The position numbers were made by a program, and so were the translations under genes. 60,762 nucleotides of DNA, taken from assembly GCA_009602725.1 (NCBI GenBank), contig WELB01000020.1:377461-438222 (forward strand), given 5' to 3'. The notes below the pieces were generated by a model that was given only the letters and a program-made list of their open reading frames with translations, was not told the origin of the DNA and made no database searches. Positions 1 through 60,762 of the stretch are shown in pieces; the stretch's first letter is position 1, and every line of letters begins with the position of its first letter. The stretch comes from Spirogloea muscicola (lineage: Eukaryota; Streptophyta; Zygnematophyceae; Spirogloeales; Spirogloeaceae).

Positions 1-2751
1 CACCCCACCCCCTCCGCCGCCGCAGTTCCTGGACTTTGACTTTGAGAAGTTCTGCTCCGTGTCGCTCTCCAACCTCAACGCCTACGGCTGCCTGGTCTGC
101 GGCAAGTACTTCCAAGGCCGCGGCCGCACCTCCCACGCCTACGTGCACAGCCTCGAGGTCGGGCACCACATCTTCATCAACCTGGAGACGGAGAAGGTGT
201 ACTGCCTGCCCGACGGCTACGAAGTCAACGACCCCTCGCTCGACGACATCCGCTCCGTCCTCAACCCCAGGCGAGCGGGCCTGACCCCGGCATCCCCAGA
301 GTCTACCTCCACAGAGCGAAGCCCATCTAGAGTCAGGCGTGGGTTTAGTGCTGCTTGGCTTCGGAATGGACATTAAGGTTGCTGATTTTCTCAATTTTGC
401 AGATTCACACAGGAGCAGGTCAGGCAGCTGGACGTCAACAAGCAGTGGTCCCGGGCGCTCGACGGCTCCAATTACATACCGGGCATGGTATTTGGGTCTT
501 CTTTTATGCGATAATGATTTGGTCCGATTTCCAGGATCCCCCTCACTTAGCGACATCACTTTCAGAGCTTAGCTGAGTATGTGAATATGTCTCCATCTGC
601 ACTAGGATTGTCAGGAGTTATATGCGCCATGGCCCTCAACTGAAGCACTGCTGCTCGTTCCCAGGTGGGCCTCAACAACATCAACATGACGGACTTTGTG
701 AATGTGACCATCCAGTCGCTGATGCGCGTCAGCCCGCTGCGCAACTTCTTCCTCATCCCGGACAACTACCGGGACTGCACCTCCACCCTGGTGCAGCGCT
801 TCGGCGAGCTGACGCGGAAAATATGGCACCCCCGCAACTTCAAGGGCCAGGTGATCCAAGATATCATGCAGCTTGTGATTTTCCCCCCTCGAGCATGTCT
901 GCTATTGCTTGATGTATCAGCTAATTCAAACCTTATAGCTGCGGATCACCTATCATGCCAGCTACAGACGAGTTGAGCCGTAATTGCTCGGGCTTATGAG
1001 GGCAACATCTGGGTCAGGGCTTAGTATAAAGAATCTAGAAGTTATGTACCTAAAGCAACGGTGGCAGAAAGTTTGAGGCAGCGGCGATTTGGCTGCCGGT
1101 GCTTCAGGTCAGCCCCCACGAGTTTCTCCAAGCGGTGATGCTGGAGAGCAAAAAGCGGTTCCGCATCGGGCAGCAGTCTGACCCCATTGATTTCATGTCG
1201 TGGCTCCTCAACACGCTCCACGTCCACCTCGGCGGCTCCCGAAAGGCCGACTCCAGCATCATCTACAAGTGCTTCCAGGTGGCTGACATGTCTGAGGGCA
1301 ACAACCATGAAGGGGCTCACACCCTGTACCTATAGTCTCTTACTCCCGAATTTAATCCCCTGACGGGGTAGTCTATCATTGTCTGTCTGTTTCTGAGGAC
1401 TGAATGATTGCAGATGACATCGCTATAGATTATTCTGCAATCAGGTCCAAAATGAAGCCCACGATCGTCAGGCCCTGTGCATGTACAAGCGCAGCACTGA
1501 ACTTCGTTAAGCTTTCCCAAGATCCGCAGGGTGAGCTGGAGGTCGTCAAGGAGGTCACGCATAAGAAGGACGCTGAGGGGGGTAGTGGCAATGGCGAGGT
1601 CAGAAAGGAGGACCTGAGGAGCCACATGCCGTTCCTGATGCTCGCGCTCGACCTCCCCCCCCCTCCGCTCTTCAAGGACGTCATGGAGAAGAACATCATT
1701 CCCCAGGTACCTCACATATTCCTCCGAGTCCTGTGTCATTTCCATCTTAGCTCATATCTCATGACTGGCATCTGGCAGCCTCCAGGCCTGCCTTGACTTA
1801 CTGACACACCCGTACTTTTCGGAAATGCACACCACCTTGCAGGTGCCGCTGTTCAATGTCTTCCAAAAGTACAATGGCGACACGGTGACCGAAATTGTGC
1901 GGCCGCAGCTGGCGCGCCTGCGCTACAAGGTCACCAGGCTTCCACGCTACTTGATTCTCCACTTCAAGCGCTTCACAAAGAACAACTTCTTTGTGGAGAA
2001 GAACCCCACTTTAGGTCTCGCCTCCCACTCCTTCAAGTTCTGGTCTTTTTCCGTTGCTGAGATTCCCCTTGGTTGCACTAATATTCTTCCTGGAGGAATG
2101 TTTTTGAGCTATCTTAGACCTGCCTCGCTGTGCTGCTGTTGGGCAAGTTCCTCACGAGACTTGCCAACTTCCAGCAAGATTGGTTGTCTTTGCAAGTCTC
2201 ATAAATTGTCCTCGAACACGTATGCTGCAGTCAATTTCCCAGTGAAGAATCTGGAGACGCGCGACCACATCCCGCTGCCACCGCTCAAGGGGGGCCAGAA
2301 GTCCCGGACCAAGTATGACTTGATTGCCAATATTGTGCACGAGGGGAAGCCTGGGGAGGGGTTCTACCGCGTCTTCGTGCAGCGCAAGAGCGAAGAGGCC
2401 TGGTGAGAGTGCCTCCTGTACAGTGTACAAATCTTGATGCCCCTTGATCAGAAGCTAAGTGCTTCATATGTTATTCTCTCCGTAACCAATATATCACAAG
2501 GTGTACAGCAAGTTCTCTTAGTGCAGATAGTATCAATCAGTGAGCCGTTGAGATGCTATGACTCCGTGTTATCAGGCTTCTGTCGAGTTCCATACTGTGC
2601 ATATCTGGCAGAAGAAGATGCTGACAGGAGAGGTAGGCCATGCACGTGTTGTGCCAGGTACGAGATGCAGGACTTGCACGTGGTTGAGACGCTGCCACAG
2701 ATGGTGGCTCTGTCAGAGACGTATGTCCAGATCTACGAGCTCCAAGAGTGA
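1..2751 (+). CDS. SAD1/USP39-like U4/U6.U5 tri-snRNP factor (inactive ubiquitin protease fold), 5' partial
   Basis: Probable spliceosomal SAD1/USP39 protein, which in its family supports tri-snRNP assembly and maturation rather than deubiquitination. Exons by homology: about 26-270, 403-487, 665-850, 1108-1278, 1530-1706, 1843-2014, 2231-2402, 2658-2751 (stop TGA). The first exon holds a UBP-type zinc finger with the motif CLVCGKYFQGRG, then GHHIFINLET. The UCH-like domain starts at 665 with GLNNINMTDFVN. An active protease has its catalytic Cys in the box GNTCY; here that place is TDF, so the Cys is missing, as in all USP39 proteins. Later blocks match the family: DPIDFMSWLLN, LPRYLILHFKRF, YEMQDLHV and LPQMVALSETYVQI. 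The 5' end lies outside the window; the pyrimidine-rich stretch before 26 ends in CAG and may be a 3' splice site. The first intron begins with GC. The assignment is firm; exon edges are inferred. Confidence 0.93.
271..402 (+). other. GC-AG intron in the SAD1/USP39 gene
   Basis: The reading frame between ...SVLNP and FTQEQ joins only if the upstream exon ends CCCCAG and the intron starts GCGAGC, ending at TTTTGCAG. A GT donor in this place would break the conserved RFTQEQ block. GC-AG introns are a known minor class handled by the major spliceosome. Confidence 0.8.
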
Positions 2752-3714
2752 CATGCAGGTGCAGATTATAGACAAATTTATAAATGCGTGGGCAACTTTT
2801 TATACACCTCAATCTGTGCCTACATCTGTTGGACCTTAGATCTCAAAATCAAGCCCGATTCCTATCCTGCTCTTGCATGCTGTTGTCAAGCGTAATCTGG
2901 GGTGGATTCTTGGCATTGGTTTGATGTTGTACTTATGCACATCAAACAGGGACAAATTGGCAAGTCCGCAGAAGTTGCACACCCATGTCCTGCTTTAATC
3001 TGCGTACTACATGCAGGCAAGCGCACAGTGCTGGCATGCCCTCTGATTTGGAAAGGCTGTTTGCGGTCGTCACAAGTAGGCTCCATGTGGCGGGGCTAGC
3101 TCGCAGTGAGCAGCGCCCAAAGCCGCAGCAGCGCTGGCAGGCACTTAGCAGCCATGACGGCCGCAATGGAAGGCATTGGCTGCCCTTGAGGTCCACATAG
3201 TGATGCCCAAGTGCGGACCGGTGGGCTTGCATGTGGGGTTACTGGGACCTGGATATGGGACCGTCAGAGTAGCCCAGAATGCAGTTAGCTGCGAAGGTGT
3301 TAGATGCTCAAATTGGTCTTCTGAAACGTCTCTGCCATGTGTGGCAGATCATGTGCTCCACGCACTTGGTACCTCGCTGCGCAGTACACAGGAATTAGCA
3401 CACTAATCGATAAGGCAAAGGCTGTGAGAGACCAGCCCATAAGGACTGTACAAGGTCCGAGAGTGCCGGAAGGCGCCCATAGCCGGAAACTGATTTCCAT
3501 TAACGGGATGGGGCGTTGACTCCGCCCTCGAGCAGTCAGCGGAGCTCTAGGGTTGTCTCCCGCTGCGGGCTAGGGCGCACGCTCCCCCCCCCCCGACTTG
3601 CGGCGCGCGAGCCGCCGCAACTCGCGGCGGGCCCGGCGGCTCTCCAGCTCCCGCGCTCCGGCGGCGCCGCGGCGGCGGCNGGCGGCGCCCGATGCGGCGC
3701 GGCTGCCCGCCGCT
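2752..3714. other. Intergenic: USP39-like 3' flank and VPS34 5' region
   Basis: No coding similarity or RNA gene recognised. The last 180 bases before the VPS34 start are extremely GC-rich with GGC/GCC runs and one ambiguous base at 3680, consistent with a promoter or 5' UTR. I see no clear TATA box or known operator. Confidence 0.5.
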
Positions 3715-6700
3715 ATGGACGGCTCCGCCGCAGGCGGCGGCGGCGGCGGCGGCGGCGGGGAGATCAAGGTCTTCCTGGCCGCGGACGTCGCCGTGGCCGT
3801 GAGGCTCAGGGTGGAGGCCATTGAGGGCCCGCCGCCGCCGCCGCTGTCGCCAGGCCGTGCCGCCGGTACACCCAGACTCCAAGCTGGACTGCCAGCTGCC
3901 GTTAAATATCCCATCTATGTCGAACGTCAGAGGCCTCAGGTTGACTATGCTCGCGGCCGCAGATGGCTGGCCGTACCCGCCGGAGGTGTACGTGGAGGCG
4001 TGCCTCTACATCGGCGGCACGCCGTTCAGCGTCCCCAGCAGGACGAGGTATCAGCTGTGCCCGTTGCTGGCCGAGCTGCGGCACCGTCGCTGGCTGTGAC
4101 GGCGTCGTGCCAGCGCCAGGAGCCAGAGCTCTCAGCCGAGGCGGCGTGCGTCCGTTGCAGGCTCGCGACCTGGGACGGCAAGGCCTGCCGCTGGAGCGAG
4201 TGGGTGGCGCTCACGGCAAAGGTCCGCGACCTCACAGCCGACGCCCAGCTGGCCCTCACGGTGAGTACACTTGCCGCAGGCGGTGCCAAGCTTGAATCAG
4301 TGATGGTGATCGTAAACGTCACATCTTGGAACCCGAATACGTATTGTGATTGTATACGTCACATCTTGAAACCCAAAGCCAGAATCTCTTCATTGAACAC
4401 ATAAGCGGAGCGGGGTGGTGTGCAATCTGCAGCCTTGCCTCCGCCTTGGGCGCTGATGACGCGGTAGAGCGCAAGCCGGGCGAGGCGCAGGTTTGGGATG
4501 TGTCGGACCCGCGTGAGGAGGTTGCGCTGGCCGGCACGACGCTCGGCCTCGTCGGCCAGCGCAGCAAGCGTCTCAAGGCAGGCCGCCGGAAGCTGCAGCT
4601 CTGGCGGGGCCAAGCTGCCGATGGCGTCGTCCCGACATCCACGCCCGGCAAGGTTGGTCACTAGTGGAACGTCGCTCAGTAGCAAAGCCACGCCGCTTTC
4701 AGTTGAGCCCGTCGTTATGTCATCTGATATTCGCTGGTTGTCATGACACTTGTTGCCTCCAGATGGCTAAGGACCAGCGGGGAGAGATTGAGCGCTTGGA
4801 GAAGCTGGCAAGCAGGCATGAGCAGGGCCAGGTCTGCCGAGTGGAGTGGCTCGACCGCCTCGCGCTCCGCGCCGTGGACGTGATCGCACGCGAGGAGCGG
4901 GAGTGCCGCGAGCGCGACGAGGACCCCGGCGGGGAGGCTGCGGCGCGGCGGTTGTACCTCACCGTGGAGCTCCCGGCGTTCGAGCACCCCATCACACTCC
5001 TCGACGACTTTGTCGCTGGCGGCGCAAGCATCGCGCCCGCCCCCAGCAAGGAGCTCGTGCTCGTGCTTGACCCGGAGGTTGGGCGGCAGGACCCTGCCGA
5101 GCTCAAGCAGCTGAAGCTTGCACGCAGCCTTGCACGTGGCGCTATTGACCGCGACCTCAAGCCCAACTCCACAGAGCGCAGGTAGCTGATACTTCGAAAC
5201 CCCAGTACATCTGACTTATGTCCTTGTGTGCTGAAGGATGCATTACCCTCCACCTCCTGTCATACTTTGCTATGGAAACAGCTCAGTACACACTCCCTTT
5301 GCCTAGCACCGTGCATTTGGATCCTTGCTGGTCAAATTTCACTATGAGAGCAGCAGTGCATAGACCGCAGTATGCCATTGCTTCGGCCTGCTGTTCTCAT
5401 CCATCTTGTGCACTGGTATCAGCAGCCGCTCAGCTTGGTATGTGTCTGTATCTCCTCTAGTCAACGGCCAATTGTCACCACTACTTTGCAATGATCGTCA
5501 GTCATGCTCAAAGCAGCACTTGATACTTGGACAAAAAGCATGGCTGACTCGGGCTCGCCTTGTCTGCTTCGTCAGGGAAATAGCAGTGGTTCTTGGCCAC
5601 CCGCCGACGCGGAGCCTGAGTAGCGACGAACGGCAGCTCCTTTGGCGATTCCGCTTCTCGCTGACATTGGAGAAGCGGGCGCTGACCAAATTCCTCGCGG
5701 CTGTCGACTGGAGCGACATGTCAGAGGCGAGACAGGCCACTGAGCTGATGCATCGCTGGGCTCCGATCGACATCGCCGACGCACTTGAGCTGCTCTCCCC
5801 GGCCTTCAGCAGTCAGGAGGTACACAAAGGCAGATATCTCCCCACAGCCCAGACCAACGTCTTGAGATTTGATGTTAAGCTTTGCTGCACAGCAAGAAGG
5901 ACAGCCAATCTTTGCACGTCAAAAAACGAGTGTTCTATTTAGCTTACAGCACAATGTGTATGTCAGGCTTCCTGATTGCCATGTATTTTGTTTGACTTGT
6001 GGGTGCTGCTTGCAGGTACGTGCGTATGCAGTGTCAGTCCTTGCAAGGGCTGGGGATAAGGAGCTCCGCTGTTACCTCCTGCAGCTAGTCCAGGCCCTGC
6101 GCTACGAGCGCTCCAACACGTCGCGGCTTGCATCATTCCTCGTCTCCCGAGGTGCCATTCTCAAAATGCTGCCATTTGGTCATGACTATACAAGCAGATT
6201 GATTGCCAACAATTTAAGGCCTCCTTGTCTGCTCATCTTGTCACAAGTGAAAGGTCAAGTGTTTTTTAAGAAGCTGGCAACTTTTACAAGAATGCTCTTC
6301 TTTTGCATGCTTAGCTTCAAGTTGCTTAAGTTACAACTTCAGTTAGTGACTTCGTGTCAAGCCTCCTGCCAATTCACCAGCCGTGCAGAACTCCGAGCTC
6401 GGAAATTTCTTGCACTGGTACCTCATGGTGGAGTGGCAGGACACACATAACTACAGCAACCGATTCTCCGTCACCCACCATAAATTCGTATCTGCACTTC
6501 ACAAGGCCCGCTTCCAACTATCATCACTTAACACTATTTGACATGTGCCTCACAGTCATTATAGAGTGTAACATCTCCACAGCAATAGCAAAAAAAGCTC
6601 CTGAGTATATGATATACTACTGACAAGCACCTCATTCTTACGCCAATGTTATGGTCTCCACGGCCAGTACCAGGGTGTATTGACGTTGCATGATGCTGGG

Positions 6701-9462
6701 CCGCGTGCATCCACAGGCTGGGAAGGAGGGTGAGGCGATGTGGGAGCAGATCCGGCGGCAGAGCGAGCTGGCGGCGCAGCTCTGTGCAACAATGAAGGAG
6801 GTGCGGTCGGTGCGGGGGAACCACCATCGCCGAGTGGAGCGCCTCCGCCAGCTCCTGTCGTCCCAGGGCCTCCTTGGAGAGCTTACCCACTTCTCCCAGG
6901 TAAAATTCTGCATGTGTATCTTGCTTTACATCATTTAGCTTGACCTGCTCACTCCTAAGTGCGTTATCGAAGAAAATTGACCTTGGCTGCCTCTGTTGCA
7001 TGTCTCAAAGGTTTTTTACTAAGCAACGGCTTCAGATTCAGATTCTGCATGCTAGGGAGCTTGCACACTGATAGTGCACTGAAGTCAGATCGGTGATGAG
7101 CAGATGGTGCTGGTGGTGGTCTCTTTGCTTAGCTCTAAGTCTTCATTGTGCGAGGATTTGCTTGGTCTTCTCCATCGTAAGTAGGGCGCGTGCTCTCCAA
7201 CTACCAACCTGCGCTCAGCTCTTGCTCACTGTGCAGCCGCTGCCGCTGCCTCTGGACCCGCGCTTGAGCGTGGTTGGGCTCATTCCAGGCGACTCGACCA
7301 TCTTCAAGAGCTCCCTGAGCCCGCTGATGCTGACCTTCCGGACACAATCGGACAGCAAGTACCGGCTGATTTTCAAGAAGGGCGATGACATGCGTCAGGA
7401 CCAGCTGGTGAGGAGCGCAAGGCGGCCATTCTTGTACTGCAGAATGTTACAGGCATGTCAGTAAGATCAGGGCTTATGGGAGTAATGATACACATGAAGA
7501 TGTCATGTTTGTAAAGTATGTTTTCATTTGTTGCGAGACCCTAAACTCCTAAACCCCTAAATCCTAAACCTTGCATTTCTAATGTAGACCCTATCCCTAA
7601 CCCCCCCCCTAAATTACGCGAGCGTCCATGATAAGACTTGACTGGTTCCTTGCAGGTGGTTCAAACGGTCGCGCTGATGGACCGCCTGCTGAAACAGGAA
7701 AGCTTGGATCTGCGCCTCACCACGTACCAGGTCCTTGCCACTGGTGCCGACGACGGGATGGTTGAGTTTGTCCCATCGCTGCCCTTGGCCCAGGTTGGCG
7801 TCCACGTCTTCTTCACACTTATCAAACCCTAGTTTGATAAGTGTGAACCCCGAAACCCCTGAACCCTAAATCCTAAGCCCTGGCCCTGATTCTGTGTCTA
7901 CTGCCCTGCTGCAGAGTCCCTTTTGGTGCTTGCTGCTGTTCCATATCTATGACCCGCGCTTTGTCGACGTTTGACTGATGTGGTGGCCAGCTCTCTGCTC
8001 GGAAATGGAGCATGTCTAGATTGGGTCTTCACAAGGACCATGACACTGATCGCGATCTGGTCGACCACTGCAGGTTCTTGCAGAGAACAAGACTATCGTC
8101 AAGTATTTGCAGCAGTTCCATCCTGAAGATGGGGGCCCCTTTGGGCTGGCCCCCGATTGCTTGGACACCTTTGTTCGGTCGTGCGCAGGATACTGTGTCA
8201 TCATGTACATCCTTGGAGTCGGCGACAGGTCCGAGACATTTACTTCAATTTTGAATCTGATTTGAGTTTGACAGGCAGCAGATGATATGGTTGGTAGACA
8301 TGCTCGGTACAGGTTCTAGCAGGCTTTGACGAATTTGTCTACCAAAAGCAGTCTCCTTTGCCAGTACGAAGGTTCAGACTGCCTGCAAATAGATCAAGAA
8401 CATGATGGTTAAGTACATAATATCAAGTGCTTCCAAGCTCATGAGTGACAGAATTGTAGGCAGGCACCTCGACAACCTGCTATTATGTGAGGATGGCCGA
8501 CTATTTCATATTGATTTTGGGTTCATCTTGGGAAGAGACCCAAAACCGTTTCCGCCACCGATGAAGCTCTGCAAGGAGATGGTGGAGGCCATGGGAGGAG
8601 CAGATAGGTGATCTCACTTTAGTTCATGCACTGCATGATAAGCATGTTCCCTCAGAAATTAGTGCATGTTAGAACAGCCGCATCTACATTAAGCTCCAAA
8701 AATGATTCTGTTCTCACTGTTCAGGGTGCATGGCTATTGAGGTGTCAGTCCGTGTCATGCATGCAAGCATGGTGAATTCAATCAGAAGTCTGACATGCGA
8801 CTGGGCTTTTCTAGCATTAATTTCAGAACCTGGAAAGAATAGTTGATATCTGAGAGTTAAGCTCTGACCATACTGGTGCATCAATGTTCCTGCTCCAGCT
8901 CCTTCTTGTCACTCGGTTATTACCACTGATTTGTTCGAGCAAGTCATCGCATGCTGATTGTTGCCTGTTTCTTGTCGGCACAGCACCCACTACAGCCGCT
9001 TCAAGTCCTACTGCTGCGAGGCTTACAACATCCTCAGGAAGTCGGCAAATCTGATCATGAATCTCTTCCACCTCATGGCCGGGGCCAACATCCCTGACAT
9101 TGCTCTCGACCCTGAGAAGGCCATACTCAAGGTTGTGAATCCAAGCCTTTTACCTGAAAGCCCCTTCTGGCTACGTTCTGTTGCAACACCCCTTTTCTGT
9201 TGATGTCTGATGCATTGCTTACTTATCAGCGACTCCCCTAACCCCATACCCGCCAGTATGAAGCAGACCAGCAACAAGTAGCTGTGAAGTACTGAATTCC
9301 TGACAGACTACGTCTGCTATGCAGCTGCAGGAGAAGTTCCGGCTTGACCTTGACGATGAGGCCGCGGTGCAGTTCTTCCAGACACTGATCACGGAGTCTG
9401 TGTCAGCGCTCTTCCCCCAGATGGTGGAAACCATTCATCGGTGGGCCCAGTACTGGCGGTGA
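3715..9462 (+). CDS. VPS34: Class III phosphatidylinositol 3-kinase (VPS34)
   Basis: Phosphorylates phosphatidylinositol to PI3P on endosomal, vacuolar and autophagosomal membranes. Fifteen exons: 3715-3865, 3963-4047, 4161-4260, 4491-4652, 4763-5181, 5576-5819, 6016-6151, 6381-6487, 6717-6899, 7237-7407, 7656-7793, 8074-8228, 8464-8607, 8984-9131, 9325-9462. They sum to 2481 nt, or 826 residues, the usual family length. A C2-like domain lies at about 1-166 ([14 protein letters not shown]). The PIK helical region is about 270-435 (ENKQLK-type block here [14 protein letters not shown]). The kinase domain starts near 540, with phosphate-binding lysine in [13 protein letters not shown], catalytic loop GDRHLDN, and metal-binding DFG at about 701-703 in [14 protein letters not shown]. 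The C-terminal helix ends WAQYWR, the membrane-contacting end typical of VPS34. The N terminus has a poly-Gly run (MDGSAAGGG...). The frame between the first two exons only works by splicing out 3866-3962. Introns 10 and 11 carry telomere-like DNA. Confidence 0.95.
7537..7613. repeat. Degenerate telomere-like CCCTAAA array inside VPS34 intron 10
   Basis: The intron between 7408 and 7655 contains CCCTAAACTCCTAAACCCC, then ATCCTAAACC, CCCTATCCCTAA and a run of C followed by CTAAA. These are imperfect copies of the plant-type telomere unit CCCTAAA. Confidence 0.7.
7812..7847. repeat. Perfect 16-bp foldback with a 4-nt loop in VPS34 intron 11
   Basis: Left arm TTCACACTTATCAAAC at 7812-7827, loop CCTA, right arm GTTTGATAAGTGTGAA at 7832-7847. 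All 16 positions pair. It lies in the intron 7794-8073, just before a second telomere-like stretch. Confidence 0.92.
7845..7886. repeat. Second telomere-like stretch, VPS34 intron 11
   Basis: Reads GAACCCCGAAACCCCTGAACCCTAAATCCTAAGCCC in overlapping parts: repeated ACCCC/ACCCTAAA units, degenerate relative to CCCTAAA. It directly abuts the 7812-7847 foldback. Confidence 0.6.
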
Positions 9463-10297
9463 CCAGTACCGAGTAGGACCCCCCTCGCAATTGGCTTCAG
9501 AGTTTGGACATTGCAAGCGTCCGCCTGAAGGTGGCCCCTTGTGTCCCACCATTATCTAACAGACCATTCCAATCACTTGTGCGAACTCTGCCCTTAGCTG
9601 CCTGTCACATGCTCACTGGCTTGTCTCATGATGTCAAATATGCAGACCCTTGTTGCAAGTAATTTCTGCTTTTTGAGATGTTGCCACCACATTTGCTGCA
9701 AGCATTATCGCCTAGTGTAAGCCTGCTACAGAGGAAGCTCTGAGGCTTGCCAAGCCCACTAGCAATTAGCTGCCATGAGTCTGATGTTGTCCTCATTGCG
9801 ATTTGCAGGTGCTGCCACAGTCAAGTAGCTGCTGTCGCAAAGATATCAACAGTCACTTGTTTTGACGTGGTAAGGGGACAAGTACACATCGAGCACGCAA
9901 GAGTCCAAGGAGGTCCTGGTGCTCAATGGCAATATGATTACACTTGAATGAAGCATCATTGAGGCCAAACAGTACTGCTAGTCCTCTCCTCTTTCGACAC
10001 GGCACCCTTGCGAGAGCCATGCCTGGAGGATCATTGTGGTGCTGCTAGGATAGCCGAGCAGGCAGGGGCAGGCCCGCTCTCTCCGCATCACCCACAAGAA
10101 GTTGGATGAGTCAAGTGACAGGAAACACGGTGCTTTAATGTTGACCGTGGCCATGTGCTCGAATGAGCCACACCATACTTGCAGCTGCTCAGGAAAGCGC
10201 AGCTGATGCTGGGCTGGCTTGTCAAGCAGTTGAGCAGATGCATGGCTACCAAAGTGAAGGTGGGAGCTACAGTGCAATTGTTTGCGGGCTAGAGGGC
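9463..10297. other. Intergenic between convergent VPS34 and histidine kinase 3' ends
   Basis: Contains the 3' UTRs of two genes transcribed towards each other. No ORF with recognisable similarity, no repeat and no RNA gene seen. Confidence 0.5.
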
Positions 10298-13200
10298 TCA
10301 CTTTGTCAGGTGCTTATTGGCAGATTGGGGGTCAGAGAAGACGCCCTCGATGACCTTGGACAGGCTCTCCCAGTTGATCGGCTTCGTGAGGTACCCATCC
10401 AGGCCCATGTCGGCGAGCGATCCCGCCGCTTGGGTGAGGACGTCGGCAGTGAGTGCAAACACCGGTGTTGCGCATCGCGGTGGCGGCAGCGCCCGAATGG
10501 CCTTGGTGGCGTCCAGGCCGCCGAGCACCGGCATCTGGAGGTCCATGAGCACCATGTCATATGTGCCCGGCGGCGCGGCCACGATGGCATCCACAGCGAG
10601 CCGCCCATTCCCCACGACCTCCACACGGTGGCCGTAGTGCTGCAGCATCTTGGCAATGAGCATCTGGTTGACGGCGTTGTCTTCGGCAACCAGCACTTGC
10701 AGGCTGCAGCCCTCCAAGCCCTCGAGGCTTTTGGTGGGCGTCAGCGGCCGCGCCGGCAGCATCTGGCAGCTGTTGGGACCGCCGGCACTGCCTGCGCCTG
10801 CCGGCGGCGCGAACCGCGCCGGCTCCAGCGCCGGCAGCAGCGGGATGCAGAAGGCAAAGGTGGAGCCCTTGCCCGCCTCTGACTCCACCCACACGTCGCC
10901 GCCCATTGCGTTGACCAAGCCCTTGCAGATCGCCAGCCCCAGACCTGCGGATAAGTTGCAAGCAAGGCAGAGCAGAAACGTCAGATACCATAATGGTGCT
11001 GGCAGTTGTGCTCCTAGAGCTGAGTAGATTTTGCTGTGTAAGGCTGTATAGTCCAAGGTCAGTCCTTCAGGTCGAAAGTGTCTGCAATCTTCTCGCTAAC
11101 TGTTGTCACCTCCATAAAGCAAATCATAACATAGCGGGACACTCACAGTCGAGTCTATAAGACTGACATTCAGGGTAGGGGGATACATAGACCGTCTACC
11201 TTTAGGGGTTAGGTTTGGTCGACCAGACTTCAGTGAATAAATTGCAGTACAGACATCTTCGATTCCTATGAGGTTTACTTGGACATAATAGTAAAGTTTC
11301 CAGACTGTAGTTACTCCGTGACACTAGATACTAAGCCCAGACAGCATGACTGGAGACAGGCGGCGGCGGAGGCGACTATGGCAGCTGCCCTTGAGTGGAC
11401 GGTCATCTGGGGTACGCACCGGTGCCACCAAAGCGCCGCGTGGTGCTGCTGTCGGCCTGCGAAAACGACTTGAAGAGCCGTCCCTGCTGCTCTGTAGTAA
11501 GCCCGATGCCAGTGTCGGTCACACGGACCTCGAACCACATCACCTCGCCATCACCGCCACCGCCCTCTGTCTGGTCTTGTCCGACGACAGGGGCCGCGGC
11601 CACTGTCTCCCTGCGCTTCAATCGCTTCAGTCGCTTCAGCCGCAGAGGCAGGCCTGGCACTGGAGGGGGCCTGCTGGTTGACGCGTCCCAGTGCGCCACT
11701 CGCCGCACAGCGTCGGGGGACAACGTCCCGCTTGCAAAGGTCACCCCTCGGATGCTGGCAGCCAGCTCCTCGCCACCATGGTCGGCCTCGCGCAGCGTGT
11801 GGGCCATGCCGTTGCCGCCACCTTGTCCGCACCGCTGCTCCTCGCCACCAGCCCCGGCCCTACTTGCGGCGACATTGACGAGGTGGAGGCCAGGGCGAGG
11901 CACGGCCTCACCCTCACTCTTTTGGTCATCCTGGTGCATGTCTTCGTCAGTGCTACCACCATACATTGGTGGCGCCGAGAGCATGAGGTCCTCCACGGTG
12001 CGGCTGTTCATTCGCTTGATGCGGGCCTTGCCGCCGCCCTCAGCACCCACCGCCGGCAGATCCGATGAGCTCGCTGCACGAGGCAGGAAGATCTTGGCGG
12101 CGACCGCCGACCGCGGCATGCCCAGCAGGCTATTCGTGCCCTGGCTGGCGTGCAGTGCCGGCACTGGCGCTGGCGGCGACGGCAGCTTTCTGGCTGCACT
12201 GGTCTCGGGCGCAGTCGCAGTAGCAGCGGCGTCGACCATGTCAACATCCCCAGCCTCCATAGATGCCACCGGGGAGGCAGCCGGCGGGCTCAGCAGCAGC
12301 CGCGGCCCCGCGGCAGGCTGCCACGCGATGCGTATGCCGCCGCTCTCCGTGAACTTGATGGCGTTGCTCACGAGGTTCGTCAGCACTTGCCGAAGGCGGT
12401 TGGGGCTGCCGCGCAGCGCGAGGCCGCTGAATGGCGTGTTGACTGTGAGCGACAGGCCCTTCTCAGCCAGCTTGCCGTGGAAGAGCACCGCAACCTGGCA
12501 TGGCATGTGGAGAGCAGCCCCCGGATCGGTCAGCTGCCAGTATGGGGCCTCAAGCAAGAGCGAGCTCAACACAAACCTTAGCCTTTGCTTGCAAAGTACT
12601 TCAGCACCAACCAATCATGTCAGCCCTTGAGTTCAGGCATGAGCCTAGATTGCAGAAGCCATACCTGCTGCAGGAGCTCAGCCACGGAGAAGTCGGCCTC
12701 CTCGAGTGTCAGGTTGCCCGACTCGATCTTCGAAAAGTCGAGGATCTCATCAAGCACCTGAATGAGGCCCTCAGCTGAGCCCTGCATGACGCGGACGTAC
12801 CCTGGCTGCTCGCCATTCAGCTGCGTCAGCCGCAGCAGGTCCAGCATGCCTAGCACGCCTGCAAAAACATCCACCCCAAAGAGGCCACGTGTATGCGGTC
12901 ACTTGCTCGCTCACCTTGACCTGGCTATATGAGTGCTGCAACACAACCAAAGCCGATACCTTTATAGCTATTCCTCATTGAGCATCAGATATACTGAAGG
13001 GATAAGCAAAGAGTGCAGGGTCTGCGAGGTAAGGGTGGAAGGTTTGCCAGTGCGACTAGAGGAGTGGCATGGGGTCGCGCACCAGTCATGGGCGTGCGCA
13101 GCTCGTGGCTCATCATGCTGAGGAATTGGCTCTTGGCCTTGTCAGCAGCCTCAGCAGCCTCGAACGCGTCGCGCTCCGCAGTGGTGTCGTCGAACAGCCA

Positions 13201-14588
13201 CAGGTGGCCATGGTGCACCGAGCTGCCGACTGGGTACGATCGTACCCGCAGCACCAGGCGCGGCTCCGTGAGCTCCCACACGCACCCGGACTCGGCCTGC
13301 GGCCGCGCCGCCACCTCCTCGAAGCACCTGCCAAGGGCGACAGAGGGGGGCACGCACGGCCCATCTTCTCAGGTGCTGCTGCTAGCTTCGCTGGCTGCCA
13401 CGCATATGCATGCACTCAAGACAGCAACAGGGGTATCTGGTGGCATGAAGCTATTTTCTGACCACTATGGGCTTGGCAATGTTGCTCATGTCAGTTGCTC
13501 AGTCACTATCCTGTCCCAGAACAGCATGCACTTAGCAAGGTCTCAACGCTAGTCTGACCATCAAATGCTAGACCTGGAACAAACACAAACCCCAGTATCT
13601 ATCAGAGATGGGTGAGCAGCCGGCGCTGTGCACCTGAGCATGTTGGCACGGGGGTCGGAGGAGCGCTCAGTGAGGCGGCGGATGGCAGTGGCCACGAGGC
13701 GCGGCTCCACCTCGCCGGCCATGGGGAGCTGCAGGAGCTCCGCGGCCGAGGGGTTGATGAGGCACGGCCCGGTGCCGCCGTCGACGAACACCACCGCCTG
13801 CGGCATGCGCTGCAGGATGGAGTCGAAGCGGCGGCCCATGCGCTCGCAGCACAGCGAGCGCACGCGATTCGCCAGCAGCAGCGGCAGGCTCTCTGCTGCG
13901 TCGGCCATCGTCGCCTCCGCCGTGTCGGGGACGCTGCCGGCGTCCAGCCAGAAGGCGTAGCACAAGCCCTCGCACCTGCGCTGCAGCGTGTGTACAATGA
14001 GCATTGCGCAAGATGAAGCAGATGCCATACTGGTGGCAGCAAGGGCGCGCCGTTGGGGCAACGTCCTTGCAGAGCGATGCGGTCTGTCAGCAATGACAAG
14101 GCCAACGCCACGGCAGAGGACAGGCCCGCCGCAGCTGCCTGCAGCAAGCTGTGCAAGCAGAGTCCACCGACCGTCGCGGTGCTCACCCCTCGGCTGTGAA
14201 GCGCATCGCGAGGTAGCGCTTGGGCCGGGCGCCCAGCGCCGCTGGGACGGCGCTTGGCAGCAGGAGGCCCTCGGTGTCCACGACCTGCAGGCCGCCGCCG
14301 TGGCCGGATTACAGATGTTGTGGGCCTGGATACGAGGCTTAAGAACCCAAATCAAAGGTTAAGGGTTCGAGTCGGCAGCACAGCCAGCGGCGGGGGTTGG
14401 CGGCGGCGGCGGCGGGGCCTCACCTGGCCGTGCGAGGCGGCCATGAGGGCCTTGGAGAGGCGCACGGGGGTGAGGATGAGGTTGTCCGGGTAGCACATCA
14501 CGGTCTCCGCCACGCGCTGCGCCGGCTGCAGCACCGCGGCGACGGCCAGGTCGGCGCGCAGCGCCATCGCCACCAGCGCCAGCACCGA
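10298..14588 (-). CDS. Hybrid sensor histidine kinase (GAF-like, PAS-like, HisKA, HATPase, receiver), 5' partial
   Basis: Two-component sensor kinase with a fused response-regulator domain. Exons in transcription order: 14588-14424, 14284-14187, 13975-13634, 13327-13083, 12858-12665, 12494-11420, 10944-10298. The N-terminal part looks GAF-like ([24 protein letters not shown]), followed by a PAS-like stretch ([17 protein letters not shown]). The phosphorylated His is in [15 protein letters not shown]. The ATP-binding domain has N box [12 protein letters not shown]1 box VTDTGIGL, F box FKSFSQAD and G2 box [11 protein letters not shown]. The receiver has [10 protein letters not shown], phosphoacceptor Asp in VLMDLQMP, and Lys in GYLTKPI, so all key residues are present. 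About 260 residues of Ala/Ser/Pro-rich sequence separate the N and G1 boxes within one exon. The start is missing: beyond 14588 come a 122-nt A tract and a gap. The sensed signal is unknown. Confidence 0.9.
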
Positions 14589-14617
14589 CTGCGGCAGAGC
14601 CGCGTGCGCCGCCGCCG

Positions 14618-14743
<126 letters not shown>

Positions 14744-14997
14744 NNNNNNNNNNNNNNNNNNNNNNNNNNNNNNNNNNNNNNNNNNNNNNNNNNNNNNNNN
14801 NNNNNNNNNNNNNNNNNNNNNNNNNNNNNNNNNNNNNNNNNNNNNNNNNNNNNNNNNNNNNNNNNNNNNNNNNNNNNNNNNNNNNNNNNNNNNNNNNNNN
14901 NNNNNNNNNNNNNNNNNNNNNNNNNNNNNNNNNNNNNNNNNNNNNNNNNNNNNNNNNNNNNNNNNNNNNNNNNNNNNNNNNNNNNNNNNNNNNNNNN
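14744..14997. other. Assembly gap (254 N)
   Basis: Unknown bases that hide the 5' end of the histidine kinase gene. Flanked by poly(A) on one side and (CGG)n-like sequence (15022-15060) on the other. Confidence 0.99.
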
Positions 14998-15359
14998 CGC
15001 CGCCCGCCGCGAGAGCTCAGCACTGCGGCGGCGGCGGCGGCGGCGGCGGCGCCGCAGATCGCGGCGCGGATCGCGGAGCGGCGACCAGGGGGCCCCCTGA
15101 GGGCCTAGTCCGTACGGCTCCGCTAATACTGTAACGAGCCAGGCTTAGGGCGGCAGGCTTTATGGGCATTGTCTGTTACATCATCCGCTAACCGCTGGCT
15201 ACTGATTATCGGTTAACCCTATCCGCTACAATACGTTGACGAGTCCTTCCCTCGTCAGAGAGAGAGAAGGCGCGCGGTGCGCATGAAATTGAAAGGGAGG
15301 CCAATTCAAGCCCTTACAAATGACCTGTTAACTGGGTGATGAGCTGGCTAAGGGGGACA

Positions 15360-15450
15360 CTAATATCCCCGAGTGAGCACATGCATATCTGACAAGCTAA
15401 GCTGAGGCGCCAAACCACCACCACGGAAGCCATCGTCACGAACAACCCCC
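15360..15450 (-). mobile_element. LINE-like 3' end fragment with the terminal LTRGY tag
   Basis: On the minus strand the frame ends SLSDMHVLTRGY-stop, the same C-terminal tag as the other retroelement fragments in this window. Nothing upstream in this copy resembles the rest of the ORF, so it is a very short 5'-truncated piece. Confidence 0.55.
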
Positions 15451-15475
15451 CTGTATGCCTTTGTCAATGCCTTCC

Positions 15476-15596
15476 GGGCTGGCTTCTCGCAGCCCTTGCC
15501 CCCATTCAAAGAAGTGGCACTCCCAGCGGGGGGGCAAGGGCTGTGAAAAGCCAGCCCGAAAAAGAATTGACAAAGGTTTGAAGGGGCCAAATGATG
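15476..15596. repeat. Pair of hairpin modules in inverted orientation
   Basis: A plus-oriented copy (GGGCTGGCTTCTCGCAGCCC, then TTGCCCCC) at 15476-15503 faces a minus-oriented copy at about 15530-15596 (GGGCAAGGGCTGTGAAAAGC, CAGCCCGAAAAAGAATTGAC). The arms GGGCTGGCTT..TTGCCCCC pair with about 26 of 28 bases, giving a long hairpin with a loop of about 25-30 nt. The minus copy continues into the LINE fragment that follows. Confidence 0.8.
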
Positions 15597-15599
15597 GAG

Positions 15600-16281
15600 G
15601 GGCCTAAAAAGATGGCCGAGCCTGGGGAGCTGGCCGCTCATGTTCTGCGCTGTTCCCACGGCGGAGAGCGGACAGCGGCACACGACCCTCTCCGGGATGC
15701 GATGCATGGCATCCTTGTGGAGGCTGGCTTCTCGGTGGCAGCCGAGAAATCCGCCGTGATGTCGCTCCAGCAACGGGCCGACGGTCTCCACGCTCGTCGC
15801 GTCGACCTTGTGGCCACCCCACCAGCCGGCGGGCCACGTCTTCTCCTGGACGTGGTGACCACGGACCCGTATGACCGCTATCACCCAGCCCAGTGCGCCA
15901 CCAAGGCTGGGTATGCGGTAGCCTGCGCCGCTCGGGCCAAGGAGCTGAAATACGCAGATCACCCGCGGGAAGACGAGTTGTTCCCGCTCGCCATTGATAC
16001 GCACGGGGCGCTGGGCGCTCGGTGGCTCGAGCTGCTCAACCAGCTCTAACGCCACGCCATTGTCCGCCGCTTCCATGGAGAGCCGGTGGACTCCCATGCA
16101 GCAGGGTCGCTAGCGCAGGTGTACCGCATGCGCTTGGCCGTTCTCGCTGCAGAGGTCTATGGCCCGCGCGCTGCACCTGCGTGCAGGCAGAGCCCTCGCT
16201 GCTGCCTCTGGCTCTGGCCAGGAGACCCGCTTCCAGGAACCCAGTCTCTCTGACCTGAGGCTGCTTAGCAGGGGTTACTGA
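15600..16281 (+). mobile_element. LINE-like retroelement fragment, C-terminal ORF region and 3' end
   Basis: An open frame from 15591 to 16049 reads ELAAHVLRCSH, HDPLRDAMHGILVEAGF, VDLVATPPAGGPRLLLDVVTTDPY and PLAIDTHGALGARWLELLNQ. The sequence then continues after a stop with RMRLAVLAAE, ALHLRAGRALAAASG and SLSDLRLLSRGY-stop in shifted frames. The pattern of a His-rich start, a (V)DVV/TDPY block and a PLAxxxxGALG block is what I know from the region downstream of reverse transcriptase in some plant and algal LINEs. No reverse transcriptase or endonuclease is present here, so the copy is 5'-truncated and dead. A near-identical copy lies inverted at 16608-17240. Confidence 0.7.
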
Positions 16282-16577
16282 GTGCTTCGTAGCTGCTTCG
16301 TTTCTTTTTGTGCTTGTTGTTCTTTGTGTTTCTGCCTGGCCTGTGGCTCCGCTAACATGAAAAGAAAGTGCGTCCAAATTGAGTCTTTGGCTTTGGACAT
16401 TGTCCATTCTTTTTGGGCTGGCTTTGCCAGCCTCTCTTCTCTATGGGCGAGCACTTCCTCTTGAAAAGATGAAGGGCTCGCCCATTGAGGATAGGGGCTG
16501 GAAAAAGCGAGCCCCAAAAAGAATGAACAAAGGACGAGAAGGGGCCAGGGGAAGTACGGAAAACAACAAGCACCAAA
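16282..16577. repeat. Spacer between two tail-to-tail LINE ends, with opposed hairpin modules
   Basis: Starts with the 3' UTR TGCTTCGTAGCTGCTTCGTT and ends with its inverse AACGAAGCAGCTACGAAGCA. In between are a plus hairpin module (16396-16455, TTTGGGCTGGCTTTGCCAGC) and a minus one (16470-16547, GGGGCTGGAAAAAGCGAGCC). Confidence 0.8.
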
Positions 16578-17240
16578 AAACGAAGCAGCTACGAAGCACT
16601 CAGTAACCCCTACTAAGCAGCCTCAGGTCAGAGAGACTGGAAGCGGGTCCCCTGGCCAGAGCCAGAGGCAGGGCTCTGCCTGCACGCAGGTGCAGCGCGC
16701 GGGCCATGGACCTCTGCAGCGAGAACGGCCAAGCGCATGCGGTACACCTGCGCTAGCGACTCTGCTGCATGGGAGTCCACCGGCTCCTCATGGAAGCGGC
16801 GGACAATGGCGTGGCGTGAGAGCTGGTTGAGCAGCTCGAGCCACCGAGCGCCCAGCGCCCCGTGCGTATCGATGGCGAGCGTGCGTCTTCCCGCGGGTGA
16901 TCTGATCTATTTTAGCTCCTTGGCCCGAGCGGCGTAGGCGACCGCATACCCAGCCTTGGTGGTACACTGGCTGGGTGTGAGCGGTCATATGAGTCAGTGG
17001 TCACCACGTCCAGGAGAAGACGTGGCCCGCCGGCTGGTGGGGTGGCCACAAGGTCGACGCGACGAGGGTGGAGACCGTCGGCCCGTTGCTGGAGCGACAT
17101 CACGGCGGATTTCTCGGCTGCCACCGAGAAGCCAGCCTCCACAAGGATGCCATCCATCGCATCCCGTAGAGGGTCGTGGGCCGCTGTCCGCTTTCCGCTG
17201 TGGGAACAGCGCAGAATATGAGCGGCCAGCTCCCCCAAAA
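16578..17240 (-). mobile_element. LINE-like retroelement fragment, inverted partner of 15600-16281
   Basis: On the minus strand the frame 17238-16912 reads GELAAHILRCSHSGKRTAAH, HDPLRDAMDGILVEAGFSVA and RVDLVATPPAGGPRLLLDVV, almost identical to the plus copy. It then loses frame at SHPASVPPRLG, where the partner reads YHPAQCATKAG, and continues to the 3' end near 16608 (frame RLLSRGY). Frameshifts and the missing 5' part make it non-functional. Confidence 0.7.
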
Positions 17241-17324
17241 AGCGCTAAGCAGCTCGAAGGGGCCTGAAGATGCTATGTCAGAACGGGGAAGGATGGACCA
17301 CTCAGTAGTTACGAGTGAGGAGCC

Positions 17325-17625
17325 TCAAATCCGACAGACTAGCTTCTGGAAACTATCCCCCTGACGAAAGCCGGAGGCCGCAGCGAGAGCACGGCCAGCA
17401 CGCAGATGCAAAGGCGTGGGCCATGGACCGCTGAAGGGAGACGGACAATCGCAAACGATATACCTGAGCCCACGAGCCAGCGGCGTTGAAGTCAGCCGGC
17501 TTACCGCGCCTGCTGGACACAGCGCGCCGCGCAAGCCTGGCCAGCAGGTCGAGCCACTGGGACCCGAGGGCCCCGTGCACGTCCACGGCCAGGGTTACGA
17601 ACTCATCTCCCCATTTGGAGAGCCA
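17325..17625 (-). mobile_element. LINE-like fragment of a second subfamily
   Basis: Minus-strand frames give WGDEFVTLAVDVHGALGSQW, LLARLARRAVSSR, then, after a frameshift, LHLRAGRALAAASGFRQGDS. It is equivalent to the PLAIDTHGALGARW to RALAAASG part of the copy at 15600 but clearly diverged. Only the last third of the C-terminal region is present. Confidence 0.6.
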
Positions 17626-17799
17626 CTTCCTGGATGCACCTGGCTGGCTTTTACAGCCGCTCTGTCAAAGTCGAGGAGGATCAATCTATTTCTTGTACGG
17701 TTAGCCAACTTGTTCGCTCTCTTGGCATTCGTTCTCTCACCTGTGACTCTCCTGTTATTGTTGGTTGTGGCGCTCGCGATGGACGTGCACGCGGCGTTT

Positions 17800-17904
17800 G
17801 GCAGTATATCGTCAGGAAAAACGTCAGGGGGATTGTTTCCCGTCAGGGCGACGTCATTCCACGCTAGTTACTCCGACTTGCACTTACTGACAAGAGGTCA
17901 CTGA
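17800..17904 (+). mobile_element. LINE-like 3' end fragment
   Basis: Plus-strand frames show SRQGDVIPR, then SYSDLHLLTRGH-stop at 17904, matching the terminal segment of the other copies (GFRQGDV...SDLHLLTRGY). No upstream ORF is recognisable, so this is a very short truncated copy. Confidence 0.5.
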
Positions 17905-17989
17905 GAGCCCCCTTGCTGTCGACTTAGCGATTAGTATCTTGCTTTTTGCGCCATCCGGCCCTTTTCAGACCTTTCCTTTGGGGGAGCCT

Positions 17990-18370
17990 TTGGGAGAGTC
18001 ACTTTCATTTGGGCTGGCCTCTCACAGCCACCAGTCTATTGGGAAGCGCTGTTTCTTTCCAACATCTAGCTTTTCAAATCTGAGGCTCCTCACTCGAGCT
18101 GTTGAGTGGTTCATCCTCCCCCAGTTCTGAGATAGCGCTTTTGGCACCTTCGCAGTCTGGCCCCTGTGAACCTTGTCTTCTTCTTTGGGCTGGCTTCTCA
18201 CAGCCCTTGCCCTCATTTAGAGAGACGTGGTTGGACCTGCGCCGTGAACATTTATGGCGGATACGCTTAGCTAGTCGGGATATTCATGTGTTCACTCGTG
18301 GGGTCCTCGAGACCCCTTTATCTCAGCCATTGCCCCCATTGGGAGAGCCACTTCTTCCCGCCACCGCCCT
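17990..18370 (+). repeat. Three successive hairpin modules and short LINE-end remnants
   Basis: Modules at about 18005-18050 (TTTGGGCTGGCCTCTCACAG), 18183-18230 (TTTGGGCTGGCTTCTCACAG, then CCCTTGCCCTCATTTAGAGA) and 18321-18360 (CAGCCATTGCCCCCATTGGG, then AGAGCCACTTCTTC). Between them are degenerate LTRxY-type endings at about 18078-18105 and 18270-18300. Confidence 0.65.
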
Positions 18371-18399
18371 GTCCTGGAAGCGTCTTTCTCTTCCCTGAC

Positions 18400-19440
18400 C
18401 CCATCGCAGAAACATACACTCAGATCATCGCAGAAACACGTAACAGGAGGTAAAAGAACTAGAGGATAGATTTGCCCCCAATCATGCGAAGGGGCCAGTT
18501 ACAGGTCTGCTTATTGAATGCCATTGAATTCCCGAAGTGTAGGAGAGATCACATCCAATTCATGCCGCATATTTTATGACAATTAGGATTTAATCATGTT
18601 ACCAACAAGATCAGCGGTCTATCAGCCTCTGTGCTTGCACCCATGCTTGATGAGCTCTTCTGGCTTTACCCCATGTCTGCTTGTAAGGTTTTCCCGACAA
18701 CACGAGCTAGGCTTTCCTTGATGATGAAGATCTTCTGGCTCCACCTGAAGTGTGCACCACCTCATTCTACCATATTCTGGGTGGTCCTTCTCAGTGACAT
18801 CAAGTAACCATCCTATAGCAAGTATGACTCCCTACGAGCTCATACAAGACCTCGCCAAGAATCTAGTCATGCTCTCATCTATGCCCAACTGCTTGAAGGT
18901 CAAGCCACATAAGAGAGATAAGGTTAACTACTCGACAATACCTTCGCTGCTGTGATGTGTGAGTGTCACCATGCAGCATTTGGAAGCGCTCCTCGTATGC
19001 AGAAAGATTGCTAGGTATGGGTTGGTTGGTATCTCCGTCTCTGGGTTATTCCTCGACCTTGCTGCCGGACTGTTTGCCTTCAACATCAATCGCTTAGACC
19101 CCAGAACTGCGACTGGGTCGGTTGACATGTAAGGGGTATGGGGCGAAAGGCACAGTTTTACAGTTCAGTGATTAGGTGCCCGCTATTACACGGTGTACCG
19201 GGTCACCAAGGAGCTGGCCAGTATCTGACATGGCCAGCTGGTAGAGGGTGCGCTCCATGAGCACCGCAGATTGATGTGGCAATCCAGAACGCGAGGAATA
19301 ATGTGGTGAAACGAAAGGCTAGGAATGTTGGGAAATATTTAAGGTGCTGGCAGCCGCCACCTGCTGCTACTCTAAATTCTACCATCATTAGCTACACTTC
19401 AGCACCTGGGTGACCAATGGCACCAGCCAGAGCGTCAGTG
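18400..19440. other. Unassigned stretch
   Basis: More AT-rich than its surroundings. Short ORFs only (up to about 67 codons), none recognised. No repeat of the local families is evident. It may be old degraded repeat. Confidence 0.4.
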
Positions 19441-19447
19441 ACGCACT

Positions 19448-19672
19448 TCAATTGCACGACGAGTGTGGAAGATGGTCAAGTACAGATATACGTACATGCT
19501 GTTGCCCATGACTCAATAATAGCCGCGTTCTATAGCAGGCAACGATGGCTTGCGGGACACTAGAATGCCCTAAGCTACCCGCCTGACTACGTCGGCGCGC
19601 ATCGACATGCTGTGCCAGGCGATGGAGGAGGGAAGACCACTTCGTTCCGTAGCCGCCGTATATGTCCAAGGC
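19448..19672 (-). mobile_element. LINE-like fragment, diverged copy
   Basis: The minus frame reads MDIYGGYGTKWSSLLHRLAQ, aligning with the DTHGALGARWLELLNQLA block of the copy at 15600. Its 3' end has no recognisable terminal tag. Confidence 0.5.
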
Positions 19673-19726
19673 GCATGGGAAGAAATGGTCGCGGTCCTTA
19701 TAGGAGAAAAGCGCGGCCAGATTGAC

Positions 19727-19775
19727 TGGTGGCTGGGAGAGGCCAGCCCAAAGGATTGGACAAGGTCTTAAGGAG
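19727..19775 (-). repeat. Hairpin module, minus orientation
   Basis: Contains GAGAGGCCAGCCCAAAGGAT and TGGACAAGGTC. On the minus strand this reads GACCTTGTCCA...CTTTGGGCTGGCC and follows the LINE 3' end at 19818, as expected for a 3' tail. Confidence 0.6.
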
Positions 19776-19817
19776 CCGGAGTGCTAAGTACTAAGACAGC
19801 AGCAAAGGGGACTCACA

Positions 19818-20277
19818 GTAACCTCTAGTCAGTAGATGCAAGTCGGAATAGCTAGCAGGCGGATAGACGTCGCCCTGACGGAAGCCGGAGGCCGCCGCCA
19901 AAGCGCGGCCTTATAATGTCGCTCCTTCTTTTTCTCCGCATGATGTGTCGCCCAACCTGGCACAGTCGGCGTGGGTGCCTTGGGTGGAATGCGTCGATAA
20001 GAACGGCGTCGAAGAGAAGACGAGGCCCACCGCTCCGGGGGGTAGCAACCACATCCAGAGGCCTGATGTAAGGTCTGCCGCGCTTGTGGAGTACCGGCAT
20101 GATGCCCGGCACCTCCATGGCCGCATGGTAACCTGCATCGTGGACCAAGCCATAGATAGCGTCTCTGAGAAGATTGTGGGAGGCAATAAATTCTCTTCCC
20201 TCCACACGTCGAAGCATGTGAGCTGCCAAAGAGATCTCATCCTCCGTGTCCTGGTGTGTTGTTTTTCCTCTCGGCAC
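19818..20277 (-). mobile_element. LINE-like fragment with internal deletion
   Basis: The minus frame from 20277 reads SLAAHMLRRVEGREFIASHN, LLRDAIYGLVHDAGYHAAME and LDVVATPRSGGPRLLFDAVL, homologous to but clearly diverged from the copy at 15600. After KRRSD it jumps directly to the C-terminal part: another frame gives RALAAASGFRQGDVYPP, then SYSDLHLLTRGY. The HGALG block is deleted. Confidence 0.65.
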
Positions 20278-20284
20278 CGTTTTG

Positions 20285-20370
20285 TGGCCTTTGTGGCCTT
20301 CGGATATTGTCCATTCTTTTACGTGCTAGCTTTGCTAGCCCCTCTTTTTCTGTGGGCGAGCAATGTCTTC
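20285..20370 (+). repeat. Hairpin module, plus orientation
   Basis: Reads GGATATTGTCCATTCTTTTA, GTGCTAGCTTTGCTAGCCCC and GTGGGCGAGCAATG, a variant in which the stem is GGCTAGC/GCTAGCC-like rather than GGCTGGC/GCCAGCC. It sits immediately upstream (in LINE sense) of the fragment ending at 20277. Confidence 0.55.
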
Positions 20371-21151
20371 CGAACGATGGCCACATTCGCAATGACGAAT
20401 GCCAGCCAAACAAAGTGGAGGGAGGCCGAGATGGTGGTGGACGGCCGTCCGGAAGGTTCGTCGGAGAGCCGGAGGGTTTCATAGATCGGCAAAGCATTGA
20501 GCCACTCCGACGCCCCCGGAGATCTGATGGAGTGAAGACGAGAGAGCCCACGCCCATCCTCCTAAGCAGAGCTCTGAGGTGGCTCATGTCTTGCTCATTG
20601 GCTGCGCGTGAAAAACGAGCTTGAGCCTTCAGGTCAGAGCATCTTGCCCACGCTGCAAAGTCGACCTGATCTGCCGCAATTGATGGGAAGGATTGGAGGA
20701 GGTCTCTGCAAACGTCAGAGAGGGACACCAAGAAGTCGCTTTTATTCACAGTCGACATTTTTACTGCCATATTCGCCTTAGATTGTTGGACTGGCAAACT
20801 CTCGCATGAGATCATCTTTGGCCTGCAGTTTGTGCACAAGGAGCTCATTGTCGCTGACGAGATGCCATAAAAGAAGGTCCAGCAGCTCGCATCACAAGGG
20901 CTCAGATGATGCACGGAGCGAGATAGTATCCATGCCCATCACGCCTTGTGGAGACCATAAGGTCGCAAGTCCCCTTGGTCGTGTGCCGCAATGAGATCAA
21001 GCATTTTTGAGATGGAAGGGGTAACCAAACGTTGGCCTATCTTCTCCTCACCACTTTGTTCCAAATCCCATAGCTCAGGCATTGCACTGTTGAGAAGCTG
21101 TCGTGCTTGCTGATGTGCTGTCTGCTCGCTTGTCGAGAGTGTCTGCAACAC
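20371..21151 (-). other. Unrecognised minus-strand ORFs, possibly an upstream part of the adjacent retroelement
   Basis: Two consecutive minus frames (21151-20939, then 20914-20237) could encode about 290 residues, with segments such as SISKMLDLIAAHDQ, SDVCRDLLQSFPSIAADQVD and EQDMSHLRALLRRMGVGSLV. I recognise no domain. Position and direction fit a less truncated part of the LINE copy at 19818-20277, but the sequence itself does not prove it. It could also be a degraded host gene. Confidence 0.3.
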
Positions 21152-21638
21152 ACCTACAGTGCGGGCTTCATGCCCATCCTACTGCATGGAGACCACCTCA
21201 GGCATGCGGGAGACCACCTTTGCTGACTGCACATGGTTCTTTTATCCCCGCCCTGGTGGCAAGATGCGGTTCGACAAGGTCCACCATCCCCCCAAGGTGT
21301 TGTCATATATAGGAAGGTGATGTACTTTGAAATGTACATTATTGAAAATAGATATGCAGACATTCCACCTGCGTTTACCTGCCTACTATGTCCTATAACC
21401 CAAGGAGGGTCTAGCTGTAAGAAGACGTCACTGACATGCGAAAGACTCGGTAGCACAGCTTGCAACAGCAGAGAAGCTCACGCAGGTGACAGTACTAGCA
21501 ACTGAGGGCGTGTGTCGGTTAGCCACTTTGTACTAATCATATTTCCATGAGGGCATGTCCGCTACAACCACGGAACGTGCAAGAGGAGCAGAGTACCAGC
21601 GCTTCCTATCTATGTGGAACAATGGCTGTGAGTGGCCA

Positions 21639-21671
21639 GCCCAAAGAGTTGAGCCTTCCAACTCTTTGGGC
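21639..21671. repeat. 13-bp perfect foldback with a 7-nt loop
   Basis: Left arm GCCCAAAGAGTTG at 21639-21651, loop AGCCTTC, right arm CAACTCTTTGGGC at 21659-21671. It contains the GGCCAGCCCAAAG edge of a hairpin module, so it may be a rearranged module. Confidence 0.85.
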
Positions 21672-21979
21672 CTTTGCTCATTCCAGGGCAGGACAGGCTG
21701 ACCTGCGGGGTAACACAAAGACCTGCTTTAATATAGACGGTCGTCTACCATAGCTGTCTGTCGGTACGAGATTTTCGTGACTACATCAACCCGATGCACG
21801 GTGTTGATGATCATTGACCAGACGTCATCCTTTGACCGGCCTGTAGTGATTACCCATCAGCTGGGGGCCACTCACTGCGGTCACTGCAAGCCGCTCTTGT
21901 GACATCAGCAGCCGCATTCTTCGTAAGAAGAACAAGGAGAAAGAAAGTGGCTCCTTCAAGGACTGGAGTGTGTATTGAG

Positions 21980-22280
21980 TGATGCAGGGCCAGAGTGGCC
22001 AAGTACGACACGCTGACCACCCGGCTGGAGACGAGTTCCTACCCCTGGCCGTGGATGTGCACGGGGCTCTCGGGTCCCAGTGGCTCGACCTGCTGGCCAG
22101 GATTGCGCGACGCGCTGTGTCCCGCGGCTGACATCAACGCCGCTGGCTCGTGGGCCCAGCTTCATCGCATGCGCCTTCCAATTTTCTCCAGCGGTCCATG
22201 GCCCACGCCTTGCATGTGCGTGCTGGCCGTGCTCTCGCTGCAGCCTCTGGCTTTCGTGAGGGGTATAGTTCTCCGGTCTG
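21980..22280 (+). mobile_element. LINE-like fragment, same subfamily as 17325-17625
   Basis: A plus frame reads GDEFLPLAVDVHGALGSQWL and LLARIARRAVSR, then after frameshifts ALHVRAGRALAAASGFREGY. The sequence closely matches the minus copy at 17325-17625. 5' part absent. Confidence 0.6.
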
Positions 22281-22394
22281 TCGGATTTGAGGCTCCTCCC
22301 TCGCCGCTACTGAGTGGTCCCTCCTCCACCCATTCTGACATAGCATCTTCTGGCCCCTCCGTTATTGTGGTCCCTTCGACCCCTTTGTCACTGA

Positions 22395-22610
22395 GTACAG
22401 GGTTACTGAGTAATACGTAGCTGCTTTGTTTCTTGTTGTGCTTGCTTTTTAGCGCTTCCCCTGGCCCCCTTCTCGTACTATGTTCCTTTTTTGTTGGTCT
22501 GGCTTTTCCAGCCCCTATCCTCAGTGAGCGAGCCCTCTCTTCTCTATCACTTCTTTTCGGGCTGGCTGGCTTTTCACAGCCCTTGCCCCTATTTGTAAAT
22601 CCACATCTTC
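22395..22610 (+). repeat. LINE 3' UTR-like sequence with two hairpin modules
   Basis: GGGTTACTGAGTAATACGTA then GCTGCTTTGTTTCTTGTTGT repeats the 3' UTR found at 16275-16320. It is followed by TGGTCTGGCTTTTCCAGCCC at about 22497-22520 and CGGGCTGGCTGGCTTTTCAC plus AGCCCTTGCCCC at about 22557-22590. Confidence 0.65.
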
Positions 22611-22668
22611 CAAGTACGAAGGCAAGCACTACGACAGATTCACATCACCTGCTGCTAAGCCGACCCGC

Positions 22669-22710
22669 TCAGTAACCACGAGTCAGCACGTAGACTGATG
22701 CCCGAAAACC
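22669..22710 (-). mobile_element. LINE-like 3' end tag
   Basis: The minus frame ends GFRASVYVLTRGY-stop. Only the last dozen codons look like the retroelement family. Confidence 0.4.
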
Positions 22711-23035
22711 GGACGGCGATTGACAAGTCCCGGGTTGCGCGTACACGCGCAACCCGCGAGGCCCCTGGCGCTCGTACACGTACGAGACACCATCCTTCCC
22801 CCAACGGTGCTCGTATCGGGCGGTCAACGGGGAAGGAAAAGAAAAGCCATCTGCAACGGCGGAAACCCCCATCATGACGAGGCCCCGGAGCGCCGTCTGA
22901 GCGGCGCCCCCACTTAGTACCTGGTCGTCAGCCGCCGCCGCCGGCGAGCCGGAGTGGCCTCGCCGCCCCCGCCATGGCGACCAGGCGCAGAGCTCGCCAT
23001 CCGCCTCCATCACTCAGCCTAGCCCCCGCGCCGCC

Positions 23036-26000
23036 ATGGCCTCCGCGACGCTCCTGGTCGCGGCGGCGCTCTTCGCGTGCCTCCTTGGCGACGCCGCCGC
23101 CGCCGCCTCCGTGGGCTCCTCGGGCGGCCCCCACCAGACCGCCACCGGGGACCCCGAGATCGACGTCAAGGACCCCGGCCTCTTCTACGTCTTCGGAGAC
23201 GGCCAGGTGCGAGCCCGCCCGCGAACCAGCGCTGCCAGCTCCGCTCGAACTCGCGCCCCTCGCGATCAATGTCGAGATCCGGAGACTCGTTGCTGCGCTC
23301 GGCTCGTCAACCAGCTACCGGCCGACCGATAGAGGATCATTGCCGTCCAATAGCCCCATCTTATGCGCACGCAGAGTCCGTGATTCGACAAAAATGAATC
23401 TGACAATGCTGCTATTTGCAATCGAGCCGCAGATCATTGCGATCGATGCTGCCCAAGGTGTGGTGGCCAAGAACATCGCCACCTCCAACTTGACCTTCCC
23501 CAATTCGTGTGCCAACAACCAATACAAGTGAGTCGCTAGGCCAGACACAGCGTGTCCGTGATTGCCTTCTCTTGGAGCTCCAAGACAGGATGCAGAACCT
23601 GCATTCGATCCAGGCGTCAGGTAAGTACTTGGGGTTCGATTTCTGTGCACGGCACTGCAATGCGGGCATGCGATCCTTCCTTATCCAAATGCATGCTGTG
23701 TCTGGCGTTCGCAGCGGAGTCTGGGGAGATCTGACAACGTCAGCCAGCAACACAATCTTTGCGTCGGCAGACTATGCAACCGATGGGGCCGTCTTTGTGA
23801 TTGACACCACACAGCAGACTGTGGCTGCCACCGTTGCCTTGCCCGGACTTCCGTTCCATCTGTACTATGTGGACTACCTGGTACTTGAACGCACCACCGG
23901 CAGCCATCCACAGAAGACTTCGTTCTTAGTCACTTTGAAAAGTAGTCTCTATCCGAGTATTTCTTGCTCTTGCAGAGGACTATTGTTGCCGCAGACTTAA
24001 TGCCAATAGGAATGGTGGACAAAGGTCACAGGGTTGGTCTATGTAACGGGTCATTGACAATCAGAGACACATGCATTTTATGATTGCTGGCTGGGTCTCC
24101 TGGCAACCCCGCTGCAAAAAATCGGTTGGACTGTGCCATTGTGTCCAGAACACATGCCTGTGAAGATTGAGAATGGGGTGTATGCGCTTGCTTGCCTGCT
24201 GGACTTGTAGACGCAAGACTAAGACCTGCATGTCCTTGGCAGCAACAAATCTGGTCCCACTCGGACACCGGCGGTGGATTTGATGTGATCAACGTGCAAC
24301 CGCCGTACAATCTCGTCTCTGGCGCCGTCTTGAACGACACTGAGAAGCTTCCTGGACATGGCAGCCTCCTCTTTGACATCCGTAAGCGCATCTACTACTT
24401 ACACAACTGCCTTGCCTCTCTGGTGGCCTTTGCCTGCCGACGATTGCCTCAGCCTGATAGACTGCCTTGATGGGTCACTGCTTGCTTGTGCATCTTGCAA
24501 GGACCTTGCGCAAGGGGCAGATAGGCCTTCTCCAGCTCAAGAAGCTTAGAATGAAGCATGCTCACAGTACGTGCGCCTGCCAGCCTGACATAAGGGTGGC
24601 GTCTTTATTGTTCAGCATCGCAACCCAACATTGGCTATGTCACAGATGTTTTCCAATCCGGAGTATACGAGCTCAATCTGCTGCAGGATGACACGGGTGC
24701 GGCAAACAACCGGGTCACGTTTGTGGATTTCTCCACTGTGACGGCTGTGCAAAACATGACGATTGTTTGCCCAGGTACTGAACTGCTACTTTCAATGCAG
24801 GTGCATCCAGCAATGATGAAGACGCACAAGACTGCAGAGCTTTCGTGTGCAGGAGACTGAATGACATCCTTGTCTGTAGTAGGCAACCACTCCGATCTGA
24901 CTGAGCGCTTGTGGTCAAATGGGAATAGTCAAAGGATCACTTGCATGTAAATGACTGCATCTTGTCCCCTCGGCTACATTGTGTGCCCAGGTACGCACGA
25001 CATCAGATACAGCCAGGTTGCAGGACGAGTGTTTGTTGCCTGCACATCAGAAGGCGTTTCAAACTACACTGGCCCTAACCCCGGAACGGTGGAGTTCAAC
25101 CCCGACAACAACGTCATTACAAACTTTTACAATTTCTTGGTATGCTCTTCCGCCTGAAGTTGCATGCTATCCTTGCAGACTGTTACCAGCTGTATTGTTG
25201 CGGATGACGGTCCTCTAGGCTCGTCCATCCTCGCAACTCATCACTGGATGACTCTGCTGGCAGACATGTGTTGAGCCGTACCAGATAGTCCTCTTTGCAT
25301 GCGTCTGTACAAATTGCGGCATCATTGCGGTACTTTCAAGGAGATGGCGACTGCCGGCAAGCACGAATACTGCAGATCTCAGCTGCAGCGCCTTGCCGTT
25401 GACTTCGTGCAAAGAGCTCACTATGCGATGCGAGCTCTGGCTGCAGGGAGAAAATTTGTACATAACCCCAGACCAATCCTATCTACTGTCTGTGTCACCT
25501 GACGACAACGTCATTCACACGCTACATTTTACGGCGGGCTCTGTCTTCAACTATATCCCAATAGCTGTGAATGGATCGCCCGACAGCGCAGCCTTCTACC
25601 CGACTACTTCCGCCACAGTACGTCTGTGGTCAATTTGCATATGTGACGTGCTCTGAACTCTGTCTTGCATTGTCTTGCACTGTTGTTGCTACTGCAGCAC
25701 CTAGTTGCGACGAGTTGAAGCAAGGGTAGTGTACCGGGCTCTGTCATCGATACCATGGACGTGGCTGACTATAAGAAAGGTAGCAAGAGTATCACTTACT
25801 TCCAATTGTGGTTCTTTTTTGAGCAGGGCAAATCCTCCTACATGGCATATGTCTCGCTTGTGAATGGACCGGGCATGGTTGCCATTGACCTAGCAGCTGT
25901 TTTCTCGTGCGGTGCAACATGCCCAGCAGGCACTCTGGCCAATTACATCACGGTCATTCCAATGGGCCAGCAGGTGCAGCTTTGGCAGGCCATTTCCAGG

Positions 26001-26758
26001 CCAATACTCGTACAGCTAAACAAATTGATCCTCTCTCAGGGGTTTTGACATTCTTAGATCCTGCCACACAGGGTTGCAGGAGATGTCTCCTTGACAGCAC
26101 TCATACTTGTCCACTTCAGTTTGCAGCACACAGTGCAGCTTTGGTCTTCAGCGGCCAGCGTGTCCATGCAATTGATCTTGTCTTTAGGCACCACTGGTGG
26201 TGCAGCTCAGGCTATACTATGTGAACCTTCCTGGACTCTTACAAGTTTGTTGTTGGTTGCAGAACCGGCTTGGCGCCAATGGTTACAACTCTCCAGGAGA
26301 TGCAAATTACAACTCTATCAGTGAAGACAGGCCTCTCGCCGGTGGTGCTGTTGCCATCTGCACCTTGGCTGCCTTCGAGAACAACGTTTACTGCTACAAT
26401 GTGAACACAAAAGCAACGCAGAAATACTCCGTTCCAAACCCCCAGCTCATTGTGTATGTTTCCCAACCTCAGGCTCGCGGCACGCAACCTATTCGTTAGT
26501 CCAAGCTTAGCCTGTGAAGTTGTCATGATTGCTTCTAGCTTGCTCATCCAACCGATGGGTTGTGTTTACCTGCTGCTCAGGTTCACGCCTGGCCTGCTGA
26601 ACGGCACTGACCCCGCAGCCGGCACGGTCAACACCACCTTCTCCTGTGATACCCTGAACGGAGGGGGCCCCTCGCCAAGTGGCGCTCATCCTAGTGTTCA
26701 CGCAGCTGGGCTCCTTCTGAGCTTGTCCATTCTGGCTGTGATGTCCTGGTCGCTCTAA
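23036..26758 (+). CDS. Secreted, probably GPI-anchored, beta-propeller-like surface protein
   Basis: Function unknown. Ten exons: 23036-23206, 23433-23527, 23715-23880, 24243-24381, 24616-24774, 24991-25139, 25447-25617, 25827-25973, 26263-26453, 26581-26758. They sum to 1566 nt, or 521 residues, with all phases matching. The start ATG opens a clear signal peptide (MASATLLVAAALFACLLGDA). The body has short beta-rich segments resembling YVTN/SMP-30-like propeller blades: GAVFVIDTTQQTVAATVALP, GSLLFDI, GRVFVACTSEGV, YLLSVSPDDNVIHTL and GMVAIDLAAVF. Several NxS/T sites (NLT, NMT, NYT, NGT, NTT) fit secretion. The C terminus is a small-residue stretch followed by a hydrophobic tail (AGLLLSLSILAVMSWSL), typical of a GPI signal. 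The propeller call is structural guesswork from local sequence. A second gene of similar style is at 50825-53904 on the other strand. Confidence 0.75.
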
Positions 26759-27740
26759 GCACCGGTGGACTGTAGACCAGGCCTTGCCGGTACGTCTGGA
26801 ATCTCCATGTGTCTTTGGGCGCACCCCTGAGGCCTCCTCGTTGGAGGATGCATGTGTGGCCTATGGATGAAGTTGCTAAGCATGTCAGCACATGCGTAAG
26901 TGGACCATGGATGAGTGGGCAGCGAGTGCCTGCACATGATATGCCCACCACCTCGTTAGACTCTATTGCAAGTGAAGGAGACCAGCACAATGATCTCAGG
27001 GTTTCCATATAAGTATCTAACTGCACCTTGGACTATCGAGGGACGATGTATGATGGGTGGCCCGTCTATCTCACCCTGAATTGATGATACTCTATTATTC
27101 TGGAGCAATGAGGTCAGACTGTATGCAGGGACTGTATGCACGGGTCATTTTGTTGAAAAGGCCGACTGATTAACAACATGAGATAGTGTGGAGTTTTCGA
27201 GTATACATGAGTATTCTCAATTCATGAGAATATCGAAAACTTGCGGATTGCTTCCCCCAGCATACGCATATTGGAAAAAGGGGTCACTGAGCTCATCCTA
27301 CTGAACCGCTTTCTATGTCGAATTGATCAGCAAGCCCACGGCTATGACATACATTCTCGCTCCTCAGCGTCGTAGATAGTTGCTGTTCGATTGCAGAATC
27401 CACTCGCCATCCAGGCGCACTTGCTTCCCGTGGCTGAGCTTTCCAGTGCTACGGCCGTCGCAACTCACTCGTTTGCAGCCGCCATGCATGTGTCCACGGT
27501 GCGGCAACTTTCAGGAAGCAGGCGGCCGAGTGTGCCCAGCAGATGCAGGGACAAAGCACACCTTGGTGTGGGAGTCGGCCCCGTCTTCACATGGTCACCG
27601 GTGTAAGGCCGTCGTGGCACGAGAAACGGCACCAGGCGGCCGCATATCGTTGGTCGAGAAGTGGACGGACACGGTGACGCGAAAAACTCGCGCCGTGTGA
27701 AGGCGACCCTCCCCCCGCGCCCCCGAACCTGAGCAGTCCC
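26759..27740. other. Intergenic, 3' flank of the surface-protein gene
   Basis: No coding similarity recognised. A weak foldback (GAGTATTCTCA...TGAGAATATC) lies at about 27209-27236. From about 27600 the sequence becomes strongly GC-rich. Confidence 0.4.
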
Positions 27741-28107
27741 GCCCACGCACGTGCGCCGCCTGCCGCGTGGCACCTGCCGCCTGGAATACCGCGACCGGCG
27801 GAGCGGCGGTCCTCGCCACGTGGCGAAGTGGCGGCCGACGCGGCGCGGCGAGGAGGCACCAGCTGTCCCTCCAGGAGCCGGCACACGAGTCGCGCACGGG
27901 CTTCTCGAAGGGCCCACCCGGCTCCCTCTCCCTGCTCGCGGTAACGTCTACGTAGAGGCCCCTCGCTCGGGGGGCCGGCTCCCATGCTGCGCCCTCCCTC
28001 CTCGCCGGCCCTCCGACGTGGCGCCGCGTGGCGGGTGACATGGCGGCCCGGAGCGGCGCCAGCCTGCAGGCCGAGGAGGGAGAGGGGGTTGGGGGGGGGA
28101 GGGGAGG
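27741..28107. promoter_or_regulatory. GC-rich stretch with CACGTG boxes upstream of the first FAD-Rieske gene
   Basis: CACGTG occurs at 27748-27753 and 27817-27822 within very GC-rich DNA about 750 bp upstream of the ATG at 28564. CACGTG is the G-box bound by plant bZIP/bHLH factors. Whether it acts here is inference; such palindromes are also expected by chance in GC-rich DNA. Confidence 0.3.
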
Positions 28108-28159
28108 NNNNNNNNNNNNNNNNNNNNNNNNNNNNNNNNNNNNNNNNNNNNNNNNNNNN
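28108..28159. other. Assembly gap (52 N)
   Basis: Unknown bases next to a long dinucleotide repeat, probably a collapsed repeat. Confidence 0.99.
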
Positions 28160-28380
<221 letters not shown>

Positions 28381-28563
28381 GGAGGGAGGCGGGCGGGCGG
28401 GGGGATAGAGAACCTCGAGGTACCCCACGCTGGTCTGGCCCAGTCGCTACTCCCACCTGTAGTCACACAGCTGCCCAACACTTAGCACAGTACAGGTTTT
28501 ATAGAAGCATCAGCACCACCTGCACCTCTTGTCGTGCCGACTGTAGGCTGCCGAGCCTGCGCC

Positions 28564-31500
28564 ATGGACGCGACAGCCATGATGGCCACTGCCGCCGCAG
28601 CGCCAGCCGCCTGGAGCCCCGCTGCTCTCCGCGGCAATGGCCGCCGAGCGGCCTCGTCGTCGGCGTCGCCCGCCATGACCGGCAGGAGGCTCGCCGCCAG
28701 CCGCCAGGCCGCCAGGCCCGCCAACGTGGGCTGCCGTCATTCCGGCGCCGCCCGCGCGGTGCAGGCGCCGGATAAGGAGGTGGGGGCTGACCGTCAGTGT
28801 TGCATTCATGTACCAAATTCCAGTGAAGGACTATTAGTCTCCTGTGATGCATCAACTGGGTCTCGAGCCCATGGAGCGACAAATGGCCGCATGCAGATGA
28901 GGACTGTAGTCTGCTGTGATGCATTCAGTTGGACTAGAGCCCATGAAGCTCGTCGCGCTGCCCACCTGGGCTGGAGGATTGGAACTCCACCTCCTGACAT
29001 GCTGCCGCCAGTGATGGCTGTCAGCTGGAGCTCCGCTTGCCTGACTTAACCACAATGTACAACAATATCTGGCACATTACCGGCAATAAGTGCTGGCCAT
29101 GGTCGGCCTCAGACATTGACCCTCTGCCGCTGTTCCCAACTTGACGGCAGGCGCAATCGACCGGCAGGAGCATGGCAGCCCAGCGCCAGCAGGTGAAGGA
29201 TGGAGAGATCGTCGGGCTGCGGCACACAGTATGGGACCAGCAGAACGTGAAGCCCACGTACCCGCGCCTGGACAAGGACGAGAGCTGCGACGTGGTGGTG
29301 GTCGGTGGCGGCATCGCCGGCCTGAGCGTGGCATACCATCTGGCCAAGGCCGGCAAGTCGGTGGTCGTGCTCGAGTACCGTGCGATCGGCGCGGGGCAGA
29401 CGGGCCGCACCACCGCCCACCTCATGCCGTGGAATGACGACTACTACTCGATCCTTGGGCAGCACTTTGGCGAGGACAAGGCCGCGCTCGTCGGCGACAG
29501 CCACCGCAAGTCCATTGACCGTGTGGAGCAGATTGTGAAGGAAGAGGGCATCAACTGCAAGTTCCGGCGCATTGACGGCTACCTCTTTGCTCACAAGGAC
29601 AGTGAGGATGTCCTCAAGACGCTCCGCTCGGTACACCATTCTCCCTCAGCCCTATGAGTCTCACAGCAAGGCTGCTTAGTTCACATATACATATATCCAC
29701 CATTATGTATGATCACATACATGTATGACTCATGTATCCCTCACAAATTCACCCAATCTAGCGCTACATTATGCTGCAATATGTCCCACTTCACTTGTCA
29801 ATAGCATGTGCTTAGGAAGTGGTGCTGAATCAAGTCTGTGTCATCCATAGCTGCCGATTCCTGTCAGCTTACATCATTGTCTTCGAGTCTGTGAGACTGA
29901 TCACGCTGTATGCATCTGCATGTCTGTTTTTCTTAGTTGCTGGGCTTGTTAGACAACTTCGGCGGGATCAGCTGTGCAGCTACAGTTGACCTGTTGGAGT
30001 GTCTGTGTCTTAGGAGTACGAGGCGAGCAAGAAGGCTGGGTTTGATGTCACATACGAGGTGTTTGATGGCAAGGATGGCAAAATGGGCAGCATGAAGGAT
30101 GCTGTCAGGTTCCCCGGCACCGGTGACTTCCACCCGCTCATGTGCGGAGCTCTCCTAACTATCTTCCCAAGCCAGTGTAGCGACACATTGTTGAGCCAGT
30201 TGGGTTTGCATGTGGACTAGTCGTGAGATTGTCTGTTGTTCTGAGGGTGATTCAGGTACCTAGAGGGCCTCGCTAAGGCAATCACCAAGTACGGCGGGCG
30301 CATCTACGAGCAGACCAAGGCGTACGAGCACGATGCGACCAGCGTGACAACCGAGGACGGGCGTAAAGTCACGGCCCAAGCGGTTGTACTGGCCACGAAC
30401 GTGCCGATGAACCACAATCTGGGCATCCACGCACGGCAGCACATGAGCCGCTCCTATGTCGTCGGCCTTAAGCTTGAGAAGGGCGCCGTCCCGTACGCGT
30501 CTCAACATTGCCTATAGCTGCTTTTGCCATTATCGATGCCGTGTGCGGCTGCAAGTGTCAGCAAAACCGCACCCGCGCCCCACATTACAGCTGGGTCTGT
30601 GTTGTTGTGGGTGTGGAGGGCCAGACCGCGGGCTGAGCATGTGGCTTCTGCTGGCTGCGCAGGGCAAAGAGCTGGTGGAGCACAAACACGCCATACGAGT
30701 ATATTCGCACTGAGGAGAAGGACGATCACGACGTGCTGGTGATTGGTGGCGGCGACCATCCGGTGGGGCAGAAGCCTGACGAATATGTCGACACATACAA
30801 CGTGCTCGAGAAGTGGGCCAGGGCGCGCTGGCCAATGGCTGGCGAGCGCCTGTATGCCTGGACCGGCATGGTGTGCCACCCGACCGACATGCTCGGCTTC
30901 TACGGCCTCAACCCCGTTGACCTGACTGGGGACAAGACGTACATTGCCACAGGTGCAGTGCTGCGGCCATCGTTGCTGTACTATCAACATGTAGGTCTTG
31001 TAAAACCCAGGACTCAGCTGTGAATGTTGCCGCTGGTCTCACTGGCGGCTCTGCAGGCGATAGTGGTGAGGGCATGACCGGCGGCACGATTGCGGGCATG
31101 GTCATCTCGGACCTCATCCTCGGCCGCCCGAACCCCTGGGCCGACCTGTACAGCCCCAGCCGGTTGCCCGGCCTCGGGATGATGACGGCAATGCAGCAGG
31201 CTGAGGTCGCCAACACGGTTGTCCAGGTGCGACCACTGACTCCTACTGCTGTCACCACCTGCATTGCCGCTGCGCTTGTATGGACACCAAGGATGTTAGA
31301 GTTTGTGCTATCTCAGCAGTTACCTGCTGGAAGTAGCCTCACTGCAAGCGCTGCTTTGTGCTGCCGTTGCTGCTGTGTGTTGTAGGGATTCAAGGACAAC
31401 CTGCCATTTTTGGGCAAGGACGGTGTGACGATAGAGGACATGCTCCCTGATACAGGAGCTGTAGTCCAGGATGGCCTCCAGTCGGTTGCCGTGTACAAGG

Positions 31501-31800
31501 ACAAAACAGGGGTCGTCAGCCGGTACACAGGTGAGCTGACTGATTTCTTGTGTGTGGTTGTCGTCGCGCAGCAATACGAGACATGTTAGAAGTGGGTTGC
31601 ATGGTTGCCAGTCACTGCAGTTGCCTGACCAAGCTGATGACCACCTTATGTACGCAGCGGTTTGCCCCCACCTTAAGTGCGTGGTGAAGTGGAACCCCAA
31701 CGACAGCACCTTCGACTGTCCGTGCCACGGCTCGCTGTTTGACACTTGTGGCCGCTTGATCAATGGCCCAGCAAAAGCAGACCTTGCACCGCTTGACTAG
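28564..31800 (+). CDS. FAD-dependent oxidoreductase with C-terminal Rieske [2Fe-2S] domain, copy 1
   Basis: DadA/glycine-oxidase-like flavoprotein fused to a Rieske domain, probably oxidising an unknown amine or similar substrate and passing electrons to the cluster. Eight exons: 28564-28779, 29151-29630, 30014-30141, 30256-30492, 30663-30952, 31057-31226, 31386-31530, 31658-31800; 1809 nt, 602 residues. Residues 1-72 are rich in Ala, Ser and Arg and poor in acids, like a plastid or mitochondrial transit peptide. The FAD-binding GGGIAG is at about 124-129 (DVVVVGGGIAGLSVAYHLAK), followed by GAGQTGRTTAHLMPWND. The substrate-side region includes VVLATNVPMNHN and DVLVIGGGDHPVG. The flavin-binding C-terminal block is GEGMTGGTIAGM. 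Rieske ligands are Cys558 and His560 (CPH) and Cys576 and His579 (CPCH), so the cluster site is complete. A paralogue follows at 34351 with the same intron positions. Confidence 0.92.
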
Positions 31801-32825
31801 GCACCTGCATAGCCACGTTGGTGCTGCATGATGAAGCGCGACAGAAGTATGCGCTATTTGATGACCTTTGAGAGCACTCAAATTAGTGTATCTTGTTTAT
31901 TGGCCACAATAGCTCGCCATGATCCTCTTAGATTTCTATCATAAGGCTCACACTTTGGTAACTTTGTTCAGTTGCGGTAGCACATTGGCTTGCACTGGAG
32001 GCGGAACATGCATAGCAGTAAATGAAAACAAACAATGCCTTGTGAAACTCAGTCCTTCTCCTTCGTCCTCCCACAACGTGCGCACAAAGTTGTGGGACAA
32101 TGAAAATCACAATGATTTAGCCTGAGAATGTCGAACAAAATGTGATAATTCACCCTTTATATCTGATGGATTCTGCGTTGCAACGCAGTTACACTGCAGC
32201 AGGAATGGTTGCATGGCACCTGATTGTGGTAGCATTGAAGCCTGGAACGCCTTTGACACTTATTAAGGTATTTTAAGATATGAGAAGTGCGACTCTTCCT
32301 GTAGTAGCAAGGATTGAGCATGCGCATTGGAAAGTAGAATATTAATGGCATGAAATAGAATCACTAAGTAGCTGAGAGATTAAGGACAGGTATTTCACAT
32401 ATACTCGGTAGCTACAGTATGGTCCGTCTTTATACTGACTACAGGCTGAAATAACAGAGTAGCCACTCTTTTTCCTCGTATGTACTGGCTCACCCTAGTT
32501 AGTGCCTCTTAATCAAGAAAATTTCCTTCCTACCCAGCGCCTCAGCCTTTCAAGCGGGCCGACTCCTTCTACACGCCTTGCTTCCTTTAGAAGAGAGTCA
32601 CTTTCTTTCCGGTACTGCAATTTCAATCTGCAGCTGCTGACTAGATACTGATCTGGCACTTTCAGTGGTGTCTACGCTCTCCGGCACCGTTGTACCCCAT
32701 TCCTTGATGGGCCTCTTGAGAGCCTCGTTCTCCTGTGCAGGCTTCTAGAGTCCTCGCCACTTTTGAGAGGAGTAGCTGTGATCTCGTGCATGGCTGTGTG
32801 GTTGCAGCACCTTTCGGCTCATGGC
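31801..32825. other. Intergenic between the FAD-Rieske copies
   Basis: AT-richer sequence, no gene recognised. Its left edge is the 3' UTR of copy 1. Confidence 0.45.
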
Positions 32826-32886
32826 TCTTCGGACCTTGTCCACTCCTTTGGACCTTGTCCATTCCTTTGGACCGTGTCCATTCTTC
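32826..32886 (+). repeat. Three tandem copies of a 19-bp unit
   Basis: The unit TTTGGACCTTGTCCATTCC occurs three times in succession with one or two changes per copy. The same phrase (GGACCTTGTCCATTC) forms part of the hairpin module tail, so this is a small amplification of it. Confidence 0.85.
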
Positions 32887-33054
32887 CCAGCCACCTTCTC
32901 GAATTGGGCGAGCTGTCTGTTTCCGAGGAGCTGCATCTACTTCCTGAGCAGAAACACTTTTGCAGCCTTCTCAAGGGTTGATCCGCGGAGATCATGAGTG
33001 TAGGGCCGAGGGCTTTCACAGCTGACACTCACCAATCCAAATGACGGGGATAGT

Positions 33055-33270
33055 TTCCCGGCAGCTAGTCTGTCGGATTTGAGGCTCCTCACTCGTAACT
33101 ACTGAGTGCTCCTTCCATCCTCCCCCGTTCTGACATAGCATCTTCAGGCCCCTCCGTAGCTGCTTAGCGCTTTTTAGGCCCCTCCATCATTTGGCCCCTT
33201 TCGAACTTTTGTCAATTCTTTTTCGGGCTGGCTTTTCACAGCCCTTGCCCCCCATTGGGAGTGCCAATTT
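33055..33270 (+). mobile_element. LINE 3' end remnant with hairpin module
   Basis: Begins CTGTCGGATTTGAGGCTCCT (frame SVGFEAP or SLSDLRLLTR) and ACTACTGAGTG, then GCTTTTTAGGCCCCTCCATC, TTTGTCAATTCTTTTTCGGG, CTGGCTTTTCACAGCCCTTG and CCATTGGGAGTGCCAA. From 33170 it is almost the exact inverse of 15520-15615. Confidence 0.7.
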
Positions 33271-33399
33271 CTTCAAATGACGAGCAAGACGTTACCAAGG
33301 CAGGTTGGGTTCAAGCGGTTAGTCCTCCGGGCGACCACTTCAATAGCCGCAGATCCGTGGGCGGTCCAACTGGATGCCACGCTGGCGAACAGTCCCCAG

Positions 33400-33800
33400 A
33401 TGTGGGGCACTTCAGCTGCTGACAGGTGGCGCACCACCGGCAAGTGGCGGCCGGCTCCGCCTGGCAGCCGCCCGAGCGCCGACGTGGCGAGGCCTGCCCG
33501 TCGTGGCGCCCACGTGGAGCCCGGCTGCCCGCGACGGGGAGCGCCACGTGGAGGCCGCGGGGACGGCCCCGGCAGGCTCCCCCGGGGGGGCCGCTGCAGG
33601 CCAAGGTGCGGCCCCACCGCCCGCCCCCTCCCCCCGCGCGCTTCCCANCGCCCCGTCCACGACTGAGGGCCCGCCGCCATCGCTTGTAGCCCGCCGCCGC
33701 CTCCGTCGCCGCCGCCGCCGCTGCCGCCGCCGGCTCTGGGACCCCGCTGCAGCGGCCTTCGTCCGGCGCGGCCGCCGGCGGCACATGTGCGCACTGGCTT
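33400..33800. promoter_or_regulatory. GC-rich stretch with CACGTG boxes upstream of the second FAD-Rieske gene
   Basis: CACGTG at 33511-33516 and 33545-33550, plus related ACGTGG sites, in GC-rich DNA about 800 bp upstream of the start at 34351. Layout resembles that before copy 1, so both may derive from the duplicated promoter, but I cannot align them confidently. One ambiguous base at 33649. Confidence 0.3.
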
Positions 33801-34350
33801 GACGAGGTCATTCCCGCCCACGTCCCCGCGGCAGCCCCTTGCTGGGGCTTAAGCCAGAGCCTGGTCGCATGTGCCTGCATGGCCTGCGGGGTGCGCTATC
33901 GGACGGCCGTCTGAATTGAGCCTCCCGATGCCCGCCGCTGTCAGTCGCCGCGAGCGCTTGCGAGTCCGGCGCGGCTGCGGGCGTGCCTGTGCTGTGTAAG
34001 CGTCTGCGCTCGCGCATGGGCAGTGCTCTGAGTGGGAGCTGCCGGGTAGTAGCCGGACTGCCCAATTGTGCATCTGCGCCGGGGTCCAGTGAGAAGTTGC
34101 GGGAAATCAGATGAGGAAGAGAATGTCATATATCAGACCTCTGTGACGGTCCACGTGCAGCGCCTCCGCTCACCCTCGCAAGCTGCTCAATAAAGCGCAA
34201 TCCATTTGACTTGCCTCTCTGCAAGAGGCTAATTAGCCCAGGTTTCAGTGGCAGACAAGGGATAAACTCAGACCGAAGACGAACCGCAATTCGACTGCCT
34301 GATTACTACTTCTGACTAAGACGCCAGACAACTGAGCTGTGGCAGCTTGC

Positions 34351-37300
34351 ATGCGTTGTCCACCGCAGCTTGGTTCTAGGAGGCGCTTGTCGGCCAGTAC
34401 AATGTCGTCGCTCAGCGCTGCCGCACTCCCTGGGCTCGCGGACACTGTATGGGGCCAGAAGGATCTACGGCCCAAGTTTCCGAAGCTGGAGAAGAACGAG
34501 GTGGCTGATGTCGTCGTCGTGGGCGCGGGCATTGCTGGGCTGAGCATTGCTTACAACCTCGTGCGCTCTGGCAAGTCCGTTGTGGTCCTTGAGTACCGCG
34601 TGCGAGGTAAGCAACATCCACCAATTCGGTTCAGTTTTGCTGTGGATGCTCCACACTCTTGCTAAGGCCAAGGGCTTGCTTTACTTGTCGCAAAGTACAT
34701 GCTGGCGAAGCTCCATCATGATCCAGTACTAAGAAATGAATCAAGAAGAAACTGTCAAGCTCAAAGACGGCAGAAGGCCCAAAGAAACTCCATGGTATTA
34801 TGATGGCTGCTTGCCGTGTGCCTGTTCTTGCCTGATGGAGCAGCATGATTCAGCTCATGAGTGGCAGGTCATGCTCATGAGGCAGGCTAGGTTAGCTTGA
34901 GTATGAATGTTTGTGATGATAACATTGTAGGTATGACAGGACATCATACTGCACTCGAGCTGCTTGCAGGGGCTGGTCAGACGGGTCGGACCACGGCGCA
35001 CCTGATGCCATGGAACGACGACTACTACTACATGCTAGAGAAGGAGTTTGGGACCTCCAAGACATGGCTTGTTGGTGATAGCCACCGGCAGGCCATTGAC
35101 TGGATTGAGCGTGTCTGCAAGGAAGAGGGCATTGACTGCAACTTCAAGCGCTTGGATGGTTATTTGTTTGCAAATGATGACAGCAGTGACACGCTGCAGA
35201 AGCTCCAGCAGGTCATAATTGCCCACAGTTGCTTCTATGTTTGCTAAACCAGGATAGCTGTGGACACAAGTGTGCTAGCAGCGTGCGGCATATGCTCAGA
35301 CTCTGGAAGGCGATTCACAGCTGCACATGTGGCACTTTGGTGAATGCTGCTATGCCTTACCAAGCATTGCCTGCGCAAGCCATGGCTGGGAGCAGGAGTT
35401 TGAGGCAAGCAAGCGCGCCGGTCATGAGGACATCACCATGGAGGTCTTTGATGGCAAGGATCCCTCGCTCGGCAAGATGACCCATGCCGTCCGCTTTCCA
35501 AGGGCTGCAGACTTCCACCCTCTCATGTATGTAGACTCTGAGGGGCTGACACTCTGTGGGTCATGCTTGAAGGTCTGGGCAATGCACAGGCACAGGAGCA
35601 GCTGCCCATCCTAATACTTACAGTCTGGACTCAGGTCTAAGATGACATGGCCCTTTACATGCCCTTGCAGAAGGGTGCCAATACGAGGCACTTATGCAAG
35701 TCATCAATGCATGCTCAAATTTCAAAATTGGTAGCCCTTGTAGGACTCCGTGGGCTGGGCATACTAGTGTCAAAGCTTCGTTAATTGGTGGTTTACAGCA
35801 TGCTTCCCTCCTCGTGGCAGGTATATTGATGGGCTGGCAGACGCATTTGTTAGACATGGGGGCAAGATATTTGAGCAGAGCAGAGTGAAGAGCCAGGAGA
35901 ACAGCAGCGTGACAACCGAGGATGGTTTCCGTGTGGATGCCAAGGACGTGGTGCTCGCTACCAACTCACCAATCAACCACAACCTGGCCATACACGCCCG
36001 CCAGGCGGCGTATCGCAGCTATGTCGTGGGGCTACGCGTGGCCAAGGGCTCTACCAAGTAAGAGGTAGATGTAATGTTGAGGCTTATGCTTGCTGTAGGC
36101 CATGTGAAGAGGAAAGCTTTTGATAAACTGCCGCTGAGTGACAAGTGCTCCAGGTGCTCCAACTATAGGCACTTTGTGTCAATGCAGCTGTCAGTGCACG
36201 AACTAAACGAGCCCATTCCACCTGAAAAATTGTTATATGCATTTGCATTGTATAGTGATAGCTGGATGGAGACAGTGCAATGCATAAGTCATGACTGGCA
36301 TGACTCAAGCCATGAAAGTCTGAATCTCAAGAGTAACGTGGCCATTCTGCCCCAGGTCGGCGGATTGGTGGAGCACGGCATCACCATACCACTACGTGCG
36401 GATTGAGGAGAAGGCTGATCATGACGTGCTGGTCGTTGGTGGAGGCGACCATCCTTGCGGCGCGCGACAAGACTCGTACCCCAATGTATGGAATGATCTC
36501 GAAGAGTGGGCTCGGTCGCGGTGGTCACATGCCGGGGAAGTGCTCTACCGCTGGAGTGGGGAGGTATTGCACTCGGTCACTGGGCATGCACTTGCCCAAC
36601 TTCATTGAGATGTTGAGATGTAACTGCCGCTGCACAGAGTGCCTAGCCAGGCTTTTGGAACCAGCCATGCTCTGCAGTGTCATGTGTAATACTGTAACGA
36701 GGACAGGATGATGGTTGAATTGCGTCCAACACTTGGCCTCTTGTACTGCATAGGTTTATGAACCCATTGACAAGCTCCACCTACTTGGACGAGATCCTCT
36801 TCACCCCCCAGGCAACACGTACATTGCAACGGGTATCTTTCCGTCAAGCTGGGCAGCACAGATCACAAGAGTGCTCCTTGATAATCATGTTTGCTGCAGC
36901 TTAGAGAAGCCACGGCTTCTTTCGCCCACACATGCTGTTAGTGACCGGGGTCTCAACTTGTGCTTTGTCCAACAAGCCAAGCTCTGTGCAGGGTGCATGA
37001 GGCTCAATGTCTTCAGCAAGGTCGGCATGCAGGGGACAGCGGTGAGGGCATGACAGGAGGCACCATCGCAGGAATGGTCATCAGCGACCTCATCAGTGGG
37101 AGAAATAACCCGTGGGCAGAGCTGTACGACCCTACCAGGCTTCCTCCTCTATCCATGGAGACGGCACAAAGTGAGGGTGAAGTGGCGATGCACACAATGC
37201 AGGTAAAACATCAACCATCACTTAGTCTGCTGTGACAGAGGCAACTTCTATAAGGATGCATCTGATGAGCTATACTAGCTGATATTGCCCTTTTCATACT

Positions 37301-37786
37301 CGTATGTGTCACTAAATCTCAGCTGAGTGTTGCAATGGGTGCAGGGTTACTCGGATGTCCTACCTGGGAAGGGAACTGACATTGCAGCAATTGAGGACCT
37401 TGTACCTTGCTCTGGTGGTATTATGCAACAGGGGCTGAAGAAGGTCGCTGTATACAAAGATGAGAGTGGCACTGTCCACCGTCGGTCTGGTACGTGAATC
37501 ACAAATTGGCTGAGCATCCTGCTCTAAGTGGGATTTCCAGCAGAACTGCAGGCTATTGCTGTTAGTACACCTAGTTTGCTTTGGTAATCAGAAGAGTGCA
37601 AGTTGGTACTTAGTAGTATGATCCTAATGAAAATTCTGTTATGCAGCGGTGTGCCCCCACATGAAGTGCATAGTCCAATGGAATCCCCTGGAGAAGACTT
37701 TCGATTGCCCTTGCCATGGCTCGGCCTTTGATCCTTACGGTCGCATGATCAATGGCCCAGCCAAAGCTGACCTTTCTCCCATCTAA
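34351..37786 (+). CDS. FAD-dependent oxidoreductase with C-terminal Rieske [2Fe-2S] domain, copy 2
   Basis: Tandem paralogue of 28564-31800. Nine exons: 34351-34606, 34970-35211, 35396-35526, 35821-36057, 36356-36563, 36754-36832, 37033-37202, 37345-37489, 37647-37786; 1608 nt, 535 residues. The start at 34351 gives a short basic leader (MRCPPQLGSRRRLSAS); a second ATG at 34402 is possible. FAD motif GAGIAG is at about 58-63. The Rieske ligands Cys492, His494, Cys510 and His513 are all present (CPH, CPCH). Exons of 237, 170 and 145 nt are identical in length to their partners in copy 1. Copy 2 has two introns that copy 1 lacks (34607-34969 and 36564-36753), and copy 1 has one in its leader that copy 2 lacks. 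In copy 2 the block EPIDKLHLLGRDP keeps the family-like EPxDxL, whereas copy 1 has HPTDMLGFYGLNP. The two may therefore differ in substrate. Confidence 0.92.
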
Positions 37787-38342
37787 GCAGCCCATTGATC
37801 AGGCCTTATCAGCACTCTCACAGCAGTAGACCTGTTCTCAGAAGCCAACTAGTCTGGTCCGCCAGCTGAGCGTGACTATCAACAAGCGTCTCAGCCGACG
37901 CATATTGCACAACTCTCAGGCTCGCCATTGTAGCAAACATGCTCGCACCATGCGGTGGTAGGAATATATATGGAACATTGTGGAGTAGATACTTCACACC
38001 TTCAGACTTTGCACACAATGCCATCTAATGCACATTATAGTGAAGTCCTGACCTGCTAGGGATATGTGGTCGTGGACCACATTGGTTTCCCAACATGTTT
38101 GATTAGTACCCATCCTTCTCATCGCCGGTCGCTCCTGTCTCTCACATCGAAGCACATACTATGCCGTCGCTTTTCCGTCTGCCATTCGGTGGAGGTGGTG
38201 GTGCTCGCAACGAGCCTCACTGAGCCCCGCAGCGAAGCTCGCCGATGCATGCAGCACATGGACACCGCCAGCAATTGGCTCGTGGTATGCATTCAATGCC
38301 AGCTTATAAAGGTCTGAGAGCGCGCGCCGCCCGCTCGGCTGC

Positions 38343-38381
<39 letters not shown>

Positions 38382-38680
38382 ATTGGCTGGTTGAGAAGGA
38401 AGACCATCAGCTAGCTTGTCATGGCGCCCTTCGGCCCCCGCCCTCCCCTCGCGCTCCGTCTCCCCTCTCCATTTTTAATTACCCCTCTCCCCGCTTTTAC
38501 ATGGAAGCCATTACCTATCCTCTGCCCGTCCGCAGGCTCCTCCCTCCCCTCGGGCCCCGCTCTCCCTCCCCTCGCCACTCCTCCAGCACCCCCCTCCCCT
38601 CAAACACCTCAATCCGTTACCAGGGCGCTCTCTTTTTCCCTTTCGAAGAGGGGAAGGTGAGGGCAGCGATATTGTCACAG
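37787..38680. other. Intergenic, with a (CGG)n run
   Basis: No gene recognised. Contains 3' UTR of the FAD-Rieske copy 2 and probably the promoter of the CCCH gene. C-rich pyrimidine tracts lie at 38430-38600. Confidence 0.45.
38345..38382. repeat. (CGG)n trinucleotide repeat, about 12 units
   Basis: Uninterrupted CGG/GGC run in non-coding DNA. Confidence 0.95.
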
Positions 38681-38699
38681 GTCATCGCCCCGCCGACGC

Positions 38700-38775
38700 C
38701 GCCGCCGCCGCCGCCGAGAACGGCACCGGGAACGGCGCCGGGAATGGCGTCGGGGATGGCGCCGGGAATGCCGCC
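38700..38775 (+). repeat. 12-bp minisatellite, about 5 units, perhaps coding
   Basis: A GCC run is followed by variants of CGGGAATGGCGC. In one frame it reads NGTGNGAGNGVGDGAGN. It ends 48 bp before the gap, so it may be part of the CCCH protein N terminus. Confidence 0.6.
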
Positions 38776-38823
38776 ACGCCGGGCGGCGGGCTGAGCGCCG
38801 CGGTGCGGCGCGCGGCAGTGCGC

Positions 38824-39587
38824 NNNNNNNNNNNNNNNNNNNNNNNNNNNNNNNNNNNNNNNNNNNNNNNNNNNNNNNNNNNNNNNNNNNNNNNNNNNNN
38901 NNNNNNNNNNNNNNNNNNNNNNNNNNNNNNNNNNNNNNNNNNNNNNNNNNNNNNNNNNNNNNNNNNNNNNNNNNNNNNNNNNNNNNNNNNNNNNNNNNNN
39001 NNNNNNNNNNNNNNNNNNNNNNNNNNNNNNNNNNNNNNNNNNNNNNNNNNNNNNNNNNNNNNNNNNNNNNNNNNNNNNNNNNNNNNNNNNNNNNNNNNNN
39101 NNNNNNNNNNNNNNNNNNNNNNNNNNNNNNNNNNNNNNNNNNNNNNNNNNNNNNNNNNNNNNNNNNNNNNNNNNNNNNNNNNNNNNNNNNNNNNNNNNNN
39201 NNNNNNNNNNNNNNNNNNNNNNNNNNNNNNNNNNNNNNNNNNNNNNNNNNNNNNNNNNNNNNNNNNNNNNNNNNNNNNNNNNNNNNNNNNNNNNNNNNNN
39301 NNNNNNNNNNNNNNNNNNNNNNNNNNNNNNNNNNNNNNNNNNNNNNNNNNNNNNNNNNNNNNNNNNNNNNNNNNNNNNNNNNNNNNNNNNNNNNNNNNNN
39401 NNNNNNNNNNNNNNNNNNNNNNNNNNNNNNNNNNNNNNNNNNNNNNNNNNNNNNNNNNNNNNNNNNNNNNNNNNNNNNNNNNNNNNNNNNNNNNNNNNNN
39501 NNNNNNNNNNNNNNNNNNNNNNNNNNNNNNNNNNNNNNNNNNNNNNNNNNNNNNNNNNNNNNNNNNNNNNNNNNNNNNNNNNNNNNN
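38824..39587. other. Assembly gap (764 N)
   Basis: Unknown bases that remove the N-terminal part of the CCCH zinc-finger gene. Confidence 0.99.
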
Positions 39588-41429
39588 TACTCGACCGACG
39601 AGTTCCGCATGTTCAGCTTCAAGGTGCGCCCGTGCTCGCGCGCGTACAGCCACGACTGGACCGAGTGCCCGTTCGTGCACCCCGGCGAGAACGCGCGCCG
39701 CCGCGACCCCCGCCGCTTCCACTACTCCTGCGTCCCCTGCCCCGACTTCCGCAAGGGCGCCTGCCGCCGCGGCGACGCCTGCGAGTACGCCCATGGCGTC
39801 TTCGAGTGCTGGCTGCACCCCGCGCAGTACCGCACCAGGTCCGTCGTCGGACCGCTCCCCACCTTGCCGTCTGCTCGCTGTGTGACGCCGTGGTCATTGC
39901 CTCCATAGGTCTGCTCATCGGCGCTGCGTCAGGTCAGGTGCCGGCGTCCTCATGACTGGCAGAGCGCCGACCTTCCCATGTCACCACAGTTGCGGTCGTG
40001 CTACCAGCTGACTCCTTCCCTCCCTCCTCCCTCCAGGCTGTGCAAGGACGGCACGGGTTGTGCGCGGCGGGTGTGCTTCTTCGCGCACACGTCGGAGGAG
40101 CTGCGGCCGCTGTACTCAGCGGCCGGCACGGGCCTGGCAACGGCCATGGCGGCGGCGGCGGCGGCGTCGCCGCGCTCCACCTCGCCCATGGACATGCGCT
40201 CGCTGTCGCCGCCGCTGCCGCTGCAGCTCGTGGGCCCGGGCTCGCCAGGAGGCAGCAGCTGTGGCGGCTTGTCACCGCCCATGTCCCCGAGTGCTGCGGC
40301 TGCCGCTGCCGCGTCCCATCCACTGGGGGCCATGCTCGGCGGCGGTGGCGGCCCCCCCCCACCTCTGCACCTGCCGGCGGCGCTGGCGACCAGCCGCTTG
40401 CGTGCGGCGCTGCACGCCCGCGACCTCGCCGCGCAGGAGGAGGCCATCCAGCTCGAAGCCGACCTGCTCGCCGCCGAGTACTACCAGCTGTCGTCGCAGG
40501 CGCGTATGGTGGCCGCCACCAAGGCCGCTGCCGAGAGCTCAGCCGCCAGCAGCCCCACGGCAGCGGCAGCGGGAGGCAGGCGGGGCAAGGAAGCATATGC
40601 CAGCCTCGGCCTGCAGATTCCTCCGCCGCTCGGCGGTGCGGCCGGCGGCAGCGCTGGCGGCCTCGACGACTACTACCTGGACAGCCTGCAGCGCGCACCC
40701 AATAGCCCGCTGAGCCCCTCAGCGCACCGTGCTTTCTCGCCCTTCTCGCCTGTGAGCTCCAATGGCGGAGGCGGCGGCGGCGGCGCACCCACGGCCGCAG
40801 GCTCCCTGCGGCGCTACAACAGCGCCACCTTTGACCATCTGGACTCGCGCTTGCCAATCGGCGGCAATGGCAGCGGGGGTGGTGGCGGCGGCGGGCTACA
40901 CGGGGCAGGGGCGCTGCCACTATCACCTGTTTCGGCCACTACTGCGCACTCGGCGGTGACGGCGGCGCTCAGCGCACGCCGCACAGCATCTGTGCGGCGG
41001 ACCGGCAGCAGCGCCGCGTCGGCGGCTGCAGACTGGGCCAGCCCCCGGGAGCGGGAGCGCGCTGCGTCGCCCCTCAGCGGGGGCGGCGGCAGCAGCCGCA
41101 AGGCTGGCGTCAGTGGCCACGTCGAGTGGGTCAGCACAGCGGTGGTTGGAGGAGCGACGGCCAGTATGCTGAGCCCATCCCGACGATCGGCAGAATGGGC
41201 CTATCCGGCCAGCAGATCAGACTGGGGTGTCGAGAAGGGCAGTGCGGCCCTGCCTCAAACACCACCAGCAGCAGCGACCGGCGGCGGCGGCGGCGGCACA
41301 GCTGGAGGTGGGGGGGGTCACGGCGGTGGCGGCCATGCCTTCCGTCGCACTGCGTCGCTGCCACTGAAGAGCGTGCTGCCCGAGGAGCCAGACCTATCCT
41401 GGGTGCAGAAGCTCGTCAAGGAGGGCTAG
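39588..41429 (+). CDS. RR-type tandem CCCH zinc-finger protein (plant RR-TZF family), 5' partial
   Basis: Plant-specific RNA-binding regulator class; relatives act in mRNA decay or translation control, often in cytoplasmic granules. Two visible exons: 39588-39838 and 40037-41429 (stop TAG). The leading Arg-rich finger has C-x5-H-x4-C-x3-H spacing ([16 protein letters not shown]), then [20 protein letters not shown] with C-x7-C-x5-C-x3-H, then [16 protein letters not shown] with C-x5-C-x4-C-x3-H. All ligands are present and the spacings equal those of plant RR-TZF proteins. The remaining 430 or so residues are low complexity: Ala, Ser and Gly runs with MDMRSLSPP and [10 protein letters not shown]. 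The C terminus has [20 protein letters not shown] and WVQKLVKEG; the [13 protein letters not shown] motif is known from land-plant homologues. The N terminus is in the gap. A possible upstream coding piece is 38683-38823, an Ala-rich run then ENGTGNGAGNGVGDGAG. Confidence 0.93.
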
Positions 41430-43134
41430 CCTGGTACATGCCGGCGCTACTCCGGACCAAGTCCAAGACTGTGCCGGTGGCGGACCTTGCTTGTACAGGA
41501 GCAGCGGGCATTGCTTGCAGCCGCACAATGTCGGGCGCCAGCCAGCAGGAGGATATGATTGTCTTTGGGTCCCATCCAAAACTTCCTTTTGGCCCGGCCT
41601 TCTCATTGCAGTTACTGCAATGCGCGCTTTTACCTTGCCAACAATTAGCTTGCTAGAGTGAACCTTGCCGCCCTTGTCCTGAAGCAGCAAGCCACGTAGA
41701 CGGGCCCGCTGCAAGCAACAGGAGGCGTTTCTCTGGGCTTTTCAATGCCTCTTGCGAGGGCAGGTTAGTCCTCCTCTGTCCATTCCTTATGCATGCCAAA
41801 TTGCACTATTGCTACAATGTCTGTCGTAACGCTCATTATATGTATCGTAGATCCGCACAAGAGATCCTGATCAGTTACTATTGCGTACACATGAAGGTGC
41901 TTGTTGAGTATTGTCGGCTGGTCAAGTCCGTCTTTACGGTCTGACTGGACAATGTCTAGTGAGCCTTTATTGAACAACTCATGGGCTATAGAAGAAGCAT
42001 GTTGCAACAGATGACTCCCACTCATGAGGTGATAATGCGCCTGATGTTGCAGCAGGAACAGTCACCAATAGTATTAGGATCTCTGTGAAGGCAGAATGTG
42101 TCATTGGGAGAGTGACAAGGGGGGAAAATGCTGCGGGCTGCCATTGTTGTTGCTGCTTGCCGCTACAGACGCTGCCTACCACTCATCTCTGTACCAAGAA
42201 TATGTCTCATTCCAATTCTTTCATTATCCCTCATTCAGGCTGCTGCCCCTGCTTGCTCTATTCTTTAGCAAATTATCTGGCCTAGCCAGATCATATCACC
42301 TTTTTTCAATTAGCGTGGCAAGCAACATGGGTTTGTAGCTGCAGTGCTTGCTTCAGATTTGACTGCCCCTCTCCTGCGGCTCTTGTTGACTTAATTTGTG
42401 ATGTGCAACCTGGCTGACTGCAAATGCGTGTCAGTAAATTTCTCTTGTTCCTTCAAAGGGTCCAATATCCCGAGTGCCCAAGTCCCTGGCGCGTTTGCTA
42501 TAGCGGGCTGTGGGGGTGCCAGGACATTGAAATTGGTTGGGTTTGGGCGCATGTGCTGTCTGAGAAGCAAGCTTGATGCCTTATGTTGTATCACATCTGC
42601 CTACTATCCATGTATGCCAGGTGACCGTCATGATGCTTGTAGGTAGTACACCTGAAGCCCAGTGTGATCAATGCAAGCTTAGTACAAGCAATGCCTCAAC
42701 TTGGAGAGAAATTTGTGACAGACCATCGCTTGAGGACCAGGTGTGCTACTGTTTGCAGTCTCTAGTCGGAGTTGAATGCAGCATCTCTTGTAGATGTACG
42801 AAATTGCGCCCTTGGTATGTCATGATGTTGCTAAGCTAAGAGGGTCGTTGAAGACGTCTTTGATCACATATGAAGATGTTACAAGACCCAAACATACAGA
42901 TCCCATACGGTGACCAAGCTCAAGAAGATTCGTTCAGTGCCGGTTTGCAGTAAATCTCGAGGGTTTGAAATGGGCTGACGGACAATTGTGTGCACGAAGG
43001 CGCAAGCGCCGTTTGAAGGGAGAGGCTATCCTCTCCGAAGCGCGTCTGCCGTCTAGTATCGTTCGTCGATCGCCGTCAACGTTGAGGTTGCAGCGTTTGA
43101 CGGCGGGCCCTTTCGGGATGCGAGCGCGCCGCCG
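41430..43134. other. Intergenic, CCCH gene 3' flank
   Basis: No gene recognised; only short ORFs. The first several hundred bases are probably 3' UTR. Confidence 0.45.
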
Positions 43135-43202
43135 CACGTGCTAGCGGTTGCCGGCCGGCGGCCTCGGCGCGCCGCGGACGCACGTGTGCCGGCCGCCACG
43201 TG
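43135..43202. promoter_or_regulatory. Three CACGTG boxes upstream of the pyruvate kinase-like gene
   Basis: CACGTG at 43135-43140, 43181-43186 and 43197-43202, about 350 bp upstream of the ATG at 43550. Three copies in 68 bp is dense even for GC-rich DNA. Possible G-box cluster; function inferred only. Confidence 0.4.
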
Positions 43203-43329
43203 GCGTAAGCCGGCGGCGCGCCCCCCCCCCCCCCAGGCCCCCTCCTTCGTTCCGGCCATCTGCAGATGTGGGTAGGCATACTTTTGCCCTCCCCAATCCA
43301 AATCTGGAGATGTGTAGACTCTTTGGCCC

Positions 43330-43385
43330 ATCGCCCCAGCTGGGCTGGCTTTTCACCAGCCTCGAAGACCATCACTTCCAAGCTT
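43330..43385 (+). repeat. Hairpin module in the promoter region of the pyruvate kinase-like gene
   Basis: Contains CAGCTGGGCTGGCTTTTCAC, CAGCCTCGAAGACCATCACT and TCCAAGCTTG. Same module as in the LINE-rich blocks, here isolated. Confidence 0.55.
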
Positions 43386-43487
43386 GCTCGTGGTCGCTCA
43401 GCTCGTTTAGCTTGGAAGCCAAGCGGCCGTCTCCCAAACCGCCGCCAGAGACACCGCCCGTTTACCCCCGTCACCGCCGCCGCTGCC

Positions 43488-43518
<31 letters not shown>

Positions 43519-43549
43519 CCGGCGGCTCAGCTCAGCGCTCTGGCGCGGG

Positions 43550-43615
43550 ATGGCGGCGACCGCAGGCTTGCATTCGGCGCCCAGTCGCATCCTCCCGCCG
43601 CCGAGGGGCCGGCAG
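43550..43615 (+). CDS. Possible first exon (leader) of the pyruvate kinase-like gene
   Basis: ATG at 43550 opens MAATAGLHSAPSRILPPPRG, basic and Ser/Pro-rich with no acidic residues, like an organelle leader, ending at CGGCAG before a GTATTC donor. At least one further exon must lie between it and 44515, because the phases do not join directly. The link to the downstream gene is inference. Confidence 0.4.
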
Positions 43616-44252
43616 GTATTCCGCCATCTCTGCGGCCAGGCTTCTGGCTGCTCGTTGGACTCGACGGTGATGCCAGCTATTGATCCGCCCCGCTGATGTG
43701 ATTGTGTTGAAGAGAATCTCTGCTGCTCGTTCTATATTCCCGTCCCTTGCATCCTTGAACTCCCCTAAAGCTAACGCCATGTGCTTAAAATCACAAGTCC
43801 TGGTGATGGTTCAATTGATCGTCTTCCACAGTCCAAAATGACAAGCAAAGTTCCATCAAAGCTGCAGCATTCATCATGCCAACCCCTTGATGTCTGCGCA
43901 GACCTTGATTGCCTCATTGACAGTTGCTTTCTCATTACGTGCCTCTGCATTGTTGGTTGCAGCACTTTGTTGCAGCTTCTTGTCTTCAGCGCGTGAATCT
44001 TATGGACTTAAAGCATTGTGGGATTGCAACAGTAGAGACGTACTGCTGGTGAGACCACCAATACAAACCTCATCGCAATATTTCGGTCATAGTGTCAGGA
44101 TTTGTACAAGAGCTTTTAGTTGCAATAGACCCTGAAGCCAGGGACACACACAAGTACAATTGACTTGGGTTAGTAATAGTGTCTGTTTGCTTCTATTCCG
44201 GCCTAACGAAGATAAAAGCTGTGCAACGGGATGCAGCAGTTACAACGAGAAG

Positions 44253-44278
44253 AGACGCCTATCTGCTGATAGGCGTCT
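44253..44278. repeat. 11-bp perfect foldback with a 4-nt loop
   Basis: AGACGCCTATC at 44253-44263, loop TGCT, GATAGGCGTCT at 44268-44278. It lies about 240 bp upstream of the first firm exon of the pyruvate kinase-like gene, probably in an intron. Confidence 0.85.
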
Positions 44279-44514
44279 GATAGCTGATCTGACAAAGAGC
44301 GGCGGGCAGCTTGGCCGGGCGTCACTCCCATCCAAATTCAGGTCCTTACGAGGATTATATCACTGCCAGGCGCTTACGCACATGACTGTTTGTGTTTGAC
44401 CCGGGCGTGACTGGAAGTATATCTCACTGCATCCCTTCACGAGCTTCTTGATGATGGAAATCAGCAATTTGTCAATTGAAGGTATGATGCTGAGTGTTGT
44501 TGGTTATCTTGCAG

Positions 44515-47500
44515 GTTGCAGAGACCAGATATCCTTGGACGTGCTTCAGGCTTGCAAGAAGTCCCTCTGGCTTTTCAAACAGCGCGCTGTAGAATAGAGC
44601 AGACGGAAGTACAAACTGCAATTAATGGCAGCATCAGTAGCAAGCAGGCAAGGGCTGAAGCCGATGTTATGCAGGAAGCAGCATTGGGAATTCTTAAGAA
44701 GGCAGTAACTTTGTCAGAGCCAGTATCCCCAAAGAAGGCCAAAGCTAGTATCAAAGACAACACCAAGTCGAGCTTGCAACTGCTTCAAGCGGAGGAGCTT
44801 GTTGACAATGAAATGGCAAGGAGCAGGACAACACACAGCCCTGCAGATGATGCACTGCACGAGGCACACCACCAGAAGCTTGCAGAGTTAGTGGATGAAC
44901 TGCAGCTTATCAGAGCTCATGCTCTTGACTTGGAACAGCGATACAGCTCTTACTTAAAGGGAGCTCGTAGGTTGATGACTAACCTTCTCACCACGTGATC
45001 ATTGAACCTGTTGATAAAGTGCAACAGTGTGATGAGCAGCCTATTGTCTGCTGATAGATCAAGATTTTGCCATCAATCGTCTTGCCTGTATGTCTATCTT
45101 GACATCAACTAGATAGTATCATAAATTGTTTGCCCAATCAAGATGACTTTTTGCTCGTACTGCATCTTCAGTCGCTATCGAGAAAGTGCGCGCAACCTGA
45201 TACATTATATTGCTCTTCGCAACCGTGACATACGTATGCTTCAATCGGTATGACCACCCTTATCAATGACTCTAGCCAGCCAGATTCAGAACATGCTGTC
45301 TTTAGAGGTCAAGTAGGGCAAGCCTCTCCTTGGAAAAGGTGCCCATATTTAGCTGCTGTTGAGTAGTACCCCAGATGTCATTTAGGCACTCCATCACCTT
45401 GTAATCACTTAAACAACCACGTCAATGTATACTTATCATCCAACAGCAATGACCTGCATACAGAGGTTGGGAGATCTGGGCCTGTCTTCCCTTGGTCGTA
45501 CAGAGGCACACACTCTTGCCTCCATCACTGCAGTTCTTAGAGTTCTCCACACACTGCTACATGATTACCCAAACGATAGTGTGAGTAACCCATCAATCCA
45601 ACTCATCAGCAACAATGATGTGCGAATTGATAACTTCGCAACTGCCTGCCTGAGATTATGCAATTTAGCAAGGGAAGTGTGTAAGACCACCAAATAACTC
45701 TATGCAACCTAGAGTCCTCCAGAGTGTCCTGTAAGTGCTAGGTCCTGCAGAACATTTACAGCTGGCAGAGCCGATGACTGCAGCGACCTCAAGACTCCAA
45801 GAATGGAAAAGCCTCAGTGTCTCCTAGTGCAGCTCTCATTGAAGACACTCTTTTGAAGAGAGAAGTGCAAGTTGCACAAGAGCTGGAGGCTGTGGTCATG
45901 GGCTTCCAGGCTGGCGACAACTATCTGCATGCCAACACCCTGGACCTTTTGAAGGGGCCCCCTGTTGATGGACGCAAAACATACATTATGGTGACCCTGC
46001 CGTCAGAGGTAAAAATCTGAATCAAGCTTAACTGACTGCTTGTGGCACTGATCCTTGCACTCAAGCTATTAGTCAGAGAGGGTTGCCACGAACATCCTCA
46101 GTAATGATGAGTATACTAGCGGATCACTAACTTTTCCACAGAACCTGTGAACTTCAGAGGCAGTTTTTATTGGACAATATCTGAGCTGTGTATTTCTTGA
46201 TCCGCGTTGTCAGGCAGCACACAATCCTAAGCTGATTGAGGGCCTTCTTGGTGCTGGCATGGATGTAGCTCGTGTAAATTGTGCTCACGACGCCCCTGAG
46301 ATATGGAGAAGGATTGTTGACAACATTCGCTGCTGCAGGTTGATACACTGTTGGGCGAAAGTAGTATTGACATCTTTGTCGTTCCTGAGGATAAACTTGT
46401 GCAAGTTTAAATCTCTGGATACTGATCAGTAATATGTCATACGTTCTGCATAGCGAGAAGCGTGGGCAACACTGCCCAATACTCATGGACCTTGCTGGGC
46501 CAAAGCTTCGAACTGGCCCACTCAAGGTTAGTGACAATGACTACAACCATGCTGGCCATAGAGGGACATATGCTCCTCTATATGCAAGTATGCAATCATG
46601 CAATAAGGGGTCAAGCCCTCACCTTGCTCCTAGTCTTACTTGATGTGGTATGATCCTGTTTTGTCAGACAGGCGTTGACATGAAGAAGTTCTGCAGACAA
46701 GCATTGCTTGGATTGTCACATGCCTGTAACTGTCATAATCGAAGAGGCACTCAGTGTGCACTATTTGATAAGTCTACTGCCAACACAGATGGACCTGATA
46801 AGGTCTTGACTTGTGCTATTCACTTGCAGCCTGGTCCACAAGTCAAGAAAGTAAAGCCTGCCATAGATGCACTGGGCAACGTCATTGGACCAGCGCGCAT
46901 CTGGTTAGCAAGAGCCGGTGTAGATCCGCCAGCTACAGTCGAGATAGATGCTGTCCTACCTGTGGAGGCCGAGGATGAGTGGCTCAGGAGTCTGCATGAG
47001 GGCGATGCACTAGCCTTCATGGATGCTCGTGGCAAGGTAATTTGATCCCGCACACTATGATAGTTGACCTTAAGGCACAGTGCAGGCAGAGCAAGTCTAG
47101 TCAAGCAGGCTCGGCAACCTCTCTCTGAGTGGATTGCCAGTCCACTTGTTTTCACCCTGCAGAAGCGCACTTTGAGAATCACGGAGATAGTAGACGTGGA
47201 TGGGCATCTTGGTCTTTGCGTGGAGAGTGAGAAGAGATTTTATATGTTGGTGAGCAAGCTGGCAACCATAACATGAGGCAAGAGCCACAGATCATGAGCT
47301 GTTGCATGAACTTCAGCAGACGTGCAGATTACAGCAGTGTGTAGTTCAAAAATTTGAACTACACACTGCACATAGTGAGACCAGAAGCTCAACCCTTCCA
47401 ATCACTTACTATACAGAGTGGAACAGAGCTGAGGCTTGTTGGTGCGGGTGACAATGGATCAAGCAAGGACATTTTGGGCAGGACGACCTATGTGGGAGCC

Positions 47501-49523
47501 TTGCCTGCGATGGAGAGGTCAATTATCCTTAAGAAAGGCGACATATTGGTTTTGACCAGGGAGGCAAGCCCTGGAGAGCCAGCAGAGTACAGCAAGACTG
47601 GAAAATTAGTCAAACCTGCTCATGTATCTTGTGAAATACCTACGGTCTTTGAGAATGTCAAGGTACTAAGCTTGGCCCTCATCTGGTATGCTGCATCAGA
47701 AGTTGCACTGCTATTGTGTGCTTTTCAGCCTCCATGTCTGCTACTTTGTCAAACCCATAGAGTATTCTTGAGATTGGACTAGAGGTTTGTGCACAATTTC
47801 TGAGTTATGCAAGTTGCTCTCTCAGAGTGGTGAGCCAATAAAGCTCGATGATGGAAAGATTGAAGGGGTGATCAAGGATGTAAATAAGGATGAAATACGA
47901 ATGAAAGTTACTCGAGCAGCTGATAAAGGAAGCAAGCTCAAGAGTCAAAAGGTCATGGTTCACATCTTACGTAGCCTCTTGCATGATTATCTATGACATA
48001 GTAGCTGCAATGTTGCTCAATTGCTGAGATGAGCTTAGATATGTGTTTCTCACAGAGGCTAGGATCTCCACTGCATTGCACTAATATAATTGGAATTGCT
48101 GTTGATCTGCCAGGCTATCAATCTGCCTGACAGCACACTAGACCTACAGGGGCTGACCAAGCAGGATATCATGGATCTTGACTTCATAGCTGCCAATGCC
48201 GATATGGTTGCATTCTCCTTTGTAAGCACCACAGAAATGCTGTGCTCCTTCATTCGTAGACTAGTGGTGATCTAATCTCTTACAAGCTCAGAATATCACT
48301 TTGTGCAAGGAAACGGCAAGCTCTTACGAAGCTCACTACCTTCTGCAGGTCAACGATGCCAGCGATGTTGCTAAGCTTCAAGAGGAGCTGAAGCTGCGAG
48401 GAGCTTGTAATCTAGGGATTGTGCTGAAGATAGAGACCAAACATGGCTTTGAAAATCTTCCTTACATGCTTCTTCAGGTGCAGCCCATGTGCCCTGCTGA
48501 AGACCTCCTGCAGCTTGGCCTTTACTTCGTTTTGGCTAATCTCTTGGAGCAATTCAAGGTGTTTCAGCCTGGTTATCTGACAACATACGTCACAGCAGAT
48601 GCTCTACTTCGATGTGCTTAATGTGCAACCACTTCCGATCAGCAGGGCATGAAGACTGGCAACCCCTTGGGAGTCATGATTGCCAGGGGTGACTTGGCCG
48701 TGGAGCTCGGATGGGAGCGTTTAGCTGGTAATCAAGTGCTTCCGGCAAACAAGTCCAGAATGACGGAGTGAACCAACAATTTGTAATTGTTGGCATCACA
48801 CAGCACAGGACGCCCTTGCCAAGTGTATCACCTTCCTGTATGTGTGCCGCGGTGCTACTGTGCAGAGGTTCAGGAACAGATACTGTGGTTGTGTGAAGCT
48901 GCGCACGTTCCTGTGATATGGGCAACGCAGGTATGTCACGCATGCATTGTCTGGCCTCTTGCACGTGTGTCATGCCATGTTCCCACAGAATTTCTAATTC
49001 GTTTACAGGCAATGGTTGTTCTGTGCAAGCAGCAATGTTGGATTGGTTACATGAAGGTGGAATGTTGCAAGGATATCTTCCATGGTGCATGATGGTGTTG
49101 GTCTCATGTCAGGTACTTGAGAGCCTAGCAAAGGCAGGACTACCTTCAAGAGCTGAGATTACAGATGCAGCTATGGGGGAGAGGTCAGGCCCATTCTCAC
49201 TGCTGTGCTCACTCGCAACAGCATGCAGACATGCCCATAATAAGTACTGTTGAAAGTGGTGCAATCCCTCTTGCCTAAAAGCAACCAGCATGAGCAGCAT
49301 GGAAGAGCATGTCATACACCAGATCCTGCCTCACAGGTCCATCTGCTGCGCATGCAGGGCCGAGTGTGTGATGCTGAACAAGGGCCCCCACATTGTGAGG
49401 GCAGTTAGCATCTTGGCCGACATCTTGGTGCGCATGAGCAGCCACCAGTCCAAGAAGCAGTCCATGCTCCGATCGCTCCACGTATCGCAATGCTTTGAAG
49501 AAGGGGCAACACCGCCAGCCTGA
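44515..49523 (+). CDS. Pyruvate kinase-like protein without the allosteric C-terminal domain
   Basis: Would transfer phosphate from phosphoenolpyruvate to ADP. Exons: 44515-44970, 45172-45247, 45464-45580, 45784-46008, 46214-46338, 46454-46526, 46830-47036, 47163-47249, 47417-47662, 47826-47951, 48114-48221, 48349-48477, 48646-48727, 48866-48930, 49113-49183, 49358-49523; at least 785 residues. The N-terminal 250 or so include a helical stretch and the family mark [20 protein letters not shown], then [16 protein letters not shown]. Catalytic parts are intact: ARVNCAHD (the R.N...H site), [18 protein letters not shown] with Lys and Glu, the metal-binding Asp in [17 protein letters not shown], and [16 protein letters not shown]. 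It ends soon after the last barrel strand ([18 protein letters not shown]), so the usual PK C domain is absent. This matches the plant family typified by Arabidopsis At3g49160 and its bacterial relatives. Activity is inferred from conserved residues. Confidence 0.9.
47334..47369. repeat. 17-bp perfect foldback with a 2-nt loop in an intron of the pyruvate kinase-like gene
   Basis: Left arm 47334-47350 (GCAGTGTGTAGTTCAAA), loop AA, right arm 47353-47369 (TTTGAACTACACACTGC). It lies in the intron 47250-47416, 47 bases before the 3' splice site. Confidence 0.93.
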
Positions 49524-50824
49524 CCTCCAGCTTGGCTCGCAACCAGCGGTCAAACAGCGCGACCAGCCCGCCCCTTTTGGCCGCCAGTAAACAGAGTCAT
49601 AGTGTGATGCCGAATACTTGTACCACAGAGCCGCTGTAAGTGGCACTAGTCTCGGGCCAGCTCTACAGTAATTTCAATTATCATTGACCTACCTCTGCAT
49701 GTGCTCTAGATGGGCGCTCAGAGGCCACCTATGTTGATTTATACCTGCGCGATACTGTACCGCCAGGGGGAATGCAACCTGGTGCATTAGAGGCACAACC
49801 AGCCCGTCGCGTGTACCTTGCTCCTGAGGCTTGTCAGGGGTTAGATACCTCTGACAGCCTTGTAAGGCCACACTAGTGACTGAAGAGATTCATACATCAC
49901 CTAAAGAAGGTGATGTATGACATTCTGGCCTAAAAGGCATCTGTCTGAATGAGAAGGTTGGTCAATACTGGTCTGACATGACAGATGAACAAGGACGGTT
50001 GCTTGTTGGTTGTCAAACCACATTATCACTGATGATGTCTCATAGTATGTCATGTGACAAACACGCAAGCATGCTTATCCTTGATGTCCTTGCATAATAC
50101 AAGAGTGGCGCACGCTTCTGTGGCCTGACTGTCTCAGGACAGACTCGACCAGTTGCAGTACAAGTATCAAACCCTTTGGCTATGGAATGAAGTTTTTACC
50201 ACAACAATGTACTGCACAGCAGTCAAAGCAGTTGCGTCAAGTAGCTCGCTTTGCCTTCAAGTGAATTCTCATGTAAAGCAGCTGCAGCCTGCTGCAATGC
50301 ACAACCAAGTTAGTGATTGACGCGAAGAACCCAGCTGCAGCTGGAATGCAACCAGCCCACAGAGGCTTTCGGTTCTTCATGCCTAGCAAGTTTGGCACGC
50401 AAGCAATGTGCTGAGAGCTTCCGAGTCTGGCGCAGTCCCCCGATAATCAAAGCAGCACCTGGCAGCTCACGGCACCCTGGGCTCACAGCAATGCATCTCA
50501 AGGGCGACCGCAGAGGCAGTCCCTGTCCGTGGCTTGCAAGCCACAAAAATGGGGTCTTCGGTGCTATTCACGCGAGTGCCAAAAAGGTTTTGGGAGCAGT
50601 AGAGGGCCCAAGATAGGCCTGCGCCTGCGCACTCTAGTCGGCCTGTTAGACTCAGTTCCTGCAGCGGAACAGGTCCCATGCAGCCATCAATCCGTCACTT
50701 CTTCTTCCTAGCGAGACTGACCTCGCGTTGCCTGACACGCAAGACGCAATAAAACTGTCTCCGGAGCACCCTCCTCTTGAGGTTGCCCTGCCTGGCTGCA
50801 CGATCGTGCGCAGCGCTTGTCATC
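49524..50824. other. Intergenic between convergent pyruvate kinase-like and propeller-like genes
   Basis: No gene recognised. Contains both 3' flanks and the foldback at 49890-49920. Confidence 0.45.
49890..49920. repeat. 12-bp perfect foldback with a 7-nt loop
   Basis: TCATACATCACC, loop TAAAGAA, GGTGATGTATGA. It lies 370 bp downstream of the pyruvate kinase-like stop; there is no T tract after it. Confidence 0.88.
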
Positions 50825-53800
50825 CTAGCAGTGGCCCTTCTGGCCAGGAGCCAGCGGCGCACGCGGCGGCGAGGGCGGTCGGCCTGCGCGCTTGGCGCGG
50901 CACCCGTGCTTGGGGTGCTTCGCGTGAGATGGGTTGTGCTTCAGCTGGTAAGGCAGCGTCAGCACCACGGGCCGGCGCTGGATGCAGATGCCCTGCGGCG
51001 ACGCCGCGCTGCTTGCCTGTGGCAGCGGTATCTGGTACACAAGGCCCTCGCTACCGGGCTTGCGGTAGTTCACGGTTGCCAGATTGATGATCTTGCATAT
51101 GGAAGAAACAATGTCAGCTGCAAAGCCATCCTAATCAGCTGAACAAGAAACAATGTCAGCTGCAAAGCCATTCTAATCAGCTGAACAAGACAATGATAGT
51201 GGCCTGCCGGGTCCTCTATGCAGCGGTGTGCCTCTTCCGAGCATCTCGAGAAAGCCAAGTGCTTGTCGCTTTAATACGAGCATTGATTCTCCGTCAGCGC
51301 ATCTAACACTGTCGCACCTGGATGAAGGAGGCGGTGCCGGTCGTGATGGGCGCATATGCCTTGCTGTTGGAGGAGAACACCGCCAGCCTGCCCACGCCAT
51401 TAGCATCACTGCATGTGTGGAGGGGCATTAGGAAACATTGCTGTCAGTTGTGCTCGCTGCCACTTCCTGTTTCAGCAATATTTGCTGCCAATCCTGTTTC
51501 AGCGGACTTCCTGCTTTTATTTCCAAGCATCGAGCTCCATGGGGACTCCTTACGACGAGCATGGAGGCAGCAAGCAGTGGCTGGAAAGGCGTAAAGAATC
51601 TCAAACAAAATCTCGCAAGCAATTGAGGACCTTCTGGCACCTCGCAAAGGGTCAATACCAGCGGCAGACCACACCTGCAGGTAACTTTGTCGCATGGCAG
51701 CTTGAGGGTGCTGGAGGGGGTGCCAACGCGGCCACTTTTCACAACGTAGGGGATAAAGACAACGCCGGCGGCTGTGCGCACAAGAATGTTGGAGCGTGCA
51801 AGGTCGAGGTCGATGGACACAAGCCCCGTGGGACTGGGGCTCTCGACGGTGACCGTGGAGATGGCCGCCAGTGTCGTAAGCTTGAAGCTCGTCACAGACG
51901 CTTTATTGGACGCAATGGTCATCACAAGAGTATCGGTGCAGGTCACCTGCTTGGCTGGCAGGGCAGTCTGCAGATGCCAATGAAAACGGTTCTTTGAGCA
52001 TCAGCACTGAGCATCAGCACTGTGCAAGTGACTGACTGTTTGACATATACCTTGAAGGTGTTGTATCGGCTGCTGATTCTCCGCCATAGATCATTCATCT
52101 CATGCCAATCACAGGTTGAGTATTGTGGAAATACACACTATATCACTCAAGACTTCTGATGAGCAGTCGACAATCATCAAATTAAGCATGTCTTCAAATC
52201 CTATTGCTCCATCGCGTATCTTGTTATAGAGTTGATCTCACAATGCTCCTATAGAGCAGACCTGATCCTTGTAAAGCAAAGCTTACACCAGTTGCAAGCT
52301 TGACAGCATGGTGGCAGGCGGATTGCTGACATGTACCTTGACAGCGCCCACTTGCACAAACTTTTGCACCTTCGTCGAGTTGTCGAAGGCGAACGACACC
52401 AAAGTAGCTGTGCAAAAGCATGCCAGAATATCAGCTGTGTCCAATTTTGACAAAGCAGTCATCTGCCCGAGACAGGCTTTACCAAGTGCTCTTATTTTGA
52501 GCTAATTGTCAGTTGGCTCAGGCTTCTCGTAGAATGAACGGCCTTCTTAGTCGCGGAGGGAATAAACACACACATGAAGACGCATCGATGGCGATCATCC
52601 GTGTATCGGTGCAAAATTCCACCGACTTGCAGCTGAAGCCCCTGACACCGGTAATCTTGCTGGCCAAGAGAGTCTGAAGAATGCCTCCAGCTGCAAGTGC
52701 AAGCCAAGGCTATTGTCAGCCTTGGTTTAGGTTTTTGTCATGCCTTGACCACGCTGATCCTGATGGCGAGGCAGACGCCTCCTACTGCTCCATACAAATT
52801 GTTACTGACTTTCAAGCCAATGCAGAGGCGCCCTGCTAGCTCTGGCAAGCCACAACTGAATGATCTATTCGCTATGTGGAGACTGAAGGCATAAGTAGCT
52901 TACTTGTTGTGTCGATGACAACAATGTCGGCAGCAGTCTGCCCACAGGCGGCAAGGTACCGCCCTGTGGGGCTGAGGCTGATGTCCTGTGGCCCGAACGG
53001 CAGGGAGAGGGTCCCCTTGACGACAGGCCCGCCTGCGTTAGCGACGTTGATGAGAGCAATCTTCTTCTGGCTCGGCTGCGACACGTAGCCCGTGGTGCCA
53101 GCCAGATTGATCTGGCACTGCAAGGTTACCAAGCACCGCCGAGAGCACCATCAGCAAGAAGACTAGCACAGAAGACTAGCTGCTTCGACCCACTGCTGAC
53201 TACAAGGCATGCAGTATACAACAAGCCTAAATGTGCAGCACGAAGATGACGTGTCAGGTGAGGGCATGCACGCAAAGCGGTGCTGCTAGCGCCTGCCAAC
53301 CTGTCCGTAAGCTACACCAAGTGTAAGCGGCCGGCTACTGCCGGAGCCCACTAGTGTGTCCGTGACTTCATCAAACTGCCACACTCGCCCGTTGGGTGCC
53401 GACAGCAGCAGGCCGGGAGCTGCAAGTATGGCATGCACAGAGCCAGGATGACAAACTCGCCGTCACGAGCCGAATGGCCGCTGCAGCGGCAGTGCATGCA
53501 ACCGGGGGACCAGTATGGGCACGGATACATTGCAGAAAAGGTTGAGTACTATGCGCATCTTCTCAGCTGATAAGCTTGTGGCGGCATGAGGGGGGTTGGG
53601 ATGACACAGAAGAGCTGCTGATGTTCAGGGGCGGTTGTAAAAGCCAGCCGAGCACAACGAGAGGAAGCCATTGGCCACATGAGCGGAGCTGCAGACTGGG
53701 CAACTCAGGGCCCTCACAGTTTCCCGTGTCGGCAGAGAGGACATTGATTGAGCTGAGGCAAGAGGATGGGATCCCACTGGGAAGGGGGGCTCATCGTGGT

Positions 53801-53904
53801 ACTCAACCTGGTGGAGGTGGTGGAGGGGGTGACGAGGCAGCACAGGCAGTGCCGACCGTCGTCAGGACCAGCGCCAGGACCAGGGAGCTCCGAGTGGCAG
53901 CCAT
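50825..53904 (-). CDS. Secreted beta-propeller-like protein with basic C terminus
   Basis: Function unknown. Eight exons in transcription order: 53904-53808, 53419-53301, 53117-52904, 52690-52574, 52407-52337, 51967-51675, 51408-51318, 51130-50825; 1308 nt, 435 residues, all phases matching. The start gives a signal peptide followed by a proline run (MAATRSSLVLALVLTTVGTA, then SSPPPPPPP). The body resembles YVTN-type propeller blades: LLLSAPNGRVWQFDEVTDTL, PFGPQDISLSPTGRYLAACG, ADIVVIDTT, LVSFAFDNSTKVQKFVQVGA, LVSIDLDLARSNILV and GRLAVFSSNSKAYAPI. The last exon starts DGFAADIVSSICKIINLATV and ends in a Lys/Arg/Pro-rich tail without a hydrophobic GPI signal, unlike the similar gene at 23036. 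The final intron's acceptor lies inside a 41-bp tandem duplication. The propeller assignment is tentative; the secretion signal is clear. Confidence 0.72.
51105..51190. repeat. 41-bp tandem duplication spanning a 3' splice site
   Basis: The phrase beginning AACAATGTCAGCTGCAAAGC and ending TCTAATCAGCTGAACAAG occurs twice in direct succession with one C/T change. On the minus strand each copy carries GATTAG followed by GATGGC or AATGGC, so the acceptor of the last exon of the propeller-like gene is duplicated. Confidence 0.88.
52001..52030. repeat. Short tandem duplication
   Basis: GAGCATCAGCACT occurs twice in direct succession within the intron before the exon at 51967. Confidence 0.8.
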
Positions 53905-54770
53905 GCTTCCGCGCTCACTGCGAGGCACGGAGCGCCTGGTCAGCAGGATGGCAACGTGCTCTGAGGCTTCAGCAGGCAGCCAAGCATCGAGGAGCAGCCG
54001 GGCTGCCATTGTCAAGGGTGAGTCTCGTAAAGGGCTGAGGCCTCGAGCCAAAGCAACGAGCTCGGCAGGAGAACCAGCACCACCGTGGCAGAGCTTGCTG
54101 AGATTGCTGCACCCACATTGCCACTGGGCTGGTCTCGACGGCAGGCCACGAGGAGGAGGAGTGGACTGTAGGATGCCTCGCAAGGTGGGCAGCGACCCAC
54201 CTGATCGCGAGAGCTCCGAGCGGCGCCGCCTGGGAGCTGCTGCCGGCTGCTCGGTGGAGCTCGCCGTGGGCTGGCAGCTCGGGGCTGCGGCGGCGAGCCT
54301 GCGGCGCGAGGGCAGGCGGGCTCGGCGTCCGGATCCCGTCTTGGGGCTGCGGGCGGCGGAGGAGTCAGTCCTGCAGGGGGCCGCTGGGGGAGCAACGGTG
54401 GGAGCGAGGGGAAGATGGAGTAACGGCTGGGTGAGGAATGTGGAGAGAAGTGGGGTGGAGAGGGAGGCAGGGGAGGGAGGGGGAGAAGAGAGAGGGGGGG
54501 GGAGGGAGGGGCTGGCCACGCCGGGGCGACACCCCCCCCCCAACGGGCCGCTGACGGTCAACGCCGCGGGAAAGGCGGGGGCGCCCGCCACGCGGCGCAT
54601 CCAACGGACTTACCTGCCGCCGGCGCCGCGCCGCCACCTCGCGCCTCGGCAAAACCCGCTTCTTCGATCCTTGCCACCGGCGCCATGCCGACGCCGACTT
54701 GGCAGGGCTGGCGGAGTCGACGGAGTCGGTAGTCACGCGGGAGGGCGGAGAAACGTCGTCATGGACACTC
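53905..54770. other. 5' flank of the minus-strand propeller-like gene
   Basis: GC-rich; a purine-rich (GGGAGG) tract lies at 54460-54515. A long open frame across 53576-55135 on the plus strand reflects composition and shows no known domain. Probably promoter and 5' UTR of the gene at 53904. Confidence 0.5.
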
Positions 54771-55395
54771 TACATCTTGTACATTCGTTTGGGCTGGCCT
54801 TCTCGTCTTCATTGGGCTGGCTTTGCCAGCCCCTCTTCTCTATGGGCGAGCACTTCCTTTCACAGCCACTGCCTTCGAGTGGGAGAGCTGTTGTGCGAGA
54901 GGCCAGCCCAAAGAAATGCACAAGGTCCAAAGGGCCAGAGTCCCTAAAAGACCACAACAGATTTGCAGGAGTCATGGAGAGTAGGTTCGTACTTCTTGCG
55001 CCTTCTGGCCCTTTCAGACCTGTACGTTCTTTTTTCTGGGCTGGTCAATTACAGCCATCGCCCTCTACTGGACGAGTCTTCCTTCAGAGCTTGTACAGTC
55101 CTTTAGCCTCTTCAGGCCCCGCAGTCGCTGCTTAGCTCGTAATTTTGGCCCCCTTCGAACCTTGTCAATTCTTTTCGGGCTGGCTTCTCACAGCCCTTGC
55201 CCCCGTTGGGAGAGCCACTTCTTCTCCTTTGGGCTGTCCTCTCATACCCTAGCCATTGCATTCCATTGGACGAGCTGTTTCGTACCTTTCCGAGGTCTTC
55301 TTCGTCGAGGAAGGAGAAGCTCGTCCAATATTAGGGGACCCGTCACCCGAACACTGAGTTCTCCTGACCTCCGGCTGCTCAACAGGGGCTATTGA
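54770..55395 (+). repeat. Cluster of hairpin modules ending in a LINE terminal tag
   Basis: Plus-oriented modules at about 54775-54870 (two stems: TTGGGCTGGCCTTCTCG and TTGGGCTGGCTTTGCCAGCC), 55025-55080 (CAGCCATCGCCCTCTACTGG), 55165-55225 (TCGGGCTGGCTTCTCACAGC, then CCATTGGGAG-like CCGTTGGGAGAGCC) and 55228-55280. A minus copy at about 54895-54940 (GAGAGGCCAGCCCAAAGAAA). The block ends with frame SSPDLRLLNRGY-stop at 55395, a LINE 3' tag. Confidence 0.75.
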
Positions 55396-55439
55396 GCACC
55401 CAGCAGCCACTTGTGTCGCTGTGAGCTTTTACGCTTTTC

Positions 55440-55640
55440 TGGCCCCTTCGAACTTTGTTCATTCTATTTTCTGGGCTGGTCAATCACAGCCATCGCCCTC
55501 TACTGGAAGAGTCGTTCCTCAATGTAAGGCAATGGCTTTGAGAGGCCAGCTCCAAGTATTGTACAAGGTCTGAAAGAAAGACTCTTCCAGTAGAGGGCGA
55601 TGGCTGTACTTGGCCAGCCCCAATAGAAGACTGAGCAATG
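55440..55640. repeat. Plus and minus hairpin modules forming a 28-bp inverted repeat
   Basis: ACAGCCATCGCCCTCTACTG plus GAAGAGTC at 55486-55513 is repeated inverted as GACTCTTCCAGTAGAGGGCG plus ATGGCTGT at 55588-55615, with no mismatch. The arms are separated by about 74 bp that include GAGAGGCCAGCTCC. Confidence 0.88.
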
Positions 55641-55844
55641 GGCCGGAAGGCGCAAGAAAAGCACGACACTACTCTCCATGACTCCTGCGAGTGGGCGCTC
55701 TATAATCTATGGTCACAAAGTGTAGGGGGACTGCATTCCTGCGGCTGTTCTTTCTGACTTGCGGTTGCTAGGTAGAGGCTACAAAGTGATTTCTACATGG
55801 GACTTGCTTAGTTGTGTATCTCAAAATTTCTCTTTGGACCTTGT

Positions 55845-56115
55845 TGATTAACTTCGGGCTAGCTTTTCACCGCCCTCGCCCCTTTAGATGAGCTGCTTTC
55901 AAAGTGCAACTGGCACATGACTTCTGTGGCTGTACCGCGCTTCCCCCCTTCGGACCTTGCACCACCTTGGGACAATGTTAACTTTTACAGCCATCGCCGT
56001 ACTTTTCATGTGCTTTTAACACCAGAACAGAAAGCCATCGCCCTCTACTGGAAAAGTCTTTATTCTTTCTTTTTGTGAGCTGGCTTTCCACGGCCCTCGC
56101 GCCCTTCGGAAGAGC
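55845..56115 (+). repeat. Two further hairpin modules
   Basis: TTCGGGCTAGCTTTTCACCG then CCCTCGCCCC at about 55853-55885. The second is GCCATCGCCCTCTACTGGAA at about 56034-56053, then TGAGCTGGCTTTCCACGGCC and CTCGCGCCCTTCGGAAGAGC to 56115. Confidence 0.65.
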
Positions 56116-57307
56116 TGCTCTCAGAGTTGATCTCTGTGCTCTGTGTTCTTCGTTTCAAACGCAACCAGTACATAAGTGTTGTGCTTGTAAGTGCAACAAG
56201 GCCTGGCAGATCCGCTGCCTTACTCCACCTTTTTCTGCTCCCGAACAAGGCTGGTTTCGTGTGAGCTGCTCCGAAATTGCATGCAACTTCTTGTCCCCTG
56301 GTAGGACCTGCCGCCAGGTGGAGGCGGAGAGCTTAGGTACGTAGAAGTCCCAAGAATCTGTGACATGTTACTTTGTGCCATACCATCACTTGTCTACCAT
56401 CGTGATGCTGTCACCATTAGCATGAACTTCGTCGACCTCTTCAGTCAGTCTGGCCCCCATATTAGAGCTGTAGTGTTTCCCTCTTGGTGTGCTCGACTTG
56501 AGGTCTCTACATGTCGGCAGTTCCCTTTTAATCGGCTTTTAACGGGCGGCTGGCTATCTGCTCCATCCATGACGGGCCAAGCAAGGCCCTTCTTCCAGAA
56601 TTGGGAGGTATGTGCAAGTATGTGCAAGTATTTGCCCTCCATACGTGCAGCTTGAGCTGATATGTTTATGGCGTAGTGCTTACAGTTCGGTGCATTGAGG
56701 TGAACATGCTATGGGCAAGGCTGTCAGACGCCAACAAACTGACGGTAATACAAAAGCTTAGGACAGTAGTAGAAAAGCATACTGCTCCACTCTCCTTGCC
56801 AACCAGGAGACAAGGCCCAGGCTTGACTTTGTGCAATGCGAGACATGGGTCTCAATCAATCATGGCATTGCAACTACCATGGGCTAAGGATGACACTACT
56901 CAAACGGTGCAATCCACACCACTATTCAAATGGTGCAATCCACACCAGATGCAGTCAGAGTCAGATTGAACATTCCTCACATCGAGCCAGGATACCCTTT
57001 GACCCTGTTTATTTACATAAAAGAAGTACATGATCCAGTGCTGAGTTTACAGGAGCAAATTCAGTCATGCTCCTTGTGAGCAGACTTGACAGAGCAGATT
57101 CGCTCATTCAAACCTTGCATGCATGACACATGGGAGAAGTTGCAAATCCTTGTCTAAAGGCGTCAACTCTTCCTCCAATTACTATTGCTGGAACATGTTT
57201 GTGCTAGTCAAGCTGAGCTTCTATTTTTCATGACCTCACACAGTAGTCTGAGTGTTAACATATTGATGAGACTTTGTCAAAAATGAGGAGGCCACATGCG
57301 GTCTCCT
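56116..57307. other. Intergenic before the BT1 transporter 3' end
   Basis: No gene recognised. Contains a tandem GTATGTGCAA repeat at about 56609-56635 and a direct repeat with the core TGGTGCAATCCACACCA-like phrase at about 56899-56946 (two copies of CAAAyGGTGCAATCCACACC). Confidence 0.45.
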
Positions 57308-60300
57308 TCACAGCTCCTTGTCCTCAGCCTCCCTGCTGGCATCTCCAACTGACGTCGTGGAAGCAGGAATCAGAAACAGGAAGAAGATGGGGAGCAAGGT
57401 GCAAGCTGCCTGGATGGCTACTCCCACTGTCATATGTTCAAAATGGTTGCCATCAATATTGAGATAAGACGCCAGGCAAGCTCCAAGGTAACCGCTGGCG
57501 TTGCCTCCCAAATTGCTAGCTGACATGAAGACTGCAAAGAGGGTCCCCTCAATGCCAGGGGGGCAGAGCTGGGCAGAGAGGACCAAGAAAGGCATAAATC
57601 TGCAAAATAGAGGGTTTTGAGGCAGCAAAGATGTTTGTATCAGGCGGAAAACCTTGGTGGTGCAAATTTAGACCCCACTACTGATCAAGCACGGCATGCT
57701 GGCAGGACTTAGTGTGCATTCTGTCAGCAGAAAGAGACGCAGCTATGTATGCTCCAAAAGCCAAGTACTTTCCTTGCATATAGTACAAGCAGGTATGGCT
57801 GGTGCCAATGCAGAAAGACCGAAAGGGATAAGTTGAAGGCACCCACTTAAATTGGTTCACTGCGTCACCGAAGGCAGATGCTCCGAGCACAAAGAGCTTG
57901 TCAGGAAGTCCTAATTTTAAATTTATCCGCGAGACCAAGAGGGTGTCTGACAAAGTCAACAGAGCCATGCCAATGTGTACCCACCTGAAGCGGCGGCAAC
58001 AGCACTAAATGTCAATGTCTGATGTCATGTCCAGCTTTGAAATTCATTAAGCTGACCTAGCAAACTCTAATTACAGTCCCAACCTTCACATTATTTGCAA
58101 TTGGCATGCTGGGACCTTTGTATGAGCACTCAGGTCAAAGGACACAATGTGCTGCAACAGTGGAGCAAGAGATAGCGACACAAACGTACATGAAGATTTT
58201 CTTTAGTGGAACCTTCTTCAGGTGGCGGTTGTAAAGGATGGTTCCCAGCATGAGGCCTGCCCAGCCCACTACTCGCGCACTCCCAAGGAATGCAGCATCC
58301 AGCTTCAGGTGGTTGGTCTGGAAATAGAACATCATAGTTCCCAGGCTTGGAATGCAGGCACTCGATGCCATGAACCACAAGAGAGGCCTGCAATGCAGAT
58401 AGTCTTAGTGATGTACCTCCCGCTACTACGGTGATGCCCACAAGGCAAGATTGTGGATCGACATGTAAATCGCGACTTTAGCGGCAAGCCCATCCAATAG
58501 TGGTACGCCTAAAGCCGTCTACATGACATGTACAAAATCATAGCCTCACTGCAACCAATTGTAGTATGAACTCAGGGGCGATTCAAGGGAAATCTCACCC
58601 AAGGATGCGCGGCTGACGCACTGCATGCCATATGGCCACAGCTGTTCGTCTGAGCTGTCCCCGTCTAGAGGTCTCCTTTGCTCTGCCACCGGTGTTCAGC
58701 TTGACCTCGCTATGCAGCACCGATTTTTCGGCCTTCAGCCTCTTCATGCTCCCTCGCCTCTGCTTAGTGAAGCCGTTCTCCGGGCCCTTGCCATTGGGTT
58801 TATGTCCATTGTGAGCGGCGGAATTCCTGTGACCGACGCTCTTGGCATCATCTTCGTCCTCCTCCCTGACCTGCACCGCCCCATTTGTGTCTGCATGTCC
58901 CTCTGACGTGCTTCGTACCAGGGAGGGCATGGAGCTGTCCTGAGCTGCGGAGGCGTCGCCAACGTCCGCTGGAACTCCTCTGTGGCTTGTCGAGCCAGCT
59001 GTGCACATCTTCTTGGCAAGCGCTGCCTTGCCCTGGCCCAGCGACTTCTCGTCGAGCCAGGAGCAAGCTACCAACTGGACCAGCGGAAAGATCGCAAAGA
59101 CTCCAAAGATGCCCTGAGCCTTCAGGGCATGCAAGGCAGGGCCGCCTGTCAAGCTCCCCGCCACGCCTCCAACTGCCATAGCAAACCACGAGAGTGACTG
59201 GAGGTCCCCAGCAAACTCGGCCCTGCAATAGCAGGCCACTTGCTGTTACTTGCTCCACTCCAACCCCAAAAGCAAATATGTGCAGGGCTGGAACATAGAG
59301 GACTTGACTGCCTGCTGCACTACAAATTAACACATTGATTCATACGACTACAACTCATAGGGCTTCAAGGCCTTGAAGCCCCATGCAATCTTGCCAGCCA
59401 GACCAGATACAGTGAGATCAGTAGTCCGTGCACCGAGTGTATGCATGACTTTCGAGCACGAAGGAGCAAAATTCTCCTGCCATGCATTTTCTGGCTACGG
59501 AGGTGCATGGGGTGAGAGGTCAAAGTAGGAGCGTATACCTCTCTTTTCTGGCAATTTCAGCAACCATGGCATCCACAACTACGTCTGCCAGCGCTGACCC
59601 GACATTTTGGGCTGTGAGCAGGGCTGTGAAAGTTGCAGCTGACGCTGTGGCTTGAGGTATGAACGCCAGCAAGCACCAGGTGCCAAGCGACAGAATGCTG
59701 GAGATGATCAAGTACGGGACTCTTCGCCCGCCTCGAATGTAGACACAGTCGGAAAGCATTCTGCATAGGCAGAGTATAGTGGAAGTTTTGTGTTCTGTGT
59801 TTTGCCTGTTGTTTGTGTCACTTTCATAGCAAGCCCAAGTGGATTTCGGTTTCGAGCAAGTATCAGGTAAATGGCAGTAAAGACTGCAATTGAATGTCAA
59901 GCAAGGGCCTGCTCTCCTGCCCTTGCAGGACTTGCACTCTATGCTCTACGAAGGAATCAGCTTGTGAGTAGGCCGGGAGATTACCCATAGACAGGCTTTA
60001 TGCTCCATGGCATAAAAGCCGTGGACGTCAAGAGCTGGGACGCGGACGGGCTCAGCTTGAGCTCATCCTTGATCAGGAATGAAATGCCAGTCCAGGGGAA
60101 CGACCGGAAGCCCTGCAATGACGCCACCCTGTGTGTCATTTCTGACGTGAATCGTGGTGATGCATGTGGCCATGTACGTGGCCCCACAGAAAGGTGCAGC
60201 AGTGGACACTATCAGCCACCAGAACCATCGGAACTCGTCGAAGGCCTTGACGGGGCTGCCGCACAATCCTACATAACCCACTGAGGGGGACGATGGCCCA

Positions 60301-60447
60301 GGAACTGCAAAGCAAGGATGGCAGACTGTCCTGCAATGCCCGAGCGGAAACTGATTCCATTACCTGAGTCCAGTACACGCAGACGATGAGAAGGATGAAG
60401 GAGCCGCCGAAGTTAGCAATCAGCCGCTGCAGCCACGCTCGCAGCAT
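57308..60447 (-). CDS. BT1-family membrane transporter (folate-biopterin transporter-like)
   Basis: Major-facilitator-like carrier of the BT1/FBT family, whose characterised members move folates, pterins or S-adenosylmethionine; the substrate here is unknown. Seven exons in transcription order: 60447-60364, 60112-59985, 59760-59539, 59222-58599, 58387-58190, 57984-57847, 57599-57308; 1686 nt, 561 residues. Family marks are GFRSFPWTGISFLIKDELKL, the STAFMPWSIKPVYGMLSDCV block and RRVPYLIISSILSLGTWCLL, then SALADVVVDAMVAE and LQSLSWFAMAVGGVAGSLTG. Hydrophobic stretches suggest about twelve membrane helices. Between the sixth and seventh lies a charged loop of about 130 residues (QVREEDEDDAKSVGHRN and many Lys/Ser). 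The C terminus is PGIEGTLFAVFMSASNLGGN, then a soluble end. The start at 60447 is the first ATG in this exon; an upstream leader cannot be excluded as the GC-rich 5' region continues to the window edge. Confidence 0.88.
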
Positions 60448-60762
60448 CCTCGCCTGCCGGCACTGGCGATGCAGCTGCCACTGGCACCGCTCCGCTGATC
60501 CCAGAGCCTGCCCGCTGGAGCTGCGCTGCTGGACTGCCGGCGACTGCCGCCGGTCAGGCCGCCGTTCTCGGTCCTCGGCTGTCGGCCTTGCGGTGCATCA
60601 GAGAGGTGTCTAACCCTGAGCCTCTCAATCCGGCGGCCCGCTGGTGCTTATGTGCACACCCGAAACCCCCGCCGGCGGCCGGCTGCCGGGCGGGCTAGCC
60701 GGCCCGATGCCAGGCAGAGCCGGTGCGACGCTGCCGCGGCCGCCAAGGCGCCGCCGCCGCCG
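60448..60762. other. GC-rich 5' flank of the BT1 transporter
   Basis: Probably promoter and 5' UTR on the minus strand. A short minus-strand ATG frame starting at about 60603 ends after some 15 codons (MHRKADSRGPRTAA-stop) and could be an upstream ORF. Confidence 0.4.

Follow-up and report, generated by a model that had tools for sequence, protein, structure and literature searches.

Short dispersed hairpins in Spirogloea muscicola as probable 3'-terminal tails of R2-like LINEs

Tail copies in the window and in the genome

The window, a stretch of 60,762 nucleotides of the Spirogloea muscicola genome, carries pieces of LINE ORFs and hairpin-bearing tails of five types (A-E) that are related to one another (Table 1). 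BLAST with the five tail-type sequences as queries (E<=0.01) finds 31 tail copies in the window, 23 on the plus and 8 on the minus strand, and none with the same five types reversed, and so the more than 20 dispersed copies of a preliminary description are indeed there. Across the 153-Mb genome the type patterns, with up to three mismatches allowed, match 24,075 times (A 3,537; B 9,227; C 5,317; D 1,760; E 4,234), a sum somewhat above the number of true sites since A copies ending GAGC may also fit the B pattern; the reversed pattern used as control for each of the five types matches nowhere. Genes for chlorophyll a/b binding are present in this genome. The strands are about equally represented, close to 1:1, as expected from the earlier claim of copies in both orientations, and the 20-mer quoted with that claim occurs at 10,335 genome places with up to two mismatches, its reversed pattern at none.

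Twenty of the 22 sites listed earlier lie inside a BLAST match or within 13 nt of one. Site 55228 is seen by the sequence-only profile alone (55226-55281, E 0.0003), but 43330 appears neither there nor in BLAST, its stretch having one 23-nt match besides itself among the collected sequences. A model with structure gives 22 window matches and one without structure 29, and an Rfam search returned no match at the gathering score.

Table 1. Tails and LINE ORF pieces located in the window
Feature	Position	Strand	Found by
E-type tail part	3420..3470	-	BLAST; model with structure
C-type LINE tail	15458..15506	+	BLAST
C-type LINE tail, tail-to-tail with the 15458..15506 copy	15509..15590	-	BLAST
LINE ORF C-terminal part, matched twice in different frames, identity with L073 protein 85% and 91%	15606..16278	+	
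A-type tail preceded by ORF end and UTR of B type (chimeric 3' end)	16384..16462	+	BLAST
B-type tail of inverted LINE copy	16471..16544	-	BLAST
LINE ORF 3' part, inverted copy	16637..17235	-	
Additional LINE ORF fragment	17305..17607	-	
C-type tail, short match	17609..17629	+	BLAST
E-type tail part	18004..18057	+	BLAST
C-type tail	18158..18224	+	BLAST
C-type tail, truncation close to stem	18318..18357	+	BLAST
D-type tail, short match	18360..18388	+	BLAST
LINE ORF pieces, degraded, five matches	19592..20977	-	
E-type tail, 3' of ORF end matched at 19818-19910	19705..19783	-	BLAST
A-type tail, stem GCTAGC/GCTAGC, sole both-sides inner-stem change	20298..20362	+	BLAST
E-type tail, short match	21623..21646	-	BLAST; model with structure
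LINE ORF 3' fragment	22000..22263	+	
B-type tail	22466..22540	+	BLAST
C-type tail	22547..22610	+	BLAST
E-type, short match, UTR/lead part	26709..26732	+	BLAST
Two E-type matches; tandem lead, 19-bp unit in 3 copies	32823..32895	+	BLAST; model with structure
C-type tail; own UTR and ORF end upstream	33191..33274	+	BLAST
E-type tail, short match	54776..54800	+	BLAST
A-type tail, by eye nested in older tail	54812..54856	+	BLAST
E-type tail part	54894..54941	-	BLAST
D-type tail	55006..55080	+	BLAST
E-type, short match	55080..55104	+	BLAST
C-type tail	55145..55224	+	BLAST
Tail remnant, weak	55226..55281	+	sequence-only model
D-type tail; UTR and ORF end upstream	55440..55517	+	BLAST
E-type tail part	55533..55577	-	BLAST
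D-type tail	55576..55653	-	BLAST
C-like tail, decayed	55853..55882	+	BLAST
D-type tail, cut off at stem	56033..56061	+	BLAST
C-like tail, decayed	56067..56115	+	BLAST

The tail as the 3' terminus of LINEs

Among the best 30 of 150 scored matches to one window protein, mostly of one family, 28 LINE ORF 3' ends are readable, and in 23 of these a tail on the same strand lies no more than 450 nt from the matched segment (12% for random positions), so that the link of the module to LINE ORF ends, proposed earlier, holds. In 15 of the 23 the tail is at 291-293 nt, a fixed distance from the ORF in the family sampled; no tail follows the other five of the 28, and among four long copies one (L075) stops within its own tail. 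In all five types copy identity falls off at one point right after the tail (20, at least 40, at least 40, 15 and 21 copies). The module is thus very probably the 3'-terminal tail, of about 60-75 nt, of related LINEs with one long ORF, which their protein would recognise for copying. The outcome named beforehand as refuting the first idea, that the core belongs to a longer LINE 3' UTR, did occur, but with several families whose UTRs differ and whose tails are alike.

The short copies are insertions with, for the most part, strong 5' truncation. Homology above an anchor of about 25 nt has a median length of 69 nt, and no truncation hot spot at the stem was seen in bins up to 100 nt (0.6, 0.9, 0.6, 0.9 and 0.4 counts per nt). 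End repeats of at least 8 bp, like target-site duplications, flank 16 of 125 copies where 0.8 were expected and at most 4 arose in 50 shuffles; at one locus (L002) 10-bp end repeats flank each of two tails, one of E type some 30 nt long and one of B type some 50 nt long. The combination of 5' truncation and target-site duplication is that of LINEs. In 188 distinct downstream flanks no consensus for an insertion target is seen other than a pyrimidine stretch where the tail ends. Truncation points often coincide with the place where another tail on the same strand ends (20 of 126; expected 2.5; at most 8 in 300 simulations), and no claim of tails targeting themselves is made from this because nested LINE insertions give the same picture. 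Several of the 20 are, by eye, such insertions of one LINE in the body of another (loci L061, L042 and L064).

It is very improbable that the short copies are instead a separate SINE-like, non-autonomous element with a 5' part of its own that uses the LINE tail. Many short copies do lack an attached ORF, and an unusual stretch at 16312-16382, upstream of an A-type tail, has 7 genome matches including the window's own. However the 104 copies surveyed (the search targets themselves left out) extend 5' by anything from 2 nt to at least 700 nt with no common 5' end, although a rare class could escape this sample, and the conserved upstream sequence within a type continues into LINE UTR; the hitch-hiking element suggested at the outset is therefore not supported. 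That the inverted tails are the ends of a DNA transposon or of a foldback (palindromic) element is scarcely credible: there are inverted tail pairs (15458/15509, 16384/16471) and an inverted LINE pair of 1.6 kb, and pairs within 60 bp comprise 21 tail-to-tail against 4 head-to-head and 49 tandem, but the excess fades by 600 bp (38 against 32) as bodies of varied length lie between the heads, which we judge a geometric effect, and single short tails with end repeats of their own already disfavour such an element.

Stem, covariation and likeness between families

A stem scoring at least 5.5 follows the lead motif in 60% of 154 unique sequences and in 6.6% of 3,000 random stretches, a conserved 3' terminal stem-loop as in stringent LINEs. 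Little is left of the claim that the stem arms change with pairing often retained: among 60 aligned copies, picked for spread from 141 full-length tails, the GGCTAGC/GCTAGCC copy (window 20306) alone has changed on both sides of the inner stem. Folding of types A and B suggested a 17-pair structure, the inner stem plus an outer stem of lead and ATGGGCGA, in which covariation over the 60 tails has no excess over shuffles. The fold z-scores are -3.9 for A, -3.0 for B, -3.2 for F, -1.8 for D, -0.6 for C and -0.4 for E, so that the outer stem is not general.

RNAalifold gives a structure of 8 pairs at -4.2 kcal/mol, two of them with changes on both sides, and here the excess is slight: 95.4% paired cells against 94.1% in shuffles (reached by 1 of 500), 6 both-sides cells against 1.5 (0 of 500) and a score of 0.168 against 0.148 (8 of 500). 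Five of the six both-sides cells come from a single pair (G-C, columns 52/65, the E-type letters), and a control in which the structure is slid by +3 reaches 9 of these cells and scores 0.177. A second small helix in the tail is hinted at by the alignment and not proved, and the selection on structure proposed earlier is at best weakly indicated.

Compared across five families through a single representative of each, identity is 71% in the tail (57% shuffled), 55% in the UTR before it (51% shuffled) and 63% at the ORF end (56% shuffled). For the most part the hairpin copies are common transposon debris whose tail is well conserved between families. That they are debris only, the tails being alike through a recent family split and without function, seems improbable: the lack of covariation in the 17-pair structure would suit it, as would the relatedness of the family ORF ends, and recent common descent could account for part of the tail likeness, but the adjoining upstream UTR is at near-shuffled identity where the tail is not, and copies stop at the 3' edge of the tail. 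A 3' signal recognised by the reverse transcriptase, as first put forward, fits and best explains the conservation between families, although the structural argument for it is weak.

The LINE protein and related systems

The LINE protein has a reverse transcriptase of non-LTR type (RVT_1, E 8.3e-16), with a FADD motif at residue 775. By pattern it has two N-terminal C2H2-like motifs, where Pfam matches are below cut-off, and a CCHC at residue 1110 followed by RVDL...LLLDVV at 1178, where Pfam has no match. Read from sequence, there is one long ORF for putative zinc fingers, a reverse transcriptase, a CCHC motif and a putative restriction-like endonuclease, and the families combine an R2-like reverse transcriptase with this endonuclease, the latter assigned by motif. 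Loci from a first family search (PF00078) have, by eye, LTR-retrotransposon integrase ends, so are no LINEs, and served as extra sequence only.

Of the LINEs with a restriction-like endonuclease (CRE, R2, R4, NeSL including Utopia, HERO) it is R2 to which the present enzyme is nearest among solved structures, R2 proteins being the only reverse-transcriptase relatives in PDB at E<=1 (best 9.7e-07). Stringent L2-clade LINEs have an endonuclease of the apurinic type, unlike the restriction-like type. Two members of that clade, ZfL2-1 and ZfL2-2, are described as having a 3' tail stem-loop and as requiring recognition by the element's protein (PMC4176376); the likeness is in the stem-loop, and recognition was tested by experiment there whereas here it is inferred. 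The putative domain order resembles that given for Utopia, with N-terminal zinc fingers, a central reverse transcriptase and a C-terminal zinc finger with restriction-like endonuclease, and the same account has four of the five restriction-like-endonuclease clades as mostly target specific and HERO with many non-specific members (PMC4640811). Unlike the target-specific members of R2, NeSL and CRE, the tails here are very many and dispersed, with no common flank seen. Zepp and Zepp-like elements are reported as green algal LINEs that form clusters, Zepp belonging to L1 (PMC8226300); the present LINEs are likewise algal and clustering, but their ORF resembles R2. No title or abstract in the literature searched describes this tail, which is no proof that it is unpublished.

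Proposed mechanism and tail exchange

In the proposed mechanism the LINE protein would bind the tail (lead, GGGCTGG stem-loop and second block) in its RNA, nick the target and begin to copy at the short pyrimidine 3' end, by target-primed reverse transcription. Copying would usually halt early and leave tail-sized copies, in both orientations and nested in one another, which is why the genome would be full of them; the tail would be alike between families because only tail-bearing RNAs are copied.

A B ORF end joined to an A tail is seen at 10 places on 10 contigs. At the two of these that were read (L050 and L063) the ORFs are of different length and the flanks are different too, and so the swapped form has itself probably been copied. 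It is a tentative idea, and on the whole a doubtful one, that five or more LINE families of a single alga have in common one interchangeable 3' recognition tail, their proteins copying each other's RNAs and the tails being exchanged by template switching. If true, the LINE with a B ORF end and an A tail would amount to a tail swap made by nature, and the many tail-only insertions would mean that copying, once primed, mostly stops shortly past the recognition hairpin. The short dispersed hairpins, a very abundant repeat in this alga, are explained as LINE insertions and no new element, and the swapped tail, if confirmed as functional, would offer a natural system for asking what an R2-like protein needs to recognise in a LINE RNA.

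Copy number and place of the tail

The hairpin-bearing tail at the 3' end of these LINE retrotransposons, some 60-75 nt long and sorted by sequence into types A-E, is a real and very large family. With the five tail-type sequences as queries, BLAST at E<=0.01 detects 31 window copies, 23 on the forward and 8 on the reverse strand, and 294 across 77 sequences, three overlapping others, while the reversed sequences give none. Type patterns searched genome-wide with at most 3 mismatches sum to 24,075 matches in the 153-Mb genome, a total in which A copies with a GAGC end may also fall under B, and each reversed pattern gives none. Both orientations had been claimed in the preliminary description, and matches on the two strands are indeed nearly equal; a 20-mer quoted there has 10,335 genome places with at most 2 mismatches. 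Of its 22 listed copies, 20 lie inside a BLAST match or at most 13 nt away; that at 55228 is found by the sequence-only profile but not by BLAST, and that at 43330 by neither.

At tail-bearing loci the order, 5' to 3', is ORF end, stop, a UTR of about 55-100 nt, the lead TTGTYMATTCTTTT, a GGGCTGG...CCAGCC stem-loop, a further block centred on TGGGMGAG, a pyrimidine end and then unrelated sequence. The proposed link to LINE ORF ends holds well: with the ORF end at window 15591-16049 as query, and taking the best 30 of 150 scored loci from 8,462 candidates less the window's own copy (L043) and a masked one (L057), a same-strand tail lies within 450 nt of the matched segment in 23 of 28. In 15 of these 23 it stands at 291-293 nt; of random positions drawn from the window and L039-L042, 12% have a same-strand tail within 450 nt. 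By eye, the 3' flank of locus L052 carries a plastid-like DNA piece with a tRNA, beyond the LINE 3' part.

Four long copies (L073-L076) have open frames of 1,328-1,350 codons, and the whole tail stands at the 3' end of three, L075 ending within it. The protein encoded by L073 contains a reverse transcriptase domain, for which R2 proteins are the only relatives with a solved structure (E<=1), and matches zinc-finger, CCHC and endonuclease-like motif patterns. Two head-to-head LINE pairs, of which that at L076 was read, share a 4,306-nt spacing and identical open-frame lengths, each with one long and one truncated LINE, and may represent either segmental duplication or a composite element that is mobile. 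Separately, ten reverse-transcriptase loci (L009-L018) with near-equal scores and open frames above 1,170 codons are by eye LTR retrotransposons, probably recently active. The window's phosphoinositide 3-kinase pieces are a cellular gene sharing it with LINE-rich blocks.

Tail type patterns (at most 3 mismatches), ORF ends lacking a tail, and located features
Feature	Location	Detail
Type A pattern	genome	3,537 matches
Type B pattern	genome	9,227 matches
Type C pattern	genome	5,317 matches
Type D pattern	genome	1,760 matches
Type E pattern	genome	4,234 matches
ORF ends without tail within 450 nt	L047, L051, L052, L062, L070	5 of 28
Phosphoinositide 3-kinase gene pieces	window 3598-5942	PI3Ka 2.6e-24; PI3K_C2 below its cut-off
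A run	window 14621-14743	123 A
B/A tail swap	window	B UTR to ~16306, A tail from 16384
Perfect GA array	window 28160-28377	(GA)109
Head-to-head LINE pair (L076)	G000:C338:8500-15500	
Head-to-head LINE pair	G000:C20:1131027-1135764	
B-type LINE UTR pattern array	G000:C81:238049-242372	at least 25 matches, exact 179-bp spacing

Probable origin of short copies and probable tail exchange

From 153 tails taken by a strict 3' anchor (reversed control 0), upstream homology was measured, to a maximum of 700 nt, in the 104 copies not themselves search targets. No common 5' end is found among them, the extensions spreading from 2 nt to the 700-nt maximum; their median is 69 nt, with 53 of 104 below 70 nt and 78 below 150 nt, although the apparent length may be reduced by insertions nested later or by the lack of a relative for comparison. 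Among 125 copies with usable ends, direct end repeats of at least 6 bp occur in 42 (8.7 expected), of at least 7 bp in 25 (3.1 expected) and of at least 8 bp in 16 (0.8 expected, at most 4 in 50 shuffles). Two examples lie in sequence L002: an E tail some 30 nt long flanked by GATGACCGCC repeats, and a B tail some 50 nt long flanked by TTCGCCCTGC repeats. The spread of 5' ends and the excess of end repeats are typical of target-primed insertion in which the copying of LINE RNA breaks off very early. The longest end repeat (16 bp, L061) was rejected by eye as a nested-tail artefact.

Tails have probably also been exchanged. Loci L050 and L063, both read, pass from a B-type ORF end to an A-type tail at an identical junction, with differing ORF lengths and downstream flanks, and the genome holds this junction at 10 places, these two included and each on its own contig, with 5 exact matches, so that a swapped-tail LINE has probably been copied repeatedly. 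The normal B sequence at this point has 412 genome matches, including at least 25 units of one tandem array. A second swap lies in the window, its joining stretch having 7 genome matches, itself included. The regularly spaced array on G000:C81 is a satellite that arose from the 3' UTR of a LINE.

Structure and sequence conservation

The case for selection on structure, which the preliminary description had suggested, is weak. With a 17-pair structure, paired cells make up 77%, against 32-55% in slid controls, and yet covariation does not exceed that of shuffles (score 0.067 versus 0.073, reached by 476 of 500), nor do pairs changed on both sides (3 versus 2.9). Sequence hardly varies in the inner stem, where the sole both-sides change is at window 20306. 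The 8-pair RNAalifold structure has a slight excess over shuffles, carried by one pair in E-type copies and equalled by a slid control. The outer stem, of the lead and ATGGGCGA, folds well in types A (z -3.9) and B (z -3.0); types C and E fold no better than shuffles. The clear signal is therefore sequence conservation, with pairing compatible with a structural signal.

Between five families, each with one author-chosen representative, identity is 71% in the tail against 57% for shuffled sequence, 55% against 51% in the preceding UTR, and 63% against 56% in the final 55-70 nt of the ORF, a contrast which speaks for a function of the tail. A sixth type, F (14 copies; L062, L074, L008 and others), is without the GGGCTGG core and has two predicted hairpins, GGCC/GGCC and TTCGT/ACGAA (fold z -3.2); by eye its ORF end is similar to those of the other types.

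Relation to known LINEs

Judged by motif patterns, the predicted protein layout matches that of LINEs with a restriction-like endonuclease (PMC4640811). Those are mostly target specific, whereas the 188 downstream flanks here contain no insertion target beyond a pyrimidine stretch. The LINE protein has been shown to recognise the 3' stem-loop in two stringent LINEs from zebrafish (PMC4176376). The present elements are new LINE families of a kind already known and probably work like stringent LINEs.
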